64,000 nucleotides of DNA from Morchella semilibera (taxonomy: Eukaryota; Ascomycota; Pezizomycetes; Pezizales; Morchellaceae): assembly GCA_009192285.1 (NCBI GenBank), contig WBVU01000018.1:248001-312000 (forward strand), given 5' to 3'. Within the stretch, counting starts at the first letter, position 1. Every line of letters starts with the position of its first letter. Under the pieces are notes generated by a model. The model was given only the letters and a program-made list of their open reading frames with translations, had not been told where the DNA came from and ran no database searches. This document shows positions 1 to 64,000 of this stretch, in pieces. The position numbers and the translations under genes are program-made.

Positions 1-101
1 GGTAACAGATGTTGTTATCTCCCTTATCAAATAGTTAATCTCCCCTAACCCTCTGTTATAGGGGGGCAGCATTGACAGCTTAAGGAGTATATACATTTAC
101 C

Positions 102-277
102 CCGGGGTCCTAGTCGAAGTGGTGCAACAGCGACAAATGCCGGCTACCATGCCCAGAGGTTGGGAGGGGGTTTATACTTGTCGACCTGCATCAGGCGGAG
201 CTATCTGTATAGTAATAGTAAATGGGAAAAAATGACCGAGGCTACCCTTGATGGTGGATCACTTTAGGGACCCCCTG
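102..277. mobile_element. hAT-type MITE, degenerate
   Basis: Two inverted ends face each other. The left end reads GGGGTCCTAGTCGAAGTGG and the right end, on the minus strand, reads CAGGGGGTCCCTAAAGTGAT. Both resemble the clearer ends of the element at 17863-18090. The CAGGG start is typical of hAT termini. The interior has no coding capacity and no 8-bp target duplication could be made out, so this is a decayed non-autonomous element. The family assignment is inference. Confidence 0.4.
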
Positions 278-471
278 GGGTGTGTAGTGCTATACCCCAG
301 CCTGCCACCCCCGGCTAGCTGGCTGTCTTCTGTTGTAGGGTTTTTCCACCTGTAGCTCGGGTGATGTTGGGCGGCTGTGTAATTGACGCCCAGCCGCCGG
401 CGCTTATGCATGCGGGTCTGTGTGCCGCTTCCGCTGTCAAGATATGCTTAAGTGGGTTGCATTAGTGTTGC

Positions 472-894
472 ATGCACCCCGGGCTAACGCGATTGGGGGC
501 GGTGTCTCTTATTTCGACCTGTTTCATTATGAACATACCCACTCGGACACCCGTGTCTTTGAGTCACGGCAATGACCCCTTGGAGAAAAGGTCAGTTGAT
601 ACCATAAAGTGGTGGGGACTACATAAAACATCGTTATCCCGTATGGCCCAGGACTACCTTGCCATACCAGCAAGCAGTGTTCCTTCAGAACGATTTTTCT
701 CAAAAGCAGGGGATATAGTAACGAGGGGAAGAAACCAGCTCTTGGAAACATCTAGTACAGCGATGTTATTACTTCGGAGTTGGCTTGGACAGGAGGAAGT
801 GGAACATTGGGGGTTGGAACAGGTGGACGCTATAGAGGAAGGAGTGGATGGTGTTGATATACTAGAGTCGGGCTGTTTATCAGCCCCTGATTGA
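472..894 (+). pseudogene. hAT transposase C-terminal fragment
   Basis: The last ~110 residues of this open frame match the hAT dimerisation domain: a W-W--H---L---A---L-IPASS pattern, then SVPSERFFSKAGDIVTRGRN, then L-----LLLRSWL. The N-terminal ~30 codons do not look like transposase. The catalytic half and the BED finger are absent upstream, so this is a 5'-truncated relic. A separate hAT N-terminal piece lies at 3418-3893 on the same strand, so the two are not collinear and probably come from different insertions. Family call secure; no function expected. Confidence 0.75.
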
Positions 895-1320
895 GTACGA
901 GTAGCTAAAATCTCTGTATAGTACTAAGAACAGGTATCAATTAATTACTGTCACTGGGCTTGAGCCAAGCTCGAGCTCTCGAGCTTTTTTTATACAAGCC
1001 GAGCCCATCCACTAATATGACAAGCCGACTCAAGCCCAATGGCACATCATGCTTGAGCCGGCTCGTGGACCACACTAAACCCGACGTTTAACACTATCCT
1101 TCCCCAGTCCATTATGACTGATAGAGTGTATCATGGAATCTCATAGAAATCCTCAAGCCTATACCATACCCAAACCGTACATACCACCTGTGAGCCTCAT
1201 TACCAATCAACTGTACAACTGAACCCCATAGAATCCATGACAACAACTATAACGACGCCTCTGTTCGCTCCCCCCATTCCGACCCCTACCCGATCTTCCA
1301 GTAGCTCTGAGAACGCCGGG
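895..1320. other. Non-coding spacer after the hAT fragment
   Basis: No supported gene. It contains a short palindromic stretch around 968-988 (ctcgagctctcgag) and otherwise unassigned sequence, possibly the 3' non-coding part of the hAT element. Confidence 0.4.
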
Positions 1321-1580
1321 ACACAGGGAATCATATAGCCTTCGGCTCCTGGCAGTTCTCTTCTGGCACCAGTCTGTTAGAAAAGGGGCGAAACGCTGTA
1401 TATAGGGAGCGTGAGCGACCGTTACACTACTACTGGCAAGCGCCAGCGCCAGAACTAGACTAGTATACTTTGCAATAAAAATACTTCCATATCTAGCTTA
1501 CCAAGATAAGATAAGACCAGGCAGCAAAAAGGTCACAAATCGATTAAGAATTAATTGAATCTGGAAACCACAATCCCTTC
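1321..1580. repeat. R1 repeat, left copy beside gene A
   Basis: About 260 bp shared with 2791-3045 in the same orientation and, with an insertion, with 17690-18180. Shared blocks include GAATCATATAGCCTTCGG, CTCTTCTGGCACCAGTCTG and AAGATAAGATAAGACCAGGC. The two copies bracket gene A as direct repeats. A central ~75 bp segment (1381-1455) is inverted relative to the other copies. Immediately right of this repeat is the 3' flank of gene A, which is also conserved beside gene C. Confidence 0.75.
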
Positions 1581-1675
1581 GATTGCTCCTATTTGGTCCC
1601 CGTTCGAATATATTAATATTCCCTTAATAATAGATTAGTCACCTATCCTGAAAAAAGCTCCACAGGTACTCACCT

Positions 1676-2521
1676 TCAATGAATGCCCCCATTGCTCAAC
1701 GCTGCGTACATACAGTCCACGACAACCGAGTAATCATTCATCCATCTCTCTTTGGCCGGCACCATATTCGGGAACAGGACAGCAAACTCCTCTGTAGCGA
1801 GAAAAGATCTACCATCGTATCGAATCATCTGCCATTGGCTTCCTGTTGTAACGAATCCGTACACCTCGCCTCCACCATTATTATCTCTCGCATCTTTCAA
1901 TGCCAGCAGACACTGTTTCAACGCCTCTCCAGTAGTACCCTTCTTCGCTTCTATGATCAAGACAAACCTTTCTTCTCCCACCACAATGCGATCAATCACA
2001 ACGAATTCCTCTGTGCCCCCTGTCTCATTGTCTGTGGATATGATATCTTTCTCCCTCGCTAACCGTATCTCTTTGCGTCCCGTCCTGGATCTGAAATCGA
2101 AAAGAATTGGACTGATGATACCATAAACCAAGTCACTAACATTGGCTTCTTTGAAGTTCGCATTTGCCTCCGTAGGATAGCCTTCGATATCAAGATATTC
2201 CACTATGTTGTCGTACACCTTTTCCTTGGTCTTCAAGATGGCATCCCGGCCCTCGCCATCAGGACTATAGTTTTCGTTTGCCAACATTCTAGCAACCGGC
2301 ACCCCCCTGAGTTGATCGATCCAGAAGCCTAGTCTCTTCCCCGCTTCTGGGATGGTCATCTTTGAGTACGAGGTACTCCACTTCGCCTTTCGCTGCTCCT
2401 TCTGCTGCTTGGTATCGTTAGGTCCCAGATGGGGGACGAGGGTGGTGTGTATCGGACGCGAGTACACGGTGCGAGACCTAGGAAGAGCTTTGACCGTCTG
2501 GCGGCTGAGTTGTCTGAACAT
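1676..2521 (-). CDS. PD-(D/E)XK nuclease-like protein, paralogue A
   Basis: 281 residues, one exon. Residues 1-30 are rich in Arg, Ser and Leu with no acidic residue (begin MFRQLSRQTVKALPRSR), typical of a mitochondrial presequence. The core (about 100-250) has a helix-rich part, then Asp177, a strand, the EAK motif (Glu191-x-Lys193), and a helix with Gln203. That order (D...ExK...Q) fits the PD-(D/E)XK nuclease fold. Conserved YGFVTTGSQWQMIRYDG follows. I chose the ATG at 2521 because paralogues B and C start at the homologous MFRQL/MLRQL; an in-frame ATG at 2557 is not conserved in B. Downstream, AGGTGAGTAC right after the stop looks like a conserved splice donor. A TATA box lies ~97 bp upstream. 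Function unknown: the nuclease fold is my inference from motif spacing, and a non-catalytic role is possible. Confidence 0.75.
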   Translation of the reverse strand: MFRQLSRQTVKALPRSRTVYSRPIHTTLVPHLGPNDTKQQKEQRKAKWSTSYSKMTIPEAGKRLGFWIDQLRGVPVARMLANENYSPDGEGRDAILKTKEKVYDNIVEYLDIEGYPTEANANFKEANVSDLVYGIISPILFDFRSRTGRKEIRLAREKDIISTDNETGGTEEFVVIDRIVVGEERFVLIIEAKKGTTGEALKQCLLALKDARDNNGGGEVYGFVTTGSQWQMIRYDGRSFLATEEFAVLFPNMVPAKERWMNDYSVVVDCMYAALSNGGIH

Positions 2522-2599
2522 GATGCTGTAGCCCTCGAGGGATAGTGTCGAGGACATGGCGCTTCCTGGTCGGATTCCTGGTCGGATTCCTGGTCGGAA

Positions 2600-2780
2600 G
2601 ACGGGGGGACCACTCCCTATATACGTACCAGCGATCAGGCCGGGTAAGTAGTCCGGCGCCTACACTGGTGTCAAGGGTAAGGGTTCAATCCGAGGCTTGA
2701 ACGTACATCTGAGCATGGTCCCAAATGCCTTACTTATAAATGAAAGTACTCTACGAGTATTTCTTAGGCTGGTTCCTGAT
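2600..2780 (-). promoter_or_regulatory. Promoter block of gene A, shared with gene B
   Basis: On the minus strand a TATATAGGGAGTGGTCCCCCC block lies about 97 bp before the ATG. Gene B has TATATAGGGGGTGGTCCCCCC at 6146 with similar spacing. Both are followed by AGGAAGCGCCAT. Further upstream both carry ACCCTTACCCTTGACACC and a CGTTCAAGCC element. In A a 13-bp unit (TTCCTGGTCGGAT) is repeated three times at about 2563-2600. A partial copy of the distal part of this block, without the gene, lies at 17500-17690. Confidence 0.65.
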
Positions 2781-2790
2781 GTCAGAGAAC

Positions 2791-3045
2791 TGCCAGGGAA
2801 TCATATAGCCTTCGGTTCCTGGCAGTTCTCTTCTGGCACCAGTCTGTTACTGGTGCAGTTCTGGCGCTGGCGCTTGTCAGTAGTAGTGTGAGGGTCGCAC
2901 ACGCTCCCTTTTCTCATAATCCTACTACATACTATGGAATAAAGATACTTCGATATCTAGATTATCAAGATAAGATAAGACCAGGCAGTAAAAAAGTTGC
3001 AAATCAATTAATAATTAATTACATCTCGAAACCACAATCCCTCTT
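2791..3045. repeat. R1 repeat, right copy beside gene A
   Basis: Direct-repeat partner of 1321-1580. It carries the same blocks in the same order, with the central CTGGCGCTGGCGCTTG segment in the orientation also seen near 17765. It joins on its left to the distal promoter block of gene A. The unit promoter-gene-3' flank, bounded by R1, may have been the copied or mobilised piece. Confidence 0.7.
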
Positions 3046-3417
3046 GTGATGGTGACGGTCCAGCGCTGCCAGCCGTTCAGTCCGACTGCAGTCGACTATG
3101 CCAAGCAGGTAGTCCAAAAAGTAGGACGGACTATGGTGGACTGCAGTGTTTCAGCCAAGACAGTCCGTCCATCAGCAGGACGGGACTACGGACTATGGAC
3201 TGCATAAGTATACATTTTGGGTATAGTATGCCAACGGGGATGTCGTAAGTGGAGTGATATAGAACTGATGAGGTGTATAACAACTGCGGGGATTCTCCTG
3301 AATTTTATTTTTTAGAATTATTTCAAGAGCATCAGATTCACAGTAAGGTTAATACAAACAGAAACAATTTCACAAAAGCCATATATAAAAATATCATTCA
3401 ATGAATATATCTCCTGT
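3046..3417. other. Non-coding, AGTCC-rich stretch before hAT fragment
   Basis: Between 3060 and 3210 the words AGTCC and GGACT recur many times in both orientations, including GTCCGACTGCAGTCGACT. Such short bidirectional motifs resemble subterminal repeats of hAT elements and lie just upstream of a hAT N-terminus. No gene. Confidence 0.35.
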
Positions 3418-3893
3418 ATGGCAAACAGCTCAATTTATGAGCCATCGATTGCTAATACTGCACCGTCGGTAGCTAAGCCCCGATTAACCAGAGCCTCACA
3501 AGTTCCCGCTGCTTTTCAACAAAAACCAAAGGAAAGAACTAGTTGGGTTTGGAAACATGGTTCGGTTATTCAAAGTAGTTATCAGAATGGAGTTGTAAAA
3601 GATAGATGAAGATGTAATTTGTGTTAGATAAATATTGCCATGACCTTTGAAGTTTGATTATTAAATTAAATAATAGGTCCAAACCAAGCTACTGCCACCA
3701 ATTATCTGGATACAATAACCAAAAATTCTATTAACCATTTTGTTCGAGCCCATAGTTTTCATCAAAATAAAGAACTACGGGATTCTATTCCAAACATCGG
3801 CGGCGCAAGTCAAGTTTTGGGAGCGCAATTCAGTCAGCCGGCAATTAACAATCCCTTAATGGAACCAGTCAAAATGATTTTTAACAGCGACAT
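3418..3893 (+). pseudogene. hAT transposase N-terminal fragment with BED finger
   Basis: The frame from 3418 contains RTSWVWKHGSVIQ followed by a CxxC (CNLC) after an in-frame stop, which is the start of a BED-type zinc finger as found at hAT N-termini. After a short gap (~3630-3700), coding-like sequence continues (FVRAHSFHQNK..., PNIGGASQVLGAQ) to about 3890, where solo-LTR sequence cuts it. The catalytic domain is missing. The element is broken by the early stop and by the LTR insertion. Confidence 0.6.
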
Positions 3894-3895
3894 AT

Positions 3896-4150
3896 TGTGA
3901 CGGGGTAACCCGACGCAAAGAAGAAGATGACAATGATGACGCAGAAGGGCTCGAGGAGCACAGCCTAAGCGACGAGGGGACCGACGAAGACAAGGGTAAC
4001 ACCGGCGAAGGCAAAGGCAAGGGCAAAGGCACAAGAGCTGTCCAGTGTTCTTCCTATCTTCGTCGGTGTCCTCGTTATGCTGGCTGTGTTTCTCGAATTC
4101 TTCTGCATCATCATTGTTATCTTCTACTTTGTGTTAGGTTATTACGTCAC
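3896..4150. mobile_element. LTR1 fragments, one forward and one inverted
   Basis: 3896 to about 4035 matches the first ~140 bp of the LTR1 family (starts TGTGACGGGGTAACCCGACG). About 4047-4150 matches the same region in reverse complement. The pair is a head-to-head remnant of at least two LTR insertions. It is immediately followed by a further full-length LTR1, which inserted at the end of the inverted piece. Fossil, non-coding. Confidence 0.65.
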
Positions 4151-4876
4151 TGTAACGGAGTAGGTCGACGCAAAGAAGAAGATGACAATGATGACGCAGG
4201 GGAATTCGAGGAGCACAGCCTACGCAACGAAGAGACCGACGAAGACAGAGGCAACACCAGGCAGGCACAAGCACAGACACGGGCGAAGGCAAAAGCAAAT
4301 GCGAGGGCACAGAGGCACAAGGCAGGGAGAGTAAGGACCGGATGGACCTCAACGAGAACGATGAGAGGTACTTTGGGTTTTCTTCCTAAGAGGACAGAAT
4401 CTTGGATACGAAGACTATGGTTTCGAGAATAGGAATATATTCCTATGTATCAAGATAACAGGAAGACGATACAGAGAGAAAAGAAAGAAAGAACTAAGGA
4501 AAACATCTATCCCCGCTATTTAACACACCTCCTCCACTAGTCCGCTGTGACTTACACTTTCGCTTATAGAACCCCATAGAAACCTATCACTACCACACCT
4601 CGTAATCCTCCGCTTTTCTACACTACCAATCCATCACGCCATCGAACCTCCCAGAACTCAATGACGACAACCTCCACCTCGCACTCCTCACTCTCGCAAT
4701 CCTCCACACCATCTCCGCTTTTCTACATTACCAATCCATCACGCCATCGAACCTCTCAGAACTCAATGACGACAACATCCACCTCGCGCTCCCCACTCTC
4801 GCTTAACATTGCCCTAACAACCCCAATCATGCATCGCCTACCAAACTGTCGGAACAGATGCTAAGATGCTGGGACA
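4151..4876 (+). mobile_element. Solo LTR, family LTR1 (TSD GTCAC)
   Basis: Begins TGTAACGGAGTAG and ends GGGACA, with GTCAC directly before and after (4146-4150, 4877-4881), a 5-bp target duplication. At 726 bp it is longer than its 630-640 bp relatives because a ~107 bp block near 4620-4780 is tandemly duplicated. No retrotransposon coding region is present, so it is a solo LTR left by LTR-LTR recombination. The superfamily cannot be told from the LTR alone. Confidence 0.8.
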
Positions 4877-5165
4877 GTCACAGTAAAATAGCAGGCGTAG
4901 ACACTGGGGGTGCACACGGTGCGGATGACGATGCAACGTAATATCAAGGGGGCATTAGGGTATAACTCTGTTCCGCAGGGTGTGAGGTAATAACAGCAAT
5001 ACTCCATAGAAAGAGGAGTATGGGAGAAGTATCAGGATTAAGAGACAGTGATAGCCACTAGTGAAGTAGAGACTATGAGATATATTTATAAAGAAAATAC
5101 AGAAGATGTTCCGTGAAGAGAAAAGAAAAGAAAAGAAAATACAGAAGATGTTCCGTGAAGAGAAA
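4877..5165. other. Unassigned sequence with short tandem duplication
   Basis: No gene. The ~40 bp unit around AAATACAGAAGATGTTCCG is repeated at about 5095-5160, and the GAAAAGAAAAG tract continues beyond the MITE at 5166-5302, so the MITE inserted into this tract. Confidence 0.5.
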
Positions 5166-5302
5166 CATCAGCAAGACTTCATTTGTCTCCTGATGTCTCC
5201 TGAGCCTCATGAGACTCAAAAAATATCAAGGGGTATCAGGAGACTCTCAGGAGACCCAGGAGACTGTTGGGAGACTCCAGTCAGAAGTTGAGTTTGCTGA
5301 TG
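5166..5302 (-). mobile_element. MITE-1, 137 bp
   Basis: One of four copies in the window (others 11519, 15247, 16153). Ends are inverted CATCAGCAA. The interior is an imperfect palindrome built from GGAGACTC/GAGTCTCC words. This copy is in reverse orientation relative to the others and is flanked by AA on both sides. It has no coding capacity. Confidence 0.8.
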
Positions 5303-5830
5303 AAAGAAAAGAAAAGAAAATACAGAAGTAGGCACTGTTGCCTCCCTTATATACCCAACATTCCGTCGCCAAGCCTAACTCATACCCGTAGGTAATCCCA
5401 ACTTTTTGTTACCGTTTCACGTAACAGAAGCTTATAGAAACCGTCCTGACTCATCTCCACCTTCTAGCGTATAGTAATCTCATTCTTGCCAACCCCAATC
5501 CTTCCAGTCCTGTGAACCTAGTATATCCATGAAATTTAGGTTTTATCCCTTGTCTTCACTTTCCCTGCCCTGCTTTTAGGTCTTCGCCTTGGCCACACCG
5601 CCATTAGCCTCCTTTACTAGTCTTGGCTGTGCCTCTCGATCTCATCTGCGTCATCATCTCATGTGTCCTACAGGTAGTCTTCATTACTCCATCACAGGAT
5701 CATATACAATTACTGATCCTTTTACAGATCCCTGTACTCATCGGAAAGTCGTCAAATGCTGGAATGTATATGCCAATGCATATGCCAATGCATTCACCGA
5801 TGCATTACCTGACGTAGGGAGCTATATGAT
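5303..5830. other. Unassigned, with inverted LTR1 remnant
   Basis: About 5585-5685 resembles the start of LTR1 in reverse complement (GATGATGACGCAGATG and GAGGCACAGCC words). The rest is not recognised. A TGCCAATGCAT word recurs near 5768-5800. No gene. Confidence 0.4.
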
Positions 5831-6145
5831 CTAGCAGTTTTCTGGCACCAGGAACCTGCCTAAGAATTACGCAGTGGTTCAGTATTTATGTAAGGGATCC
5901 CCTGACACCGGTCTAAAATCTACGTTCAAGCCCCGTCGTAGGACCCTTACCCTTGACACCAACGCCACGAATCAGCCCTAGGTGCCACACGCCACTTTTG
6001 CCGCCAGGCTACCTACCGTTTGGATAAGACCGGTCTGTTCCTACGGGTTCACGGCATAAGCCATAGGAAAATGGTGTGGCTTACGCAAAAAGGGACTGGT
6101 CTTACCCAACGGACTTTTGCGGTACCCGGCCTTCTCGTGATAAGG
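5831..6145 (+). promoter_or_regulatory. Upstream block of gene B, related to R1 and gene A promoter
   Basis: Contains TCTGGCACCAGGAACCTGCC, ACGTTCAAGCC and ACCCTTACCCTTGACACC in the same order as the minus-strand upstream of gene A. An AT/GC-mixed stretch with GGTCTTAC words follows up to the TATA box at 6146. This is evidence that genes A and B were duplicated together with at least several hundred bp of 5' flank. Confidence 0.55.
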
Positions 6146-6151
6146 TATATA
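6146..6151 (+). promoter_or_regulatory. TATA box of gene B
   Basis: TATATAGGGGGTGGTCCCCCC lies about 107 bp before the ATG of gene B and matches the equivalent block upstream of gene A base for base over most of its length, followed in both by AGGAAGCGCCAT. Confidence 0.6.
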
Positions 6152-6257
6152 GGGGGTGGTCCCCCCCGCTCTCACACAGGAAGCGCCATCTCCTTTACAA
6201 CTTGAAAGGACTGGATACAGGCCCTAACCAGTAGCAACTCACCCTGACGAAAGGATC

Positions 6258-7091
6258 ATGTTGAGACAACTCCGCCGCCAGAAGGTCAGGGCTTTTCCTA
6301 GGCCTCGCTTTGTGTACTCACGTTTAGTACTCAGCACCCCCGTCCTTCACTCGCGGCCTAACAACACCGAGCAGCCAAAGAACCGGAAGCCCAAGTGGAC
6401 TACTCCTTACTCCAGCATGACCCAGGCAGACGCAGAGGAGAGGCTGGGCGTTAGACTTGGAGCACTCGAGGATGACGCCATTCCAGCGAGGGTGATGTTG
6501 TCCATGATTCCAGGGGAGGATGCCTTCAAGGAAACAAAGGAGACGGTTTACCGCAACATCGTGGACTATCTTGAGGTCGAAGGCTATCCTACGGAGTCGA
6601 GAGCAGATTTTAAAGCAGCCAACATTAGTGACTTGGTTTACGCTACCATTAGTCCTATAATCTCCGACTATAGACGTAAGACGAAACACAACCTACGCTT
6701 ACAGAGGGAGAAAGAAATCGTGTCTATGGACTTTGAGACAGGTGGTACGGAGGAATTCATTTTGATGGATCTCATCTCGGTGACGAAGGATAAGTTCGTC
6801 CTCGTGTTAGAGGCAAAGAGAACTTCTGTTGGAGAGGCGATGAAACAACTCTTGCTGGCAATGAAGGATGCGAGAGAAATGAACGCTGAAGGTACACTCT
6901 ACGGATTCACCACAACTGGAGATCTTTGGCAAATGGTCACATACGATGGTCAATTGTTTAAGGTTACTGAACAGTTCTTTGTACTTTTTCCGCGTATGGA
7001 TAAAGACAAAAGAAGATGGATGAAGGATTACTCTGTTCTGGTTGATTGCATGTATGCCGCATTGGCTGGTGCAGGCACCGTGAAGGATTGA
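6258..7091 (+). CDS. PD-(D/E)XK nuclease-like protein, paralogue B
   Basis: 277 residues, one exon, the most regular member of the family. Residues 1-35 are basic (MLRQLRRQKVRAFPRPR) and read as a mitochondrial presequence. In the core, Asp171, Glu185-Ala-Lys187 and Gln197 keep the D...ExK...Q order of PD-(D/E)XK folds. The block YGFTTTGDLWQMVTYDG and a C-terminal VDCMYAAL are shared with A and C. Similarity to A runs the full length (roughly half of residues identical by eye), but positions 35-95 are variable. The start is set by the conserved MxRQL. The stop TGA is followed within two bases by GTGAGTAC, a perfect splice donor. An intact frame in a decayed transposon island suggests recent origin or selection. 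Function not known. Confidence 0.8.
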   Translation: MLRQLRRQKVRAFPRPRFVYSRLVLSTPVLHSRPNNTEQPKNRKPKWTTPYSSMTQADAEERLGVRLGALEDDAIPARVMLSMIPGEDAFKETKETVYRNIVDYLEVEGYPTESRADFKAANISDLVYATISPIISDYRRKTKHNLRLQREKEIVSMDFETGGTEEFILMDLISVTKDKFVLVLEAKRTSVGEAMKQLLLAMKDAREMNAEGTLYGFTTTGDLWQMVTYDGQLFKVTEQFFVLFPRMDKDKRRWMKDYSVLVDCMYAALAGAGTVKD

Positions 7092-7093
7092 AG

Positions 7094-7141
7094 GTGAGTA
7101 CCTAATGGCGGATTTGTTTGTGGTGACTAATCTATTATTTA
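7094..7141 (+). other. Putative intron just after the stop of gene B
   Basis: GTGAGTACC begins two bases after the TGA. GACTAATC is a good branch site and ATTATTTAG an acceptor ~10 bases later, giving an intron of about 48 nt wholly in the 3' UTR. The same donor and branch words stand at the equivalent place in A and C. In C the frame reads into it because its stop is lost. Confidence 0.55.
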
Positions 7142-8173
7142 GGGGATAATCGGCCTGGGGGACGGGGGGTTCAAGTGGTGCGGGACCGTGGGAGTGGCGA
7201 TGGAGGGAGGCCTTCCCGCTACTGTGATTAGTAAGCCATTGTACAGCGGATAATCAATCGTTGGATGACCCAACCAGAACTTTGCCTGGAGGCGTGGAAT
7301 TGGTGGCGTTCATCCGATGACCTATCGCCCACCGCTATACGATAGTTTGATAGCCTTCCATCATCTAGATAAGTGTGACTACTCTTAGTATTTATTTCTG
7401 AAGAAGGGGGCGGGGCCTCTGTATAGTAGCGAAGCGCCAGCGGAGCGACTAGATACATGTAGGCACCACAGAGGATGTCTGGGGGGTGCCTAGAAATCTG
7501 CTAGGGTGCAGCAGGCACCTATATGGTTCCCTAGCAGGTTCCTGGCACCAGACACCGTGCTAAGATATACGCTTCAGCTGATATCATTTCTATGGGTATT
7601 GTCTCTACCAACTACTTTACCGCCGGATCGTATAAAAAGATCAGTCCGATATCAAGCCTCTATGATTTTATGACTGATATTATAGGTCAGGTCTTAATCA
7701 GACTATGATTTGCTAAAGCTGATATTTTGTGAAGATTATGGTATATGATAATGCCGATATAAAATTGATTTTATTCACTGAAAAATCTGGATACGCGGGT
7801 GGGCCGGTATTCACACTTGTTCTGCATAGGGAAATTACACAGATTAAATTCTTATTTATCTCACGATTTAATACTACATATATCTAAAAATTATTACTAC
7901 AACGGCTTGCCTACTTGCCCGCTTCATTGCATATTCTATATGGTACGCTACAGTATGGTACATTACGGTACAGTGCCTGATTCCGGCGCACTCGTTTAGA
8001 TTCGCTGGATTCATTGGATTGGGTGTTGAATTCGCTGGATTCGCTGGATTCGCTGGATTGGGTGCTGAATTCGCTGGATTGGGTGCCTAATTCACCGATT
8101 AGCTCATATCCTAATGATGATGATGATTAATTGGGAGGAGGGCGTAGATTCTTGTGGGGGAAAGGGTGTATGT
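7142..8173. other. Unassigned repeat-like spacer with minisatellite
   Basis: No supported gene. 7495-7560 holds an R1-like scrap (GGTTCCTGGCACCAGACACC). 8003-8095 is a short minisatellite of TTCGCTGGA and GGGTGCTGAA units. Confidence 0.5.
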
Positions 8174-8692
8174 TAGTCTCGTCCCCAGACCCCATCGATA
8201 TTTATTATTATTTATTGTTCAATACCGGAAGGGTCTGGTGTGCTTACCCAAAAAGTTTGTACCAGTCCTTTTTTCGGGAATACTAGCGCCGTTTTGAAGG
8301 CCGAAGGGCTGCCGGAGCTTTTTTACATACAAAAAATAAGGTTTTTTTAGTCTCTAGCGGAAGAATTAAGGTTTATTCTGACCCCAATATCACAATTCGG
8401 ACTTTTTTTAGTCTCTGACGGGAGAATTAAGGTTTATTCTGACCCCGATATCACAATTCGGACTTTAATATCACATTTTGTACTCATTTCGCACTCCGAT
8501 ATCACATTTCGACTCCGGTATCATATTTCAGACTCATTTTGCACTCCGGAATCATATTTCAGAGGAAAAGGAGAATGTCCGAACTTTTTCCTAAGGGGTG
8601 CCGGAAAGATAGTGCTCCAGACCCTACTGGTGTGGACTAATAAAAATACAAATATACTAACCACACCAAAATAGGGGATGGGCACGAGACTA
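8174..8692. mobile_element. MITE-2, long 519-bp copy
   Basis: Terminal inverted repeats TAGTCTCGTCCCCAGACCC and, at the right end on the other strand, TAGTCTCGTGCCCATCCCC. The copy at 40833-40979 shares both ends and the adjoining AATACC and CCACACCAAAATAGG words but is only 147 bp. The long copy carries an interior with a ~65 bp tandem duplication (AGAATTAAGGTTTATTCTGA, about 8340-8465) and a series of TATCACATTTCG units. No coding capacity. Confidence 0.65.
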
Positions 8693-8883
8693 GGTGTATG
8701 TACCCTCCCGAGTGTGTTATTTCCAGAGGGCTTGCTTACTAGGCGAGAGAGCGACTAGCGAGGTGCTAGTATCTGGCGAGGAGGGGGAAGGGGAGGGGAC
8801 TCGTAGGCTCTAGTCTCTGATATCTCTTGCTACTAACTACGTATACATGATAGGGAATGCTCAACCTACTCGCGCTGCCGGAT

Positions 8884-9521
8884 TGTGACGGAGTAACCCG
8901 ACGCAGAGAAGAAGATGACAATGATGACGCAGAGGGACTCGAGGAGTACAGTCTGCTTGACGAGGAGGCCGATGAAGACAGGGACAACACCGAGCAGGCA
9001 CAAGCACAGGCACCGGTGAAGACAAAGGCAAGGATGAGGGCACAAGGGCACAGGGCAGGGAGAGTGAGGACCGGATGGACCTCAACGAGAACGATGAGAG
9101 GTGCTATGGTTCTCCTCTTTGGAGGAGAAAATCTTGGGGACGTGAAACTATAGCTTTTGAAATGATAGGAGTACTAGTAGATTCCTATGTACCGAGATGA
9201 CAGGAAGACGAGACAAAGAGGAAAGAAAGAAAGAACCAAGGAAAACATCCATCCCCGCTATTTAACATATCTCCTCTACTAGTCCGCTATGACTCACACT
9301 TTTGCTCAGAGAACCTCATAGAAACCCATCGCTACCACACCCTGTAATCCTCCCCATCATCTCCGCTATTTTATATTATTAATCCATCACACCATCGAAC
9401 CTCCTACCTAATGACGACAGCCTCCACCTCGCACTCCCCACTCTCGCTTAACATTACCCTAACAACCACAACCGTATATCATCTACCGAACTGTCGGAAC
9501 AAACGCCAAGACGCCGGGACA
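8884..9521 (+). mobile_element. Solo LTR, family LTR1 (TSD CGGAT)
   Basis: 638 bp, starts TGTGACGGAGTAACCCGACG, ends CGCCGGGACA, with CGGAT on both sides (8879-8883 and 9522-9526). It is non-coding and a fossil. Full length and a perfect target duplication mark it as one of the younger insertions here. Confidence 0.85.
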
Positions 9522-9539
9522 CGGATTGAAGCCGCCCAG

Positions 9540-10210
9540 ACAGAAAAAGCAATGATCAATGATCCCGTTTGCATGGTGGGCGCCCATGAATCCTCAACTT
9601 CACGGTCACGATACTTCATTTTCCATTGTCCAAAATGCCCCCAACACATACAGGAGGACCAAACTCAGCTCCAAGAGTTCCTATCCTAAAGAGGGCAGTA
9701 ATTCTGGTGCTTTACTGGCATGCTGGGATGTCCTTTTCCACAATTGAGAAAAAACTAGGTATGAAAAGTAGAACTGCAAGTGATATTGTCAGGAAAGCTA
9801 AGGTATGCGAGGTGGTGATCTAGAGATAAATAACTGCTAAATAAAAATAGGAAAGAGCTTATAACCCCGAAGAATTTCAAGTTGATAATGTATTGACATG
9901 TTTGCAGAGCATACATGGTGGCGGGAGGGAACAAAAATTTGCAAAGGATTCATTAGAGTCTGAGGCACTACTGGCCTGTTCCCAACAGGACAAACAGCAC
10001 TGACAAATGCCATTTGATGAAATTGCGAAAGAATTAGGTATTCAAGCCGCTAGATCAACTCTTGAAAAAGTTTTTCATGAACAACGTGATGTATTTCACC
10101 GGAAAGTGTCTCACAAGCCTGGTTTCATGGATATACTAGGTTCGGGAGGCTGGAAGGATTGGCAGGGTTGGGATTATTACGCACTAGGAGGTGGGGATGG
10201 ATCAGGATAA
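9540..10210 (+). pseudogene. Tc1/mariner-like transposase, N-terminal relic
   Basis: Around 9690-9805 the frame encodes a helix-turn-helix (AVILVLYWHAGMSFSTIEKKL then SRTASDIVRKA). After an unconserved gap, 10007-10130 encodes a second helical domain ending RDVFHRKVSHKPGF, the usual 'xxHRKVxRKKP' linker before the DDE domain of fungal Tc1/mariner transposases. No DDE catalytic motifs follow, stops interrupt the middle, and terminal repeats were not found. It is a truncated dead copy. Confidence 0.55.
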
Positions 10211-10780
10211 GTTCTATTCCTTCGTCTGTATCCGCGATTCACAACTTTTTGCCGAAGGACCGGCGCTGTGATATGCCAGATACTAACTTCAGTTGGGAGT
10301 GGGCAAAGCCCAATTGAGATCAGTGGAGCCACTAGAAAAATTCTCAGATTCACGGCATTAGCGAGGCTCTGAGTTGCGCGAGCCCTTTACTTTATTTTGC
10401 ATTGCGCAAACTCATTATTATAGATCTAGAGTATGATACAAGTTGACACACCGCTTGCATACAGGTTCTTGACATAGCGAGCACTAGTAAACTGTATATC
10501 TAACCCTACCACCTGGTCCCTCGGGATTGTTGAACAAAGTTGCGGTAGATGGATCTTTTGATAGGTATCGGCACATAACGCATAGCCGTTTGGATGTACT
10601 ATAAAGTTTGTGGTCACCAGGAGAAAGCCGTAAGGGAGATAGTTGATAATTTTTTCCAACATATCCAGCTTGTCGGCTAGCACTATTATTACCTAAAGGT
10701 TGAGCTCCTAAAAAAATTAGATTAATTTGAAAAAAAATAAGTAATCAATAGTTTACCAGGACAAAATCTCCCATTACTGA

Positions 10781-11376
10781 TATCACGGCGTATTACGGAG
10801 TTCGTAGGGAAGGAGGATATTTAGGAATGGAGTTCGAGTTGCGGTGTTTCTTTTGGGTTCTTGGAGTTTCTATGGGTTTCCGTTACACGATGTTATGAGT
10901 CATGATTGTGCAGGGATTAGGAGGAGTATATATACGTTGCTACGGAGCTTCCCTTTGTTCTTTTCTTTCTCTTTCTTTCCTTACGTGTTCTTCCTGTTAT
11001 CAACCCTACGGTTTAGTTTTGTTTTGTCTTGTGTCTTTAGTTCCGAATATACTACGTCATAACCATAGCCTCTGCCAAGACCCCCTTGGGTCTTTCATAG
11101 TATCTCGTCTCGCCTCGCCTCGCCCCGTTTCGTCTCGTCTCGTTTCGCCCCGCTCCGCCCCGCTTCATCTCGCCCATAGCCTATGACCGTAGTCCGTGTC
11201 GTCTACTGGTATCTTCGTCTCCACGTCTTCGTCAGAGAGGCCATCTGGACCCTCTGCCCCACAACCTTGCTTCTCGGTTAGGTTCCCTTGTTCTTGTCCC
11301 TCGCCTTCGTCCTCGTTCCTGTCTCGGTTGTGTACCTCGGCCCTCTTGTCTGTTGTCTCCGTGTTGCTCCGTAACA
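10781..11376 (-). mobile_element. Solo LTR, family LTR2 (TSD ACTGA)
   Basis: 596 bp, read on the minus strand from TGTTACGGAGCAACACGGAG to CGCCGTGATA. It is flanked by ACTGA on both sides (10776-10780, 11377-11381). It sits inside the C-terminal part of the piggyBac transposase and so is younger than it. It is rich in TCTCG/CCTCGCC pyrimidine runs. Solo, non-coding fossil; superfamily unknown. Confidence 0.75.
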
Positions 11377-11518
11377 ACTGACTAGTGGAGGGATAGAAGT
11401 AAAGTGTTGACGGATGGATGCTGTGTAACTAGGGTTGACTCGGTAAAATCCTTCCATTACTAGGTTCCATGCAAAACGTACCCGGAACAGGCCATGTTCT
11501 TTCCAGTATTTTTCAGTG

Positions 11519-11655
11519 CATCAGCAAACTCAACTTGTGACTGGAGTCTCCCAACAGTCTCCCAGGTCTCCTGAGAGTCTCCTGAGACCCCTGGATATTT
11601 TTTGAGTCTCCTGAGACTCATGAGACATCAGGAGACAAATGAAGTCTTGCTGATG
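11519..11655 (+). mobile_element. MITE-1, 137 bp, in piggyBac coding region
   Basis: Full-length copy with CATCAGCAA inverted ends, flanked by TG on both sides. It splits the piggyBac coding sequence between ...AREAIPNPPTT and EKYWKEH.... Near-identity with the copy at 15247 suggests recent activity of an unseen autonomous partner. Confidence 0.8.
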
Positions 11656-13317
11656 TGGTAGGAGGATTTGGTATTGCTTCTCTTGCAAGCAAAAAGAAAT
11701 TGACTATAGTTGTATCAAGTAACCAGAAAAATAAACAAAGCCAATTACGACAAGTACGCAATTGTGTCAGGTAGTAGCTGCGACGTTGATCAGCTATATC
11801 AACACCTCCCATATGATCATTGTATTTGACGGTCAACTTTGGAACCCTTAAGCTTCTAACATTGTCATTGCCCCATCCATCTCTTACCAGATCCCGATTT
11901 GCAACCGTTATTTATGGGCACCGATGGTTATGGAGAAGGTAATTACGGTGTTCAGGTGTGCACTTGTATGCAGTTGTCAAAAACCGTACTAGATTTTTGT
12001 CTTGCCATAAGACTGCAAGAATATCTTCACAAATAACACCAGATATTGTATTGTAAGCTAAATGAACCCGTTTTTTGTCCATTTTGAATTGATTTGGCCA
12101 ACCTGCACTATTTGGACATGCAGTACCACATGCGGAAATTCCATATCGGCGTAAAACGGAGAAGAGAGGTACATTGGAGAAGTAGTTATCACAAAATAAT
12201 GTGAATCTATTTTGAAGATAAGGTAACTGTGTGACAAGCTGTAAAACTGCTCGAGAAGTATGAGAAAGACGTAGTTGATCGGAGAGAAAAGAATGTAGAT
12301 CACTGAAAGAATCTACTCGTGAGGTGAACATGAATGCATAAGTATAACCCTTTTCGCAAAGAGCAAGCATTTTATAACACCTTAGAACCGGTTTAGATCG
12401 GATCATTACTGTATGACAAGATCTTCCTGTAAAGCATACCATCATCTCATCTACAGCTACATTGGTAGCAGGTAGAAAATATTTTTGGTAGCGGGTCTGA
12501 AGGTTGAAGGCTAAAGGCTGTAGCTTTTGAGACCATTGATTTCATTGAATGTAAGATTGTTGCCGGTTACGATTGGTACTGATGGTGGATGTTGTTGGTA
12601 ACGAGGATATATGGAGATATCTTTTGATCTGTTCAAAGCGGAACAGTGGCATGAATTGTGATATGTGATGGACCAGAAACTCATTGTTTTTAGACCAATA
12701 TTGAGGGACTTGTATCGCTTTGAAAACTCCCATATAAATCAAAAGACCAAATAATACCATTAATTCTCCAGCTGATGTTTTTCTCCATTTTCTTTTTCCT
12801 GGATTTCCGGTGCCTTTAGACTCGGTATAAGCATTTGTGTTTTCCGCTAATCGCTCAAATTCTTCTTCCGTAAAGAATAGCTTGAAAAATGACCCAGGAC
12901 AGATACGGGGTTGTCTTTGCTGTTGGGTGTCTTGAGGATGCAGTATTGCCGGGTTCGCGTAATGCTCTGCAAAATCATCTGGAAGCAGAAGCTTTCTTTG
13001 GTTTTCCGGCATGTGATGTTCAAATGGAGAAAATCTCGGTGGAGGTGGCAAGTCCTGTGCATTAGGAGCAATTGTCAAAGCATGGATTTCATTTCCATCA
13101 TCGTCCTCATCTCTAACCTCTTCAAAACCGTGTTCTTCATATTAGATACCTTCAACTTCCTCTTCAGAATCCTCATCCTGAGGATGTGGAAAAGACTCGG
13201 GCCTGAAAAATCCAAGAGGGACACCCCCTGGTGCGTCTGGAACTGGATCAAGAGAGTTTAAGTATTGCGAACTAGTATCCATTTGTAGTGTTTCCGGTTT
13301 CCGTTTCGTTTCGTTTC

Positions 13318-13948
13318 TGTAACGGAGTAGGCTGACGCAAAGAAGAAGATGACAATGATGACGCAGGAGAACTCGAGGAGCACAGTCTACGCAACGAGGA
13401 GACCGACGAAGACAGAGGCGACACCGGGCAGGCGCAAGCACAGGCACCGGCAAAGGCAAAGGCGAGGGCAAGATCACAGGGGCGCGAGACAGAGAGAGTG
13501 AGGACCGGATGGACCTCAATGAGAACGATGAGAGGTCCTTTGGGGTTTTCCTCTAAAGAGGACAGAATCTTGAGTACGAGACTATGGCTTGGTAATAGGA
13601 GTATATTCCTATGTATCGAGATAACAAGAAGACGAAACAGAGAGAAAAGAAAGAAAGAACTAAAGAAAACATCTATCCCCGCTATTTAACACACCACCGT
13701 CCCTAGTCTGCTATAACTCAAACTTTCACTGATAGAACCCCATAGAAACCTGTCGCTACCACACCTCGTAATCCTCCCCACCATCTCCGCTATTCTACAT
13801 TACCAATCCATCACGCCATCGAACCTCCCAGAACCCAATGACGACAACCTTCATCTCGCGCTCCCCACCCTCGCTTAACATTACCCTAACAACTACAACC
13901 ATACCTTGCCTACCGAATTGTTGGAACAGATGCCAAGACGCCGGGACA
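13318..13948 (+). mobile_element. Solo LTR, family LTR1
   Basis: 631 bp, starts TGTAACGGAGTAGGC, ends CCGGGACA. Left flank is a GTTTC microsatellite, right flank CTGAT, so no target duplication is visible. It separates the piggyBac start from the minus-strand coding-like stretch at 13949-16090. Fossil, non-coding. Confidence 0.75.
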
Positions 13949-15028
13949 CTGATGTGGTGTTGGGGTAGTGGTGCTTGAAGCGGATAATTTGTAACTACAA
14001 CAGGTGCTGTAGGTTGAACCGGTATTTGTTGTATGGGTGGTGATGAAAGTCTCTGTTTTTTGTAACCACTTGCAGTCCTTACTGGTATAAGTGAAACATT
14101 TTTAGGAAGTGAAGTTATTGTAGCTCGATTGTCGGTAATTCCTTGAACCCATTTCCGCATATCTTGAGCATGGATTTTGAAATAATCACTACCCATAAGG
14201 TAACAGCAATGTTCATAGTTGGGTCATTTTTTGTCCTCACACCGGAATTTACGTATTAGGCTATCCAAGTATTCACTTCCACGTTTAGGTAAATCTTACA
14301 GAATAATCGAAGAGTTTTGTAGATACGTTCTCTCCTGACCTCGAGCTGCTGCGTCCTCCAAAAGTACGGTAGTAGCTGTCTATATTCAAAGTTAATAACT
14401 TTCATTTATAATAGCTTGGATAGATAATATATAATACCTTACGGCCCACATGGCTTCCTAATTCACTGTCTCTAGTACCACTTGACATCGTTATTTTCTT
14501 TCTTCGAATTATAGGTGAAATAATAACACCAGCCATTTCGTCTTCATCCTCTTCATCATCAAGGATGGATTCGTCTATCTCTCCTTGAATACCAATTATG
14601 ACTTCCATCTCTACTCCAATTCCGGTTCTTTTGTTCTTCTGCAAATCTTCAATCTCCTCTTCCACTTCGCCTCATTTACGCCAACCACCATTCTCAGCCT
14701 CATACATATTAAGTCTAGATTTTAAAGGTGGATCTCTTGCTCTTTCTCCATCGGCCAAAACAGTAATCAATACCTCTCGTAAAACATGATTAGGGCCCCG
14801 TATTCTTTTGTCATCCCCATTGCGTTCTTGATGGAGGCTGAATATACAAAATTTGTTGACATTCCAGTATTTCGATAGATATCTCTTCCACCTTCAAACT
14901 TAATAATGCAGTTAACTGGAAAAGGAAAGGTCTTTAGTTTCGATATCGTACTTAGTTACGGATTAGGATTTGAGAGTGGAATCAAGTCTAAAGGCTCAAT
15001 TTCAAGTTCATCTATTACAATAGGATCG

Positions 15029-15670
15029 TATCACGGCGTGGAGCATGGTTTAGCGGTGTTGCGGGAAGAGGAATTAGTCAGGGGTTCTCTTATGTTCTTG
15101 GGGTTTCGGTGTCAGGGGTTCGGTTCGGAGATAGGATATCGGGTATAGGGGATAAGGTCGGACTCGGGTATAAAGGTCTTAGGGGATTCTATGGGGTTCC
15201 GTACAGGGATATTCGGGTTAGTCATTGGGTTCGGTGGTGTGATATACATCAGCAAACTCAACTTGTGACTGGAGTCTCCCAGCAGTCTCCCGGGTCTCCT
15301 GAGAGTCTCCTGAGACTCCTGGATATTTTTTGAGTCTCCTGAGGCTCAGGAGACATCAGGAGACAAATCAAGTCTTGCTGATGTATATATGGGTCTTGCC
15401 CTCACTTATAGATAGTTTCTTTCCTTTCCTCTTTACGCAACCTTCCTATCTCTAGGGGATTGTAGTCTCTCGTCGAGTATATTTTAGACTTCGAAGTTTC
15501 CTCATCCCGATCTTCTCCTGAGTGTCCATAGCCTCGTTCGTCTTTAGTCTTCCTCGTTTCTTGTTGCTTCGCCCTGCTCGATCTCGCTCGCATACTTTGG
15601 ACCTCGCCCCGTCTCGTTTCTATTGTGTACCTTGGCATCGTTGTCTATGACCTCGCTTCGCTCCGTGATA
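15029..15670 (-). mobile_element. Solo LTR, family LTR2, hosting a MITE-1
   Basis: Ends match the copy at 10781-11376 (TATCACGGCG at the left, CTCCGTGATA at the right). Without the 137-bp MITE-1 inside it is about 505 bp. Flanking target duplication not visible. It interrupts a minus-strand coding relic, giving the order relic, then LTR2, then MITE-1. Fossil. Confidence 0.65.
15247..15383 (+). mobile_element. MITE-1, 137 bp, inside LTR2
   Basis: Same ends and interior as the copy at 11519, flanked by TA on both sides (possibly TATA). Insertion inside a solo LTR places it among the youngest events in the island. Confidence 0.8.
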
Positions 15671-16152
15671 GTTTGGTAATAGAATTTGAAGGCTGTGGTG
15701 CAGCTGGTAGTATCGATTTGCGAGTATTGATTGTAACAGTTTTGGTATTTCTAGTTGATATGGGGCTCGAAGTAGGATCGCTCAGTATTTCGGGGTTTGC
15801 TTCTGGCTTGCTTCCTTTGTGACAATTATTCGAGGCCAAGACTAAATTTGAAGTTTGTAATGATTGATCTGATTCTATTACGCGACGAGTTCGTGTACGG
15901 ATACGTGATAGTAGCTTTCTCTTTCTGTTGACTGGTAGCATTTTTGTTGATAGATTGGATTTGAGGCTAGTATTTCCGGATTGTAGATTGCGAGTGAAGT
16001 TGGTTTGTTCACTCCATTGACTCAACTGCAAAGAAGAAAAAATTTCTTCCGAAAAACCCTGCGATTTTTCCTTGCCGCAAATATGCATCCTATTAGTAGT
16101 GCTGTACTCAATTGAGAGATTCTTCCTTGTTATTATTATATTCTATAACCAA

Positions 16153-16260
16153 CATCAGCAAACTCAACTTGTGACTGGAGTCTCCCAACAGTCTCCCGGG
16201 TCTCCTGAGAGTTTCCTGAGACTCAGGAGACATTAGGAGACAAATGAAGTCTTGCTGATG
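16153..16260 (+). mobile_element. MITE-1, 108-bp internally deleted copy
   Basis: Both CATCAGCAA ends are intact and AA flanks both sides. About 29 bp are missing from the centre (the CCTGGATATTTTTTGAGTC part). This shows that the ends, not the interior, are conserved. Confidence 0.75.
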
Positions 16261-16314
16261 AACAAAGTTACTCTCAATTAAATACTTTTAAATATTATCA
16301 TTGTACCCAATCTA

Positions 16315-17150
16315 TCCCTTGAACGGATGAAAGTTGTCAATTCGCGACCTGGACCGTGCACCACTTAGTAGGGGAGTTATATTGCTTGTTTGTGACGGAG
16401 TAACCCGACGCAAAGAAGAAAATGACAATGATGACGCAGAAGGACCCGAGAAGCACAGCCTCAGCGACGAGGAGACCGACGAAGACAAGGACAACACCGA
16501 GCAGGCACAAGCACAGGCACCGGTGAAGACAAAGGCAAGGACGAGGGCACAAGGGCACAGGGCAGGGAGAGTGAGGACCGGATGGACCTCAACGAGAACG
16601 ATGAGAGGTGCTATGGTTCTCCTCTTTGGAGGAGAAAATCTTGGGGACGTGAAACTATAGCTTTTGAAATGATAGTAGTACTAGTAGATTCCTATGTACC
16701 GAGATGACAGGAAGACGAGACAAAGAGAAAAGAAAGAAAGAACTAAGAAAAACATCTATCCCCGCTATTTAACACACCTCCTCCACTAGTCCGCTATGAC
16801 TCACACTTTCATTCATAGAACCCCATAGAAACCCGTCGCCACCACACCTCGTAATCCTCCCCACCATCTCCGCTATTCTACATTACCAATCCATCACGCC
16901 ATCTAACCTCATAGAACTCAATGACGACAACCTCCACCTCGCGCTCCCCTCCCTCGCTTAACATTACCCTTACCACCGCAACCATGTATCGCCTACCGAA
17001 CTGTCGGAGCAAACGCCGAGGCGCCGGGGTATTGTTATGGTAAATAGCAACAAACGAACCAAACAAGAATTTCCAACAATTACCACACGAGGTTACTATT
17101 AGCTGAAAGTAGTAGGTCGCGAATTTGACAAGTTTTATCTGTCCAAGGGA
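16315..17150. mobile_element. Mariner-type MITE split by a solo LTR
   Basis: Inverted ends of ~36 bp face each other: TCCCTTGAACGGATGAAAG at the left and, on the other strand, TCCCTTGGACAGATAAAAC at the right, both continuing TTGTCAAATTCGCGACCT with one difference. TA flanks both ends, the classic Tc1/mariner target duplication. Removing the LTR1 at 16391-17031 and its duplicated TTGTT leaves an element of ~190 bp with no coding capacity. Confidence 0.65.
16391..17031 (+). mobile_element. Solo LTR, family LTR1 (TSD TTGTT)
   Basis: 641 bp, starts TGTGACGGAGTAACCCGACG, flanked by TTGTT (16386-16390, 17032-17036). It lies inside the mariner-type MITE. Closest by eye to the copy at 8884, including the TTTGGAGGAGAAAATCTTGG block that differs in the other copies. 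Fossil. Confidence 0.85.
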
Positions 17151-17154
17151 TAGT

Positions 17155-17455
17155 TCTGTTCCCTATCAATAATCTATTGCAACACATCTACTCCCAATGT
17201 ATCACTTTTAGCTATTTACTATGTACCCTACTTATAGTCCTGTACCCTATCGATAGTCCATTGCAACCAGTCACACATGTATTCTATCGCTAGTTTATTG
17301 CTACCACCAACTCTCATATACTAGCCCGATGTACCCTATCTATAGTCCTGTACCCTACCGATAGTCCGTTGCCACACCCACTCCCACACACCCAACCCGA
17401 TGTACCCTATCTCTAGTCCTGTACCCTACCGATAGTCCGTTGCAACCACCACCTC
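17155..17455. repeat. Tandem repeat of GTACCCTATC...GATAGTCC units
   Basis: At least three units of about 65-75 bp built from TGTACCCTATC, ATAGTCCTGTACCCTACCG and ATAGTCCGTTGCAACCAC. The later units (17330-17450) are most regular. No coding capacity. Confidence 0.65.
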
Positions 17456-17489
17456 AAAGTCTTATTCCACAGCTTTTCGAAAGCGACTG

Positions 17490-18190
17490 CAGTACTAGCG
17501 ATCAGACCGGGTAAGCAGTCTGGCGCCCACAGTGGTGTGTGGCACCAGAGCCTTGTGTCACGTAGCGTTTGTGTCAAGGGTAAGGGTTCAACCCGAGGCT
17601 TGAACGTACCTACATTTGAGCATGGTGCCAAATGCCTTAGATACCTATAAATGAAAGTACTGTGAGTATTTCTTAGGCTGGTTCCTGGTGTCAGAGAACT
17701 GCCAGGAAATAATATAGCCTTCGGCTCCTGGCAGTTCTCTTCTGGCACCAGTCTGTTACTGGTGCAGTTCTGGCGCTGGCGCTTGTCAGTACTCTAGTGT
17801 GATGGTCGCTCACGCTCCCTATATACAGGGTTTCGCCCTCTCATAATCATACATGTACGGTCCAGGGGTCCCTAAAAGTGATGCAACGGCTTGGGATTAC
17901 ACTATTAGGTGAGGCCTTAGTAAATTCACAACCACCTCGACTTCTTCTATTTAGATATGATTGATGAACTCTTTATACTCTGTTTGCTGTATACGATATA
18001 TTGTTGCCTCATTAGGGCTACAATTGGGTCGCGCGTGGTTGAAATCGTGAGTGGTAAATCGAGTCGTTGCATCACTTTCTGACATCCCTGGGTACATACT
18101 ATAAAATAAAATACTTCGATATCTAGACCACCAAGATAAGATAAGACCAGGCAGCGAAAAATTCATTAATTATTAATTACACAATCCCGT
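17490..18190. repeat. Gene-less promoter block plus R1 copy, 3' side of gene C
   Basis: 17500-17690 matches the distal promoter block of gene A (GATCAGACCGGGTAAGCAGTC, GTGTCAAGGGTAAGGGTTCA, GGCTTGAACGTAC). 17690-17860 and 18100-18190 match R1, with a hAT-type MITE inserted between. It then joins the conserved 3' flank of gene C. The order promoter block - R1 - 3' flank - gene thus repeats what is seen to the right of gene A, implying a former tandem array or exchange between R1 copies. Confidence 0.6.
17863..18090. mobile_element. hAT-type MITE, 228 bp, in R1
   Basis: Inverted ends CAGGGGTCCCTAAAAGTGAT at the left and, on the other strand, CAGGGATGTCAGAAAGTGAT at the right, both continuing GCAACG. 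Comparison with the uninterrupted R1 at 2912-2940 shows it as an insertion between TCATAATC and ACATACTAT. An exact 8-bp duplication is not visible. Same family as the degenerate element at 102-277. Confidence 0.6.
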
Positions 18191-18250
18191 CGTTTTCTCC
18201 TATTCGGTCCCCTGTTCGAATGTATTATTATTCCCTTAATGATAGATTAG

Positions 18251-19081
18251 TCACCGTATCCTGAAAAAAGCTCCACCGTACTCACCTTCAATGAATTCCC
18301 CATTGCTCAACACTGTGTAAATGCAGTCCACAACAACCGAGTACTCATCCATCCATCTCCCTTTGGCCGTCCCCATATTCTGAAACAAGACAGTGAACTC
18401 CTCTGTAGCGAGGAAAGATGTACCATCGTATCGAATCATCTGCCATTGTCTTCCAGTTGTAATGAATCCGTATACATTGCCTCCACCATTATTATCTCTC
18501 GCATCTTTCATCGACAGCAGACACTGTCTCATGGCCTGTCCAAAAGAAGACCACTTCGCTTGTACGATGAGGACAAACCTTTCATCCGTTACCGAAATTA
18601 CGTTCATCATAACTTTTCCTCCTGTCTCACCGTCTGGAGAGATCTTCCCGCTCCATAAACGTAGACCATTGCGTCCAGTCTTGCATTTGAGATCGAAGAT
18701 AATAGTACTGATGATACTGTAAACCAAATGATTGATGTTTGCTTCTTTAAAATCCTCATCCGCCTCCGTAGGATACCCTCCGACGTCAAGATATTGCACT
18801 ATCCGGTCGTAAACCCTTTCTTTGGTCTTCAAGGTGGCTCCCGGGCCATCCCATTCAAGGCTTTCCAACATTCTATCAACCGGTACCTCTTTGAGTTCTC
18901 CAATTCTGAAGCCTAGTCGCTCCTGTGCCTCCGCCTGGGTCATCTTGGAATAAGAAGTTATCCAATTCGGCTTTCGGTTAGGCCCCGGATAGGGGATAGG
19001 AGTGTTATGTACCATACACGAGTACACAAAGCGAGGCCTAGGAAGAGCCTTAACCATCTGGCGACTAAGTTGTCTAAACAT
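18251..19081 (-). CDS. PD-(D/E)XK-like paralogue C, catalytic residues altered
   Basis: 276 residues, start at the conserved MFRQLSRQ. It is closer to A than to B (DARDNNGGGNVYGFITTG against A's DARDNNGGGEVYGFVTTG). The presequence-like N-terminus is kept. In the core the Asp is replaced by Asn160 and the Glu of the EAK motif by Gln174 (QAK), and a few residues before Asn160 are deleted, so a metal-dependent nuclease would be inactive. The normal stop is lost by a one-base shift near the end, and the frame runs 11 codons through the conserved splice-donor region. The shared TATA block is absent upstream: similarity to A stops at about 19090. Probably a decaying or re-purposed copy; an intact frame is nonetheless kept. 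Confidence 0.65.
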   Translation of the reverse strand: MFRQLSRQMVKALPRPRFVYSCMVHNTPIPYPGPNRKPNWITSYSKMTQAEAQERLGFRIGELKEVPVDRMLESLEWDGPGATLKTKERVYDRIVQYLDVGGYPTEADEDFKEANINHLVYSIISTIIFDLKCKTGRNGLRLWSGKISPDGETGGKVMMNVISVTDERFVLIVQAKWSSFGQAMRQCLLSMKDARDNNGGGNVYGFITTGRQWQMIRYDGTSFLATEEFTVLFQNMGTAKGRWMDEYSVVVDCIYTVLSNGEFIEGEYGGAFFRIR

Positions 19082-19314
19082 GATGCTGGCACAGTAGGCT
19101 GGTTTATATCAAAGATAGACAATCTGGGGTTTACTAATCCAATTGATGCACCGAGGGGATGATGATTTTATTGTAGGGAGATGGGTATGTCCCGGCTCAT
19201 TTATAGTGGTAGCCTGCGGATTACCCAAGGTGTCATTTATCCTCCTTGTGACCGCGCCATTATAATTGTGTGAATTATTGTCCTTAACGACGTTGGTGGA
19301 GGTGGACGTGGAGA

Positions 19315-19510
19315 TAGACTCCATGGACACACCTAAATCGACGCCATGGCACACCTGAATCTACGCCATGGACACGCCCAAGCCGATACGCCCAAATCCA
19401 GGCCATGGACACACCTGAATCTACGCCATGGACACACGCATAATGACACCTAGGACACGCTCGAAACGACGCCATGGATACGTCTGTAATGACGCCTAGG
19501 ACATGCCCGA
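19315..19510. repeat. Minisatellite, CGCCATGGACAC units
   Basis: Repeats of roughly 20-30 bp containing (T/A)CGCCATGGACAC and ACACCTGAATCTACGCC, with variant units (GACGCCTAGGACATGC) at the right end. No gene. Confidence 0.65.
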
Positions 19511-19955
19511 AACGTGGGCGGCGGGCAGTCGCGCAGGCATATATTTATACATAGAATTACATAGAATTAAATAAATTATGTTAATCACCTGAGCTGTCTA
19601 ATCGTCAGGTGGCGTCAATTCCCAGCGAAAATTAGCGTCAAAGTCCTGCCATGACCGCTAGCCTGGCAAAAGGTACAAGACGAGACTAAAGACGAGATTT
19701 TGGAGCCCAAGACTATCTTGCGGCACCAGAGCGCGGGGATGCAGGTAAGCAATTGCATCTTGTGCCAATTGTGTGTCACGGGACAGCCAACACTACAGAT
19801 GAGGCGATTTTAGTGAGCCAATGATGTAATAAAATATATACACTAAACTCTGATGAGGTTTTTTGTTCTTTCCTAACTTTTCATTGTAGTGGGTCTCACT
19901 ACATGCTTTAAAAGAGAAAAACAAAGAAAGCGGAAACCTATCTTCCGGCCGTCTG
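19511..19955. other. Spacer between transposon island and BTB gene
   Basis: No supported gene or repeat. It is the likely 3' flank of the minus-strand gene at 19956. This is where transposon density drops. Confidence 0.4.
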
Positions 19956-22001
19956 CTAACAAAGTGAAATCACACCCCCTACTAATAGACCTATTGGCCC
20001 TCTATTCTCCTTCCCCTTGTGCTCCTCCTGCAACCCTTCTTTGTGCAAGGAAGGAGACGTATACTGTAGTCCCTTTTCATTTTGATGCTTGAATTGCAAA
20101 GTTGTCACCCCATGAGAAGAGGGCTCAGGTGTAGTTGGAGGTAACCTCTCCTTGAATTTGGACGCCACAGAGCCCTGATCGCTAAAACCCGGCTCAGCTG
20201 CTTGCACATTATTAATGTTTAAGCGGGCAACCTTGGGAGTGCTTTGCCGATTTATCACGGGTTTGAGGGCCCTAGTAGGAACAAATGGTAAAGCAGAAGC
20301 TTTTAGATGACTTTTAAACTCTAGTCCACCCTTTTCACTCTTTGCATTACTAGAGATTGACGTGGACTCTAAAAAACTCCCACCTTCTGGATAACCGCCA
20401 GCTTTCCCCTCCAGACAAGACATCTCATGCACTTCTAGTGGTAACTCTGCTCGTAGTAACCGTAGAGGCGGCTCTTTATTTTTGATGAATTCTTTCAACA
20501 TTTCGATATTCGACCAATAGTAATCTTCGAGATCCATCGAAGATGTTTTGTCGATAATTCTCCGTATTAAATCCTCAGTGGCGGACCTTGAAAAGCCTTT
20601 GCTCATTTTCAAACCTTTTAACCTGTTAATTGTGAAGGCTATAGAGCTGCTGAGGTCCTCTAAGATGACCTCGATCGAGTGTTCCATGAGTGGATTTATT
20701 AGATCACTATCCCAGCGATCCGCACTTTTCGTCAGTGAGGTATATAGTCTTAACTTCCAGAGTCTTAAGAAAAGCTCAAGCGCCTTCTCTCCTCTTATGA
20801 ACCTGTTTTCCTCTTCTCTCCCTTCGCCCTCATCCTCGTCTTTAATAGTATAGCCCTTTATCTTTTCAATCAAGAGAAGAACGATATTTGGGTTGGAAAG
20901 TAATGACTTCTTCCATAGGTCTGGGATATTCCGTAGCTGAGAGAACCAAGATATTCCTGTGTTGATCATCCATTCATCCGTCACATTGCTATCATCAACT
21001 GCCTGGAGAATATAAGGAATGCTCCGGGCACATCCGTTTCCGGTACATTGGAAGTGATGCGCCAGTCTATAAATTTGAAAATGAGCCCAGTCCTCCAGTT
21101 GAGCCATAAGAAGAAAGTTTGCGGCTATGGAAATTTGTAGGAATAAATTTTCAACACCTTCATCTGGGAGTAGGCCTTCCTTGTGGAGCTCATTGCAGCG
21201 TGATTGCCTCTCGGTTTCGGGTTCTGTGATATAATCTTGGAGTTTTGCGTCAATGCCAAAGATAGCCGAAGGTATCCCACAATAAACATGCATTGCTATG
21301 GACCAAAGGGAGAAGTCCGTAAAAATAGCCCTTGATAATTTTGAACAGTTTGGCGTTGGGTCTTTGAACTTCAAGCCGGCGCGTGTTTTGATCTGATAGT
21401 ACTCGATTCTGGCATCCAACAAAAACCGGTGAACCTTTATTGAAAATCTCGGACAACCACCCGACTCCTCGCCCTCGATATCTCCCAAACTGATCTCAAA
21501 GTCTGGTAACATGGGTTCAGGTAGGGTTGGTCTCACGCCTTTCGTGCTGGCTTCCAAATGCTCATGCTTATTTTTCAAACGCACATCATCACCGCCCATC
21601 TCTTTCCAAAGCAATTCGAGAGACTCTAGGGTATAACTTTTTTGTAGGAACCTTTCGACAAAAGGCCTCCTCCCTTCAGGCACAGAGATTATTGTCACCT
21701 CCTTGCCCCGGTCATTTGTAGCTTTACCGATCACATTCCCGAACTCATTCGGTAGCTTGTTTCCAGCTGCAACATAGAAGAGAGGAGAATGGACCCAGAC
21801 ACTATCATGACCTTGTAGGATGAAAACCACATCACCGTCGTCGCAGGCCATCTTTCGAAGCTTGGCTAGGTCATTGAGAAGGTCTTCTTGAAGATCATAG
21901 CGGAAAACGGACTGTGCGGGGAGGGATAGCGGGGAGACTCGCATGACGAGGTGCATGAACGATTCTGAGTTTGAGATACTGGTGTTGATAATAACAATCA
22001 T
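19956..22001 (-). CDS. BTB/POZ-like domain protein
   Basis: 681 codons, a single long frame with no apparent intron. Residues ~52-120 read as a BTB-like fold (DGDVVFILQG, WVHSPLFYVAAG). A second BTB-like stretch at ~185-245 has FSIKVHRFLLDARIEYYQ and the typical FSLWSIAMHVYCGIP helix pair. Residues ~370-520 are helical. The last ~150 are Ser/Pro/Lys-rich and disordered. Fungal proteins of this kind are mostly uncharacterised; BTB domains commonly dimerise or bind Cullin-3, but nothing here shows the partner. The start is uncertain: ATGs at 22001, 21953 (MHLVMRV) and near 21851 (MACDDGD) are all in frame. Codon use is AT-richer than in the 28-38 kb genes. Confidence 0.65.
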   Translation of the reverse strand: MIVIINTSISNSESFMHLVMRVSPLSLPAQSVFRYDLQEDLLNDLAKLRKMACDDGDVVFILQGHDSVWVHSPLFYVAAGNKLPNEFGNVIGKATNDRGKEVTIISVPEGRRPFVERFLQKSYTLESLELLWKEMGGDDVRLKNKHEHLEASTKGVRPTLPEPMLPDFEISLGDIEGEESGGCPRFSIKVHRFLLDARIEYYQIKTRAGLKFKDPTPNCSKLSRAIFTDFSLWSIAMHVYCGIPSAIFGIDAKLQDYITEPETERQSRCNELHKEGLLPDEGVENLFLQISIAANFLLMAQLEDWAHFQIYRLAHHFQCTGNGCARSIPYILQAVDDSNVTDEWMINTGISWFSQLRNIPDLWKKSLLSNPNIVLLLIEKIKGYTIKDEDEGEGREEENRFIRGEKALELFLRLWKLRLYTSLTKSADRWDSDLINPLMEHSIEVILEDLSSSIAFTINRLKGLKMSKGFSRSATEDLIRRIIDKTSSMDLEDYYWSNIEMLKEFIKNKEPPLRLLRAELPLEVHEMSCLEGKAGGYPEGGSFLESTSISSNAKSEKGGLEFKSHLKASALPFVPTRALKPVINRQSTPKVARLNINNVQAAEPGFSDQGSVASKFKERLPPTTPEPSSHGVTTLQFKHQNEKGLQYTSPSLHKEGLQEEHKGKENRGPIGLLVGGVISLC

Positions 22002-22455
22002 GAGGAGTAGAAGCTCTTGCGTCTACCCTGGCATTCCATGGGTGACTTTGGCCAATAAAGCCACGAAACATGTAGTCATGCAAGTTAATGTGACCACGCC
22101 TAAGTAACGGCTACCCTCTATATTAAAAATACTGGGCATCCCGCGCCTATGCCCTACAGTGCGCATAAATATAAAAGTATATACTTGCGCCGAGAATAGA
22201 TTTCCGCCAAATTCTGTGGTTGCTACACAGAAGTGGTGTCGGGGACTTATTCTCGCGGGAGGTATGTAGTTAGTTTATATAGTTACTATTTATTGCACTA
22301 ATATATTTGCATAGTTTACATTCGATTTACATAAGAGATGGAAGAAGGTATAAAAAAATTCAATGTCTAAGACGACCACAGTCATGATCAGCAAAATCTA
22401 CCCCTCAATCAAATTCAGACCTAAACCAGATTTAAAAAAAATTAAAAAAATATTT
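22002..22455. other. Intergenic, 5' of BTB gene and 3' of dsc1
   Basis: AT-rich, with oligo-A tracts at 22430-22450. Promoter of the BTB gene and terminator of dsc1 must both lie here. No specific signal recognised. Confidence 0.4.
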
Positions 22456-25028
22456 CTATAACGGCGGCAACGGGTTCCTAAGCAAAAAAATTCAGTTGAG
22501 TGAACCTAAATATTCTAAAAGGTCGAAGACACATACCTGCAGATTGGACATTGTAATCGGAACCTCATCCAGCCTTCCAAACAATTCGAGTGGAATACAT
22601 GTTTACAAGGTGTGACCATGTACCCCCTCCTCCCTAGCAACCCCACACCACCGCTTCTACCTGCCTCATTTTCGCTCGAAATGGTGGGCACTTCAACTAA
22701 TTGCATGCAAATTGCGCAATCAAATATTCTTGCTCCAGGTACAGTGGATGGGGATCTAGGGATCTGGGGATCCGCAGCTTCTAGGTCATCAAGGGGGAGT
22801 ATTGGGTGATAATCGTACGCCGGCGGAAGGAGCTAAGGTTATTGTCAGCAATAAACACATCTTAGAAAGACTATTAAGTACCTACGTTTATCGGTATCAA
22901 AAATCTAGGCCCAAACATTTCTTGACTCATCAAAACACAGACCTGGAACCAGACCCAACCTATGATCAGGGTTGCCGTCCTCAAATTTGGCTCTATATAG
23001 AAGATATTGTCCTTCCAACAATAAATATATAGCACAGGCAAAATCCTGCAAAAAGCTCATTCCAACCACAAACTCCCAGGTAAAGGCCTTCCGACATCCA
23101 CGCATAACATTGCGATAGGCCTGTGGTATCCAAAAACTGTTTGCCAGAATTACAGCACTATTCATAAATATATTTCTGAAGAAAGGCGGCCAAGATGTTG
23201 CGTGAAGAGATAGAAAAATGGACCCCAACAGAATGAAGTAGAAGCGAGAGTACAGTATCCCAAGGTCTTGTCTTCCGTCGTCATCGGAATCATTGGTATC
23301 CTGATTTGGAGGGAGGGCAACGGGAGTAGTTTGTGGTGTAGCAGTTACAGGAGCCGGAAGCTCACTAGCAGAGAGAATTATTGGGGCTGGAGCTGGCGCT
23401 GCATTTGTTGCTGGAGCAGCTAGCGTATTTGCGCGTCGTTCAGGCCGCTGGACGCGGTAAATTGTCATTAGGAAGCGCATACCAAAGAGAGAAACCAGCA
23501 AAAATGAGAAAAACGCCGCTGAAATCAAAGGCAGAAAACAGGAATCTGGAATAATTTATTAATTCTGTTTGGACACTAATGTCGCCAAGTTGGAAACGAC
23601 CTAACATACCGACAAAGATTGAAACCGCTAAGAATGCTATAGTCAAGTAGCCATCTACCACGCTCATCATAGCCATAGTCCAAAAGCTAACTCTGCTGAC
23701 CGTGCTTGGTGTATTACTCTCATTCATTTGTCTGATCAATAACCAGATTTGTACAATCATTACAGCCGCAGCGCACAATGCGAAGTTGGATTCCTTATCA
23801 TAATATCTCTCAACTTTCAACCCCTCTGATTCCTTTGTGTTGAGCACAAATCCACACGTAGGGGAATAGATAATGGAGGAAAGAATTATAGGGGGCGCAG
23901 CTGGAACAGGTGCGCCAGTAGGATGGCGCAGTTCTTGTTCAATCTCGTGAATGGTGTCTAGCCTCATGGGCTGTTTTGATTGTAATGGATTTGGCCCAAA
24001 CGGGAGGAATGACATAAGGGGAGGTGAAAAGGCTGGGACATCTATTGGGTGAAATTGAATATACACAATATATTCGCAACGTGGATCAGAGGCCTGGTCT
24101 GAGCCTGATTGCCACGGGGAGCTAGAGTGAGATGAATCTTCCTGTTTTTGTATTGCGTTGGAGATTGACGAGAGTAGAAGAGTCTTGGAAAGATTATAAG
24201 ATTCTTCTGTAAGCGTAAAGTGAGGAAGCGCGAATATTCCCGAGAAGCTGCTCAGAGACATAGTTAGCAATGTTCCGGGAGGAGATAGTAAAAACCGCGG
24301 AATTAAGCCAGTGTTTTCACCAACCTCTCAGAAGAAGAAGTTAAAACCATTTCTCCAGAGTCTGTAAAATGCACACCATACAAAGTGATTTCTTTCGAAT
24401 CGCCACCCTGTTGGTTCTTAATCATCATAGTCATTCCAACTTCCTGGACCTGGCCAGGTTGCTTCTCCTCAATATTAAAAGCAATCTTCCCACTATCGGC
24501 AGTGATTTTCTTTTGATACGTTATGTTCGACTGTGGTATTAAAAGCCCTGGAAGCTTCATACGACTCCATTCTCCATGTAAAGTTCCCGACACGTTCCGA
24601 TATAGTGGCAGTTGTCCGTTCAATATAGGAGTACGCTTGGTATTTCTGTGTCCCTGACCATTAACATCTGGCTTTGGTGTCTTGCCTAATAATTCTTTCT
24701 CTATTCCATCATTCCTCCCCTGGCCCCCAGCATTTCGGGTTGGGACCTCTGTGTGGTCACCCCTAAAGTAATCTGCCATCACATCTTCCCTCATCTTTCG
24801 TACCAACCCCCTAACCAAATCTGACGGAAATACCGACTCATTCTCAGTATTGATACCAGTTAAGTTTCCCGGTTGTCCAAACGTCGAGTTTCGTAGCGTT
24901 TCGAGCTCCAGCTTCTCCCTCTCGATAATGTTGTCGATCTCGTGTCGCTGCGTGGGTGAGTTACCATCGGGGGCGAGCAGGATGATGATTATGAGTACCA
25001 AGAATACTCCGAGGCGGGATTGCTCCAT
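22456..25028 (-). CDS. dsc1: Dsc1/Tul1 transmembrane RING ubiquitin ligase, five exons
   Basis: Golgi membrane E3 of the Dsc complex, which in fungi ubiquitinates SREBP and orphan membrane proteins. Exons by eye: 25028-24325, 24247-23610, 23545-22886, 22832-22537, 22477-22456 (~772 residues). The N-terminal signal anchor is LGVFLVLIIIILL, followed by a lumenal domain and multiple membrane helices with the family motif WIPQAYRNVMRGCRKAF. The C-terminal RING-H2 has CAIC, CKHVFHSNCLEGW and CPIC, and ends RNPLPPL as in orthologues. An in-frame ATG at 25076 would bury the signal anchor, so I prefer 25028. Exon 3 needs a one-base shift at the A5 run 23050-23054 to stay in the conserved frame (before WKDNIFYIEPN and WVWF). 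Intron 1 uses GTTGGT as donor. Identity confident; exact ends less so. Confidence 0.85.
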
Positions 25029-25076
25029 AAAGTTGCAGGAGCTTAGGGGGCGAGGCTGTTCGTAGATCTCGGTCAA

Positions 25077-28000
25077 GGTCTTAGTTAGCTTTGAGGACTC
25101 GTGTGGTCTAGAATTACTTTATGGAGTTAGACAACCAAGACAACCGACGCAGCACAAGGCTTATTCAGCTTCGAAGCTTTGCCGGGTTACAAAAATAACT
25201 ACGCACCCCGATATGTATGGAAAAACAACTTCATTTGAGGGTATATTGTCCAGATATACCACCATAAAGCTCATAACATCAATATCTTCAGATCGCTAGG
25301 AACACAACAATATACTTATCACAACTACATCTCATATGGTTGTGGAGTGGTGAGTTTTCAAAGTGAGCCTTTTTTGTTAGTAACCCACATAGCAACCATA
25401 CAAAGCTCAACCATCACAAATACATAAGGTATTAGTAATATAACCATATATCAATAATTCTTGAGTTTGAGAGTTGTAGTACTCCTAGTATGAAATTTAG
25501 AGTGGAATTTAGAGAGGATACCAAAAAACGTTAAATTGAGATATATTTATAACCCGGTAGTACCTTTATGCATTAACCCTGAAGTACTGAACGTCAGGCA
25601 TATGAGCTACCTTAGATCCAGCCCATATCTCTACCTATATCTATTTAATTACTTAGAACTTCATCATGAGCGAATCTCCAGGCTTGTAACGTTGAATTTC
25701 TGAAAAGAGAGGGGCGTCTTGGCACCAAGGCTTGGTGGCTAGCTCTCTTGTTACTAGAACTCATGTCCTAGTTCTGGTCACTGCCCCTTTGAGCTCTCTA
25801 ACTGCCCGGTGAGAAGTTTCTCACCAATACTTTCGGCCTCAATTTGGTTGCCTACAATTACTACTTCTAAATTCAGATCCGATCTCCATCTGACTGTTCG
25901 TCTAGCTTTCAGGATTTAACGGGGAAGCTTCAAGACAATCCCGTCTAATGTTTGGCACTAGACTTCGGAAACAAAAACTCCCAAACCCTCCAGAAAACCA
26001 TGGCAGGAAACTAGGTCACCGATTACTCATGACCAATGCTCTTTAGGAGGGGAAAGCACTCCCAATCTCACTACTATGGTTGTGGTCCCCTAAGCTGGTC
26101 TCCGCCATTGACTCTCCCCGGACCTCCAACCACGAGACCCCACCGCCTAGTTCATAATTCTACAACCACACAATACCGGCGCGTGACAAGGCGCCGCTTC
26201 TTTCCCGGGCGACGATACGATAGAATGGGGGTGCAGACTTACCATTTGAAGATTATAATAATAACTAAGGATCGCAGGCCCAGATACCCACCAACCAACT
26301 ACGTTAGATATTATAACAGAGCCTTTTCACTCATCCATACAACACAATTCTCTATAGGAGTAGGGCATCACTGGAAATGCTCTCCCGACCAGGGGGAGGA
26401 GCTCTAGAAAAGATTCAGGCAACAAAGAATGCCGCAAAGAACTGCCTAAACCACGCCCTAGGCTACGTATACGCCGAGAAGCCTAGCTTAGGTAAAAACA
26501 TAAACAAGCTTGGCCCAGCTCCCAAATATACGTACGTAGGAACCCTCATTGGTTAACTGCTAGCAGAAAAAGACTCAGAGAAACCCCCTAACAACTCTGT
26601 AAAAAAGGGAGAATATGGAGTTAACGATGCTTTTTAAACGCGACGCCGCCTACGAAGAGGAGCTTGAAACGGTCGATGTCGAAGATGATGAAGACCTTGT
26701 CCTCATAACGCACCAGCCGTGCAGCCTCAACATTAGCAAAAAGCTCTCACCACCACCGCCGCCGCCGCAAGAGGGGGAGCAGAAGCAGCTCCAGACATTG
26801 CAGCTAGGTGGTGAGAGATTTGAAGAGGTGTCATTGGAGTAAATTGTGCTGCCCAGCACGGGTTCCATGACTTACCTCTATTCCTTGGGGATGTGGGCTA
26901 GTTAACTAACTTTGCAGTGATCTTCTTTCTATCTTACGTGCCAATATCAACGAGCCCCCCGAAAACTCCGATATGTCATAGCCCGCTACATCCCCCGACC
27001 TAGAATCCCCCCCCCCCTCCGTACATCTCTGGTCGAAAACATTTACACACCTGAGATTTCTGTGGCTAGTGGCATAGTTCATGCTGAGGGTGGATAGAGC
27101 CTCTGTTTTTCTGGACTATTATAGAAGAGATGGATGACATTTAGTTTCCTCTTTGGCACTGCCTGTTCTTTCTTTCCCTCGACTCTCCTTTGCTCCAGAC
27201 TCGATCTTACAGAACGCTTAAACTTCGACTTTTATATCTCAATTATGATTTTATTGCGTCTTTCAGCCCCTCCTTTTTCTTTTCTTTTTTTTCTCCCCAC
27301 CCCACCCTAGATATGTTTATCTCCATCTAGACCTCATTAAGTACCTAGTCCCTCGTCTTTTCGCCCGAGGCGTCCCCGCCCCCTAGCCCCACATATATCA
27401 CTAGATTTCCCCATCCTATAGAGTAGCGGAAGGTAGAGGCAAAACTTAGACTGCATACAATCAAGCCAAAGCCTGGAGCATCCCCCCCTCCCCCAAATCT
27501 ATTAGACAGTAATTCAAAACTCCGTTCTGAGGGGGCGTGTTGTGCGGTGCGCACCCAGAAAGAGCCTGCTTTGCATACAATTAATGAATTGAACAAAAAA
27601 AAACCTACTTTGAATTTCTTTCCACGGCGGTTGATGATTGAAGATTCACAGCCCGGCTATGCGTTGCGTTACTTCACCGCCCCCCTAATATAAGTGAAGC
27701 AGTTCCCTCCACACCCTGGTTGGCGGGGGATACGTAGCAATCAGACTGTTGCGTCTTACATACATGTAGTATATATATAGCTATCACGTACATATCCACA
27801 GAGACAGCAGCACGCCCTCCACCTTCACACACATACCCCCCCTCCCCCTTCTCCCTCCGCTTACATAGCTGCCTCTTCCTCTCGCCTTCCTCTCCTCCCC
27901 TCTCTCTTACAACTCATCCCGCACCTCCCTCAAATACTGGGTAATCACCCAATATCACTCGCCGCCCCCCATACTTTTTCACGATCATTGACCCTAGGTC

Positions 28001-28265
28001 CGCTAGCTTTATTCGTTTATTCATTAACTAAAGCAACCTAACACTAAAATCCGTAGGCCACTCAACCAGTAGGCAAATAGCTATTACGCCGCCCCATGTA
28101 CATTTGTCCGTTCGTTCTACCACTCTACTATACACTCCACCCTCCCCTACCCTACCCTAGGAAGCAGAAAAATGAAACTAAAGGATCAAGAAACTAAGAA
28201 AATCAGGGAAGCGACCAGGAAGAAATACTTTTAAAAGTCCCGTTGATAACACGATGCTAACACAG
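25077..28265. other. 3.2-kb intergenic region, no gene supported
   Basis: Several short frames exist but none shows family motifs or coding texture. The best is 26615-26842 (75 codons, acidic then poly-Pro); it has an ATG but no recognisable domain. 25700-26530 is GC-balanced and repeat-like but matches nothing else in the window. 27000-28150 is pyrimidine-rich on the plus strand, with C tracts such as the one near 27010. Confidence 0.4.
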
Positions 28266-30294
28266 CTAGAGAAATAAGTATGAAGGAAAGAGACATGCGT
28301 CTATGCTGGCCGATCCAGCCGCAGCCGCAGCCATACTACTTCTCAGCACGCTGGCTACCCCCTTGGGTGCGACACAGCCGTGCTCGCAGACGACGGTCTT
28401 GATGCACTCACTGGGTGTGACGTCGTAGCGGAAGCTGTCGATGCGCATGTTGTTGATGTCTTTCCAGCCCTGAAGAGGGCCAACCTCACGGGCCTTGGTA
28501 TCACTCATGTTGACGAGGAGTTCGGGGTCACCTTTGGATGTGTTAGCTATCGATAAGGGAAACGAGGAACAGGAGATTGAATGGGGAGTGGGGATGGGGG
28601 ATGGGGGATGGGGAGCATACCAAGTTCGTTAGAAATAATCCCGTCAAGATTGATCTTGTCACTGGAATTTGATACTCTCGCAGCAGACAATAACGGGAAT
28701 TCCTACTTCACGAGCAGTGGTAGCAACGATTGCAGTACCACTACGCGAGTATAGTGCACCATTCGCCATGATCGCATGCGCACCAATGATAACCCGAGTT
28801 GCAGAGTGAATGCTATGCTCGAGTCCATAGAGGTGCACATACTCGCAGCGGATTCCAGCCTCTGCAAGCCCCAGTAGAAGGTTCTTCCCCTCGAGCAGCG
28901 GCCGATTGTCGACGACGATGACGCTGAAGACCTTTCCGCGGCGGCGGGACTCAAGGAGCGCGCGCTCGACGACCTGCGACTTGCCGTAGGTGAGGATGGT
29001 GTCGCCGTTACGGATGTACTTATCGACGGTGGTCTTGACAATCATATCATCGGCGACGGTGATCTTCTCGCGGATGAAGTTGTCGATGCGGTCAACAAGG
29101 TGGCGCTTGGACGCTTCTTCGGTTTGGTCTGGGGGAAGCGTCGAGATCTCTTGTTTAAGCCAGCGGATGGTGTTGCCCATGGCAGTGGACATAGGTCGCG
29201 CCGAGAGGAGGTAGGCGATTTGATGGGAGAGGTAGTGGCCGGGGAGGTGGCGAGAGAGCGAAGAGGCAGGTGGTGTCTCATAGTCTTGGATTACCTGTAC
29301 GGTGTTAGTTCTGTTTAAGAGCGAGTTATTTGTGGTGATCCTGCGTCTAGAGGGGACGTGCGGGGGGAAGGGTGGGGGGGGGGGTCCATACCCGCTTCAT
29401 GGCCAGAAGGAACCCCATACATCTAGCACTACTTCCTGCGAGAACGTACTGGTTGATCTGCATTCCTAGTGTGAGGATTGCGGGGTGCACATCCACATGG
29501 GCGTGCCCCAGACCAAACACAGGCCCCTTCTTCTTCTCATTCTGCTCCACCGACAGATCCTTCAGCAGCCCCGGACGAGCCCACGATCCTTTGCAGGCTC
29601 AACAACAACCTCCACCTCCTTTGCCACGGTTTTTGCCGGCTGGCTCCCTGCGCCGCCTGTTGTGACATAGATCGTCTTTACGATGCCACCACTACCTGCC
29701 GCAGGCTGCTGTGCCGAGGCCTTGGAACCGCCCTTAGCGGCCGCGACACCACCTTTGTTCGCTGCGGGAGCATCTTTGGGCTTTTGGACCTGTCTGGGCG
29801 GGAGGGTAGAGCGCCTGCCAGTGGCTTTTGTTCCCGCACGGCGAGCGGCTTTCTCAGCCTTCTTCTTCTCTTTGAGCTCCTTGGGTGTGAGCTTCTTTTC
29901 GCCGTCAGCGGAGGATGCTGCAGCGGCTGGGGCAGCAGCTTTGGCATCTTTGGCGAGCTTGGGGGCTTTAGGCTCTTTGGTAGGTTTTGGAGCTGCTGAA
30001 GCTGGAGTTGGGGCGCCGTGACAGGCACTGGTGAGGTCGTTGGGTCTACCATTGAGAATTGGGGGGGGGGGGGTTAGCTGTAGAAGTTGTGGGGCGGGTT
30101 GGTGGGTTGGTGGGTTGGTGGGGTCTATGGATGGATGTTAGATGGTGGTGGTGGTGTGATGGATGCACTGGTACCAAGAGCTGTCTGTCTATATGTATGA
30201 TGTAGATATTTTGCTCACGTTGTGGTTGGTTGGTTGGTGGGGTATTTGGATTAGTGGTGGTGATGGTGGGGGTGAGTGGATTTCTATGGGACAT
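28266..30294 (-). CDS. GCD2: eIF2B delta subunit, four exons
   Basis: Delta subunit of the guanine-nucleotide exchange factor for eIF2, acting in translation initiation. Exons by eye: 30294-30219, 30124-29392, 29294-28621, 28531-28266. The N-terminus is Pro/Asn then Ala/Lys-rich (KKLTPKELKEKKKAEKAARR). The conserved domain begins VHPAILTLGMQINQYVLAGS. It continues ARPMSTAMGNTIRWLK, DKYIRNGDTILTYGKSQVVE and VIVCCESIKF, then NELG joined to DPELL, and ends YDVTPSECIKTVVCEHG. Two one-base discontinuities interrupt the conserved frame: a C4 run at 29569-29572 (one base short) and the GG at 28664-28665 (one base extra). With two compensating reading shifts every exon phase closes, so sequence error is likely. 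Introns 2 and 3 begin with C-rich tracts. The first exon is less certain. Confidence 0.85.
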
Positions 30295-31701
30295 GACCTA
30301 TATAGGACTAGCCCAGGTACCCCCTCCCCATGTAGTGGATGTGGTCCGGGTAATTTAAGTCCGTCAGTACATGTACTACATTGTATGCAGGTACTCGGTG
30401 TCAAGGGTAAGTGAGTAGAATGTAGCACCGCCGCGTTCTACTCACTTAAGTACATGTAGTTACATGTATGCCAGTGTAGGTACATGCATTACATTTAGAT
30501 ACTACAAGTAGAGTACATGTACTCTACGTACTTATATACATCTATGTAGTTACATGTAACCCTAACCGGCTTGAGGACTAAAAAAGAATAGGCTACGACG
30601 GGGATTCAGGGCCTAATCTAGGCATAGTGCAGGAAATCTATGAGAGGACCGCCCCCGGTGTGTGTAGGTACAGTGGGGGTCAATCAATTGAGCGATCGAG
30701 GGAGAGGGTGAGGAATTCGATGTGGCTAAGTGTAGAGTAGAGGGGACTTTATGAAATATGTGTAGAATGATGGGGCAATTCCGCGATAATCTGAGTGTCA
30801 ACACAGACATTGTCATTGATGGATGCATCATGTATGTAGGAGTAGAGTACCAAGACAACTCATAATCTGAAACCCAAGCATTTCATCTCCTTGCGAATTT
30901 CCCCTAGAGTACTCCACGAGCTCTCTATCCCACGGCCAGTTAGAGCGAGTGAGCGATCGATTAGTCTCTCGTATCTTATCATTAATAGTCTTAGACAGAC
31001 AACCCAACTTTAACTCCCCCCACATCCGATCCCTGGTGACAGGATGGACGGCCTGATACCTTACTCAAAGGAGCCCCAGACAACAACGAATTATGGTCGC
31101 TGATTGGCTGCATCTTATTTTTTCTTCTGGGGAGCTTTCAAACCAAGACAGGACAGCTAGCAGTTATGTGACAGCAGCAGCACGGGTCCGAGCTCAAACT
31201 GTGGGATCCCCCTTTTTTTTTTATTTTTTCCCTTCTTTACCCTCTTCTACCCTACATACCTATGTTACTCGCTCGCTCTTTCTCATCATTTCTCGCTCGC
31301 TCTCTCTCCTGAACAGATTGCTCTACTCTAATACTCATTGACCCAAACACTAATGCCCTAACAGAAGAGCTGCTGGCTGGTATTGTCGTTGTATTGGCTT
31401 TTTTTCTATCGCGCTCTCTCAATTCCTTTCCACGGGGACTTACACCCTCGCTCGCCCCCTCCCTCTCTCTATCCTGGTAGCGGAGTAGTAGTGGTGTGGT
31501 GGTAGTAGAGTAGTAGTCGTAGCTGATTATTATTTTGCTATCCATCTCTCTCCCCTCCCTCCCTCCCTCCCTCTCTCTCCTTGTTAAAAAAAAAATAATA
31601 ATAACCTCGACCGACCATCACTACCTTACTTTAACCCAGCCCTCTTTCTAATCCCCCCTCTGTAACAACCATCAACTAGGGGAGGGCAAAAAAGAAATAC
31701 G
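30295..31701. other. Divergent intergenic region with TACATGTA cluster
   Basis: Between the minus-strand GCD2 and plus-strand GT90 gene. 30365-30560 contains five TACATGTA palindromes and several TACATG half-sites in under 200 bp. 31200-31330 and 31540-31600 carry TTT/CCCT pyrimidine runs typical of fungal 5' regions. No gene. Confidence 0.5.
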
Positions 31702-33888
31702 ATGGTGATGGAGCAACGCGAGGGCGCGCCGACAACGCGCATTCATTGTGCTCGGCGTGTTTGGCGCCATTATTCTCCTGACGAACTTGGCACTTATCAC
31801 TGGTACGGACTTTGGCATCAGGATCGAGAAGCTGCATGTGCCGGAGGTGCTCGGTGGGCATTCGGATTATGGTGAGAGTGTGCAGAACGATGTATGTAGC
31901 CGAACCCCCGCGCCGATGCGGATGGATGTGACGAGCGAGGGTATCTAATGATGGTGATGGTCAATGATAGCTCTACAAGCTCACGCCCTTGGACGACCTA
32001 GACTTTGATAAATCATTCGAACAGGTCGATAGGCACCCAATTGTGGGCTTGATGCGAGAGGCAGCGGAGAAGTTCCGCGCGTATGAGTTGTCGCGCTCAA
32101 CGAGCTTTGCTGAGGCAGTAAAGGTATATAGAGAGCGCTATGGGAGGCATCCACCCCCGGGATTTGACAAGGTACCCTCCCCCCCCCCCCTCTCCCCTCT
32201 CTCTCGGGAATATGGAGGCTGATATACAGGCAGTGGTACAAGTTTGGCGCGCGACCGCGGAATCTACCATCTCGACGACTTTGACCAGATTAACGACGAC
32301 CTGCGTCCATTTTGGTCTATCCCACCTGCCGACCTCCGTTTGCTCGTCCACGGTATGCTTGCAGAGGACGCGGGTCCCAGCGGTCTCGCCGGTCTCGCGA
32401 TAAAGGATGGTAAGGTGAAGATCCTAACGAGTAAGGACAATTGGCGCGCAGAGACGATGAGGGATATGGTGGCTGTCTTTGCGAAGGAACTGCCGGATAT
32501 GGAGTTTGCGATGAATAGGCTAGACCAACCGAGAGTCATTGTAGAGTGGGAGGTGCTACAGGAGCACCTGAAGAGGGAGGAGGAGACGAGGAGGATGCCG
32601 GAGAATCCAAGGAATGAGTTTACGCCGAGGAATATGGTGTTTAAGGAGACGTTGCCTGTCGCGGATTGGTTTAAGGCCCCTGGGAAGCCATATATGGACC
32701 TGGTGAAGCCGGCGTGCCCGCCAGACTCGTATGCCCGTTCGGAGACGATGTCTCCGGAGGAAGCAGAGGCAAAGTACAAGCTCCCGCACACTGGCGGGAT
32801 CGTGTCGAGCTTCAACACGTCCAGCGACCTCTGCACCGTCGGGCCGGCCATCAGCCAGTTCCATGGCTTCATGTTTTCCGCCTCTTCCGTCACCGCCACA
32901 AAGAAGCTCGTCCCCGTCTTCGGCGAGTGCAAGGTCAACGTCAACAACGACATCCTCTTCCCCGCCAACATGTACTACCGCAAAGACGAGCGCTACCAAT
33001 ACTCGGATAAGAAGGACGTCGCCTGGGAAGACAAGACCACAACAATGTTCTGGCGTGGCATCACTTCCGGCGGCGTCCAGGTCAAGGACTCGTGGCGCCG
33101 CCTTCACCGCCATCGCCTCGTACTCATGACAAATGCGACGCAGCTTGAGGAGACGCAGGAGACGTATGATATCCTCCGGTGGGCGTCGGACACGGAGAAG
33201 AACTATACGGAAGTCCGCGGCGTGTTCCACCCGGCCGAGTTTGCGGAGAAACATACGGACGTGGGATTCCCGGATATGAAGTGGTGTGTGCCGGACGATA
33301 ATTGTGGGTGGCTGAAGCAGTATCTGTCACCCGTGAGCCAGACGACGATGACGGACCAGTTTACGTATAAGTACTTGGTGGACGTGGACGGACACTCGTT
33401 CTCGGGGAGATGGCATGCGTTCTTGAAGAGTAGGAGTATGGGAATCAAAGCGACGATCTTTAGGGAGTGGCATGATAGTCGTCTGTTTGCCTGGTTGCAT
33501 TTTGCACCGATGGATAATCGCTTCGATGGTAGCCTCCCCCCTCCCCCCATATTGTAACCTTCATCACCAGTGGTTGCTACCCGCATGTGGATCATAGCTA
33601 ATCACTCGCTCAGACCTATACACTCTCCTCACATACTTCATCGGTCTCGGGACCCCGGCGGACAGAAACTCAACGAGCGCGCTGTACGTGCCCGGTCACG
33701 ACTTTGAGGGCAAAAAGCTCGCGAACCAGGCGAGGGACTGGGCGGCGAAGGTTCTGAGGAAGCAGGATATCGAGATCTATATGTATAGGCTCATGCTAGA
33801 GTATGGTCGCCTGCTTGACGATGACAGGGATGCCATTGGCTATGGCGGTGATGGGAGTGAGATTGATGAGGGCCGGTGGAACTCGTAA
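31702..33888 (+). CDS. GT90/CAP10-type glycosyltransferase, four exons
   Basis: Type II membrane glycosyltransferase of the Golgi/ER, same superfamily as Cryptococcus CAP10 and POGLUT; the acceptor is not predictable. A membrane anchor VLGVFGAIILLTNLALI precedes a lumenal domain. Exons by eye: about 31702-31891, 31971-32171, 32234-33528, 33614-33888. Landmarks are PPGFDK joined to WYKF, RDRGIYHLDDFDQINDDL, the nucleotide-sugar region MFWRGITSGG, KYLVDVDGHSFSGRW, and a C-terminal LANQARDWAAKVLRK. The start is unclear: ATG 31702 is in a different frame from the anchor, and the anchor frame has only a GTG at 31748. After WYKF, one extra G at 32246-32247 breaks the frame before ARDRG. Introns 2 and 3 open with long C tracts. 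Confidence 0.75.
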
Positions 33889-34690
33889 GAGTGGGGCCCG
33901 TGGAATGCGGGAGTGTGGCGCGATAATGAGGGTTTGGCGTTTGGTGTCTCTTTTTTTTTGTCGGTCCTTTTTTTGGGAGGGGGCGGGGAGGGGGGGGGGG
34001 TACGGAGAAGGTGTGAGGTTTTGAGCGGCTCGCACTATAGAATGGGGGTCATTGGGGGAGGAGGTAATGGATATAATGTGTTATGTGCAGTGCAGATAGG
34101 AGGCTGTATTTGTAGATCTTTGAATGTCAGAATGGTTACGACCCGTGAAGTGCCTAGTGATTGTGTATTGAGCTTGAGCTTGAGCGTGGTAATGGTGTTG
34201 TACCTACTAGTAACAAAGGCACCACGGAGAGAACAAGGCTTCGAGAAATAAAGAAAACTGGACGCACGCGGATGAAGACACAACAGCCGGTCCCATATGG
34301 GCGATGTGCTGGATAAATGCGTATCCCCAGCCCGGGTATGCGAGCGACTGCGCGTGCTGGAGGTGTTACTTGTAGTTAACGTGTGGTGGTGAGTGGTGTG
34401 GTGCATGGAGAATCACTCGGGCGCGAGATGGGATGGGGGGATGGGATGAGAGGTCAATGATAGTGGGCGGCGGCGCCATTGGGGTCAATGATTTTTGGTG
34501 CGGTTCTTGGGCTTCATAGCACGGTGATAATTATGGAAAGCTACAGTGATCTACTATACCATTAGTCGCTCACTGCTCACTGCTCAAGCTACGGCTATAG
34601 CTACATGTAGCTATGTATCCTATGTATCTATGGACCTAACAATATAGAATTAAAAAAAAAAAGAAATCAGCTACCTCGTCCAATCGAAGA
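33889..34690. other. Intergenic between convergent GT90 and GCV3
   Basis: 3' flanks of two convergent genes. G-rich run at 33970-34010. One TACATGTA at about 34604. No gene. Confidence 0.4.
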
Positions 34691-35336
34691 TCAATGCTCC
34701 TCCCCCACCCCCTTCACAAAGGCCTCATACTCCTCCCTCCCCAGAAGACCGTCCATCTCCGCCCCGTCGCTGACCTTGACCTTGGCGATCCACCCGTCGG
34801 CCTCGGGGCTGTGGTTGATGAGGGCTGGCTTTCCGCGTAGGGCCTCGTTGGCCTCGACTACAGTGCCGCTGACGGGGGACATGATGTCCGAGGCGCTCTT
34901 GACGCTCTCGACGGCGCCGAAGGCGTCGCCGGCGGCCACGCCCGTGCCGGGCTCCGGGAGCTCGACGAAGACGACGTCGCCGAGGGATTTGGCGGCGTAG
35001 GCTGTAATGCCGATCGTGGCTGGGGGTGTGAGTGTTAGTAGCCTGTGAGGAGGAGTGGGCAGCATGGAGAGGGGGGGGGGTACCAATGTCGGAGACGGCG
35101 GCGTCATGGGAAATCCATTCATGGTCTTTGGTGAACTTTGTGACTAGGCGGGGTGTTAGTTATTTGCGGATATAGGGGGGTGAGGGTGGAATTGATGGTA
35201 TACCGTAGACCCTGGCAGACCCAGAGAAGGCGCGGCGGGGTTGGACTGTCATGGGCCGCCGGATGGATGTTGGTGACCTGAGCTGTGCCGAGAGGGCGCG
35301 GAGGGAAGCGGAAGCGGTGCGTGCGAGTGTGGCCAT
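34691..35336 (-). CDS. GCV3: Glycine cleavage system H protein, three exons
   Basis: Mitochondrial lipoyl carrier that shuttles the aminomethyl group between P, T and L proteins of glycine decarboxylase. Exons by eye: 35336-35204, 35143-35084, 35019-34691; 173 residues. Residues 1-42 form a presequence rich in Arg, Ser and Ala (MATLARTASASLRALSAQLR). The mature part has KFTKDHEWI, ITAYAAKSLGDVVFVELPEPG and the lipoylation lysine in ESVKSASDIMSPVSG, then GWIAKVKV near the end. All phases close without correction. Intron 2 starts GTAC followed by about ten Cs. It is divergently arranged with MRP17, the two ATGs being 210 bp apart. Confidence 0.9.
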
Positions 35337-35546
35337 TGTGGATGCGGGGGGGGGGGGTTTGTGAAGTCGATACGGTGGAGATGTCGTGATATTTGAAAAC
35401 CGAGTTGTTCCCGCGGATCACGTGTGTGGAGGGTATGGAGACTTGGCACAAGTCTTTTTGTGATCCCCGGTCGGCGGCGGCCCACGCACCGAGCCTCGCG
35501 CGATATCGAATACAAACTACAAACTACAGGCAGACAGACAACAATA
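35337..35546. promoter_or_regulatory. Shared divergent promoter of GCV3 and MRP17
   Basis: Only 210 bp separate the start codons of two nuclear genes for mitochondrial proteins. It contains a G10 run at 35348 and a GC-rich CCCGGTCGGCGGCGGCCC block at 35467, with no clear TATA. Co-regulation is plausible but is inference. Confidence 0.5.
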
Positions 35547-36039
35547 ATGCTTTACGAATTGATCGCCGTGGTATGGGCCCCTTGCGTCCTCCTCCTCCTC
35601 CTCCTCCTTCTTCTACTACTCGACAATAAAGACAGAACTAACACCCCCCCCCCCGCCACAGGTCCGCGGCCAATCCCTCCAAGAAGTCAAAGAGTACCCT
35701 CCCCCCCCCCTCTCCTCCCTCTTCCACCGCTAACACCTACACCCCAGCATCGCGCGCACAGCAGGAACGCTGGTGCTGCGCAACGGCGGCGTCGTGCGCG
35801 GATACACAAACTGGGAGCGCCTGCTGCTGCCGGGAAAGAAGCACCGCCACCAGGCCACACACACGCACGGACAGTACTTTGTCATGCGCTTCGACTCAAA
35901 CACGCTCACGCAGAACGAGATCAAGCGCACGCTCAAGATGGACCCGAGGATGGTCGGCTTCTCGGTCGTCAAGTTGGGGACAAAGTGGGAGGAGGTGGCG
36001 GCGGTCGAGGGCAGGACGTTTAGTTTGAAGCCGGTGTAG
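35547..36039 (+). CDS. MRP17: Mitochondrial ribosomal protein bS6m, three exons
   Basis: Small-subunit mitoribosomal protein of the bacterial S6 family. Exons: 35547-35570 (MLYELIAV), 35662-35693 (VRGQSLQEVK), 35748-36039; 115 residues, all phases close. Family landmarks are MLYELI at the start, DIARTAGTLVLRNGGVVRGY, GQYFVMRFDSN and DPRMVGFSVVKLG. As in other fungal Mrp17 proteins the targeting signal is not an obvious cleavable presequence. Exons 1 and 2 are tiny. Intron 2 opens GTACCCT followed by a ten-C tract. Confidence 0.9.
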
Positions 36040-36623
36040 ATGGAGGGGGCGGGTCGGGCTCTTGGATGGAGGGGGAGGGGATGGGGCGGCGGGCGGGCAG
36101 GCGGGTACCGTGTAGATAGCTATAGCTATAGAGTGCCAGGGCGGCCCGAATCAATGCTATGTACTACTACAATTGTACAGCGCTCCCATCCCGGCTTGCA
36201 GTTTCATCCAGTTCCGATATATTTATATATAGCTAGCTATATGTATTTACTACTATACAGATCGATTAGGGGAGCACATGAAATTATTCCTTCCTATATC
36301 GTAGAATCGAATTGATAGACGCTTAGAACTACAGTGGGATTTGGTAGGATTAGTAGTTGCTAGTGCACACAGACAGCCAAGTCTCGTTTCTGAGACATAT
36401 AGTAGACTAGCAAAGAGGGGTCAATGATCGTTCGGCATGTATTCCTGCGCAGGGCATTCTTTTCTTTTTTTTGTTCTCTATCGGCAGTCTACTAGCTGAG
36501 AATTATATATCTATCGCCTGTGAACACAGTAGAAGTAACTGAACAGGCTGCAAAAGTGAGGGCTGCTTTTTTCTATTTTTTTTTCCCGTCTATATACACA
36601 TTTCCCCTTCTTCCCTCAACCAC
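36040..36623. other. Intergenic between convergent MRP17 and HEM3
   Basis: 3' flanks. TATA-like AT alternation near 36215-36260 and a T-rich tract at 36560-36590. No gene. Confidence 0.4.
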
Positions 36624-37739
36624 CTACGCATCCACCAAGTCCCTCTGCAGATTAATCCCCTTCAGGATCTTTTCCGCCCCCTTTCCACCAGCCCCCTCGC
36701 AATAACCCTTCCCATCTCGTCTGCTGCCTCCTCCCCGCCCACCTCCATCTCCCCGTCGAACTCGACGCCCTCCGCGCCGTCCAGACTCACCACCACGGCC
36801 TTCATCCTCAGCACATCACCCTCCCACCGCGTCTCCACGCCAATAGGCACCGAGCACCCGCCCTCAAGCGTGCGCATCAGGCTCCGCTCTGCAACGCACG
36901 CAAGCGCAGTCTTGACGTCGCGCAGCGGCGCCAGCAAGGTGTCAGTAGCGGCGTCCCCACTGCGCACCTCCACCCCGAGGGCGCCCTGCCCGACCGCGTG
37001 TAGTAGCACGGGGCTGGTGAGCGCTGCCGTGATGCGCTCCTGGAGGCCCAATCGGATCAGCCCGGCGCTAGCGAGGATGAGTGCGGAGTAGGGACCCGAG
37101 GGGTCGTCGAGTTTGGCCAGGCGGGTACCAACGTTGCCGCGAACGTCGAGGAATTTCAGGTGTGGGTAGTGGCGGGAAAGCTGGGCGCTGCGACGGACGG
37201 AGGACGTGCCAATCGTGGAGCCGGCGGGGAGAGCTGAGAGGGTGGTGTGTGGGGAGCCGGACTTGATGACCAGGGCGTCGCGGGGGTCCTCGCGCGGGAG
37301 GATGGCGCCGATGGCGCAGTTGGGGGGGAGCTGCGTGGGCATGTCTGTAGTGGGTTAGTTTGACATATGGTGAGGAGGAGGTGAGGGGATTGGGGGGGGG
37401 GGGGGGACCTTTGAGAGAGTGCACAATCATGTCGACACGGCCGTCGAGAAGGAGCTCTTCAAGCTCATGTGTCCAGAGTGCTTTTGCGCCGAACGAGTGC
37501 AGAGGCTTCAGCTGGTTGTTGTCGCCCGCGGTGGTCATGGACACAATCTCGAAGTCGAGGTGAGGGTGAGCGGCGATGAGGAGGCTGCGTACGAGCTCTG
37601 TCTGAATCAATGCGAGCTTGGACTTGCGTGAGCCGATGCGGATTGTTTTGCGCGGCGTGGAGTCATCTTCGGTGGGCGGCGGCGGGTTGAGGGAGGTCAT
37701 TATGGCGTTGTGGGCGCGGACGAGAAGGTAAGATGCCAT
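36624..37739 (-). CDS. HEM3: Porphobilinogen deaminase, two exons
   Basis: Cytosolic heme-pathway enzyme that polymerises four porphobilinogens into hydroxymethylbilane. Exons 37739-37409 and 37344-36624. The first exon has [15 protein letters not shown] and [16 protein letters not shown]. Across the intron HSLK joins DMPTQLP, supplying the catalytic Asp. Exon 2 has [38 protein letters not shown] and the cofactor Cys in EGGCSVPIG. The plain frame stops at 36662, but one base gained at the C5/T3 run 36677-36684 restores the family ending [14 protein letters not shown] and stop at 36624; I take the longer end as real and the gap as probable sequence error. An alternative ATG lies at 37700. The intron begins GT followed by 14 Cs. 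Confidence 0.9.
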
Positions 37740-38324
37740 TTGGATGTGAGGAAGGGAGGGAGGGGGTTATGTAGAGGGCCTGTTAATGGTGGGGTGGGGT
37801 GGGTTGAGTAATTAATGGGTAGGTGTGTGTGGAATGATAGTTGAGATGTGATGTGATGAGGAATTGAGTGATCGAGTGATATATACATAAAATATCTATT
37901 CCGATACAGGATGTAAGTCAAATGTGCGAGCAATTGTGCAGGTCAAGATAGAGTAGAGTAGCTGTATATATGTATTTACTTACATATGATAGGTACAGTA
38001 TAGATGTATCAGTTAGCCACTCTCTGCCCCAGTGCAGAACCAGCAGAGTCGCAGGAAGAGAGACCGATAGATAGAAGGGAAAGAAGAGAGAAAGAAGAGA
38101 GAATTCCAGAGACAAGAGATTAAGGTCTCGTATAAAGTATACGTAGATATTCCCACAGATACACAGTCACAGTGCACTTTATGTATCATCAATTGATCTC
38201 GAGTTAGATTAATAAAAATCAGATGTGAATTTTTAATTCCTCTTCGGGCAAACCAAAGTAGTAAAGTTGCCAAGTCTCTCTCACCTGTCGTCCCCGCTCA
38301 CTCGGTTGCTGCTCCCCCACACTC

Positions 38325-38356
<32 letters not shown>

Positions 38357-38777
38357 CCAGGCAAGAAGAAGAGCCGCCAAATGAAACTCTTTACAAGTTA
38401 GGTCAGGTCCTCTGGTTCTGTGACTGAAGGACTGAAGACGATAGACAGAGAGTGAGTTAAGTACTTAGTACATGTAGTGACTAAGTGACTAAGTGACGGA
38501 GTGACGGAGATACAGTCCATCTATACATAGCACTAAATTCAAAACATCATCATCCCAGACACCGATCCCTGCCGAAAAAAAAAAACCAGAACCCACTCTA
38601 AGTCAAGCCTCTCAAATTACCTCATCACCAAATATTGATAATAGTTACATAGTATCTGATAGATTTCGAATATCTATCTCTTGATACCACCACCACTGTC
38701 ATCGGAACTTCCCCCCCCGTATCCCCACAACCCCCTCATCTGTCTGCTCACAGTCCGTACTTGGACAGTAATCAAAT
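37740..38777. other. Divergent intergenic region HEM3-TIM50, with (TC)n
   Basis: Contains a (TC)n microsatellite at about 38328-38358, a TACATGTA at about 38468 followed by repeated GTGACTAAGTGAC units (38478-38508), and a C run at 38711. No gene supported. Confidence 0.5.
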
Positions 38778-40376
38778 ATGCTCGCCAGAGCTCTTACTCG
38801 CTCCCTGCTGGCGTCCAAGCAGTCAATTCTCAATGTCCCCCGGAGGTGCCCTACTGTTATCCCAAGGAACTCACTGCTCCTGGGGGTTCAGCTGCAGCTG
38901 CAGCAGCAGCAGTCAAGAAGATACACTCTCAAGAGCCGAAGACCGTACACAGGCGGTGACCCAAGCAAGGATGTAGACCCTAACGAATCTGACCCCATCA
39001 TCCCCACAGAGGCCAATGCTTCACCGCTTTCCCAGGAAGAGGCTACTGCTGCTGCTATCGCTGCTGCTGTTGCCGCCGCCGCCGCCGCCGCATCTCCCTC
39101 TTCTTCTTCCTCCAGCACCCCAAATCCTAATGCCGAGCCCACCACCCCCGGGTCCGAAGACCCATTCGCTAAAAGGACGGGCGGTAAAGGCGACGAACCC
39201 TTCCCTAAGCCCTCTTACGTCTCGTCTACGGATCGCAAGCGAGAGCGCCTTGCTCGTCTTGTCTTTGCCTCCTTCCTCGCCGCCCTCTTCTCCGGCGCGA
39301 TATACTTGGGCCGGGACCTGTCAGAGTTCGAGCAAACAATCTACGACACCAACGCGGTCCCCAACGGTTGGACTGCCAGCGCCTTCTACTCGCGCATCAA
39401 GGCCCGTGTGCAGAATGTCCTCGACTTCTACAATGAGCCGCCGTTCGAGAAGCTGCTCCCCGACCCACACCCGGATTACTCGAGACCCTACACGCTCGTC
39501 ATTGCGCTCGAGGATCTATGCGTGCACAGTGCGTGGGATCGTGAGCATGGGTGGAGAATTGCAAAGCGTCCCGGGTTGGACTACTTCTTGGCATATCTCT
39601 TTAATTATTATGAGATTGTGGTGTTCACAAATCAGCATGACCAGATCGCCGGGCCGATCATCCAGAAGATGGACCAGTATCCGGGGTACATCATGTACCC
39701 GCTCTTCCGGTCGCACACGCGCTACAAGGACGGGAAATACATCAAGGATCTCAATTACCTAAACAGGGACCTCTCGAAAGTCATCATGATGGAGACCAAC
39801 CCGGACGCCTGGTCAATGAACCCCAACAATACTATCAAGATGAAGCCATGGACAGGAGATGCAAACGACAAGGAGCTTGTCAAGCTGATTCCCTTCCTAG
39901 AGTACATTGCTGCAATGGGCATCAGCGATGTCCGTCCAGTCATCGAGGACTTCGGCGACAAGGATGTTGCGACGGAGTTTGCGCGGCGAGAGGCGCTGGC
40001 ACGAGTCGAGCTGAGGAAGAGACTGGAGAAGGAGAGGTCACAGAGGAAGGGGTCGTTGGGAGAGGTGTTGATGACGGCCCTTGGAATGGCACCGCCGAAG
40101 AAGAGGAAGGAAGATGAGGAAAAGACCTTCATGGATCTTGCAAGAGAGAGGGGCCAGCAGATGTACGAGGAGACCCAGAGACATATTGAGGAGCACAAGG
40201 ACGAGATGATGAAGGAGCAGAAGAACATGGAGAGGGAAGCGGCCGAGCAGATGAAGACGAGTTTGAGTAAGATCTTTACAGAAGTGAGTACTCCATCTAT
40301 ATTTCTTTGAGACTGAGGAAGGCCTCCTTACTAATATTATATTTAGGGTCTGCCGAAACCACCGGGGCAAGCTTAA
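38778..40376 (+). CDS. TIM50: Tim50, mitochondrial presequence receptor of TIM23
   Basis: Inner-membrane subunit that hands presequences from TOM to the TIM23 channel. Exons 38778-40283 and 40347-40376, 511 residues. The basic presequence is MLARALTRSLLASKQS. A low-complexity Ala tract lies at residues 89-105 and a membrane helix at about 160-177 (LVFASFLAALFSGAIYLG). The FCP1-like phosphatase domain has lost the catalytic DxDxT (here VIALEDLCVHSAW), as in other Tim50. Motifs VVFTNQHDQIAGPII and DLSKVIMMETNPDAW follow. The C-terminus is a charged coiled coil (430-500), and exon 2 adds GLPKPPGQA. The intron is canonical (GTGAGT, CTAAT, TTTAG). Confidence 0.92.
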
Positions 40377-41560
40377 TCGAACTTTCTAGCCATCTGAGGA
40401 AGTTAGTAAATAAGTAGCTGTGTATCGAAATAAGGAATACTCATATTCTATTCTTTCAAAACTCCACTCTCATTTTGCTTTCGGGGATTCTTTTTCTTCT
40501 TTTTCTTTCTTTTTTTTTGTACATAATTGGGACCAAAAAAAAAGAGTTGGTTCGGTGCTAAAAAGGCTGGAAGGGCTGCATTGATTTTTCGAAAACTGGT
40601 CTTTTTGTTTGTAGAGGGGGAAGGAAGAAGGACTGGGGGTGGAGTTACTGATTTGTAACGGTTAGGGATATTTCAATGTCAATCATTCTGCAAGGGACTG
40701 AAGGCTGTACTTATAGGGGGACCTTTTGTATGAGCGCTCTATACAAACGATTATTTCCATGAGTGCGTGTAGTCACATGTTTTGGTTTTTTGACTGGTGG
40801 TTATAAAGCAGGGATACAAGATTTATGTAATCTAGTCTCGTTCCCAGACCCAATCGGTATTTCTTTTGGTGGTGTGTTCAATACCAGAAGGTTAGGCTAC
40901 ATACATACATGTATACATGTAGTATAGAAATACATGTACTACACCAACCACACCAAAATAGGGGATGGGTACGAGACTATTACATGTATGTAGCTTAATA
41001 ATGTAAGTATGGTGTTTGGGGCGGGTAATACATGTAATATGGGATGCTTCGCGCTAGCTTGCCCGCATATATACATGTATGCAGAGCAATTGACATGATC
41101 CTACCTGTTCTCGTCTATGGCCAGTCCATTGTACCCGCATAATGAGCCAAGCGACACAAGGGTATCTCACCATCCTTACCCCAGTTAAGAAACCGACAAT
41201 TATAGGATTCACCCCAACCTGGGCGTACCGTAGAGGCAATATCACTACATGTACCCACATGGGCAGCGAGTAGAGGTTGGATATACTTATGTGTGTATTC
41301 TCGACTCCGCAACCCAATATAAACTACATGTATCTGGCCTGAAATAAGTTTTATTAGGTGTTATGATTAACTATAAACAGATGTTTCTATCTAAATAACA
41401 GGTACGTACGTTGACCTACTCATCGATTTAAAATGGCGTGTGTTATCTGATCTTCTGCTTCTCATCTTCACCATTCTGTTCACCATCTACAACCCTTCTT
41501 CTCGCCATCTTAACCCTCTTCTCGCCATCTTTAAACTTCTTCTTGCCAACTTCATCGATA
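40377..41560. other. Intergenic region, TACATGTA-rich
   Basis: Holds the short MITE-2 copy (40833-40979) and eight TACATGTA palindromes between about 40900 and 41340. T-rich tract at 40500-40530. No gene. Confidence 0.5.
40833..40979. mobile_element. MITE-2, short 147-bp copy
   Basis: Ends TAGTCTCGTTCCCAGACCC and, inverted, TAGTCTCGTACCCATCCCC match the 519-bp element at 8174-8692, as do the adjacent GTTCAATACC and CCACACCAAAATAGGGG words. The centre is different and contains three TACATGTA palindromes. Confidence 0.7.
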
Positions 41561-42023
41561 ATGTTTGCCTCCCAATCTCCAGATTGCGAAAAGATGGAAG
41601 GTATATTAGAACACCTATCTATCTGATTCTCAAGTCCCTAAATTTCGAATAGGTTTCATAACTACCGCCAAGAGTCATGAAAAACAACTCAAAATTCTAA
41701 ATTTCATGGACCGGGCTGTTTCTGGTCCTGCTCTTCCTCCACCTCCTCCGATGACAAGCAAGCAGGCGAAAATGATTGCAACTCAACGTTGGCGGTCCAT
41801 ACAGCAGGCCCCGCAAGACTTACAACAGGCAAGGATGCGTGAAACAGAGGAAAAGAGAAAGAGGGCTATAGCATCAGCGAATAGGGCCCAGGCCAGGAGG
41901 GCAAAAGCCAGATTGCCAAAAGAAAAGAAACCTATCAAACTCATCGAAGGACAGGGCGTTTTGCCAGTCTTCGGATTTACTGGGGCAAGGCAAAAAGTTC
42001 AAGCTGCTAACAGCAACACTTAG
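41561..42023 (+). CDS. Unknown basic two-exon protein
   Basis: ATG at 41561 (MFASQSPDCEKMEG), donor GTATATT at 41601, acceptor GAATAG at 41652, exon 2 41653-42023; 136 residues and the phase closes exactly. After FITTAKSHEKQLKILNF there is a PALPPPPPM segment, then a long Arg/Lys/Ala helix (about residues 70-110, EEKRKRAIASANRAQARRAK) and a short hydrophobic tail LPVFGFTG. No family recognised. The helix would suit RNA or ribosome association, but that is a guess. The gene rests on splice signals and coding-like composition only. Confidence 0.5.
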
Positions 42024-44004
42024 AACATTATATTACTATGATTAGGCATACCGTGCAGCTATGGAGGGGTTAAATTTTTTTCATTATGGGAGTTGTGGTG
42101 CTTGGGAGATATCATTGCTACGCTTGGGAATACTAAACGGTCATGCCGGGGCTAAAAACCTTATTATGGGTGTTGTTAAACAGAGGTCATGCTTAAAACC
42201 TACATATGAGCACGACTCCCACTGAACGGGAAACATACATATATATGTTGCTCAACTTAAAATAATTAGCTTTGAACATAGGGATTCAGTTACCGTATAT
42301 TTACAGAAAGCGTTTAATTGCGTAATGTACAAGCTTAAGCTTGAGGCATCCCTAGAACTCCTGCTATAGGAAGTATGTGCTAGATAGGTAAGATGCCCTA
42401 CCTGCCGCATCCACTGGGTTTCGCTTCGTTTTTCCATGTGATCCAAACTATTTATATTGCAAAGGAGGCTACCCAACGACGTTCTCAAGGGTCATTTCTT
42501 ATGACGTGTTTCCTCACCCAATACCCTTTCTAATTTGAAGGAGGGAGTTGTGCCTAGCTGAAGATCTACTATTACGTACTTAAGTATGTAGCATATATTA
42601 TAATTGAGGGGGACAAATGTGTCCAATAATGAGGAATATCAAGCTCCTGATCCGAACAGCCTCAACCATATACGAACCATATATCAACATATCCGCGTGC
42701 ACATGTCCTTACCTGACTCATGGGGACTGTATATTGCATGAGGGTTAGTCGTAGTCCTTACCATAGGCTAATTGCCAACCATCGAATCACAGGAAATCAC
42801 TCGAACACAAAGACGCATACTTCGGAACAAAAAGTACAGTTCCATTCACTCGAAAATTCGGGCCTAGTGTACGGAGTACAATATTGGAATTGGTTCCCCG
42901 CCCAAAGCTTGGTCCGATTATCTTGAGATATTGCATAGTAATCTTTGAAGCTCGGGGAGAAATTTGGGTTTGTATATGTCTGGTATGTATACACCGAGCC
43001 GAGCTTCCGATAGGGCAAGATTAGTATTTGGGTACTGCCGTTCACTGGGTGTTGACTAGTCTCGTACCCATCCCCTACGAGCAGATAGGAGGGCTGGGTA
43101 CGACGAACCTAGGTGTTGACGGACACTGTTGACGGAGCAAGCCAAAATAGAGACAGCCAAGCCAAGTTTTGCCTGCAATCCGTGAACGACAGTACAAAGA
43201 GAACCCGGAACTTCTTCTAGAAGGACCTAGCCGACTCGGGTTTGTAATGTAGTGGCAAACAATTGCAGGCCTGCATCTTTTTGTCATGCACGTTCAAAGG
43301 ACCCTTGTAAATCCTTTCTTCTTTTGATTGGTCAAAGCTATCTACCGAATCATTGGAGCGTACCAGGGCTAGGGGAATCGAAATATCTTACTCCTATGTA
43401 AAGTACATGTAACTACGAACCACCTTCGCCTTCAACTAGGTAGAAGCTTCCAGGCATGAAATGTGATAATCAATTCGTCTAAGAGAAGAGTCATAAATTC
43501 CCAACGCCAGGCTGTGTAAGGACAGATATTGAGTTAGGCAACCAATGCGGAAAGTGGGGCGAAGCCACAATCCAAGAGCCGCATTGTGGCGAGAACGCGT
43601 TGTTGAACAGCGAAGCGAAAGCTATGAGCATTCTGGAACGCCTTGAGGGGCGGTAAGTACATGTATCTATCACCGACACAAATCAGCGGATAGGGAATAA
43701 ACCAATTTCATGTGCATAACTGATAGCCAGGTTGAGTTGATGTGGGGACATGTCTGTTGCATGCTATTCGTCGATGAAGTTCGGCGGGGTTCTTCTTGGC
43801 CGGCTGAGGTAACGAAGCTCCCAGTCTAAATCCGCCTCCCTCAACACCTCCCCAGCACCTTTCTTACTTCTTCAACCTCCCCTTCCCCCCCAACCTTCCT
43901 ACATCCATCATCACATCTACCCACCCCATCATTCTCTACTTGGCTTCTTTATTTCATCCATCTACAAAAAAAAATACACCCGTTCAACCCAAGAAGAATC
44001 CATT
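42024..44004. other. 2-kb intergenic region upstream of CDC48
   Basis: No gene. 43057-43107 is a ~50 bp miniature MITE-2 remnant (TAGTCTCGTACCCATCCCCT facing a degenerate inverse). TACATGTA at about 43404 and 43660. The CDC48 promoter proximal part (43840-44000) is CT-rich. Confidence 0.5.
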
Positions 44005-46975
<2,971 letters not shown>

Positions 46976-48386
46976 ACTCGTTGAGGCATTTCCTTTAATT
47001 GATTAGGGCAAGTAAAACACTGGATGGGTCTGACAAACATTGTTTTTTTTTACACCTTGTTTTACGAGAAATGACAGCATATTTTTTTCTCTGCTCTAGA
47101 ATTTGATACAGCAGCTATTTTCATGTATCTGTTGTCATTAATTCATATCAATATTGTTTCCTTGGTTTGTTTTCTTAGCTCCTTGGGTAGGGAAGTTATG
47201 TTCTTGTAGTTTCTTGTTGTCCCTTATACTAAAATCGATTTATGGTTTCCTGAGCCTTATATCTTGCATCTGAATTCTGCAGGTTTGGTTCATTAGATTT
47301 TCTATAAGAACTTTTCCTATCTCCCAACTAATAGCTATGGGCTAGTGTTTTTCTAGTTGAAGATTATCTCATGTATAAATCCGCCCGCACGACTAATTCA
47401 TGGCCCTCGCTGCTCAAATGATGTGCCTACAATGAGCATTTTAATTACGGGTAGAAGACTATTGTAACTAGAGTTTATCCTCGAAATGTGAGGAATAATG
47501 AAACAGGAATATTACTAGTTGAGCCTCAACCGGACCAGACTTTTAATCGTCTTGAACAATGGGAGTTTTTAGTCTAGTTAGAGTATGAGGCTGCTAACGG
47601 GCAAGTTCCTTTATCGTCACACATGATCACTCGCAATTCTTGGCCATTTTCCCTTTCCCGTCTTAAATCGCTACATGGAGAGTGAGGAATCTCATATAGA
47701 TATATGTACATGCAGTTCATAGACTGTACATACAGTGTAAGGTTAGATACATTGATTTCTGTCTTTCCATGAATACATGTAATTACAAAGCATTTCTTGC
47801 TCTCATGGCATCGCATCGCTTCTTCGTAGAACCATCATGTCCGCTACCCAGGGGAATTATTGCTGGAAAAAAGAAGTAAAAGCAACGAAAAGTATTTATC
47901 AATGAAGAAAAAAAGGAAGGAAAAAAGGAAGAAAAAGCTAAACTCTAAAACGCCCTTTTCTCTCTCCACCCTCAACTAAAACTAAAAAAAAAAAAAAAGT
48001 AGAACTTTTGACCATTACCGATTACCGTTTTTGCCCCCGCTACCTGTCTCTTTTAATTTTCCCCCTCAAAGCAAAAGAAAGAAAGAAAGAAAATACGAAC
48101 GCTATTACGCCTATTTCCCAACAACAGACATTGCCTTGGTGGTATAGATCTCTTCTCCCTTACCCGCCAAGTCCGACAAATCAACAAAGTCCCTCTTTGG
48201 TATGTCTAGCGACATCGTACGCCTTGTGTGCGTGCTCCCCGCCGGGCTGATAGACCTTCCGTTTGAAGAGCGCTCTGATGGCTTGCGACGTAGGTTCTGG
48301 ATAAATGGCGATGATGGACGTTCTCTTTCGGGGCTGGAGCTGAAGGTCTTAGTAAACGGCGGGGATATACAGGGAAAGGGGAAGGG
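46976..48386. other. Intergenic between convergent CDC48 and VPS38-like
   Basis: 3' flanks of both genes, AT-rich with T tracts at 47041. One TACATGTA near 47776. A poly-A tract at 47980-47998. No gene. Confidence 0.45.
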
Positions 48387-50534
48387 CTACATCGGAGTAT
48401 TTCCAGAGGTGATGAATAGAAGAAGATACCGGAGGTTTGGAAGTGTGTTGCGTAGGTCCATTACTGGAAGGCCTTGGGTATTCATCAACTATGCCCCACC
48501 GAGTTCATATTAGCTATCGCTGTCAGCACCTTTGGGATCGACGTGGGCGAGTTTACCTGCTCAATATCCTTGTTTAACAGAAAGACTGCATACTCGAACC
48601 GGAAATATACGCTTCCTTTCATCCACAAGGGAAAAGTCCTCGGGCCGCCACCGATGATACTGATTGGGTCCTTGACAAACGAGCCACTCCCTAATGGATT
48701 TATCGGGTACCGGAGGTACGTGCCCAGATAAAAACTCAATTGATATACCATGCGAGCAGTGTAGCCTAGAGCCGCTGCGATAACCTCTTCATTATGGTCT
48801 TCATGGTCCTCATTAGGTAGATACAGGCCGCAGATCGTGAATCCTAGAGGCTCAGATGTTGGCTCAATACGAAAGATTTTCTGCAAATCGTTTACAATGC
48901 GGCGTCTCTGAGACACGATCCCAGACTTGGTCTTTTCAAGGTCAACGCGACACCTTTCAAGTTTTGTTGTGGCTTCTTCGAGGTATTTCTCGCCGGTTTC
49001 TTGACTTTCTCTGCCGGACTCAATAGCGCTTCTGCGTGAGCTTAAGCTTTTCCGGAGGTTATCGCGGCGAGTAGTAAGACTCTCTAGGCGCTTTTTCTCA
49101 GCTGCAAGGGCTTTCTTGGCCGCGTCACGGCGAGAGGTTGCGGCGGAAGTTAATTTGAGAAGGGAGAGCGGGGTTGCCTCGCGGGTGAGGAGAGCGCTTA
49201 TTTGCGAGGAGACTTTCGCAGTGGTGGCTTGAGCGTCACTAATACAGTCTTCCAGATTATTAAGTTTCATCACGGCATCGTAAGAGGCAGTTGGCTGGAT
49301 GCATATTAGTAACCCGGCTTTCAAAACGGAAATGAGGTTGATCGCACCAATGTGTTCTCGGCGGAGAATGATAATGATGAGACGGAGCTTGACATGTTGT
49401 GGCCACCCACTCGGAGCTCTTTTGGTAACGGCATCGGGAGGTCATTCACTACAGTATAAATCCCATCGGACAGAGAAAATATAATACAGTTCGCCGAAAA
49501 CGGGTAGGGGAAGTTGTCGAGCTATTACGTTAGTTACTTACTATCGCGTAGTGGGTGAATGAGCTACCAACAGTTTTCCCGATGAACCGTAACGACGATA
49601 GTGCAATGTCCAACTCAACAAGAAGCTGAAAATGGTCGTTTGTGTTGGTCCATAGCTTAACAATTACTGCATCCCTTCTCGAAATGTGGGGTCCGGCATT
49701 TGATAAGTCAAATGACTGGAAGTTTGGATTCTAATAAGTCGTTAGTTTCTTCCACCTTTTGGTTCAATCCAAAAAACACATTCACGCACCATCGTCTTAT
49801 GAATAACCTCGCTAATGTAAATTGGATCGTCTAGGTGTCGCCCAGGCAAGAGAGAGGACTCCCAAGTTAGTATACCTATTCCCCGCTAGTAGCTGGAACG
49901 AGAGTGAAGGGGCGCCCACCTCCAAGCTCTGCAACATGTAGTGAGAAAAACACATCTGGCATCCTCATATCCTCAAACTGCTTCTGCTTCGGTACCAAGC
50001 TATCTAACCCGCGTGCGCTCCGTCGCCTCGAATGCGGTCTATCCGAAGTTAAGTCGCTTGATGATTTCGAGTGATGCAGGCTTGGTTCACCCTCCTCATG
50101 TCGAATCGTGGCAAGCGTCTTGCTTGGTGTTCTCCAGGCGCCTGCCAGAAAGTCGTCATCTGTCGATTTACCTCTTGGCCTTGAAGGTGTTTTCGAGGTC
50201 GTCAAATTCCTTACCACGATCCCGTTCAGGTGCCGTAGTTTACGACCCTCCACTATGTCAGTTCCCAAAGCTTCGTCAAGAAAAAAGAAACGGATTTCTC
50301 TGCACCTACAGTGGATAAAAGCAGAGGTCTCCCCCTAGTTGTCAGGGTACTCTCGGGAATATCGTCAGAGTCCATAGCAGAGATGGGAGGAGTACCGTCG
50401 CTATCTGAGGGCATAACTGGATCTAATTTGCTATTTTCCCGCTGCGGGCGATAAAGGTCCTGGAGAAACTCGAAGCCTAACCTGGAAGTTCTGGAGATGT
50501 TTCGGTGCAGTACAAATAAGGTTGGGAGCTGCAT
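48387..50534 (-). CDS. VPS38: Vps38/UVRAG-like subunit of PI3-kinase complex II
   Basis: Probable partner of Vps34, Vps15 and Vps30 in endosomal sorting. Exons by eye: 50534-49900, 49858-49790, 49730-49572, 49521-49348, 49294-48557, 48488-48387; about 625 residues. The N-terminus has GRKLRHLNGIVVRNL, then a C2-like region (VFFSLHVAELGG, PIYISEVIHKTM, NPNF) and LDNFPYPF...LSDGIYT. A coiled coil follows at 48900-49290 (Ala/Lys/Arg/Glu-rich), and the BARA-like end has YLRYPINPLGSGSFVKDPI, FPLWMKGSVYFRFEYAVFLL and LMNTQGLPVMDLRNTLPNL. The conserved frame needs one extra base at the A6 run 50281-50286; otherwise all phases close. The 49521/49572 intron uses GTTGGT, and the 49859-49899 intron is only 41 nt and least certain. 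Confidence 0.8.
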
Positions 50535-52708
50535 GACGCTGGTGTGCTGTGAGCAAGGGGTGAGCTATTACTAAGCTGGTGATGTAATCTTCAATTGAAT
50601 GATGAGTTACGAGTACCGACAAAAATACCCCTACCTCAAAGGGTAATTGATCTTTTATCCCGATATCTCTAGTCAAAAAAGAAACCGGTCTAAATTCCTA
50701 ATCTTGCCAAGAAAAGAAAAAAAAAAAACTATTGTCACCACCACGACTACTTAGAACAATCAGGAATCTGGGAGCTCATAATCCCTATAGGTATTGTTTA
50801 TAAATGCGGACTACGAGATTTAGTTTTGTTAAAATGCTAAATATATACAATTAAGTCGCTAAAATCCTAAGAATGGTATATATAACAGACAAATACTCTT
50901 ATATTCCCCTTATAGGACGGATATAATTAGTATGTTCTTTTTTGTATCCCATTGACTACATGTATATAAATATGGCAATGTAATCAGATATCACTAGTTG
51001 ATCGTCTTTGTATATCCCTGAAACTAGTTGCTAAAGCACGTCAAATAAAATGTGGATGGTATATTTATTATCGGTACCTGCTGATGAGAATTCTATTTCT
51101 CAGCTTTTACTCCGAGCGCTACATGTTGATCTAGATGTGCTGTTTACATACTATGCTAATATAATCAACATTACATGTATGCCTGTATACATGTAGCACG
51201 GTACTGCCCACCGTTCCCAGGCATAGCGGCACAGCACTACGAAATTTACCCGCACCATACATGTAAGTTCTCCCCGATGAACGCGCCCATCACATAGCGA
51301 GCCTTAAGGAGCTTTCATCGGTACCCACCAGGCAAACTACATCATACACTCCGCCGAGAGGATGAATCGGGCCCTTCTGCACCAAAGATTTCTACCTCGA
51401 GCAACCACGCGCTGACGGAGGGACGAAAAGTGTCGGCGGCTGGCCTACTTCGATCAGCGAGTGATAATCCATGACTAACTAGGCTACTTTGGCCTACCTC
51501 CAGGAGGTGTCATATTTGTACGCCAGATTTTGGATAATTGCGGTGCTGGTGGGAGCCTTCAAAGCAAGTGAGGTTGATGGAAACTATCATCTAGGATTCT
51601 GAGTCAAGATATCCCTCTTTATCACTCATTCTTATCCATTCGGTTCTGAAGGCAGCCGTAGAAGACCTCCGAGTCGTTATGGGTCTCATATAGGAAATGA
51701 AGGGTTCATGGATTCAGGCTTCAACACCGCCTGAAATATCATAATATCAACGGCGACCTGAAAAAAGTGGGCCCATAGCATACCACACATACCGGTACAC
51801 GTCAATACACTTTAGGATGCCATTCATCTAGGCAGTCCCCGCCCCATTGTGAGATAAGTACTGCGCATGCCACACTACAAGTCAAGATCGAAAAAGTACG
51901 AATCACAACTATACTGATGTAATGTCGGGGCTCCATCCCTGAAAGTGACTAGAGCAATAATACCCACTCTTTTGTTTTTAGCTACTCTTATAAAGGATAG
52001 GTACACGCTTCAGCTATGCTCGGTGTTCCCGACGACTATATGAGGTCTGACCTGCCCGCTGCAATAATCGGAAGAGAGCATCTAGACTGGATATTAGAAC
52101 TGCAACACCCACTTCGGATCGCTGCTTTTGGCCAAAATATATCATTCATCCCGCTATACATACAGTACATATAGGCAAACATTGCTGCCTCATGGCCTTA
52201 ACTTTACGCAAGGCCATCGTTGGGATCGAAGTCCTTTAACACATATTGTGCGGACTAACCGGCCCGGTATAGTGCCAAATTGCTATGAAAAGGCAGGGCT
52301 ATGCACGTACGGTATTATATGGAAGCTACACAGTATGGTGCCATTGTGTAATTGAATTTATAACAGCCGTCCCTTCTGCACCACAAGACAAAGATCACAC
52401 GGCTAGCTAGTCAACGACTACATTCCTCATTCATAACTATTCTACGCTATGTGCTGACCTAATGGGTGCTTCTTACAGATTATTTGCGCACGAACGAAAG
52501 TGGTGTGCTCTATTTCCTGGGAGAGCCAAGCGCTGGAATGCCGTTCACAGATAGTATCTTGAAATCAGTTTTTCAGGTTTCGATAAAGTCAACTTCCTAA
52601 GAGCAATGAAAATCAAATTTTATTAATAGGAAGGAACTTTACACAACGAACGCCTATTAACGCCGTTACCCACCCATTTATAGAAGAAGTAGCCATAGGG
52701 GCCTCCCT
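50535..52708. other. 2.2-kb intergenic region, no gene
   Basis: AT-rich part 50700-51200 and a more mixed part to 52700. Four TACATGTA palindromes (about 50956, 51172, 51187, 51259). Open frames are short and without motifs. Nothing else recognised. Confidence 0.45.
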
Positions 52709-53258
52709 CTATAAAGCTACATCCACAGCCGCTCCCTTCACAGCCTCGACCTCATCCTCAATTTTTTCATTGAGGACACCCCAGTCATCCTGCCCCACTC
52801 GCACATTAGCACATCTCCCGCCCACGCAGCAGGAATCAAACTCACCCTTCTGTCCTTCACAACCTTACCCCTCTTGAAGCTGTCCCCCCTCTTCTTATCC
52901 AGCTTCTCCATGACGGCCTCCGCCCTGCCGACCGCCTTCTCCATTCTCTCCTTCTGGCGACGACTCGCTTCTCTGCCTCCACGCTTTCGCTTCTTGACGC
53001 CGTTGTCGCCCTGAGTGGCGCGCAGCACGGCGTCGCCGACTTTCTTGGCGGTCACTTCCTTGTTGGTTAGGTTTAGGTCATCGGAGGCGCGGGGAAGCGT
53101 CGTGAGCGACTTGTCGAGGCCGAGGGAGGGGGAGGCTTGACGGCGGGCAGCGCGGGTACGGTCAGAGGGCGCTAGTAGGTATTAGTATCGGTATAATAGG
53201 GGATAAGAAGTAGAGAAAGACAATTACCTTTTTGTTTGGGTTTGTTAATTCTGCCCAT
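52709..53258 (-). CDS. ALB1: Alb1-like ribosome-biogenesis factor, three exons
   Basis: Small basic nuclear protein; Alb1 shuttles with Arx1 on pre-60S particles. Exons 53258-53228 (MGRINKPKQK), 53171-52846, 52789-52709; 145 residues, phases close. Landmarks of the family are the MGRINKPKQ start, ARRQASPSLGLDKSLTTLPR, VTAKKVGDAVLRATQGD, a very basic KKRKRGGREASRRQKERMEK helix and a DRR...W near the end. Intron 2 has GTGAGT, branch GCTAATG and GGCAG. The unspliced frame would run on as VSLIPAAW, which I reject because of the good donor. The assignment rests on motif recall, so moderately sure. Confidence 0.75.
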
Positions 53259-54167
53259 TTTGCCTATGTGTGCTGGTGGTTCTGGGTACACGACTTGGGT
53301 GAAATTTCTATCAAAATGCGGTTACGGGCCGGGTAACCAAGCGCTTGTAAGATCAAGAGCAAACTTATAAAGTGAAGGTAGGATCAACTGTCATTCGGTG
53401 CACTCACCAAGTTTTCGTAATCGTAATATTTTAGCATTGGACAAGAGTCGTTTACATATAAAATGTATGTACTTATGAGCAACACCTTTCATTTCTTCCA
53501 TATCGCTTGAGAAAAAGTACACAACAAGTTGAATACAAAATAAAAATATAAAAAAGAGTACAGTCATAAATGATGCTCCTGCTCCGGATCTCCCAACTCC
53601 ACTACAAACTCTCACCTACCCGTTTTTCGACCCTGTCACTTCACAAAATACACACACCAATTCCTTTCCTTTCCGGCCCAGAAAACCCCACAACAAAAGA
53701 AAAGGAGTAGAAAAAAAAGAAGAAATTCAAGAAAAGGGCTCACGAGATAAGTAGATCCCCCTACGCTTAGGCTGTAGCACTAAAGAGCGAGGGAGGTTCT
53801 AACATAGCCAGTTGTAGACATGAAGCGCTGATGATTCGCGATGAAAAGATAGGTTAGATTGTGACTAATTAAGGGTGGGTTTAAGATGCTAGGAATTCCC
53901 CTGCTCCTACATCCCATCCCACCTGCGTGTTGATACGCGTTATGTTGAAGTCCGAAAGAAAGAGAAAGAAGCGGGCAAGGTATAAAGACAGGAAGAGAGA
54001 GGATAGGCAATAGTTTATTTCCTACATTCCCCGCGCTCTTCCTAGTCCCGTCGATAATATTCCTTGGTAGAGACAGTGACGTGTTCTTCTGACAGGGACC
54101 TCTTCTCCTGGTACAACTTCGGGGGTGTTAGCCAACCACCTTGTCTCCACACTTCAGTCCAGGGAAG
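53259..54167. other. Intergenic between ALB1 and Mpv17-family gene
   Basis: Promoter of ALB1 and 3' flank of the next minus-strand gene. A-rich stretches near 53690-53730. No gene. Confidence 0.4.
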
Positions 54168-54997
54168 TCAACAAACCCTTTTCTTCTTGAGGGCCTGAAG
54201 TCTCTTCTTCTTGGTCATCGAGTTGATGTACGTCCCAATCACAAAAGCGACCAAGTTGAAAAATGGCACCCAGGCGTGAGGCGGCAAGAATTTCTGTGCA
54301 AACAATAGCGCGAGCGGGCTAGTACACCATGATACTTTCATGACGGGTAAGAACCCTGCCTTGACCGTCGCTCGGAGCTGGTGAAGTGTGCGCGCACCGG
54401 CAATGACCGCCATGCACGCTAGGTACACGGAGTTCTGGATGGGTGAGACCACAAAATTGCTTACCACAATCTGGGCTATCTTAGATTTGGTTGAGGTGTG
54501 GCCGGCAAAAGTCTTCTGGAGAAGAGTTATAAGGATATGGCCGAGAGGTGCGGAGATAAGGGCGCCGTAGAAGGCCATCTTGGGGACACGGGGGGTCAAG
54601 TACGAGCCACTCTTGCTGCGGTCGCGGGCGATCACAGAAGCGAGGACTTCTTGCAGAGCAGAGAGGGTTCCAGAGGTCAACATTTTAGTCCGCCTAGTAT
54701 ATTTCGTCAGTACTCCATTCCATTGCGCAGCGCGGCCCAACCTAGAGGGTTAAATGGGCAAAAATGTCGAAGACAGGGCAGACTACATTGGATTTTCTTG
54801 GAGCTGCCTGAGATAGATCTAAAGCTGCATTAGCACCCAAGTAATCACGAAAGAAAACGCCATCGCGCTCAACGTCAAAGCACACGTACCTGCATGTATC
54901 CAGTCCCAGCTCCCCCGAAACCACCAGTCTTGTGCTTGGTAGAGGATGTCATGGAGGAGATCTCCTTTCGGATAACTTCTTTAGTGACGTCTGTCAT
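54168..54997 (-). CDS. Mpv17/PMP22-family membrane protein, three exons
   Basis: Small integral membrane protein of the peroxisomal/mitochondrial inner-membrane family; proposed channel or stress roles. Exons 54997-54890, 54818-54787, 54693-54168; 221 residues, phases close. The junctions give IYLRQLQENPMRTKMLTSG, the family's N-terminal YLxxLxxxPxxTK motif. Four hydrophobic segments follow, with MAFYGALISAPLGHILITLL, MAVIAGARTL, VKAGFLPVMKVSWCTSPLAL and WVPFFNLVAFVIGTYIN; the last is the Mpv17 C-terminal signature. The basic tail is MTKKKRLQALKKKR. Fungal relatives of this length are usually annotated as peroxisomal Pmp22-like. Exon 2 is only 32 nt. Confidence 0.8.
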
Positions 54998-56764
54998 TGC
55001 TAAGATATTCTAGCTATTTATTTGAAAAAAAGGAAAAAAAAATTGGTTAGCGATGCGACTTTTGTTTTTGTTTCTTTTTGACACGATGAGGGATGGCGGC
55101 GACGACCGTGGACAGCGACGGGGGATGGAGGAATATAGGTTGGGTTTGTTGTCGTGTCCCCCCCCCACCCCTTGCTGGATGAAGCCAGCCATACAGAGAG
55201 AGGTGCAACGCGTGTTTATGGATGATGCCGGGCGCGAAAAAGGGACGAGTAGAAAAGAGTGACGAACCTTGTTTGAAAACAGCAACGATAAACGGAGAAT
55301 TGAGATGCAACAATCAACTGTTGGCCTGTAGCTCTGTAGGGCTGCGTGGTGGGTGACTATGGAGAGATGAGGAAAGTAAAGGGGAGAAGGGCAGAAGAGG
55401 AGAGGAAGGCAGAGAGAAGAGAGCGCGATCGAGTGTGGGGTCGTGCAGCAATAAACACACTATGATGGGGTGATAGAAAAGGTGGTTGGAAGGGGGGCTG
55501 AACTACTACAGTACTACCAACTTAAGGCCGCTTCTCTCTCAATTGTGCCGAGGCTGTGCGAAAGAACAGGCACCAAATCGGATCTTCAGCTGCGTCGGAT
55601 ATCGGGGTTGACCGCTCGTGAGAATTGAGTCTGTTTACCACACTACCACCGCCTTTCCCTCACTTGCTTGAGCCTGAACTTGCTTCTAGAGTACTGCTGC
55701 TCTTGCGAGGCTAATTGCTCTTTTGAGAATTAGACTAATGCTCCAATTTCCTTCTGCATGTGTGTTTTCAGTTTGCCGCCTTTGAAGTGGGTAAAGCCTG
55801 TAATCAGGTTTAAAATTAGACGCTCTTCCCCTTCCCTTTTTCCCTCTCAACATCGGTACTGGCCCTAGAGCTGCACTACCAAAGTGCACTGAACAGGGCA
55901 GTATCTATTAATCTATTTACACATGTAGTAAGAAGTAGGTCTAATGATCCGATTCCCGTCTGGCTTGGGCCTGGTTCCTCTAATCTATCTGTTGTAGTTA
56001 TCCGTGTCTTGCAAGATCTACTGCTTTCCCGATCTTCATTCGAGCCAACTCTGGTATTCTAGACTCGCTTCGTACCCCCGATCAATCAAATATATGTAGG
56101 CTCTACCCTACATGAAAGAGTACATATGTACCTCAGATCAAAGTACACTCCAGACCACAGTAGACCTATCTCACCTATTACAAAGTCAATACTAAATTCA
56201 ACATGCCCATCACCCCCCCCCCCTCCCCCCATGGCGCATTAAACTACGACAGTGCGCGCGCAATGTCTCGTTTCATCCCAATCCCTCACCCCAGAATCTC
56301 AGGGTGCGGCGGAGTTGTTTCGATCCGAAGACGACTTGGGCTGACACTTCTTGGCATCTTATCTTATCTTGATTCAGCTGGAGTTAGTTTGGTTGGCTAC
56401 TAAAAGCCCTAACCCTTGCTCGTATTCGCTGTTTAATAATGATAACTGCCTTACTAGCTGTCAGCTACATGTACTTACATACCCAGCGGCACCCCCCCCC
56501 CCACCAACACATTAGTTTTTTTCTTCTCTCCTTTTTTTTCCCGTCTCTTTCTTGATAAGAGTATTAATACGACGAAATTATAACTTCCACCTACCTTTTT
56601 TTTTTTTGCTAGTAATTTCCACTGTTTGATACTACGAATACTGCTACCACCGCAGGCTCAGTGGTTGGGCTACGTAGTTACCCACTTAGATTTTCACGAC
56701 CAACTCATCATTCTTTCCTTCAACTACCACCACTACAACCTGTCTCACCACCACACCTACAATA
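54998..56764. other. 1.8-kb divergent intergenic region
   Basis: Upstream of the minus-strand Mpv17 gene and the plus-strand gene at 56765. C runs at 55158, 56212-56228 and 56490. TACATGTA at about 56466. No gene supported. Confidence 0.45.
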
Positions 56765-57361
56765 ATGCTCTTCTTCGCCTCATTCCCTACACCCAAGCCT
56801 CTTCAAGCCGAAATCCACCAGCTACCCGCACCTCCTCTCTCCAAGCTCTTCACAACAACAAATAACACCAGTTCCAAGCGTCTCTCCACCTCATCCTCCC
56901 TCTTTTCCTCACTTGGTTTCCAGAAATCCCCACCGGTCTCCCAACAGCCACAGTATGTTCCCAGGGCAATCCCAAAGCTCTCGAAATGCACGCATCAGAG
57001 TGTAACCAGGTATTATACTGCGGCCAGCACAAGCACCCCAGAGGAGCTCAAGATGATGGAAAAAGAAGAGCCTCATGAATACTGCCAGAGATGCAGAAAG
57101 CAGCATTGGTTCCGTTGGGTCTATGTTTGTGATTTGTGCTCAGCGAGAGCGTGCCATAACTGCAGACCAAAGTGGGCAGAGAGGGCATGGGGAAGCTTCG
57201 GAAGTCTGGGAGGCATGATAGAAGTCGAGCAGGGGCCTAAGACTGATGCGAAGAACGAGGAGAAGTTCGACAAAGGCGCAGGTGAAGAGAAAAAGCTTAA
57301 GAGGAGGTCAAAAAGGTGGAGTGGGAGTGCCTGGTTGAGGGAACTCAAGGAGGGCACTTAA
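56765..57361 (+). CDS. Unknown protein with Cys-rich zinc-ribbon-like centre
   Basis: 198 residues, single exon, ATG in an AATAATGC context. The N-terminal ~60 residues are Ser/Thr/Pro-rich with few acids (could target to mitochondria). Residues ~110-135 carry CQRCRKQHW, CDLCSARACHNC: three CxxC pairs (six Cys) plus a His, a likely zinc-binding module. The C-terminus is charged with KKLKRRSKRW and a WLREL end. I do not recognise the family. CT-rich upstream sequence and an AT-rich T-tract 3' flank support a real gene. Confidence 0.6.
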   Translation: MLFFASFPTPKPLQAEIHQLPAPPLSKLFTTTNNTSSKRLSTSSSLFSSLGFQKSPPVSQQPQYVPRAIPKLSKCTHQSVTRYYTAASTSTPEELKMMEKEEPHEYCQRCRKQHWFRWVYVCDLCSARACHNCRPKWAERAWGSFGSLGGMIEVEQGPKTDAKNEEKFDKGAGEEKKLKRRSKRWSGSAWLRELKEGT

Positions 57362-60300
57362 TGCGACCAATTTACGAAAAGGATACAATGGGTACATGGG
57401 CGAACGAGTGGACGGACACATGCGATACATGAAATGTTTTAAATAGAGGATATGGCGTTATATGGGGCTACAGGGATTTTCCTTTTTTTTTCTTTCTTAT
57501 TTTAGTTTTTTTTTCTTGGAGTTTTTTTTTTTTTTCGTTTCCTATTCTTATCTCTATTCTTAAATATCCTATTATTCCGTTGAAGAATTCAGCCTAGACT
57601 TCCTCAAATATCCTTTGTCCAATCCGGTAGGGCGGGAGTGGAAGAAAAAAAATCGAGTGACTGTTTGTGCACGTGCTATCCCCTTATCGCCACATTTATC
57701 CCCGCTATCTCCGCTAGACTAGCGCACGCTCTATCTCATTGTTGATTTTGCCTGGAGGCGTTTTCGTGATGCTAAAACCTTGCAGGATATTCTCCGGTGT
57801 TTGGTGTGACAAACTTTGAACTAGGCATCCCTGTATTTTGATACGTGGAGCAAAACGCGAACCAAAGTCGAGATGGTTTTTCGCTTCTCGCGGATGATCT
57901 AGCACCGCCTTTCTGGTGCACTGCTTAGCCGAGAGGCACATACAAACTAAGCAGGAAAAAAAAAGGAAAAAAAAAAAACTTACAGGCACTGCTTACCTCG
58001 ATCAAAGATACCGAGTGATAAATTGTGATTCTTGGCTTTCTTATATATATGGCCAACGAACAGTCACCACTGCATTCGCGCCAGGGGTTGCTGCTACACC
58101 TGATTTTCGTATATCCGAGTGGTCACAACTCAATAGTGGGCGTTTTTAAGGTTGATATAACCATGGGGCGATAAGCGCTTGCGGACCCAAACAGCAGGTT
58201 CCAGAAGAAAACTGCCAGGGAGCCGCAGGCACCTTCATGATTCCCTGGCACTAGTCACCAGCCTAGAAATTGCGCAGTGATTAAGCTTTACTTTAGGGCA
58301 ATCTCAGGCACAATTTGTCTTTGCCCTCCCGCCAGCGTTCATCCCTAGCTACTCCATGACAAGACTCTGCTATCAACGAACTTTTTGACGACCAGATATC
58401 GCATGCCTGGATCAAGCTGAAGATTGTACTCGGATTAACTTGCTGTGCTTGTCTGGTGAGACAGTCAGGGTTCATGCTATTATTATTCTGTGATAATACG
58501 CGCAGGAGCTGTGACAAACCCGGGGGACAAGACCAGAAGGAAGGAGTGTTCCAGGTATACCTTGGGACCAAAAAGGGGCAAATATGAATCTTGTATTTTG
58601 TGGTGTAGCGAGTAATGGTAGCAACCAGATGACTCAGGGCGTGCTTGGGGGGCTGGTGAGTATTGCGCTGCATGTATTAGCGCAGTAACTTTGGTCGGCC
58701 GTCTTCATGGACCTTGAAGCCGCTTTAAGCAAACTGGAGGTTTATCTACGGTAACAGCAAGCCGCCCGCGCCGTAAGGGGGGGGGGGGTAAGAGACTAGG
58801 GTATGCCCTATCCTGAGTGTTGCTCCAGTCAGACAGCAAACCCCACACTCCCCGTCCCGCCGCCACTTCAATTCACCCTACACTAACGGAATCTAAACGA
58901 CTCTTATGTCTCTTTTACCATCGAAAGCTGCTCGCAAGCTTCTCCACACCAAGAGGGAGGGATCAATTAAAACCATCGATTTTATTTGAATGTTAGTCCC
59001 CACCCGGGATCTAAATTGATGGACAGGAATGAGTATTAGGGCTCTGAATGAATGATAGATACACAAAATAGTGGCATCCTTCCATGAACTGACCACGATT
59101 GGAGTCTGCACAGGCGTTTTACCACGAAATAGGTGAAAATTTGGCGATTGGCATGAGTGTAACTCAATCGCATCGTGACGGTCTCCGGATGTTGTAGCGG
59201 GCTACGGGCGGCCTAGCGGGCTCGCACAATGGTACTTGGGTCGGGCTATGTGAGCAGTGGTTTCGCCTAGAGGGCTTTGTGGTTGTTGTGCGGGCTGGGG
59301 GATACTGTCCTGGGCGTGGGTCTTGGAGCGTCGTGGTCAGGTGCTGCACTGGGCAGTTGTTGAGGGCGGCCTGATGGTTAAGAGATGGCCACGCCACGGA
59401 GATGGCTGTTGTAGTTGTCTCCAGTGCCTGGGTCTCTGGGACATATATTAAAATAAAAGGGCAGTAAACCCCCCCCCCCTTTTATCTACTATAAGGAGAA
59501 TTGCCATAGCCGAGAGGCTGCATGCAACTAATGAATTAGACCAAAAAAGAGAGCATAGGTCGAGTGATACGACATGATCACACCGAATTTCTTTTTTTAT
59601 TACTTCATCAATATGATCACACCGAAGCGTCCCAGCGCGAACTAACTATTGTTAAAAAATGCACCACTTTACCAGTCCATATATTAAGTGCTGGACTGGG
59701 TAAAGATCGGGCGAGAACTTGGTCTCGATCTGAGTTACCTACCCATATGACTCTCGGTCGTAGAGAGTTGTACTAAGACCTCTCTATCCTTTAAGCATTG
59801 ATGGGGATGATTCCCTATTTTGAACTCTACGGGGAATTCTAATGTTGCGGGCTTTATCATGTGCCAGCAATTACAAGAAACAAATATCTAATCGAAAATA
59901 ATGATCCCACTAAGCCCTTACACAAGCACTAACTAAGGGTTCCAACACAAATCCCATAGCCGTTAGCTAAAGGATGTATATGGTGTTTAGCTTCCTAAGC
60001 TTAAGCATTAGGTACACCGTTGGTATGCGTGGGGAAATTGGGTTTATAGGTTACCACGGGAACAGGATACCTTGGAGTCACACGAATGCTCACTAAAATC
60101 CTATTCAAAAACTTACCAGCGGCTATTGTAAAACCACACCCACGAGTGGCATCTCTCCCTAAGGGGATTATTTGAGAGCCATACTGGAACAAGAGTAAAC
60201 CGTGCTCCCCAGAGAAGGCGACTTTTAGACATACCAAATCATATTTCGTACATATAACCACAAGATCAACAGACATCATGAAGATGTCTTTGCACATTAA

Positions 60301-62144
60301 ATTTAATACGAGTATATAATGAAGGAAGGATATGGTGGGGATATCCTGTTTTTAGTCACCTAACTACATGTATTAAAACTCGGAAATTCTAGATGGCTGT
60401 AGAGCCAGATTAAATTCCTTCAAGGCCTGGGGAACAGGCGGTAGAGCCATTTTCTTAAAAATGCTTACATCCTCGCTTTAGGGGTATATGGGTACATGTA
60501 GGTGTTCCCACACTGTGGTTTGTTGAAAACTTAGGTCCTAAGATATGAGGTTAAATACTAGCTTTTGTGGTATGAAGATACAAGTACCAATTGAGTCTCA
60601 AATAAGCTGTGTATGTAGAGCACATGTAATTAATAACCTACACCTACTAGTAGTATAGCGCAAACGGCGATCACTGATCAACCCCCACGATGCCAGCATA
60701 AGGCGGCCATTGAGTCAAGTAATATCTCCTGCAGTACTGGTCCTATCTACATGCACCGTAGTATTGACTTTCCTACAGCTGGTACCACATTGAGGATCTC
60801 CGCGGCTCATGCAACCACCCACTGCGAGTGATAGCTTATGATGCAAATGACCCCACCTATTATCGAGCACATGTATGCAAGTCTATCAAATTCCTTAAAG
60901 TCACCTGATAAAACTAAGTTCTCGGAACCCGCAAGTACATCCTCGCGTCTTAATACCTACATGTACTTACCTGCAGTACTATGTACACTCGTAATACCTG
61001 CCTACTTCTATTTGTCTGCCTGTGTTTTCGGGACTCTGCAGCGCGTAATAATCCGCGGGAGGGGGGGCATAAAAGTGCAAGTGCAGAATCTTACCATTCC
61101 ACCCTCCAGGTAGCAGTTACACACGCACTCTGATACCGTATTATCTGAAAAAAAAAAAAAAAAAAATCGTCGTTGCGAGACAGCAGGGGTAATGAGGCCA
61201 ACCAGAGCCCACCCGACGCCAATCTGAAAGTTTTTGGTGTTGCTGCAGCGCAACGAAATTTCTCAGATTTTGAGGTATCTAGTTACATCTATTTCGGGAT
61301 AGATCAGATATGAGACCATGTCCGGTGAGACAAAAAAGCAAAAACCTGCAAAGAACGGATGGTAGTCTCAAAATGGCTATATTTAAATTTTTTGGATGCA
61401 GTAAGAAAAAAAAAAAAATGGAAAAACTCCAAAAAAAGGGACGCTGAGACGTTACTCTACAAAACACAAGTCCGCTGACTAATCCCAAAATACAGGAAGT
61501 GTAGTGAATAGACAGAAACGCGCCTGCATTTGATGAATTTGACGTTTGTAAGAGAAAACCGCCCACTACCCAGACTCAAAGGGTATATAGGAGACATATA
61601 AAACATAGTGAAGAAACGAGTGAGAGGTGACTGTTGAGTATGTAGATGAAAGGTCCAAAGGTATGGGTAAAATAGGAGCAAATAGAAGAGGAGAATAGGG
61701 TAGATAAGGAAAAGAAGCCTTTCATGGCGAAGTAGATCAAAAAGATCAAAGGTAAAAAAAATAAGAAGATATCCCTAGAAGCATCCGCTATGAAGCACCC
61801 CAAAAAAACAAACCGAACAAATTTTTAGATACCGCCCGCTGCACCCCAGAAGATGACCGTAGGAAAAAGAAAAGATCTGACGCCAGAAAAAAAGCAGAGT
61901 AAAAATCGATCCGCACCAACGACCCACAACCATTCCAATCCATTTTTGAGTATTTTGATAATCCGACCCAGTCCAATCCGTTCCTGTCCCATGAAAAATA
62001 AAAATAAAAATAAAACAAACCCAAAGCAAATCGCTACAAATTTTGTAAAATAAAAAAATAAAGGAAAATCGGGTTCTGGGCGGGAGCTGGTTGGTGCTAG
62101 GGAGAGCTCTCTTGAGGAGACAAGTTTCTCAGTGTTTGTGGCGA
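57362..62144. other. 4.8-kb gap, no gene supported
   Basis: 58198-58290 is an R1/gene-B-upstream-like scrap (GGTTCCAGAAGAAAACTGCCAGGGAG ... AAATTGCGCAGTGATT shared words with 5850-5890), the only sign of that repeat outside the island. Frames at 58293-58673 (minus) and 60001-60297 (minus, 98 codons from ATG) lack recognisable motifs. A18 tract at 61150. Three TACATGTA palindromes (about 60366, 60496, 60959). 61300-62040 is A-rich, likely 3' flank of the kinase gene. Confidence 0.45.
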
Positions 62145-64000
62145 TTAAGGACTGTCAACCCCAAACTCCTCAAACCATCGGCTCTCCAAAACCGCCCGAA
62201 TGTCCCACCTGTCCTCCACGTCCTTGGTCAAGCACCCATTTACGACCTCTAACACGTTCTTCCTCTCCTCTTTCCCGAGGCCAACTAGCCCTCTGCAACC
62301 ATTCAATTCATCCACACTCCATTTTCCCTTCAAGATCATTTCCTGCACCTTGGGCTGGAAAGAATGAGTGAACGGCAAACTTCCAACAAAAAGTGCATAG
62401 ACCACCACGCCAAATGCCCACATATCCACAGCTGTGGTATAGTGGGTTAGAGCGTTCTTATTGGATAGAATCTCTGGTGCCGCATACTCGAGTGATCCAA
62501 CCATAGTAGACGAGATGACTGGCGCCATTGAGGCAGATGAAGACTTCCGTCTGGACCTGCGTCCAGGGCGCGGGTCGAGCGTGAACGCGTTTCCGCTGCT
62601 ATCACTGTCATCGTCCTCTTCATCATGGTTTGATTTCATAAATTCAGCCATTCCAAAGTCGCAAAGCTGAAGATTCCCACCCTCATCTGGATCCACCGTC
62701 ATATCAATGAGGCAATTCTCAAGCTTGACATCCCGATGAATTATGCGCATGTCTTCGTGGAGGTACCTCAATGCGAGGGCAAGCTGGAAAGCGTATTTCT
62801 GTGCTAACTTGGCTGAGAGCCCGTTACGGTTCAGTTTAATGAGATCATGTAAGGTTCCGCCTTCGTTCAATCGCATAAACGCAAAGGTTGCGAATGGGGT
62901 ATCATAAACTGCAATCAATGGCAAGATGTTGGGGTGAGAAAGGCACCTCCAAAGTGAGACTTCTTGGTCAAACTCAGCCTGAATCTGGTCATTTTCACAA
63001 TCAACATCACGGGCCTTCTTACGCACGATTTTAACCGCGCGTGTAACCTCAATTCCGTTCTCAATAGTGATAGCCTCCTTGACTACGCTAAAGCCACCAT
63101 ATCCGATCTGTTTACCCAGAACGTAGGAGCCAACTTCTTGGCCTTCCGAGTCAGGCTCGATGGGTTGGGCGCTAGGCGTATTGAAGTTGTTCAAGAACTG
63201 GTGAAGTTGTTAGCAAATGTGATGTGATGAGTGCAAGAAAGAACTCATTAACTAAATTTGAATGAACCCACCATATTCGCAGGGCTTAACTGACTGGACC
63301 CGTCGCCAAATCTAGGGCTTGCAGAGCGGATACTATTCCGCCGTGATCGTGAACGGGTCCTCCCGTCCAATGATGAATATGACTTGTTTCTGGTAGAAGA
63401 ACTGAATCTCCTTGGCGAGGACCAGCAAGTGTTATCTTGTTCGTTCTCGTTTAGTGGGGAGCTAGCAATTGATGATGGGAAAAAGAGGCCAAATGGATCT
63501 GCTGTAGGGGGTGGTGTCCGTAAGTCTTCCGACATAGGAGACATGGTAGAGTCAGAGGTCAATGAAGACATCTGATCTCCTCCTGGACTACATGAATCTC
63601 GCTGCCTGCGACGAATTGATCCGCTTCCGTCTCCATATCCAAACTGACCACCTTGTCTTAGCGAGCCTCCTTGACTGGGCTGCGAGTCCTGCTCAGACCA
63701 GGTGTAAGCTCGAGCTGGTGCACGTTGCTGCTGCTGGATATAGGGCTTCGTTGAGACCTCTACCTTAAGTGCTCTTGGTGCCTGGCCCTGTAATGGAATC
63801 TGTTTTCCAGTATCTGTTTTGACCTGGGGGTCGAAGGAGATGGATGACTTTCTTTGGCGATTCGCCTCCCTAAATCCGCTGGAGGGCTTGTAGTTGGATG
63901 TGGGGCTTTCGTTCATGCTCTGGCGATTTGCCTGCTCCATGAATCCACCAGAAGACTTGTAGATACTGGAAAGGTTACTCTGACGGTTCGCTTGCTCCAT
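62145..64000 (-). CDS. Serine/threonine protein kinase, incomplete at window edge
   Basis: Exon 63272-64000 (continuing off the window or starting at the ATG on its last base) and exon 63197-62145. The N-terminal ~240 residues are Ser/Gln/Arg-rich and disordered, with a repeated MEQANRQS motif. The kinase domain has glycine loop GKQIGYGGFSVVKE, the VAIK-type lysine in AVKIVRKK, catalytic IHRDVKLENC, DFG in LCDFGMAEF, an insert rich in Asp/Ser/Arg, and an APE-type AAPEILSNKNALTHY, with WAFGVVVYALFVGSLPF. The intron joins SPANM to FLNNF with canonical GTGGGT and CACCAG. Resembles a filamentous-fungal kinase group with DEGQ-x-GxYVxGKQIGxGGFS; no symbol assigned. Substrates unknown. Confidence 0.85.

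What the first reader, a model, noticed from the sequence alone, without database searches (positions are those of the whole stretch)
1676..19081. Three-gene family of PD-(D/E)XK-like, possibly mitochondrial proteins inside a transposon island
Genes A, B and C encode ~280-residue proteins with a conserved basic N-terminus (MxRQLxRQxVxAxPRxR), a D...EAK...Q motif series (A: Asp177, Glu191/Lys193, Gln203; B: Asp171, Glu185/Lys187, Gln197), and a strongly conserved YGFxTTGxxWQM block. Frames stay open while every neighbouring element is decayed. A nuclease fold exported to mitochondria and amplified with its own promoter and flanks could be a selfish or conflict system (mtDNA cutting, heteroplasmy control, defence) or a cargo gene. 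The fold and the targeting are inference; the paralogy and motifs are seen directly.
Basis: partly seen in the sequence, partly recalled or inferred. Interest (0 to 1): 0.78.

Follow-up and report, generated by a model that had tools for sequence, protein, structure and literature searches.

The report
Restriction-like nuclease gene family, probable fungus
A probable fungal chromosome carries three related intact genes for small restriction-enzyme-like proteins whose nearest relatives found here sit on cyanobacterial plasmids; two keep the cutting site behind a leader that looks mitochondrial, and the third has lost the cutting site but is still an open gene.

Summary
Three intact paralogues are confirmed: L (1676-2521, -), R (6258-7091, +) and C (18251-19081, -), 52-62% identical. 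The PD-(D/E)XK guess is now well supported. PADLOC's PD_DExK model matches all three (E 3e-13, 2e-12, 4e-11). A profile of 13 cyanobacterial plasmid proteins aligns over 158 columns (E 6e-15; score 98 against at most 30 in 150 column shuffles). Pfam, NCBIfam and PDB sequence searches gave nothing significant.

C lacks that Glu and reads QxK, so it is very probably dead, yet its frame is open and, by a crude count, as constrained as L's.

L and R share upstream DNA; a gene-less upstream copy and repeated 3' flanks mark a broken head-to-tail array. dN/dS is 0.33-0.42. An acid-free, Arg-rich N-terminus fits mitochondrial import, untested. Best reading: nuclear genes for small, probably organelle-targeted nucleases of bacterial type. 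A toxin-antidote role is possible but unproven. Eukaryotic relatives could not be searched.

The parts
1676..2521 (-). The longer frame to 2557 uses an upstream ATG where R has ATC
6258..7091 (+).
18251..19081 (-). Gene C, 276 aa; first acid missing, ExK changed to QxK; probable pseudo-nuclease
2417..2521 (-). L: acid-free, Arg-rich N-terminal 35 residues (mitochondrial-leader-like)
6258..6362 (+). R: acid-free, Arg-rich N-terminal 35 residues
18977..19081 (-). C: acid-free N-terminal 35 residues
1796..2119 (-). L: stretch matching PADLOC PDLC01472 PD_DExK (residues 135-242)
   Evidence: E 3.2e-13
6645..6968 (+). R: stretch matching PADLOC PDLC01472 PD_DExK (residues 130-237)
   Evidence: E 2.2e-12
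18407..18577 (-). C: stretch matching PADLOC PDLC01472 PD_DExK (residues 169-225)
   Evidence: E 4.1e-11
2603..2909 (-). Upstream region of L, shared in pieces with R and with the copy at 17.5 kb; TATATAGGG (2623-2615) about 100 bp before the start codon
5821..6166 (+). Upstream region of R, homologous in pieces to that of L; TATATAGGG at 6146
17492..17820 (-). Upstream-region copy without a detectable gene (90% identical to L's over 252 columns): relic of a lost fourth unit (inference)
1465..1675 (-). 3' flank of L, shared with C
2926..3042 (-). Second copy of the 3' flank, upstream of L, 1464 bp from the first: remnant of a head-to-tail neighbour unit (inference)
18093..18250 (-). 3' flank of C, shared with L
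7092..7150 (+). Short shared 3' flank of R

Best explanation
The three genes are nuclear paralogues for small PD-(D/E)XK nuclease-fold proteins. L and R keep the conserved metal-binding-type residues (Glu166, Glu185, Lys187 and Gln197 in R numbering), so they most likely cut or trim nucleic acid with a divalent metal. Their basic, acid-free N-termini most likely take them into the mitochondrion, where they would act on mitochondrial DNA or on DNA or RNA that has entered it (turnover, quality control or defence). The family spread by head-to-tail duplication of a roughly 1.46-kb unit; transposons and deletions then broke the array, removed at least one gene, and left C, a copy without the two conserved acids and without the shared upstream DNA. 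Shown: the fold family by sequence profiles, the paralogy, the active-site status by homology, the shared upstream DNA of L and R, and the excess of silent over amino-acid changes. Inferred: catalysis, mitochondrial import, substrate, purpose and the order of events at the locus.
For: PADLOC PD_DExK E 3.2e-13 (L), 2.2e-12 (R), 4.1e-11 (C). hhalign of the three-protein core with 13 cyanobacterial proteins: probability 98.4, E 6e-15, score 98.4 over 158 columns, against a best of 29.9 in 150 column shuffles. Those 13 align in turn with HSDR_N_2 (E 2.1e-9), which also matches the window family weakly but above all 150 shuffles (31.1 against 23.4). The Glu and Lys of ExK, the Gln, a Gly and a Trp are identical in R, L and 12 of 12 relatives. 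AF2 core model of L: pLDDT 68, pTM 0.71, order helix, three strands, helix, strands around the motif. NG86 dN/dS 0.33-0.42; third codon positions differ more than second in 3 of 3 pairs (Fisher P 0.003, 4e-5, 1e-6). N-termini: first acid at residue 36-51; permutations reaching both charge criteria 6, 62 and 109 of 20000 (R, L, C). Of 26 ATG frames of 150 aa or more, the 2 that pass the leader test are R and the Tim50-like gene at 38778.
Against: No significant Pfam, NCBIfam or PDB sequence match. PHROGs: none for L, one for R (E 0.16), two for C (best E 0.015), all of unknown function. Foldseek found no PDB hit below 1e-3; the best was a mitoribosomal chain, not a nuclease (E 7e-3). L taken from its first ATG (2557) fails the leader test and C fails the charge count. 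The first acid is Glu, not Asp, in L and R. The Glu that 9 of 12 relatives carry early in the helix before the strands is set against Tyr128 by hhalign, so the window family differs there. dN/dS is pairwise and partly saturated (dS about 0.95 for R against L or C); in the L-C pair the core stretch gives 0.65.
Confidence: 0.5

Rival explanations
1. A selfish toxin-antidote or killer locus: L and R are toxic nucleases and C, a dead paralogue, is the antidote (for example by forming inactive heterodimers), so that losing the locus is punished. It would work like the SPOK spore killers, whose killing depends on a PD-(D/E)XK domain, but with the antidote as a separate gene.
For: C lost both conserved acids but kept an open frame and, by parsimony counts, as constrained a pattern as L (39 amino-acid: 25 silent changes in C, 46: 25 in L). 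Change in C is concentrated on acids: 7 of 16 acids shared by R and L changed (one of them Asp to Glu) against 18 of 129 other shared residues (Fisher P 0.008). SPOK killing needs a predicted PD-(D/E)XK domain (PMC6660238 and PMC9972908, passages read).
Against: C shares no upstream DNA with L and R. No kinase or resistance domain. No drive, expression or interaction data. Two in-frame deletions in C beside the active site also fit plain decay.
Confidence: 0.12
2. A relic family on the way out: useful earlier, now dispensable, with C already dead and units being lost to transposons.
For: An upstream copy stands without a gene (17492-17820), C lacks the shared upstream DNA and the active site, and the region holds transposon debris.
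Against: Three frames remain open after dS about 0.5-0.95 and dN/dS stays at 0.33-0.42.
Confidence: 0.2
3. Cargo or nuclease gene of a transposon, moved with its promoter by terminal repeats rather than by tandem duplication.
For: Gene L lies between 62-nt inverted arms 89% complementary (1404-1465 / 2848-2909), R between 19-nt inverted arms (5841-5859 / 7534-7552). A hairpin repeat in L's upstream DNA is related to sequence at 58180-58330, outside the island.
Against: The arms are parts of the upstream repeat and no such pair was found around C; the order 3' flank - gene - upstream - 3' flank at 1464-bp spacing is that of a tandem array. No transposase domain in the three proteins. Target-site duplications were not tested.
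Confidence: 0.1
4. A host-cell-entering effector of the Crinkler (CR-toxin) kind, with a REase-superfamily domain acting in another organism's cells.
For: REase-superfamily domains are common in Crinkler C-termini (PMC5289972, passages; PMC6131194, passages); multicopy genes in repeat-rich DNA.
Against: No LxLFLA motif and no Crinkler Pfam match (that PF20147 is in Pfam is from PMC9815663, passages). The N-terminus looks like a mitochondrial leader.
Confidence: 0.05
5. A non-catalytic mitochondrial structural protein that uses the nuclease fold as a scaffold, as the best Foldseek match (a mitoribosomal chain) might suggest.
For: Mitoribosomal chains take ranks 1-3 of the PDB Foldseek list for both models (best E 7e-3, probability 0.98).
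Against: TM-score 0.42, rmsd 9.4 A, 6% identity for the best; ExK and Gln conserved with the bacterial family.
Confidence: 0.03

Closest known systems
PADLOC PDLC01472 'PD_DExK' and the roughly 200-aa stand-alone cyanobacterial plasmid proteins it detects (e.g. WP_015364285.1, Anabaena cylindrica pANACY.02)
   Same: Same nuclease domain over 158 aligned columns; (D/E)...ExK...Q and YGxVTTGxxW-type motifs; stand-alone small proteins
   Different: Window proteins are eukaryotic, have an N-terminal extension of about 50 residues (the first 35 acid-free), a stretch of about 13 residues inserted before the first core helix and a longer C-terminus; first acid is Glu; 16-23% identity of L to 12 relatives
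HSDR_N_2 (PF13588) and HSDR_N (PF04313), nuclease domains of restriction enzymes
   Same: HSDR_N_2 aligns in register over ExK...Q...TxG; the cyanobacterial relatives match it at E 2.1e-9
   Different: Neither is listed by Pfam at E up to 10; no helicase motor, methylase or specificity partner seen; HSDR_N itself does not match
SPOK spore-killer proteins (Podospora)
   Same: Fungal proteins using a PD-(D/E)XK domain likened to type I restriction enzymes (PMC9972908, passages)
Crinkler (CRN) effectors with REase domains
   Same: REase-superfamily domain in expanded eukaryotic families (PMC5289972, passages)
   Different: No Crinkler header match or motif, no NTPase or kinase domain

Membership tests
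PDLC01472 PD_DExK (PD-(D/E)XK superfamily) | Significant profile match | tested here: met
   3 of 3 proteins, E 3e-13 to 4e-11; hhalign E 6e-15, 0 of 150 shuffles reach it
PDLC01472 PD_DExK (PD-(D/E)XK superfamily) | Metal-binding acid, then ExK, then Gln | tested here: met
   met in L and R (Glu in place of Asp at the first site, as in 1 of 12 relatives); not met in C
PDLC01472 PD_DExK (PD-(D/E)XK superfamily) | alpha-beta-beta-beta-alpha-beta core in the structure | tested here: inconclusive
   element order fits, pLDDT 68; Foldseek gave no hit below 1e-3
PDLC01472 PD_DExK (PD-(D/E)XK superfamily) | Nuclease activity | not testable with these tools
   needs a biochemical assay
HSDR_N / HSDR_N_2 (restriction subunits) | Pfam match over cut-off | tested here: not met
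   neither family listed at E up to 10
HSDR_N / HSDR_N_2 (restriction subunits) | Helicase motor and methylase partners | tested here: not met
   frames end after the domain; Pfam scans of all six frames of about 1-19.9 kb at E up to 0.01 list only two transposase domains
Crinkler (CRN) | LxLFLAK header / Crinkler domain | tested here: not met
SPOK spore killer | Nuclease plus kinase-like domain in one protein | tested here: not met
   no kinase domain in the 276-293 aa proteins
SPOK spore killer | Meiotic drive | not testable with these tools
   needs crosses
Mitochondrial matrix protein | Basic, acid-free amphipathic leader | tested here: inconclusive
   met by R and by L from Met 2521; C lacks acids but has only 5 Lys+Arg in 35; no trained targeting predictor at hand
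Transposon cargo | Terminal inverted repeats and target-site duplications around each copy | tested here: inconclusive
   inverted arms around L and R, none found around C; target duplications not tested

The most novel reading that the evidence does not exclude
A plasmid-borne bacterial defence-type nuclease was taken up by a fungal lineage, given a mitochondrial leader, and amplified into a locus of active nucleases plus a dead paralogue that acts as their antidote: a nuclear, mitochondrion-directed toxin-antidote (or mtDNA-policing) system.
Probability: 0.08. Interest if true: 0.85.

Novelty: new variant of a known kind. Interest (0 to 1): 0.45.

Why it matters
It links a eukaryotic multigene family to a little-characterised group of small PD-(D/E)XK proteins, found among the plasmid records only in cyanobacteria (24 of 24 records) and, in 7 of 14 loci looked at, beside or within one gene of CRISPR, DISARM or Uma2 genes. 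If the leader works, it would be a restriction-type nuclease sent to mitochondria, with a natural dead paralogue as a built-in control, which would make questions about mtDNA turnover or nuclear-mitochondrial conflict directly testable in a simple system.

Tried and rejected
Pfam scan of the three proteins to E 10: only chance-level hits (DUF1292 0.03 for L, Cbm74 0.092 for C, none for R). NCBIfam: none at E up to 1. PHROGs: none for L, 1 for R (E 0.16), 2 for C (best 0.015), all of unknown function. PDB sequences: none for R at E 10; profile A3 gave mS76 at E 0.17 and adenylate kinase at 1.1. Relatives in viral contigs: 0 confirmed of 2 stretches and 0 of 81; in genome contigs 0 of 40. tblastn of R against phages: none at E up to 1.

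The first AF2 job (full R) had pLDDT 47, too low for its Foldseek list to count (mitoribosomal chains first, with a Cas4-family and Wolbachia CidB entries lower down). The core model of L is better but still gave no hit below 1e-3 (PDB, viral). The top viral hit is a Pandoravirus protein with a DUF5898 domain, which the one paper found places in the kinase clan (one passage), so the similarity may lie outside that domain; not pursued.

Other PD-(D/E)XK families as the nearest kin: HSDR_N score 17.1, Mrr 21.4, SduA 12.7, against 31.1 for HSDR_N_2 and 98.4 for the cyanobacterial set. HSDR_N lay within its shuffles (one of 150 reached 31.8). A negative-control family (PF01076) gave one locus only and was not used. 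One search read minus-strand loci in the wrong strand; redone, from which the figures come. L028 (below cut-off) was left out of the HSDR_N_2 set (18 of 19 loci used); Mrr used the 16 loci given of 33 places listed. L101 (short annotated frames) was left out of the cyanobacterial profile (13 of 14 loci), and L093 (96% identical to L092) also from A4 (12).

I also dropped my own idea that Asp125 (His in C) is the helix acid of the family: hhalign sets the relatives' Glu against Tyr128 instead.

Literature: the titles and abstract starts listed by searches (no paper), 77, 109 and 110 did not deal with this family. Papers were read only as passages (PMC5289972, PMC6131194, PMC9815663, PMC9758233, PMC6660238, PMC9972908). 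Zhang et al. 2016 (PMC4857004) is not held, so whether it describes the family is unknown.

Full report
What is there. Three long open frames lie at 1676-2557 (-), 6258-7091 (+) and 18251-19081 (-). They are 52-62% identical in protein, and no further copy was found in the window. L's first ATG (2557) corresponds to ATC in R, and the similarity of L to C and R starts just before the Met at 2521, so I take 2521 as the start of L (281 aa). The window is eukaryotic: it holds a Tim50-like gene (NIF domain), a Cdc48 gene broken over three frames with an intron-like GTAAGT...CTAAC...CAG stretch, porphobilinogen deaminase, an eIF2B-type subunit and an Mpv17 relative. 'Probably fungal' rests on Cdc48, whose best PDB match is 6chs (865 bits, against 801 for the next), which I recall as a filamentous fungus. 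The species is unknown and no whole genome is held.

Fold. Pfam and NCBIfam give nothing significant. PADLOC's PD_DExK model matches L, R and C at E 3.2e-13, 2.2e-12 and 4.1e-11. tblastn of R against 72,556 plasmid records at E up to 1 gave 2 weak hits, both cyanobacterial (E 0.02 and 0.09); L at E up to 10 gave 8 records, all 8 cyanobacterial (best E 0.03). The Anabaena protein found this way has relatives at E up to 1e-3 in 24 plasmid records, all 24 cyanobacterial, and itself matches the PADLOC model at 6e-52. A profile of 13 such proteins aligns with the core of L, R and C over 158 columns: probability 98.4, E 6e-15, score 98.4; the best of 150 column-shuffled versions scored 29.9. Each window protein alone reaches probability 96-97. 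The cyanobacterial profile matches HSDR_N_2 (E 2.1e-9). The window profile also matches HSDR_N_2 above all 150 shuffles (31.1 against 23.4), though at a probability of only 36; of 23 window frames scored singly, R and L come first (29.6, 25.1) and C fourth (16.8), below a kinase frame (17.9). The same protocol scores accepted relatives within the superfamily between 13.7 and 53.4. The PADLOC model is rare in the one other phylum sampled, 1 of 150 genomes at E up to 1e-5, and absent from the 14 control genomes, one of which is the cyanobacterium Synechococcus elongatus (control list seen); so it is not in every cyanobacterium.

Structure. The core of L modelled with the three-sequence alignment reached pLDDT 68 and pTM 0.71 (the other four models 38-47), with helices 39-60 and 74-95, strands 101-110, 119-130, 133-139, helix 142-162 and strands 168-173 and 177-183. 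Foldseek gave no match below 1e-3 in PDB or BFVD; the best PDB match was a mitoribosomal chain (E 7e-3), the best viral match a Pandoravirus DUF5898 protein (E 1.6e-3). The structure neither proves nor refutes the fold; the sequence profiles carry the case.

Active site. In alignment A4 (columns) the first acid is Asp in 11 and Glu in 1 of 12 cyanobacterial proteins, and Glu in R (166) and L (172). C lacks three residues there, has no acid left in that strand, and has Gln for the Glu of ExK; Lys and Gln stay. Nine of 12 relatives have a Glu early in the helix before the strands (2 Gln, 1 Lys, read by eye); hhalign sets it against Tyr128 of the window family, so that acid is not kept here. Of 16 acids shared by R and L, 7 changed in C (one to another acid), against 18 of 129 other shared residues.

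Selection. NG86 dN/dS is 0.345 (R-L), 0.332 (R-C) and 0.421 (L-C), with dS 0.94, 0.96 and 0.51; by part it runs from 0.06 (a saturated stretch) to 0.65, the latter in the L-C core. Third positions differ more than second in all three pairs. With R as outgroup, C shows 39 amino-acid and 25 silent changes and L 46 and 25, so C is not looser than L by this crude count. Simulated unconstrained frames rarely stay open at the distances seen.

Leader. The first acid stands at 38 (R), 36 (L) and 51 (C); Lys+Arg in the first 35 are 9, 6 and 5, with one Lys each; best helical moments in the first 30 residues are 0.46-0.53, against 0.53 for the Tim50-like leader. Permuting each protein reached both criteria in 6, 62 and 109 of 20000. 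The stretch is conserved at dN/dS 0.31-0.54. No trained targeting predictor was at hand.

Anatomy of the locus. L and C share 1465-2528 with 18096-19088 (75%). L and R share upstream pieces (2666-2809 with 5821-5961; 2603-2646 with 6123-6166), including TATATAGGG 102 and 112 bp before the start codon. A copy of L's upstream region, 90% identical over 252 columns, stands at 17571-17820 without a detectable gene, and a second copy of L's 3' flank at 2929-3042 lies 1464 bp from the first. This order, 3' flank - gene - upstream - 3' flank, is that of a head-to-tail array that later lost parts. The 519 bases upstream of C resemble none of these. L's upstream DNA holds a hairpin with a 14-bp stem, related to sequences at 7.4-7.6 kb and 58.2-58.3 kb, and inverted arms flank L and R, so a transposon-like origin of part of the upstream DNA is not excluded.

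Surroundings of the relatives. Of 14 cyanobacterial loci fetched (from the records), 4 have an annotated CRISPR I-D or DISARM gene next to the relative or one gene away (L100, L102, L104, L105) and 4 a neighbouring Uma2 endonuclease (L097, L098, L099, L104), together 7 of 14; the other 7 show none of these in the short stretch fetched. This suggests, but does not prove, a defence role there.

Conclusion. My confidence in the fold family is about 0.95, in catalysis by L and R about 0.65, in mitochondrial location about 0.6.

Noticed in passing
window 2784-2850, 17693-17760, 1324-1378, 7484-7560, 58180-58330: A hairpin repeat (14-bp stem, 20-nt loop, then a 7-bp stem in the best copies) recurs in the upstream DNA of L and of the relic and in related form elsewhere, once far outside the island.
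   Followed up: partly
window 11699-12901 (-): Broken piggyBac-type transposase (DDE_Tnp_1_7, E 1.2e-50 with stops read as X), one frame with in-frame stops.
   Followed up: partly
window 3894-4876, 8883-9526, 13318-13958, 16390-17041: Four copies (the first in pieces) of a roughly 640-bp repeat, 81-91% identical; one lies upstream of the piggyBac remnant, and a 138-bp repeat (11519, 15247, 16153, inverted 5165) lies at its other side.
   Followed up: no
window 472-891 (+): C-terminal dimerisation domain of a hAT transposase (E 7e-14).
   Followed up: no
window 19956-22001 (-): Open 681-aa frame at the island's edge without Pfam or PADLOC match.
   Followed up: no
L092, L093, L095-L106: Cyanobacterial plasmid family of about 200-aa PD-(D/E)XK proteins; 7 of 14 fetched loci have a CRISPR I-D, DISARM or Uma2 gene within one gene; only 1 of 14 relatives was annotated as anything but hypothetical.
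   Followed up: partly
models m3a2d59f4d308 and mbdaac91eb273: Both structure models rank mitoribosomal chains first in PDB, with weak scores.
   Followed up: no
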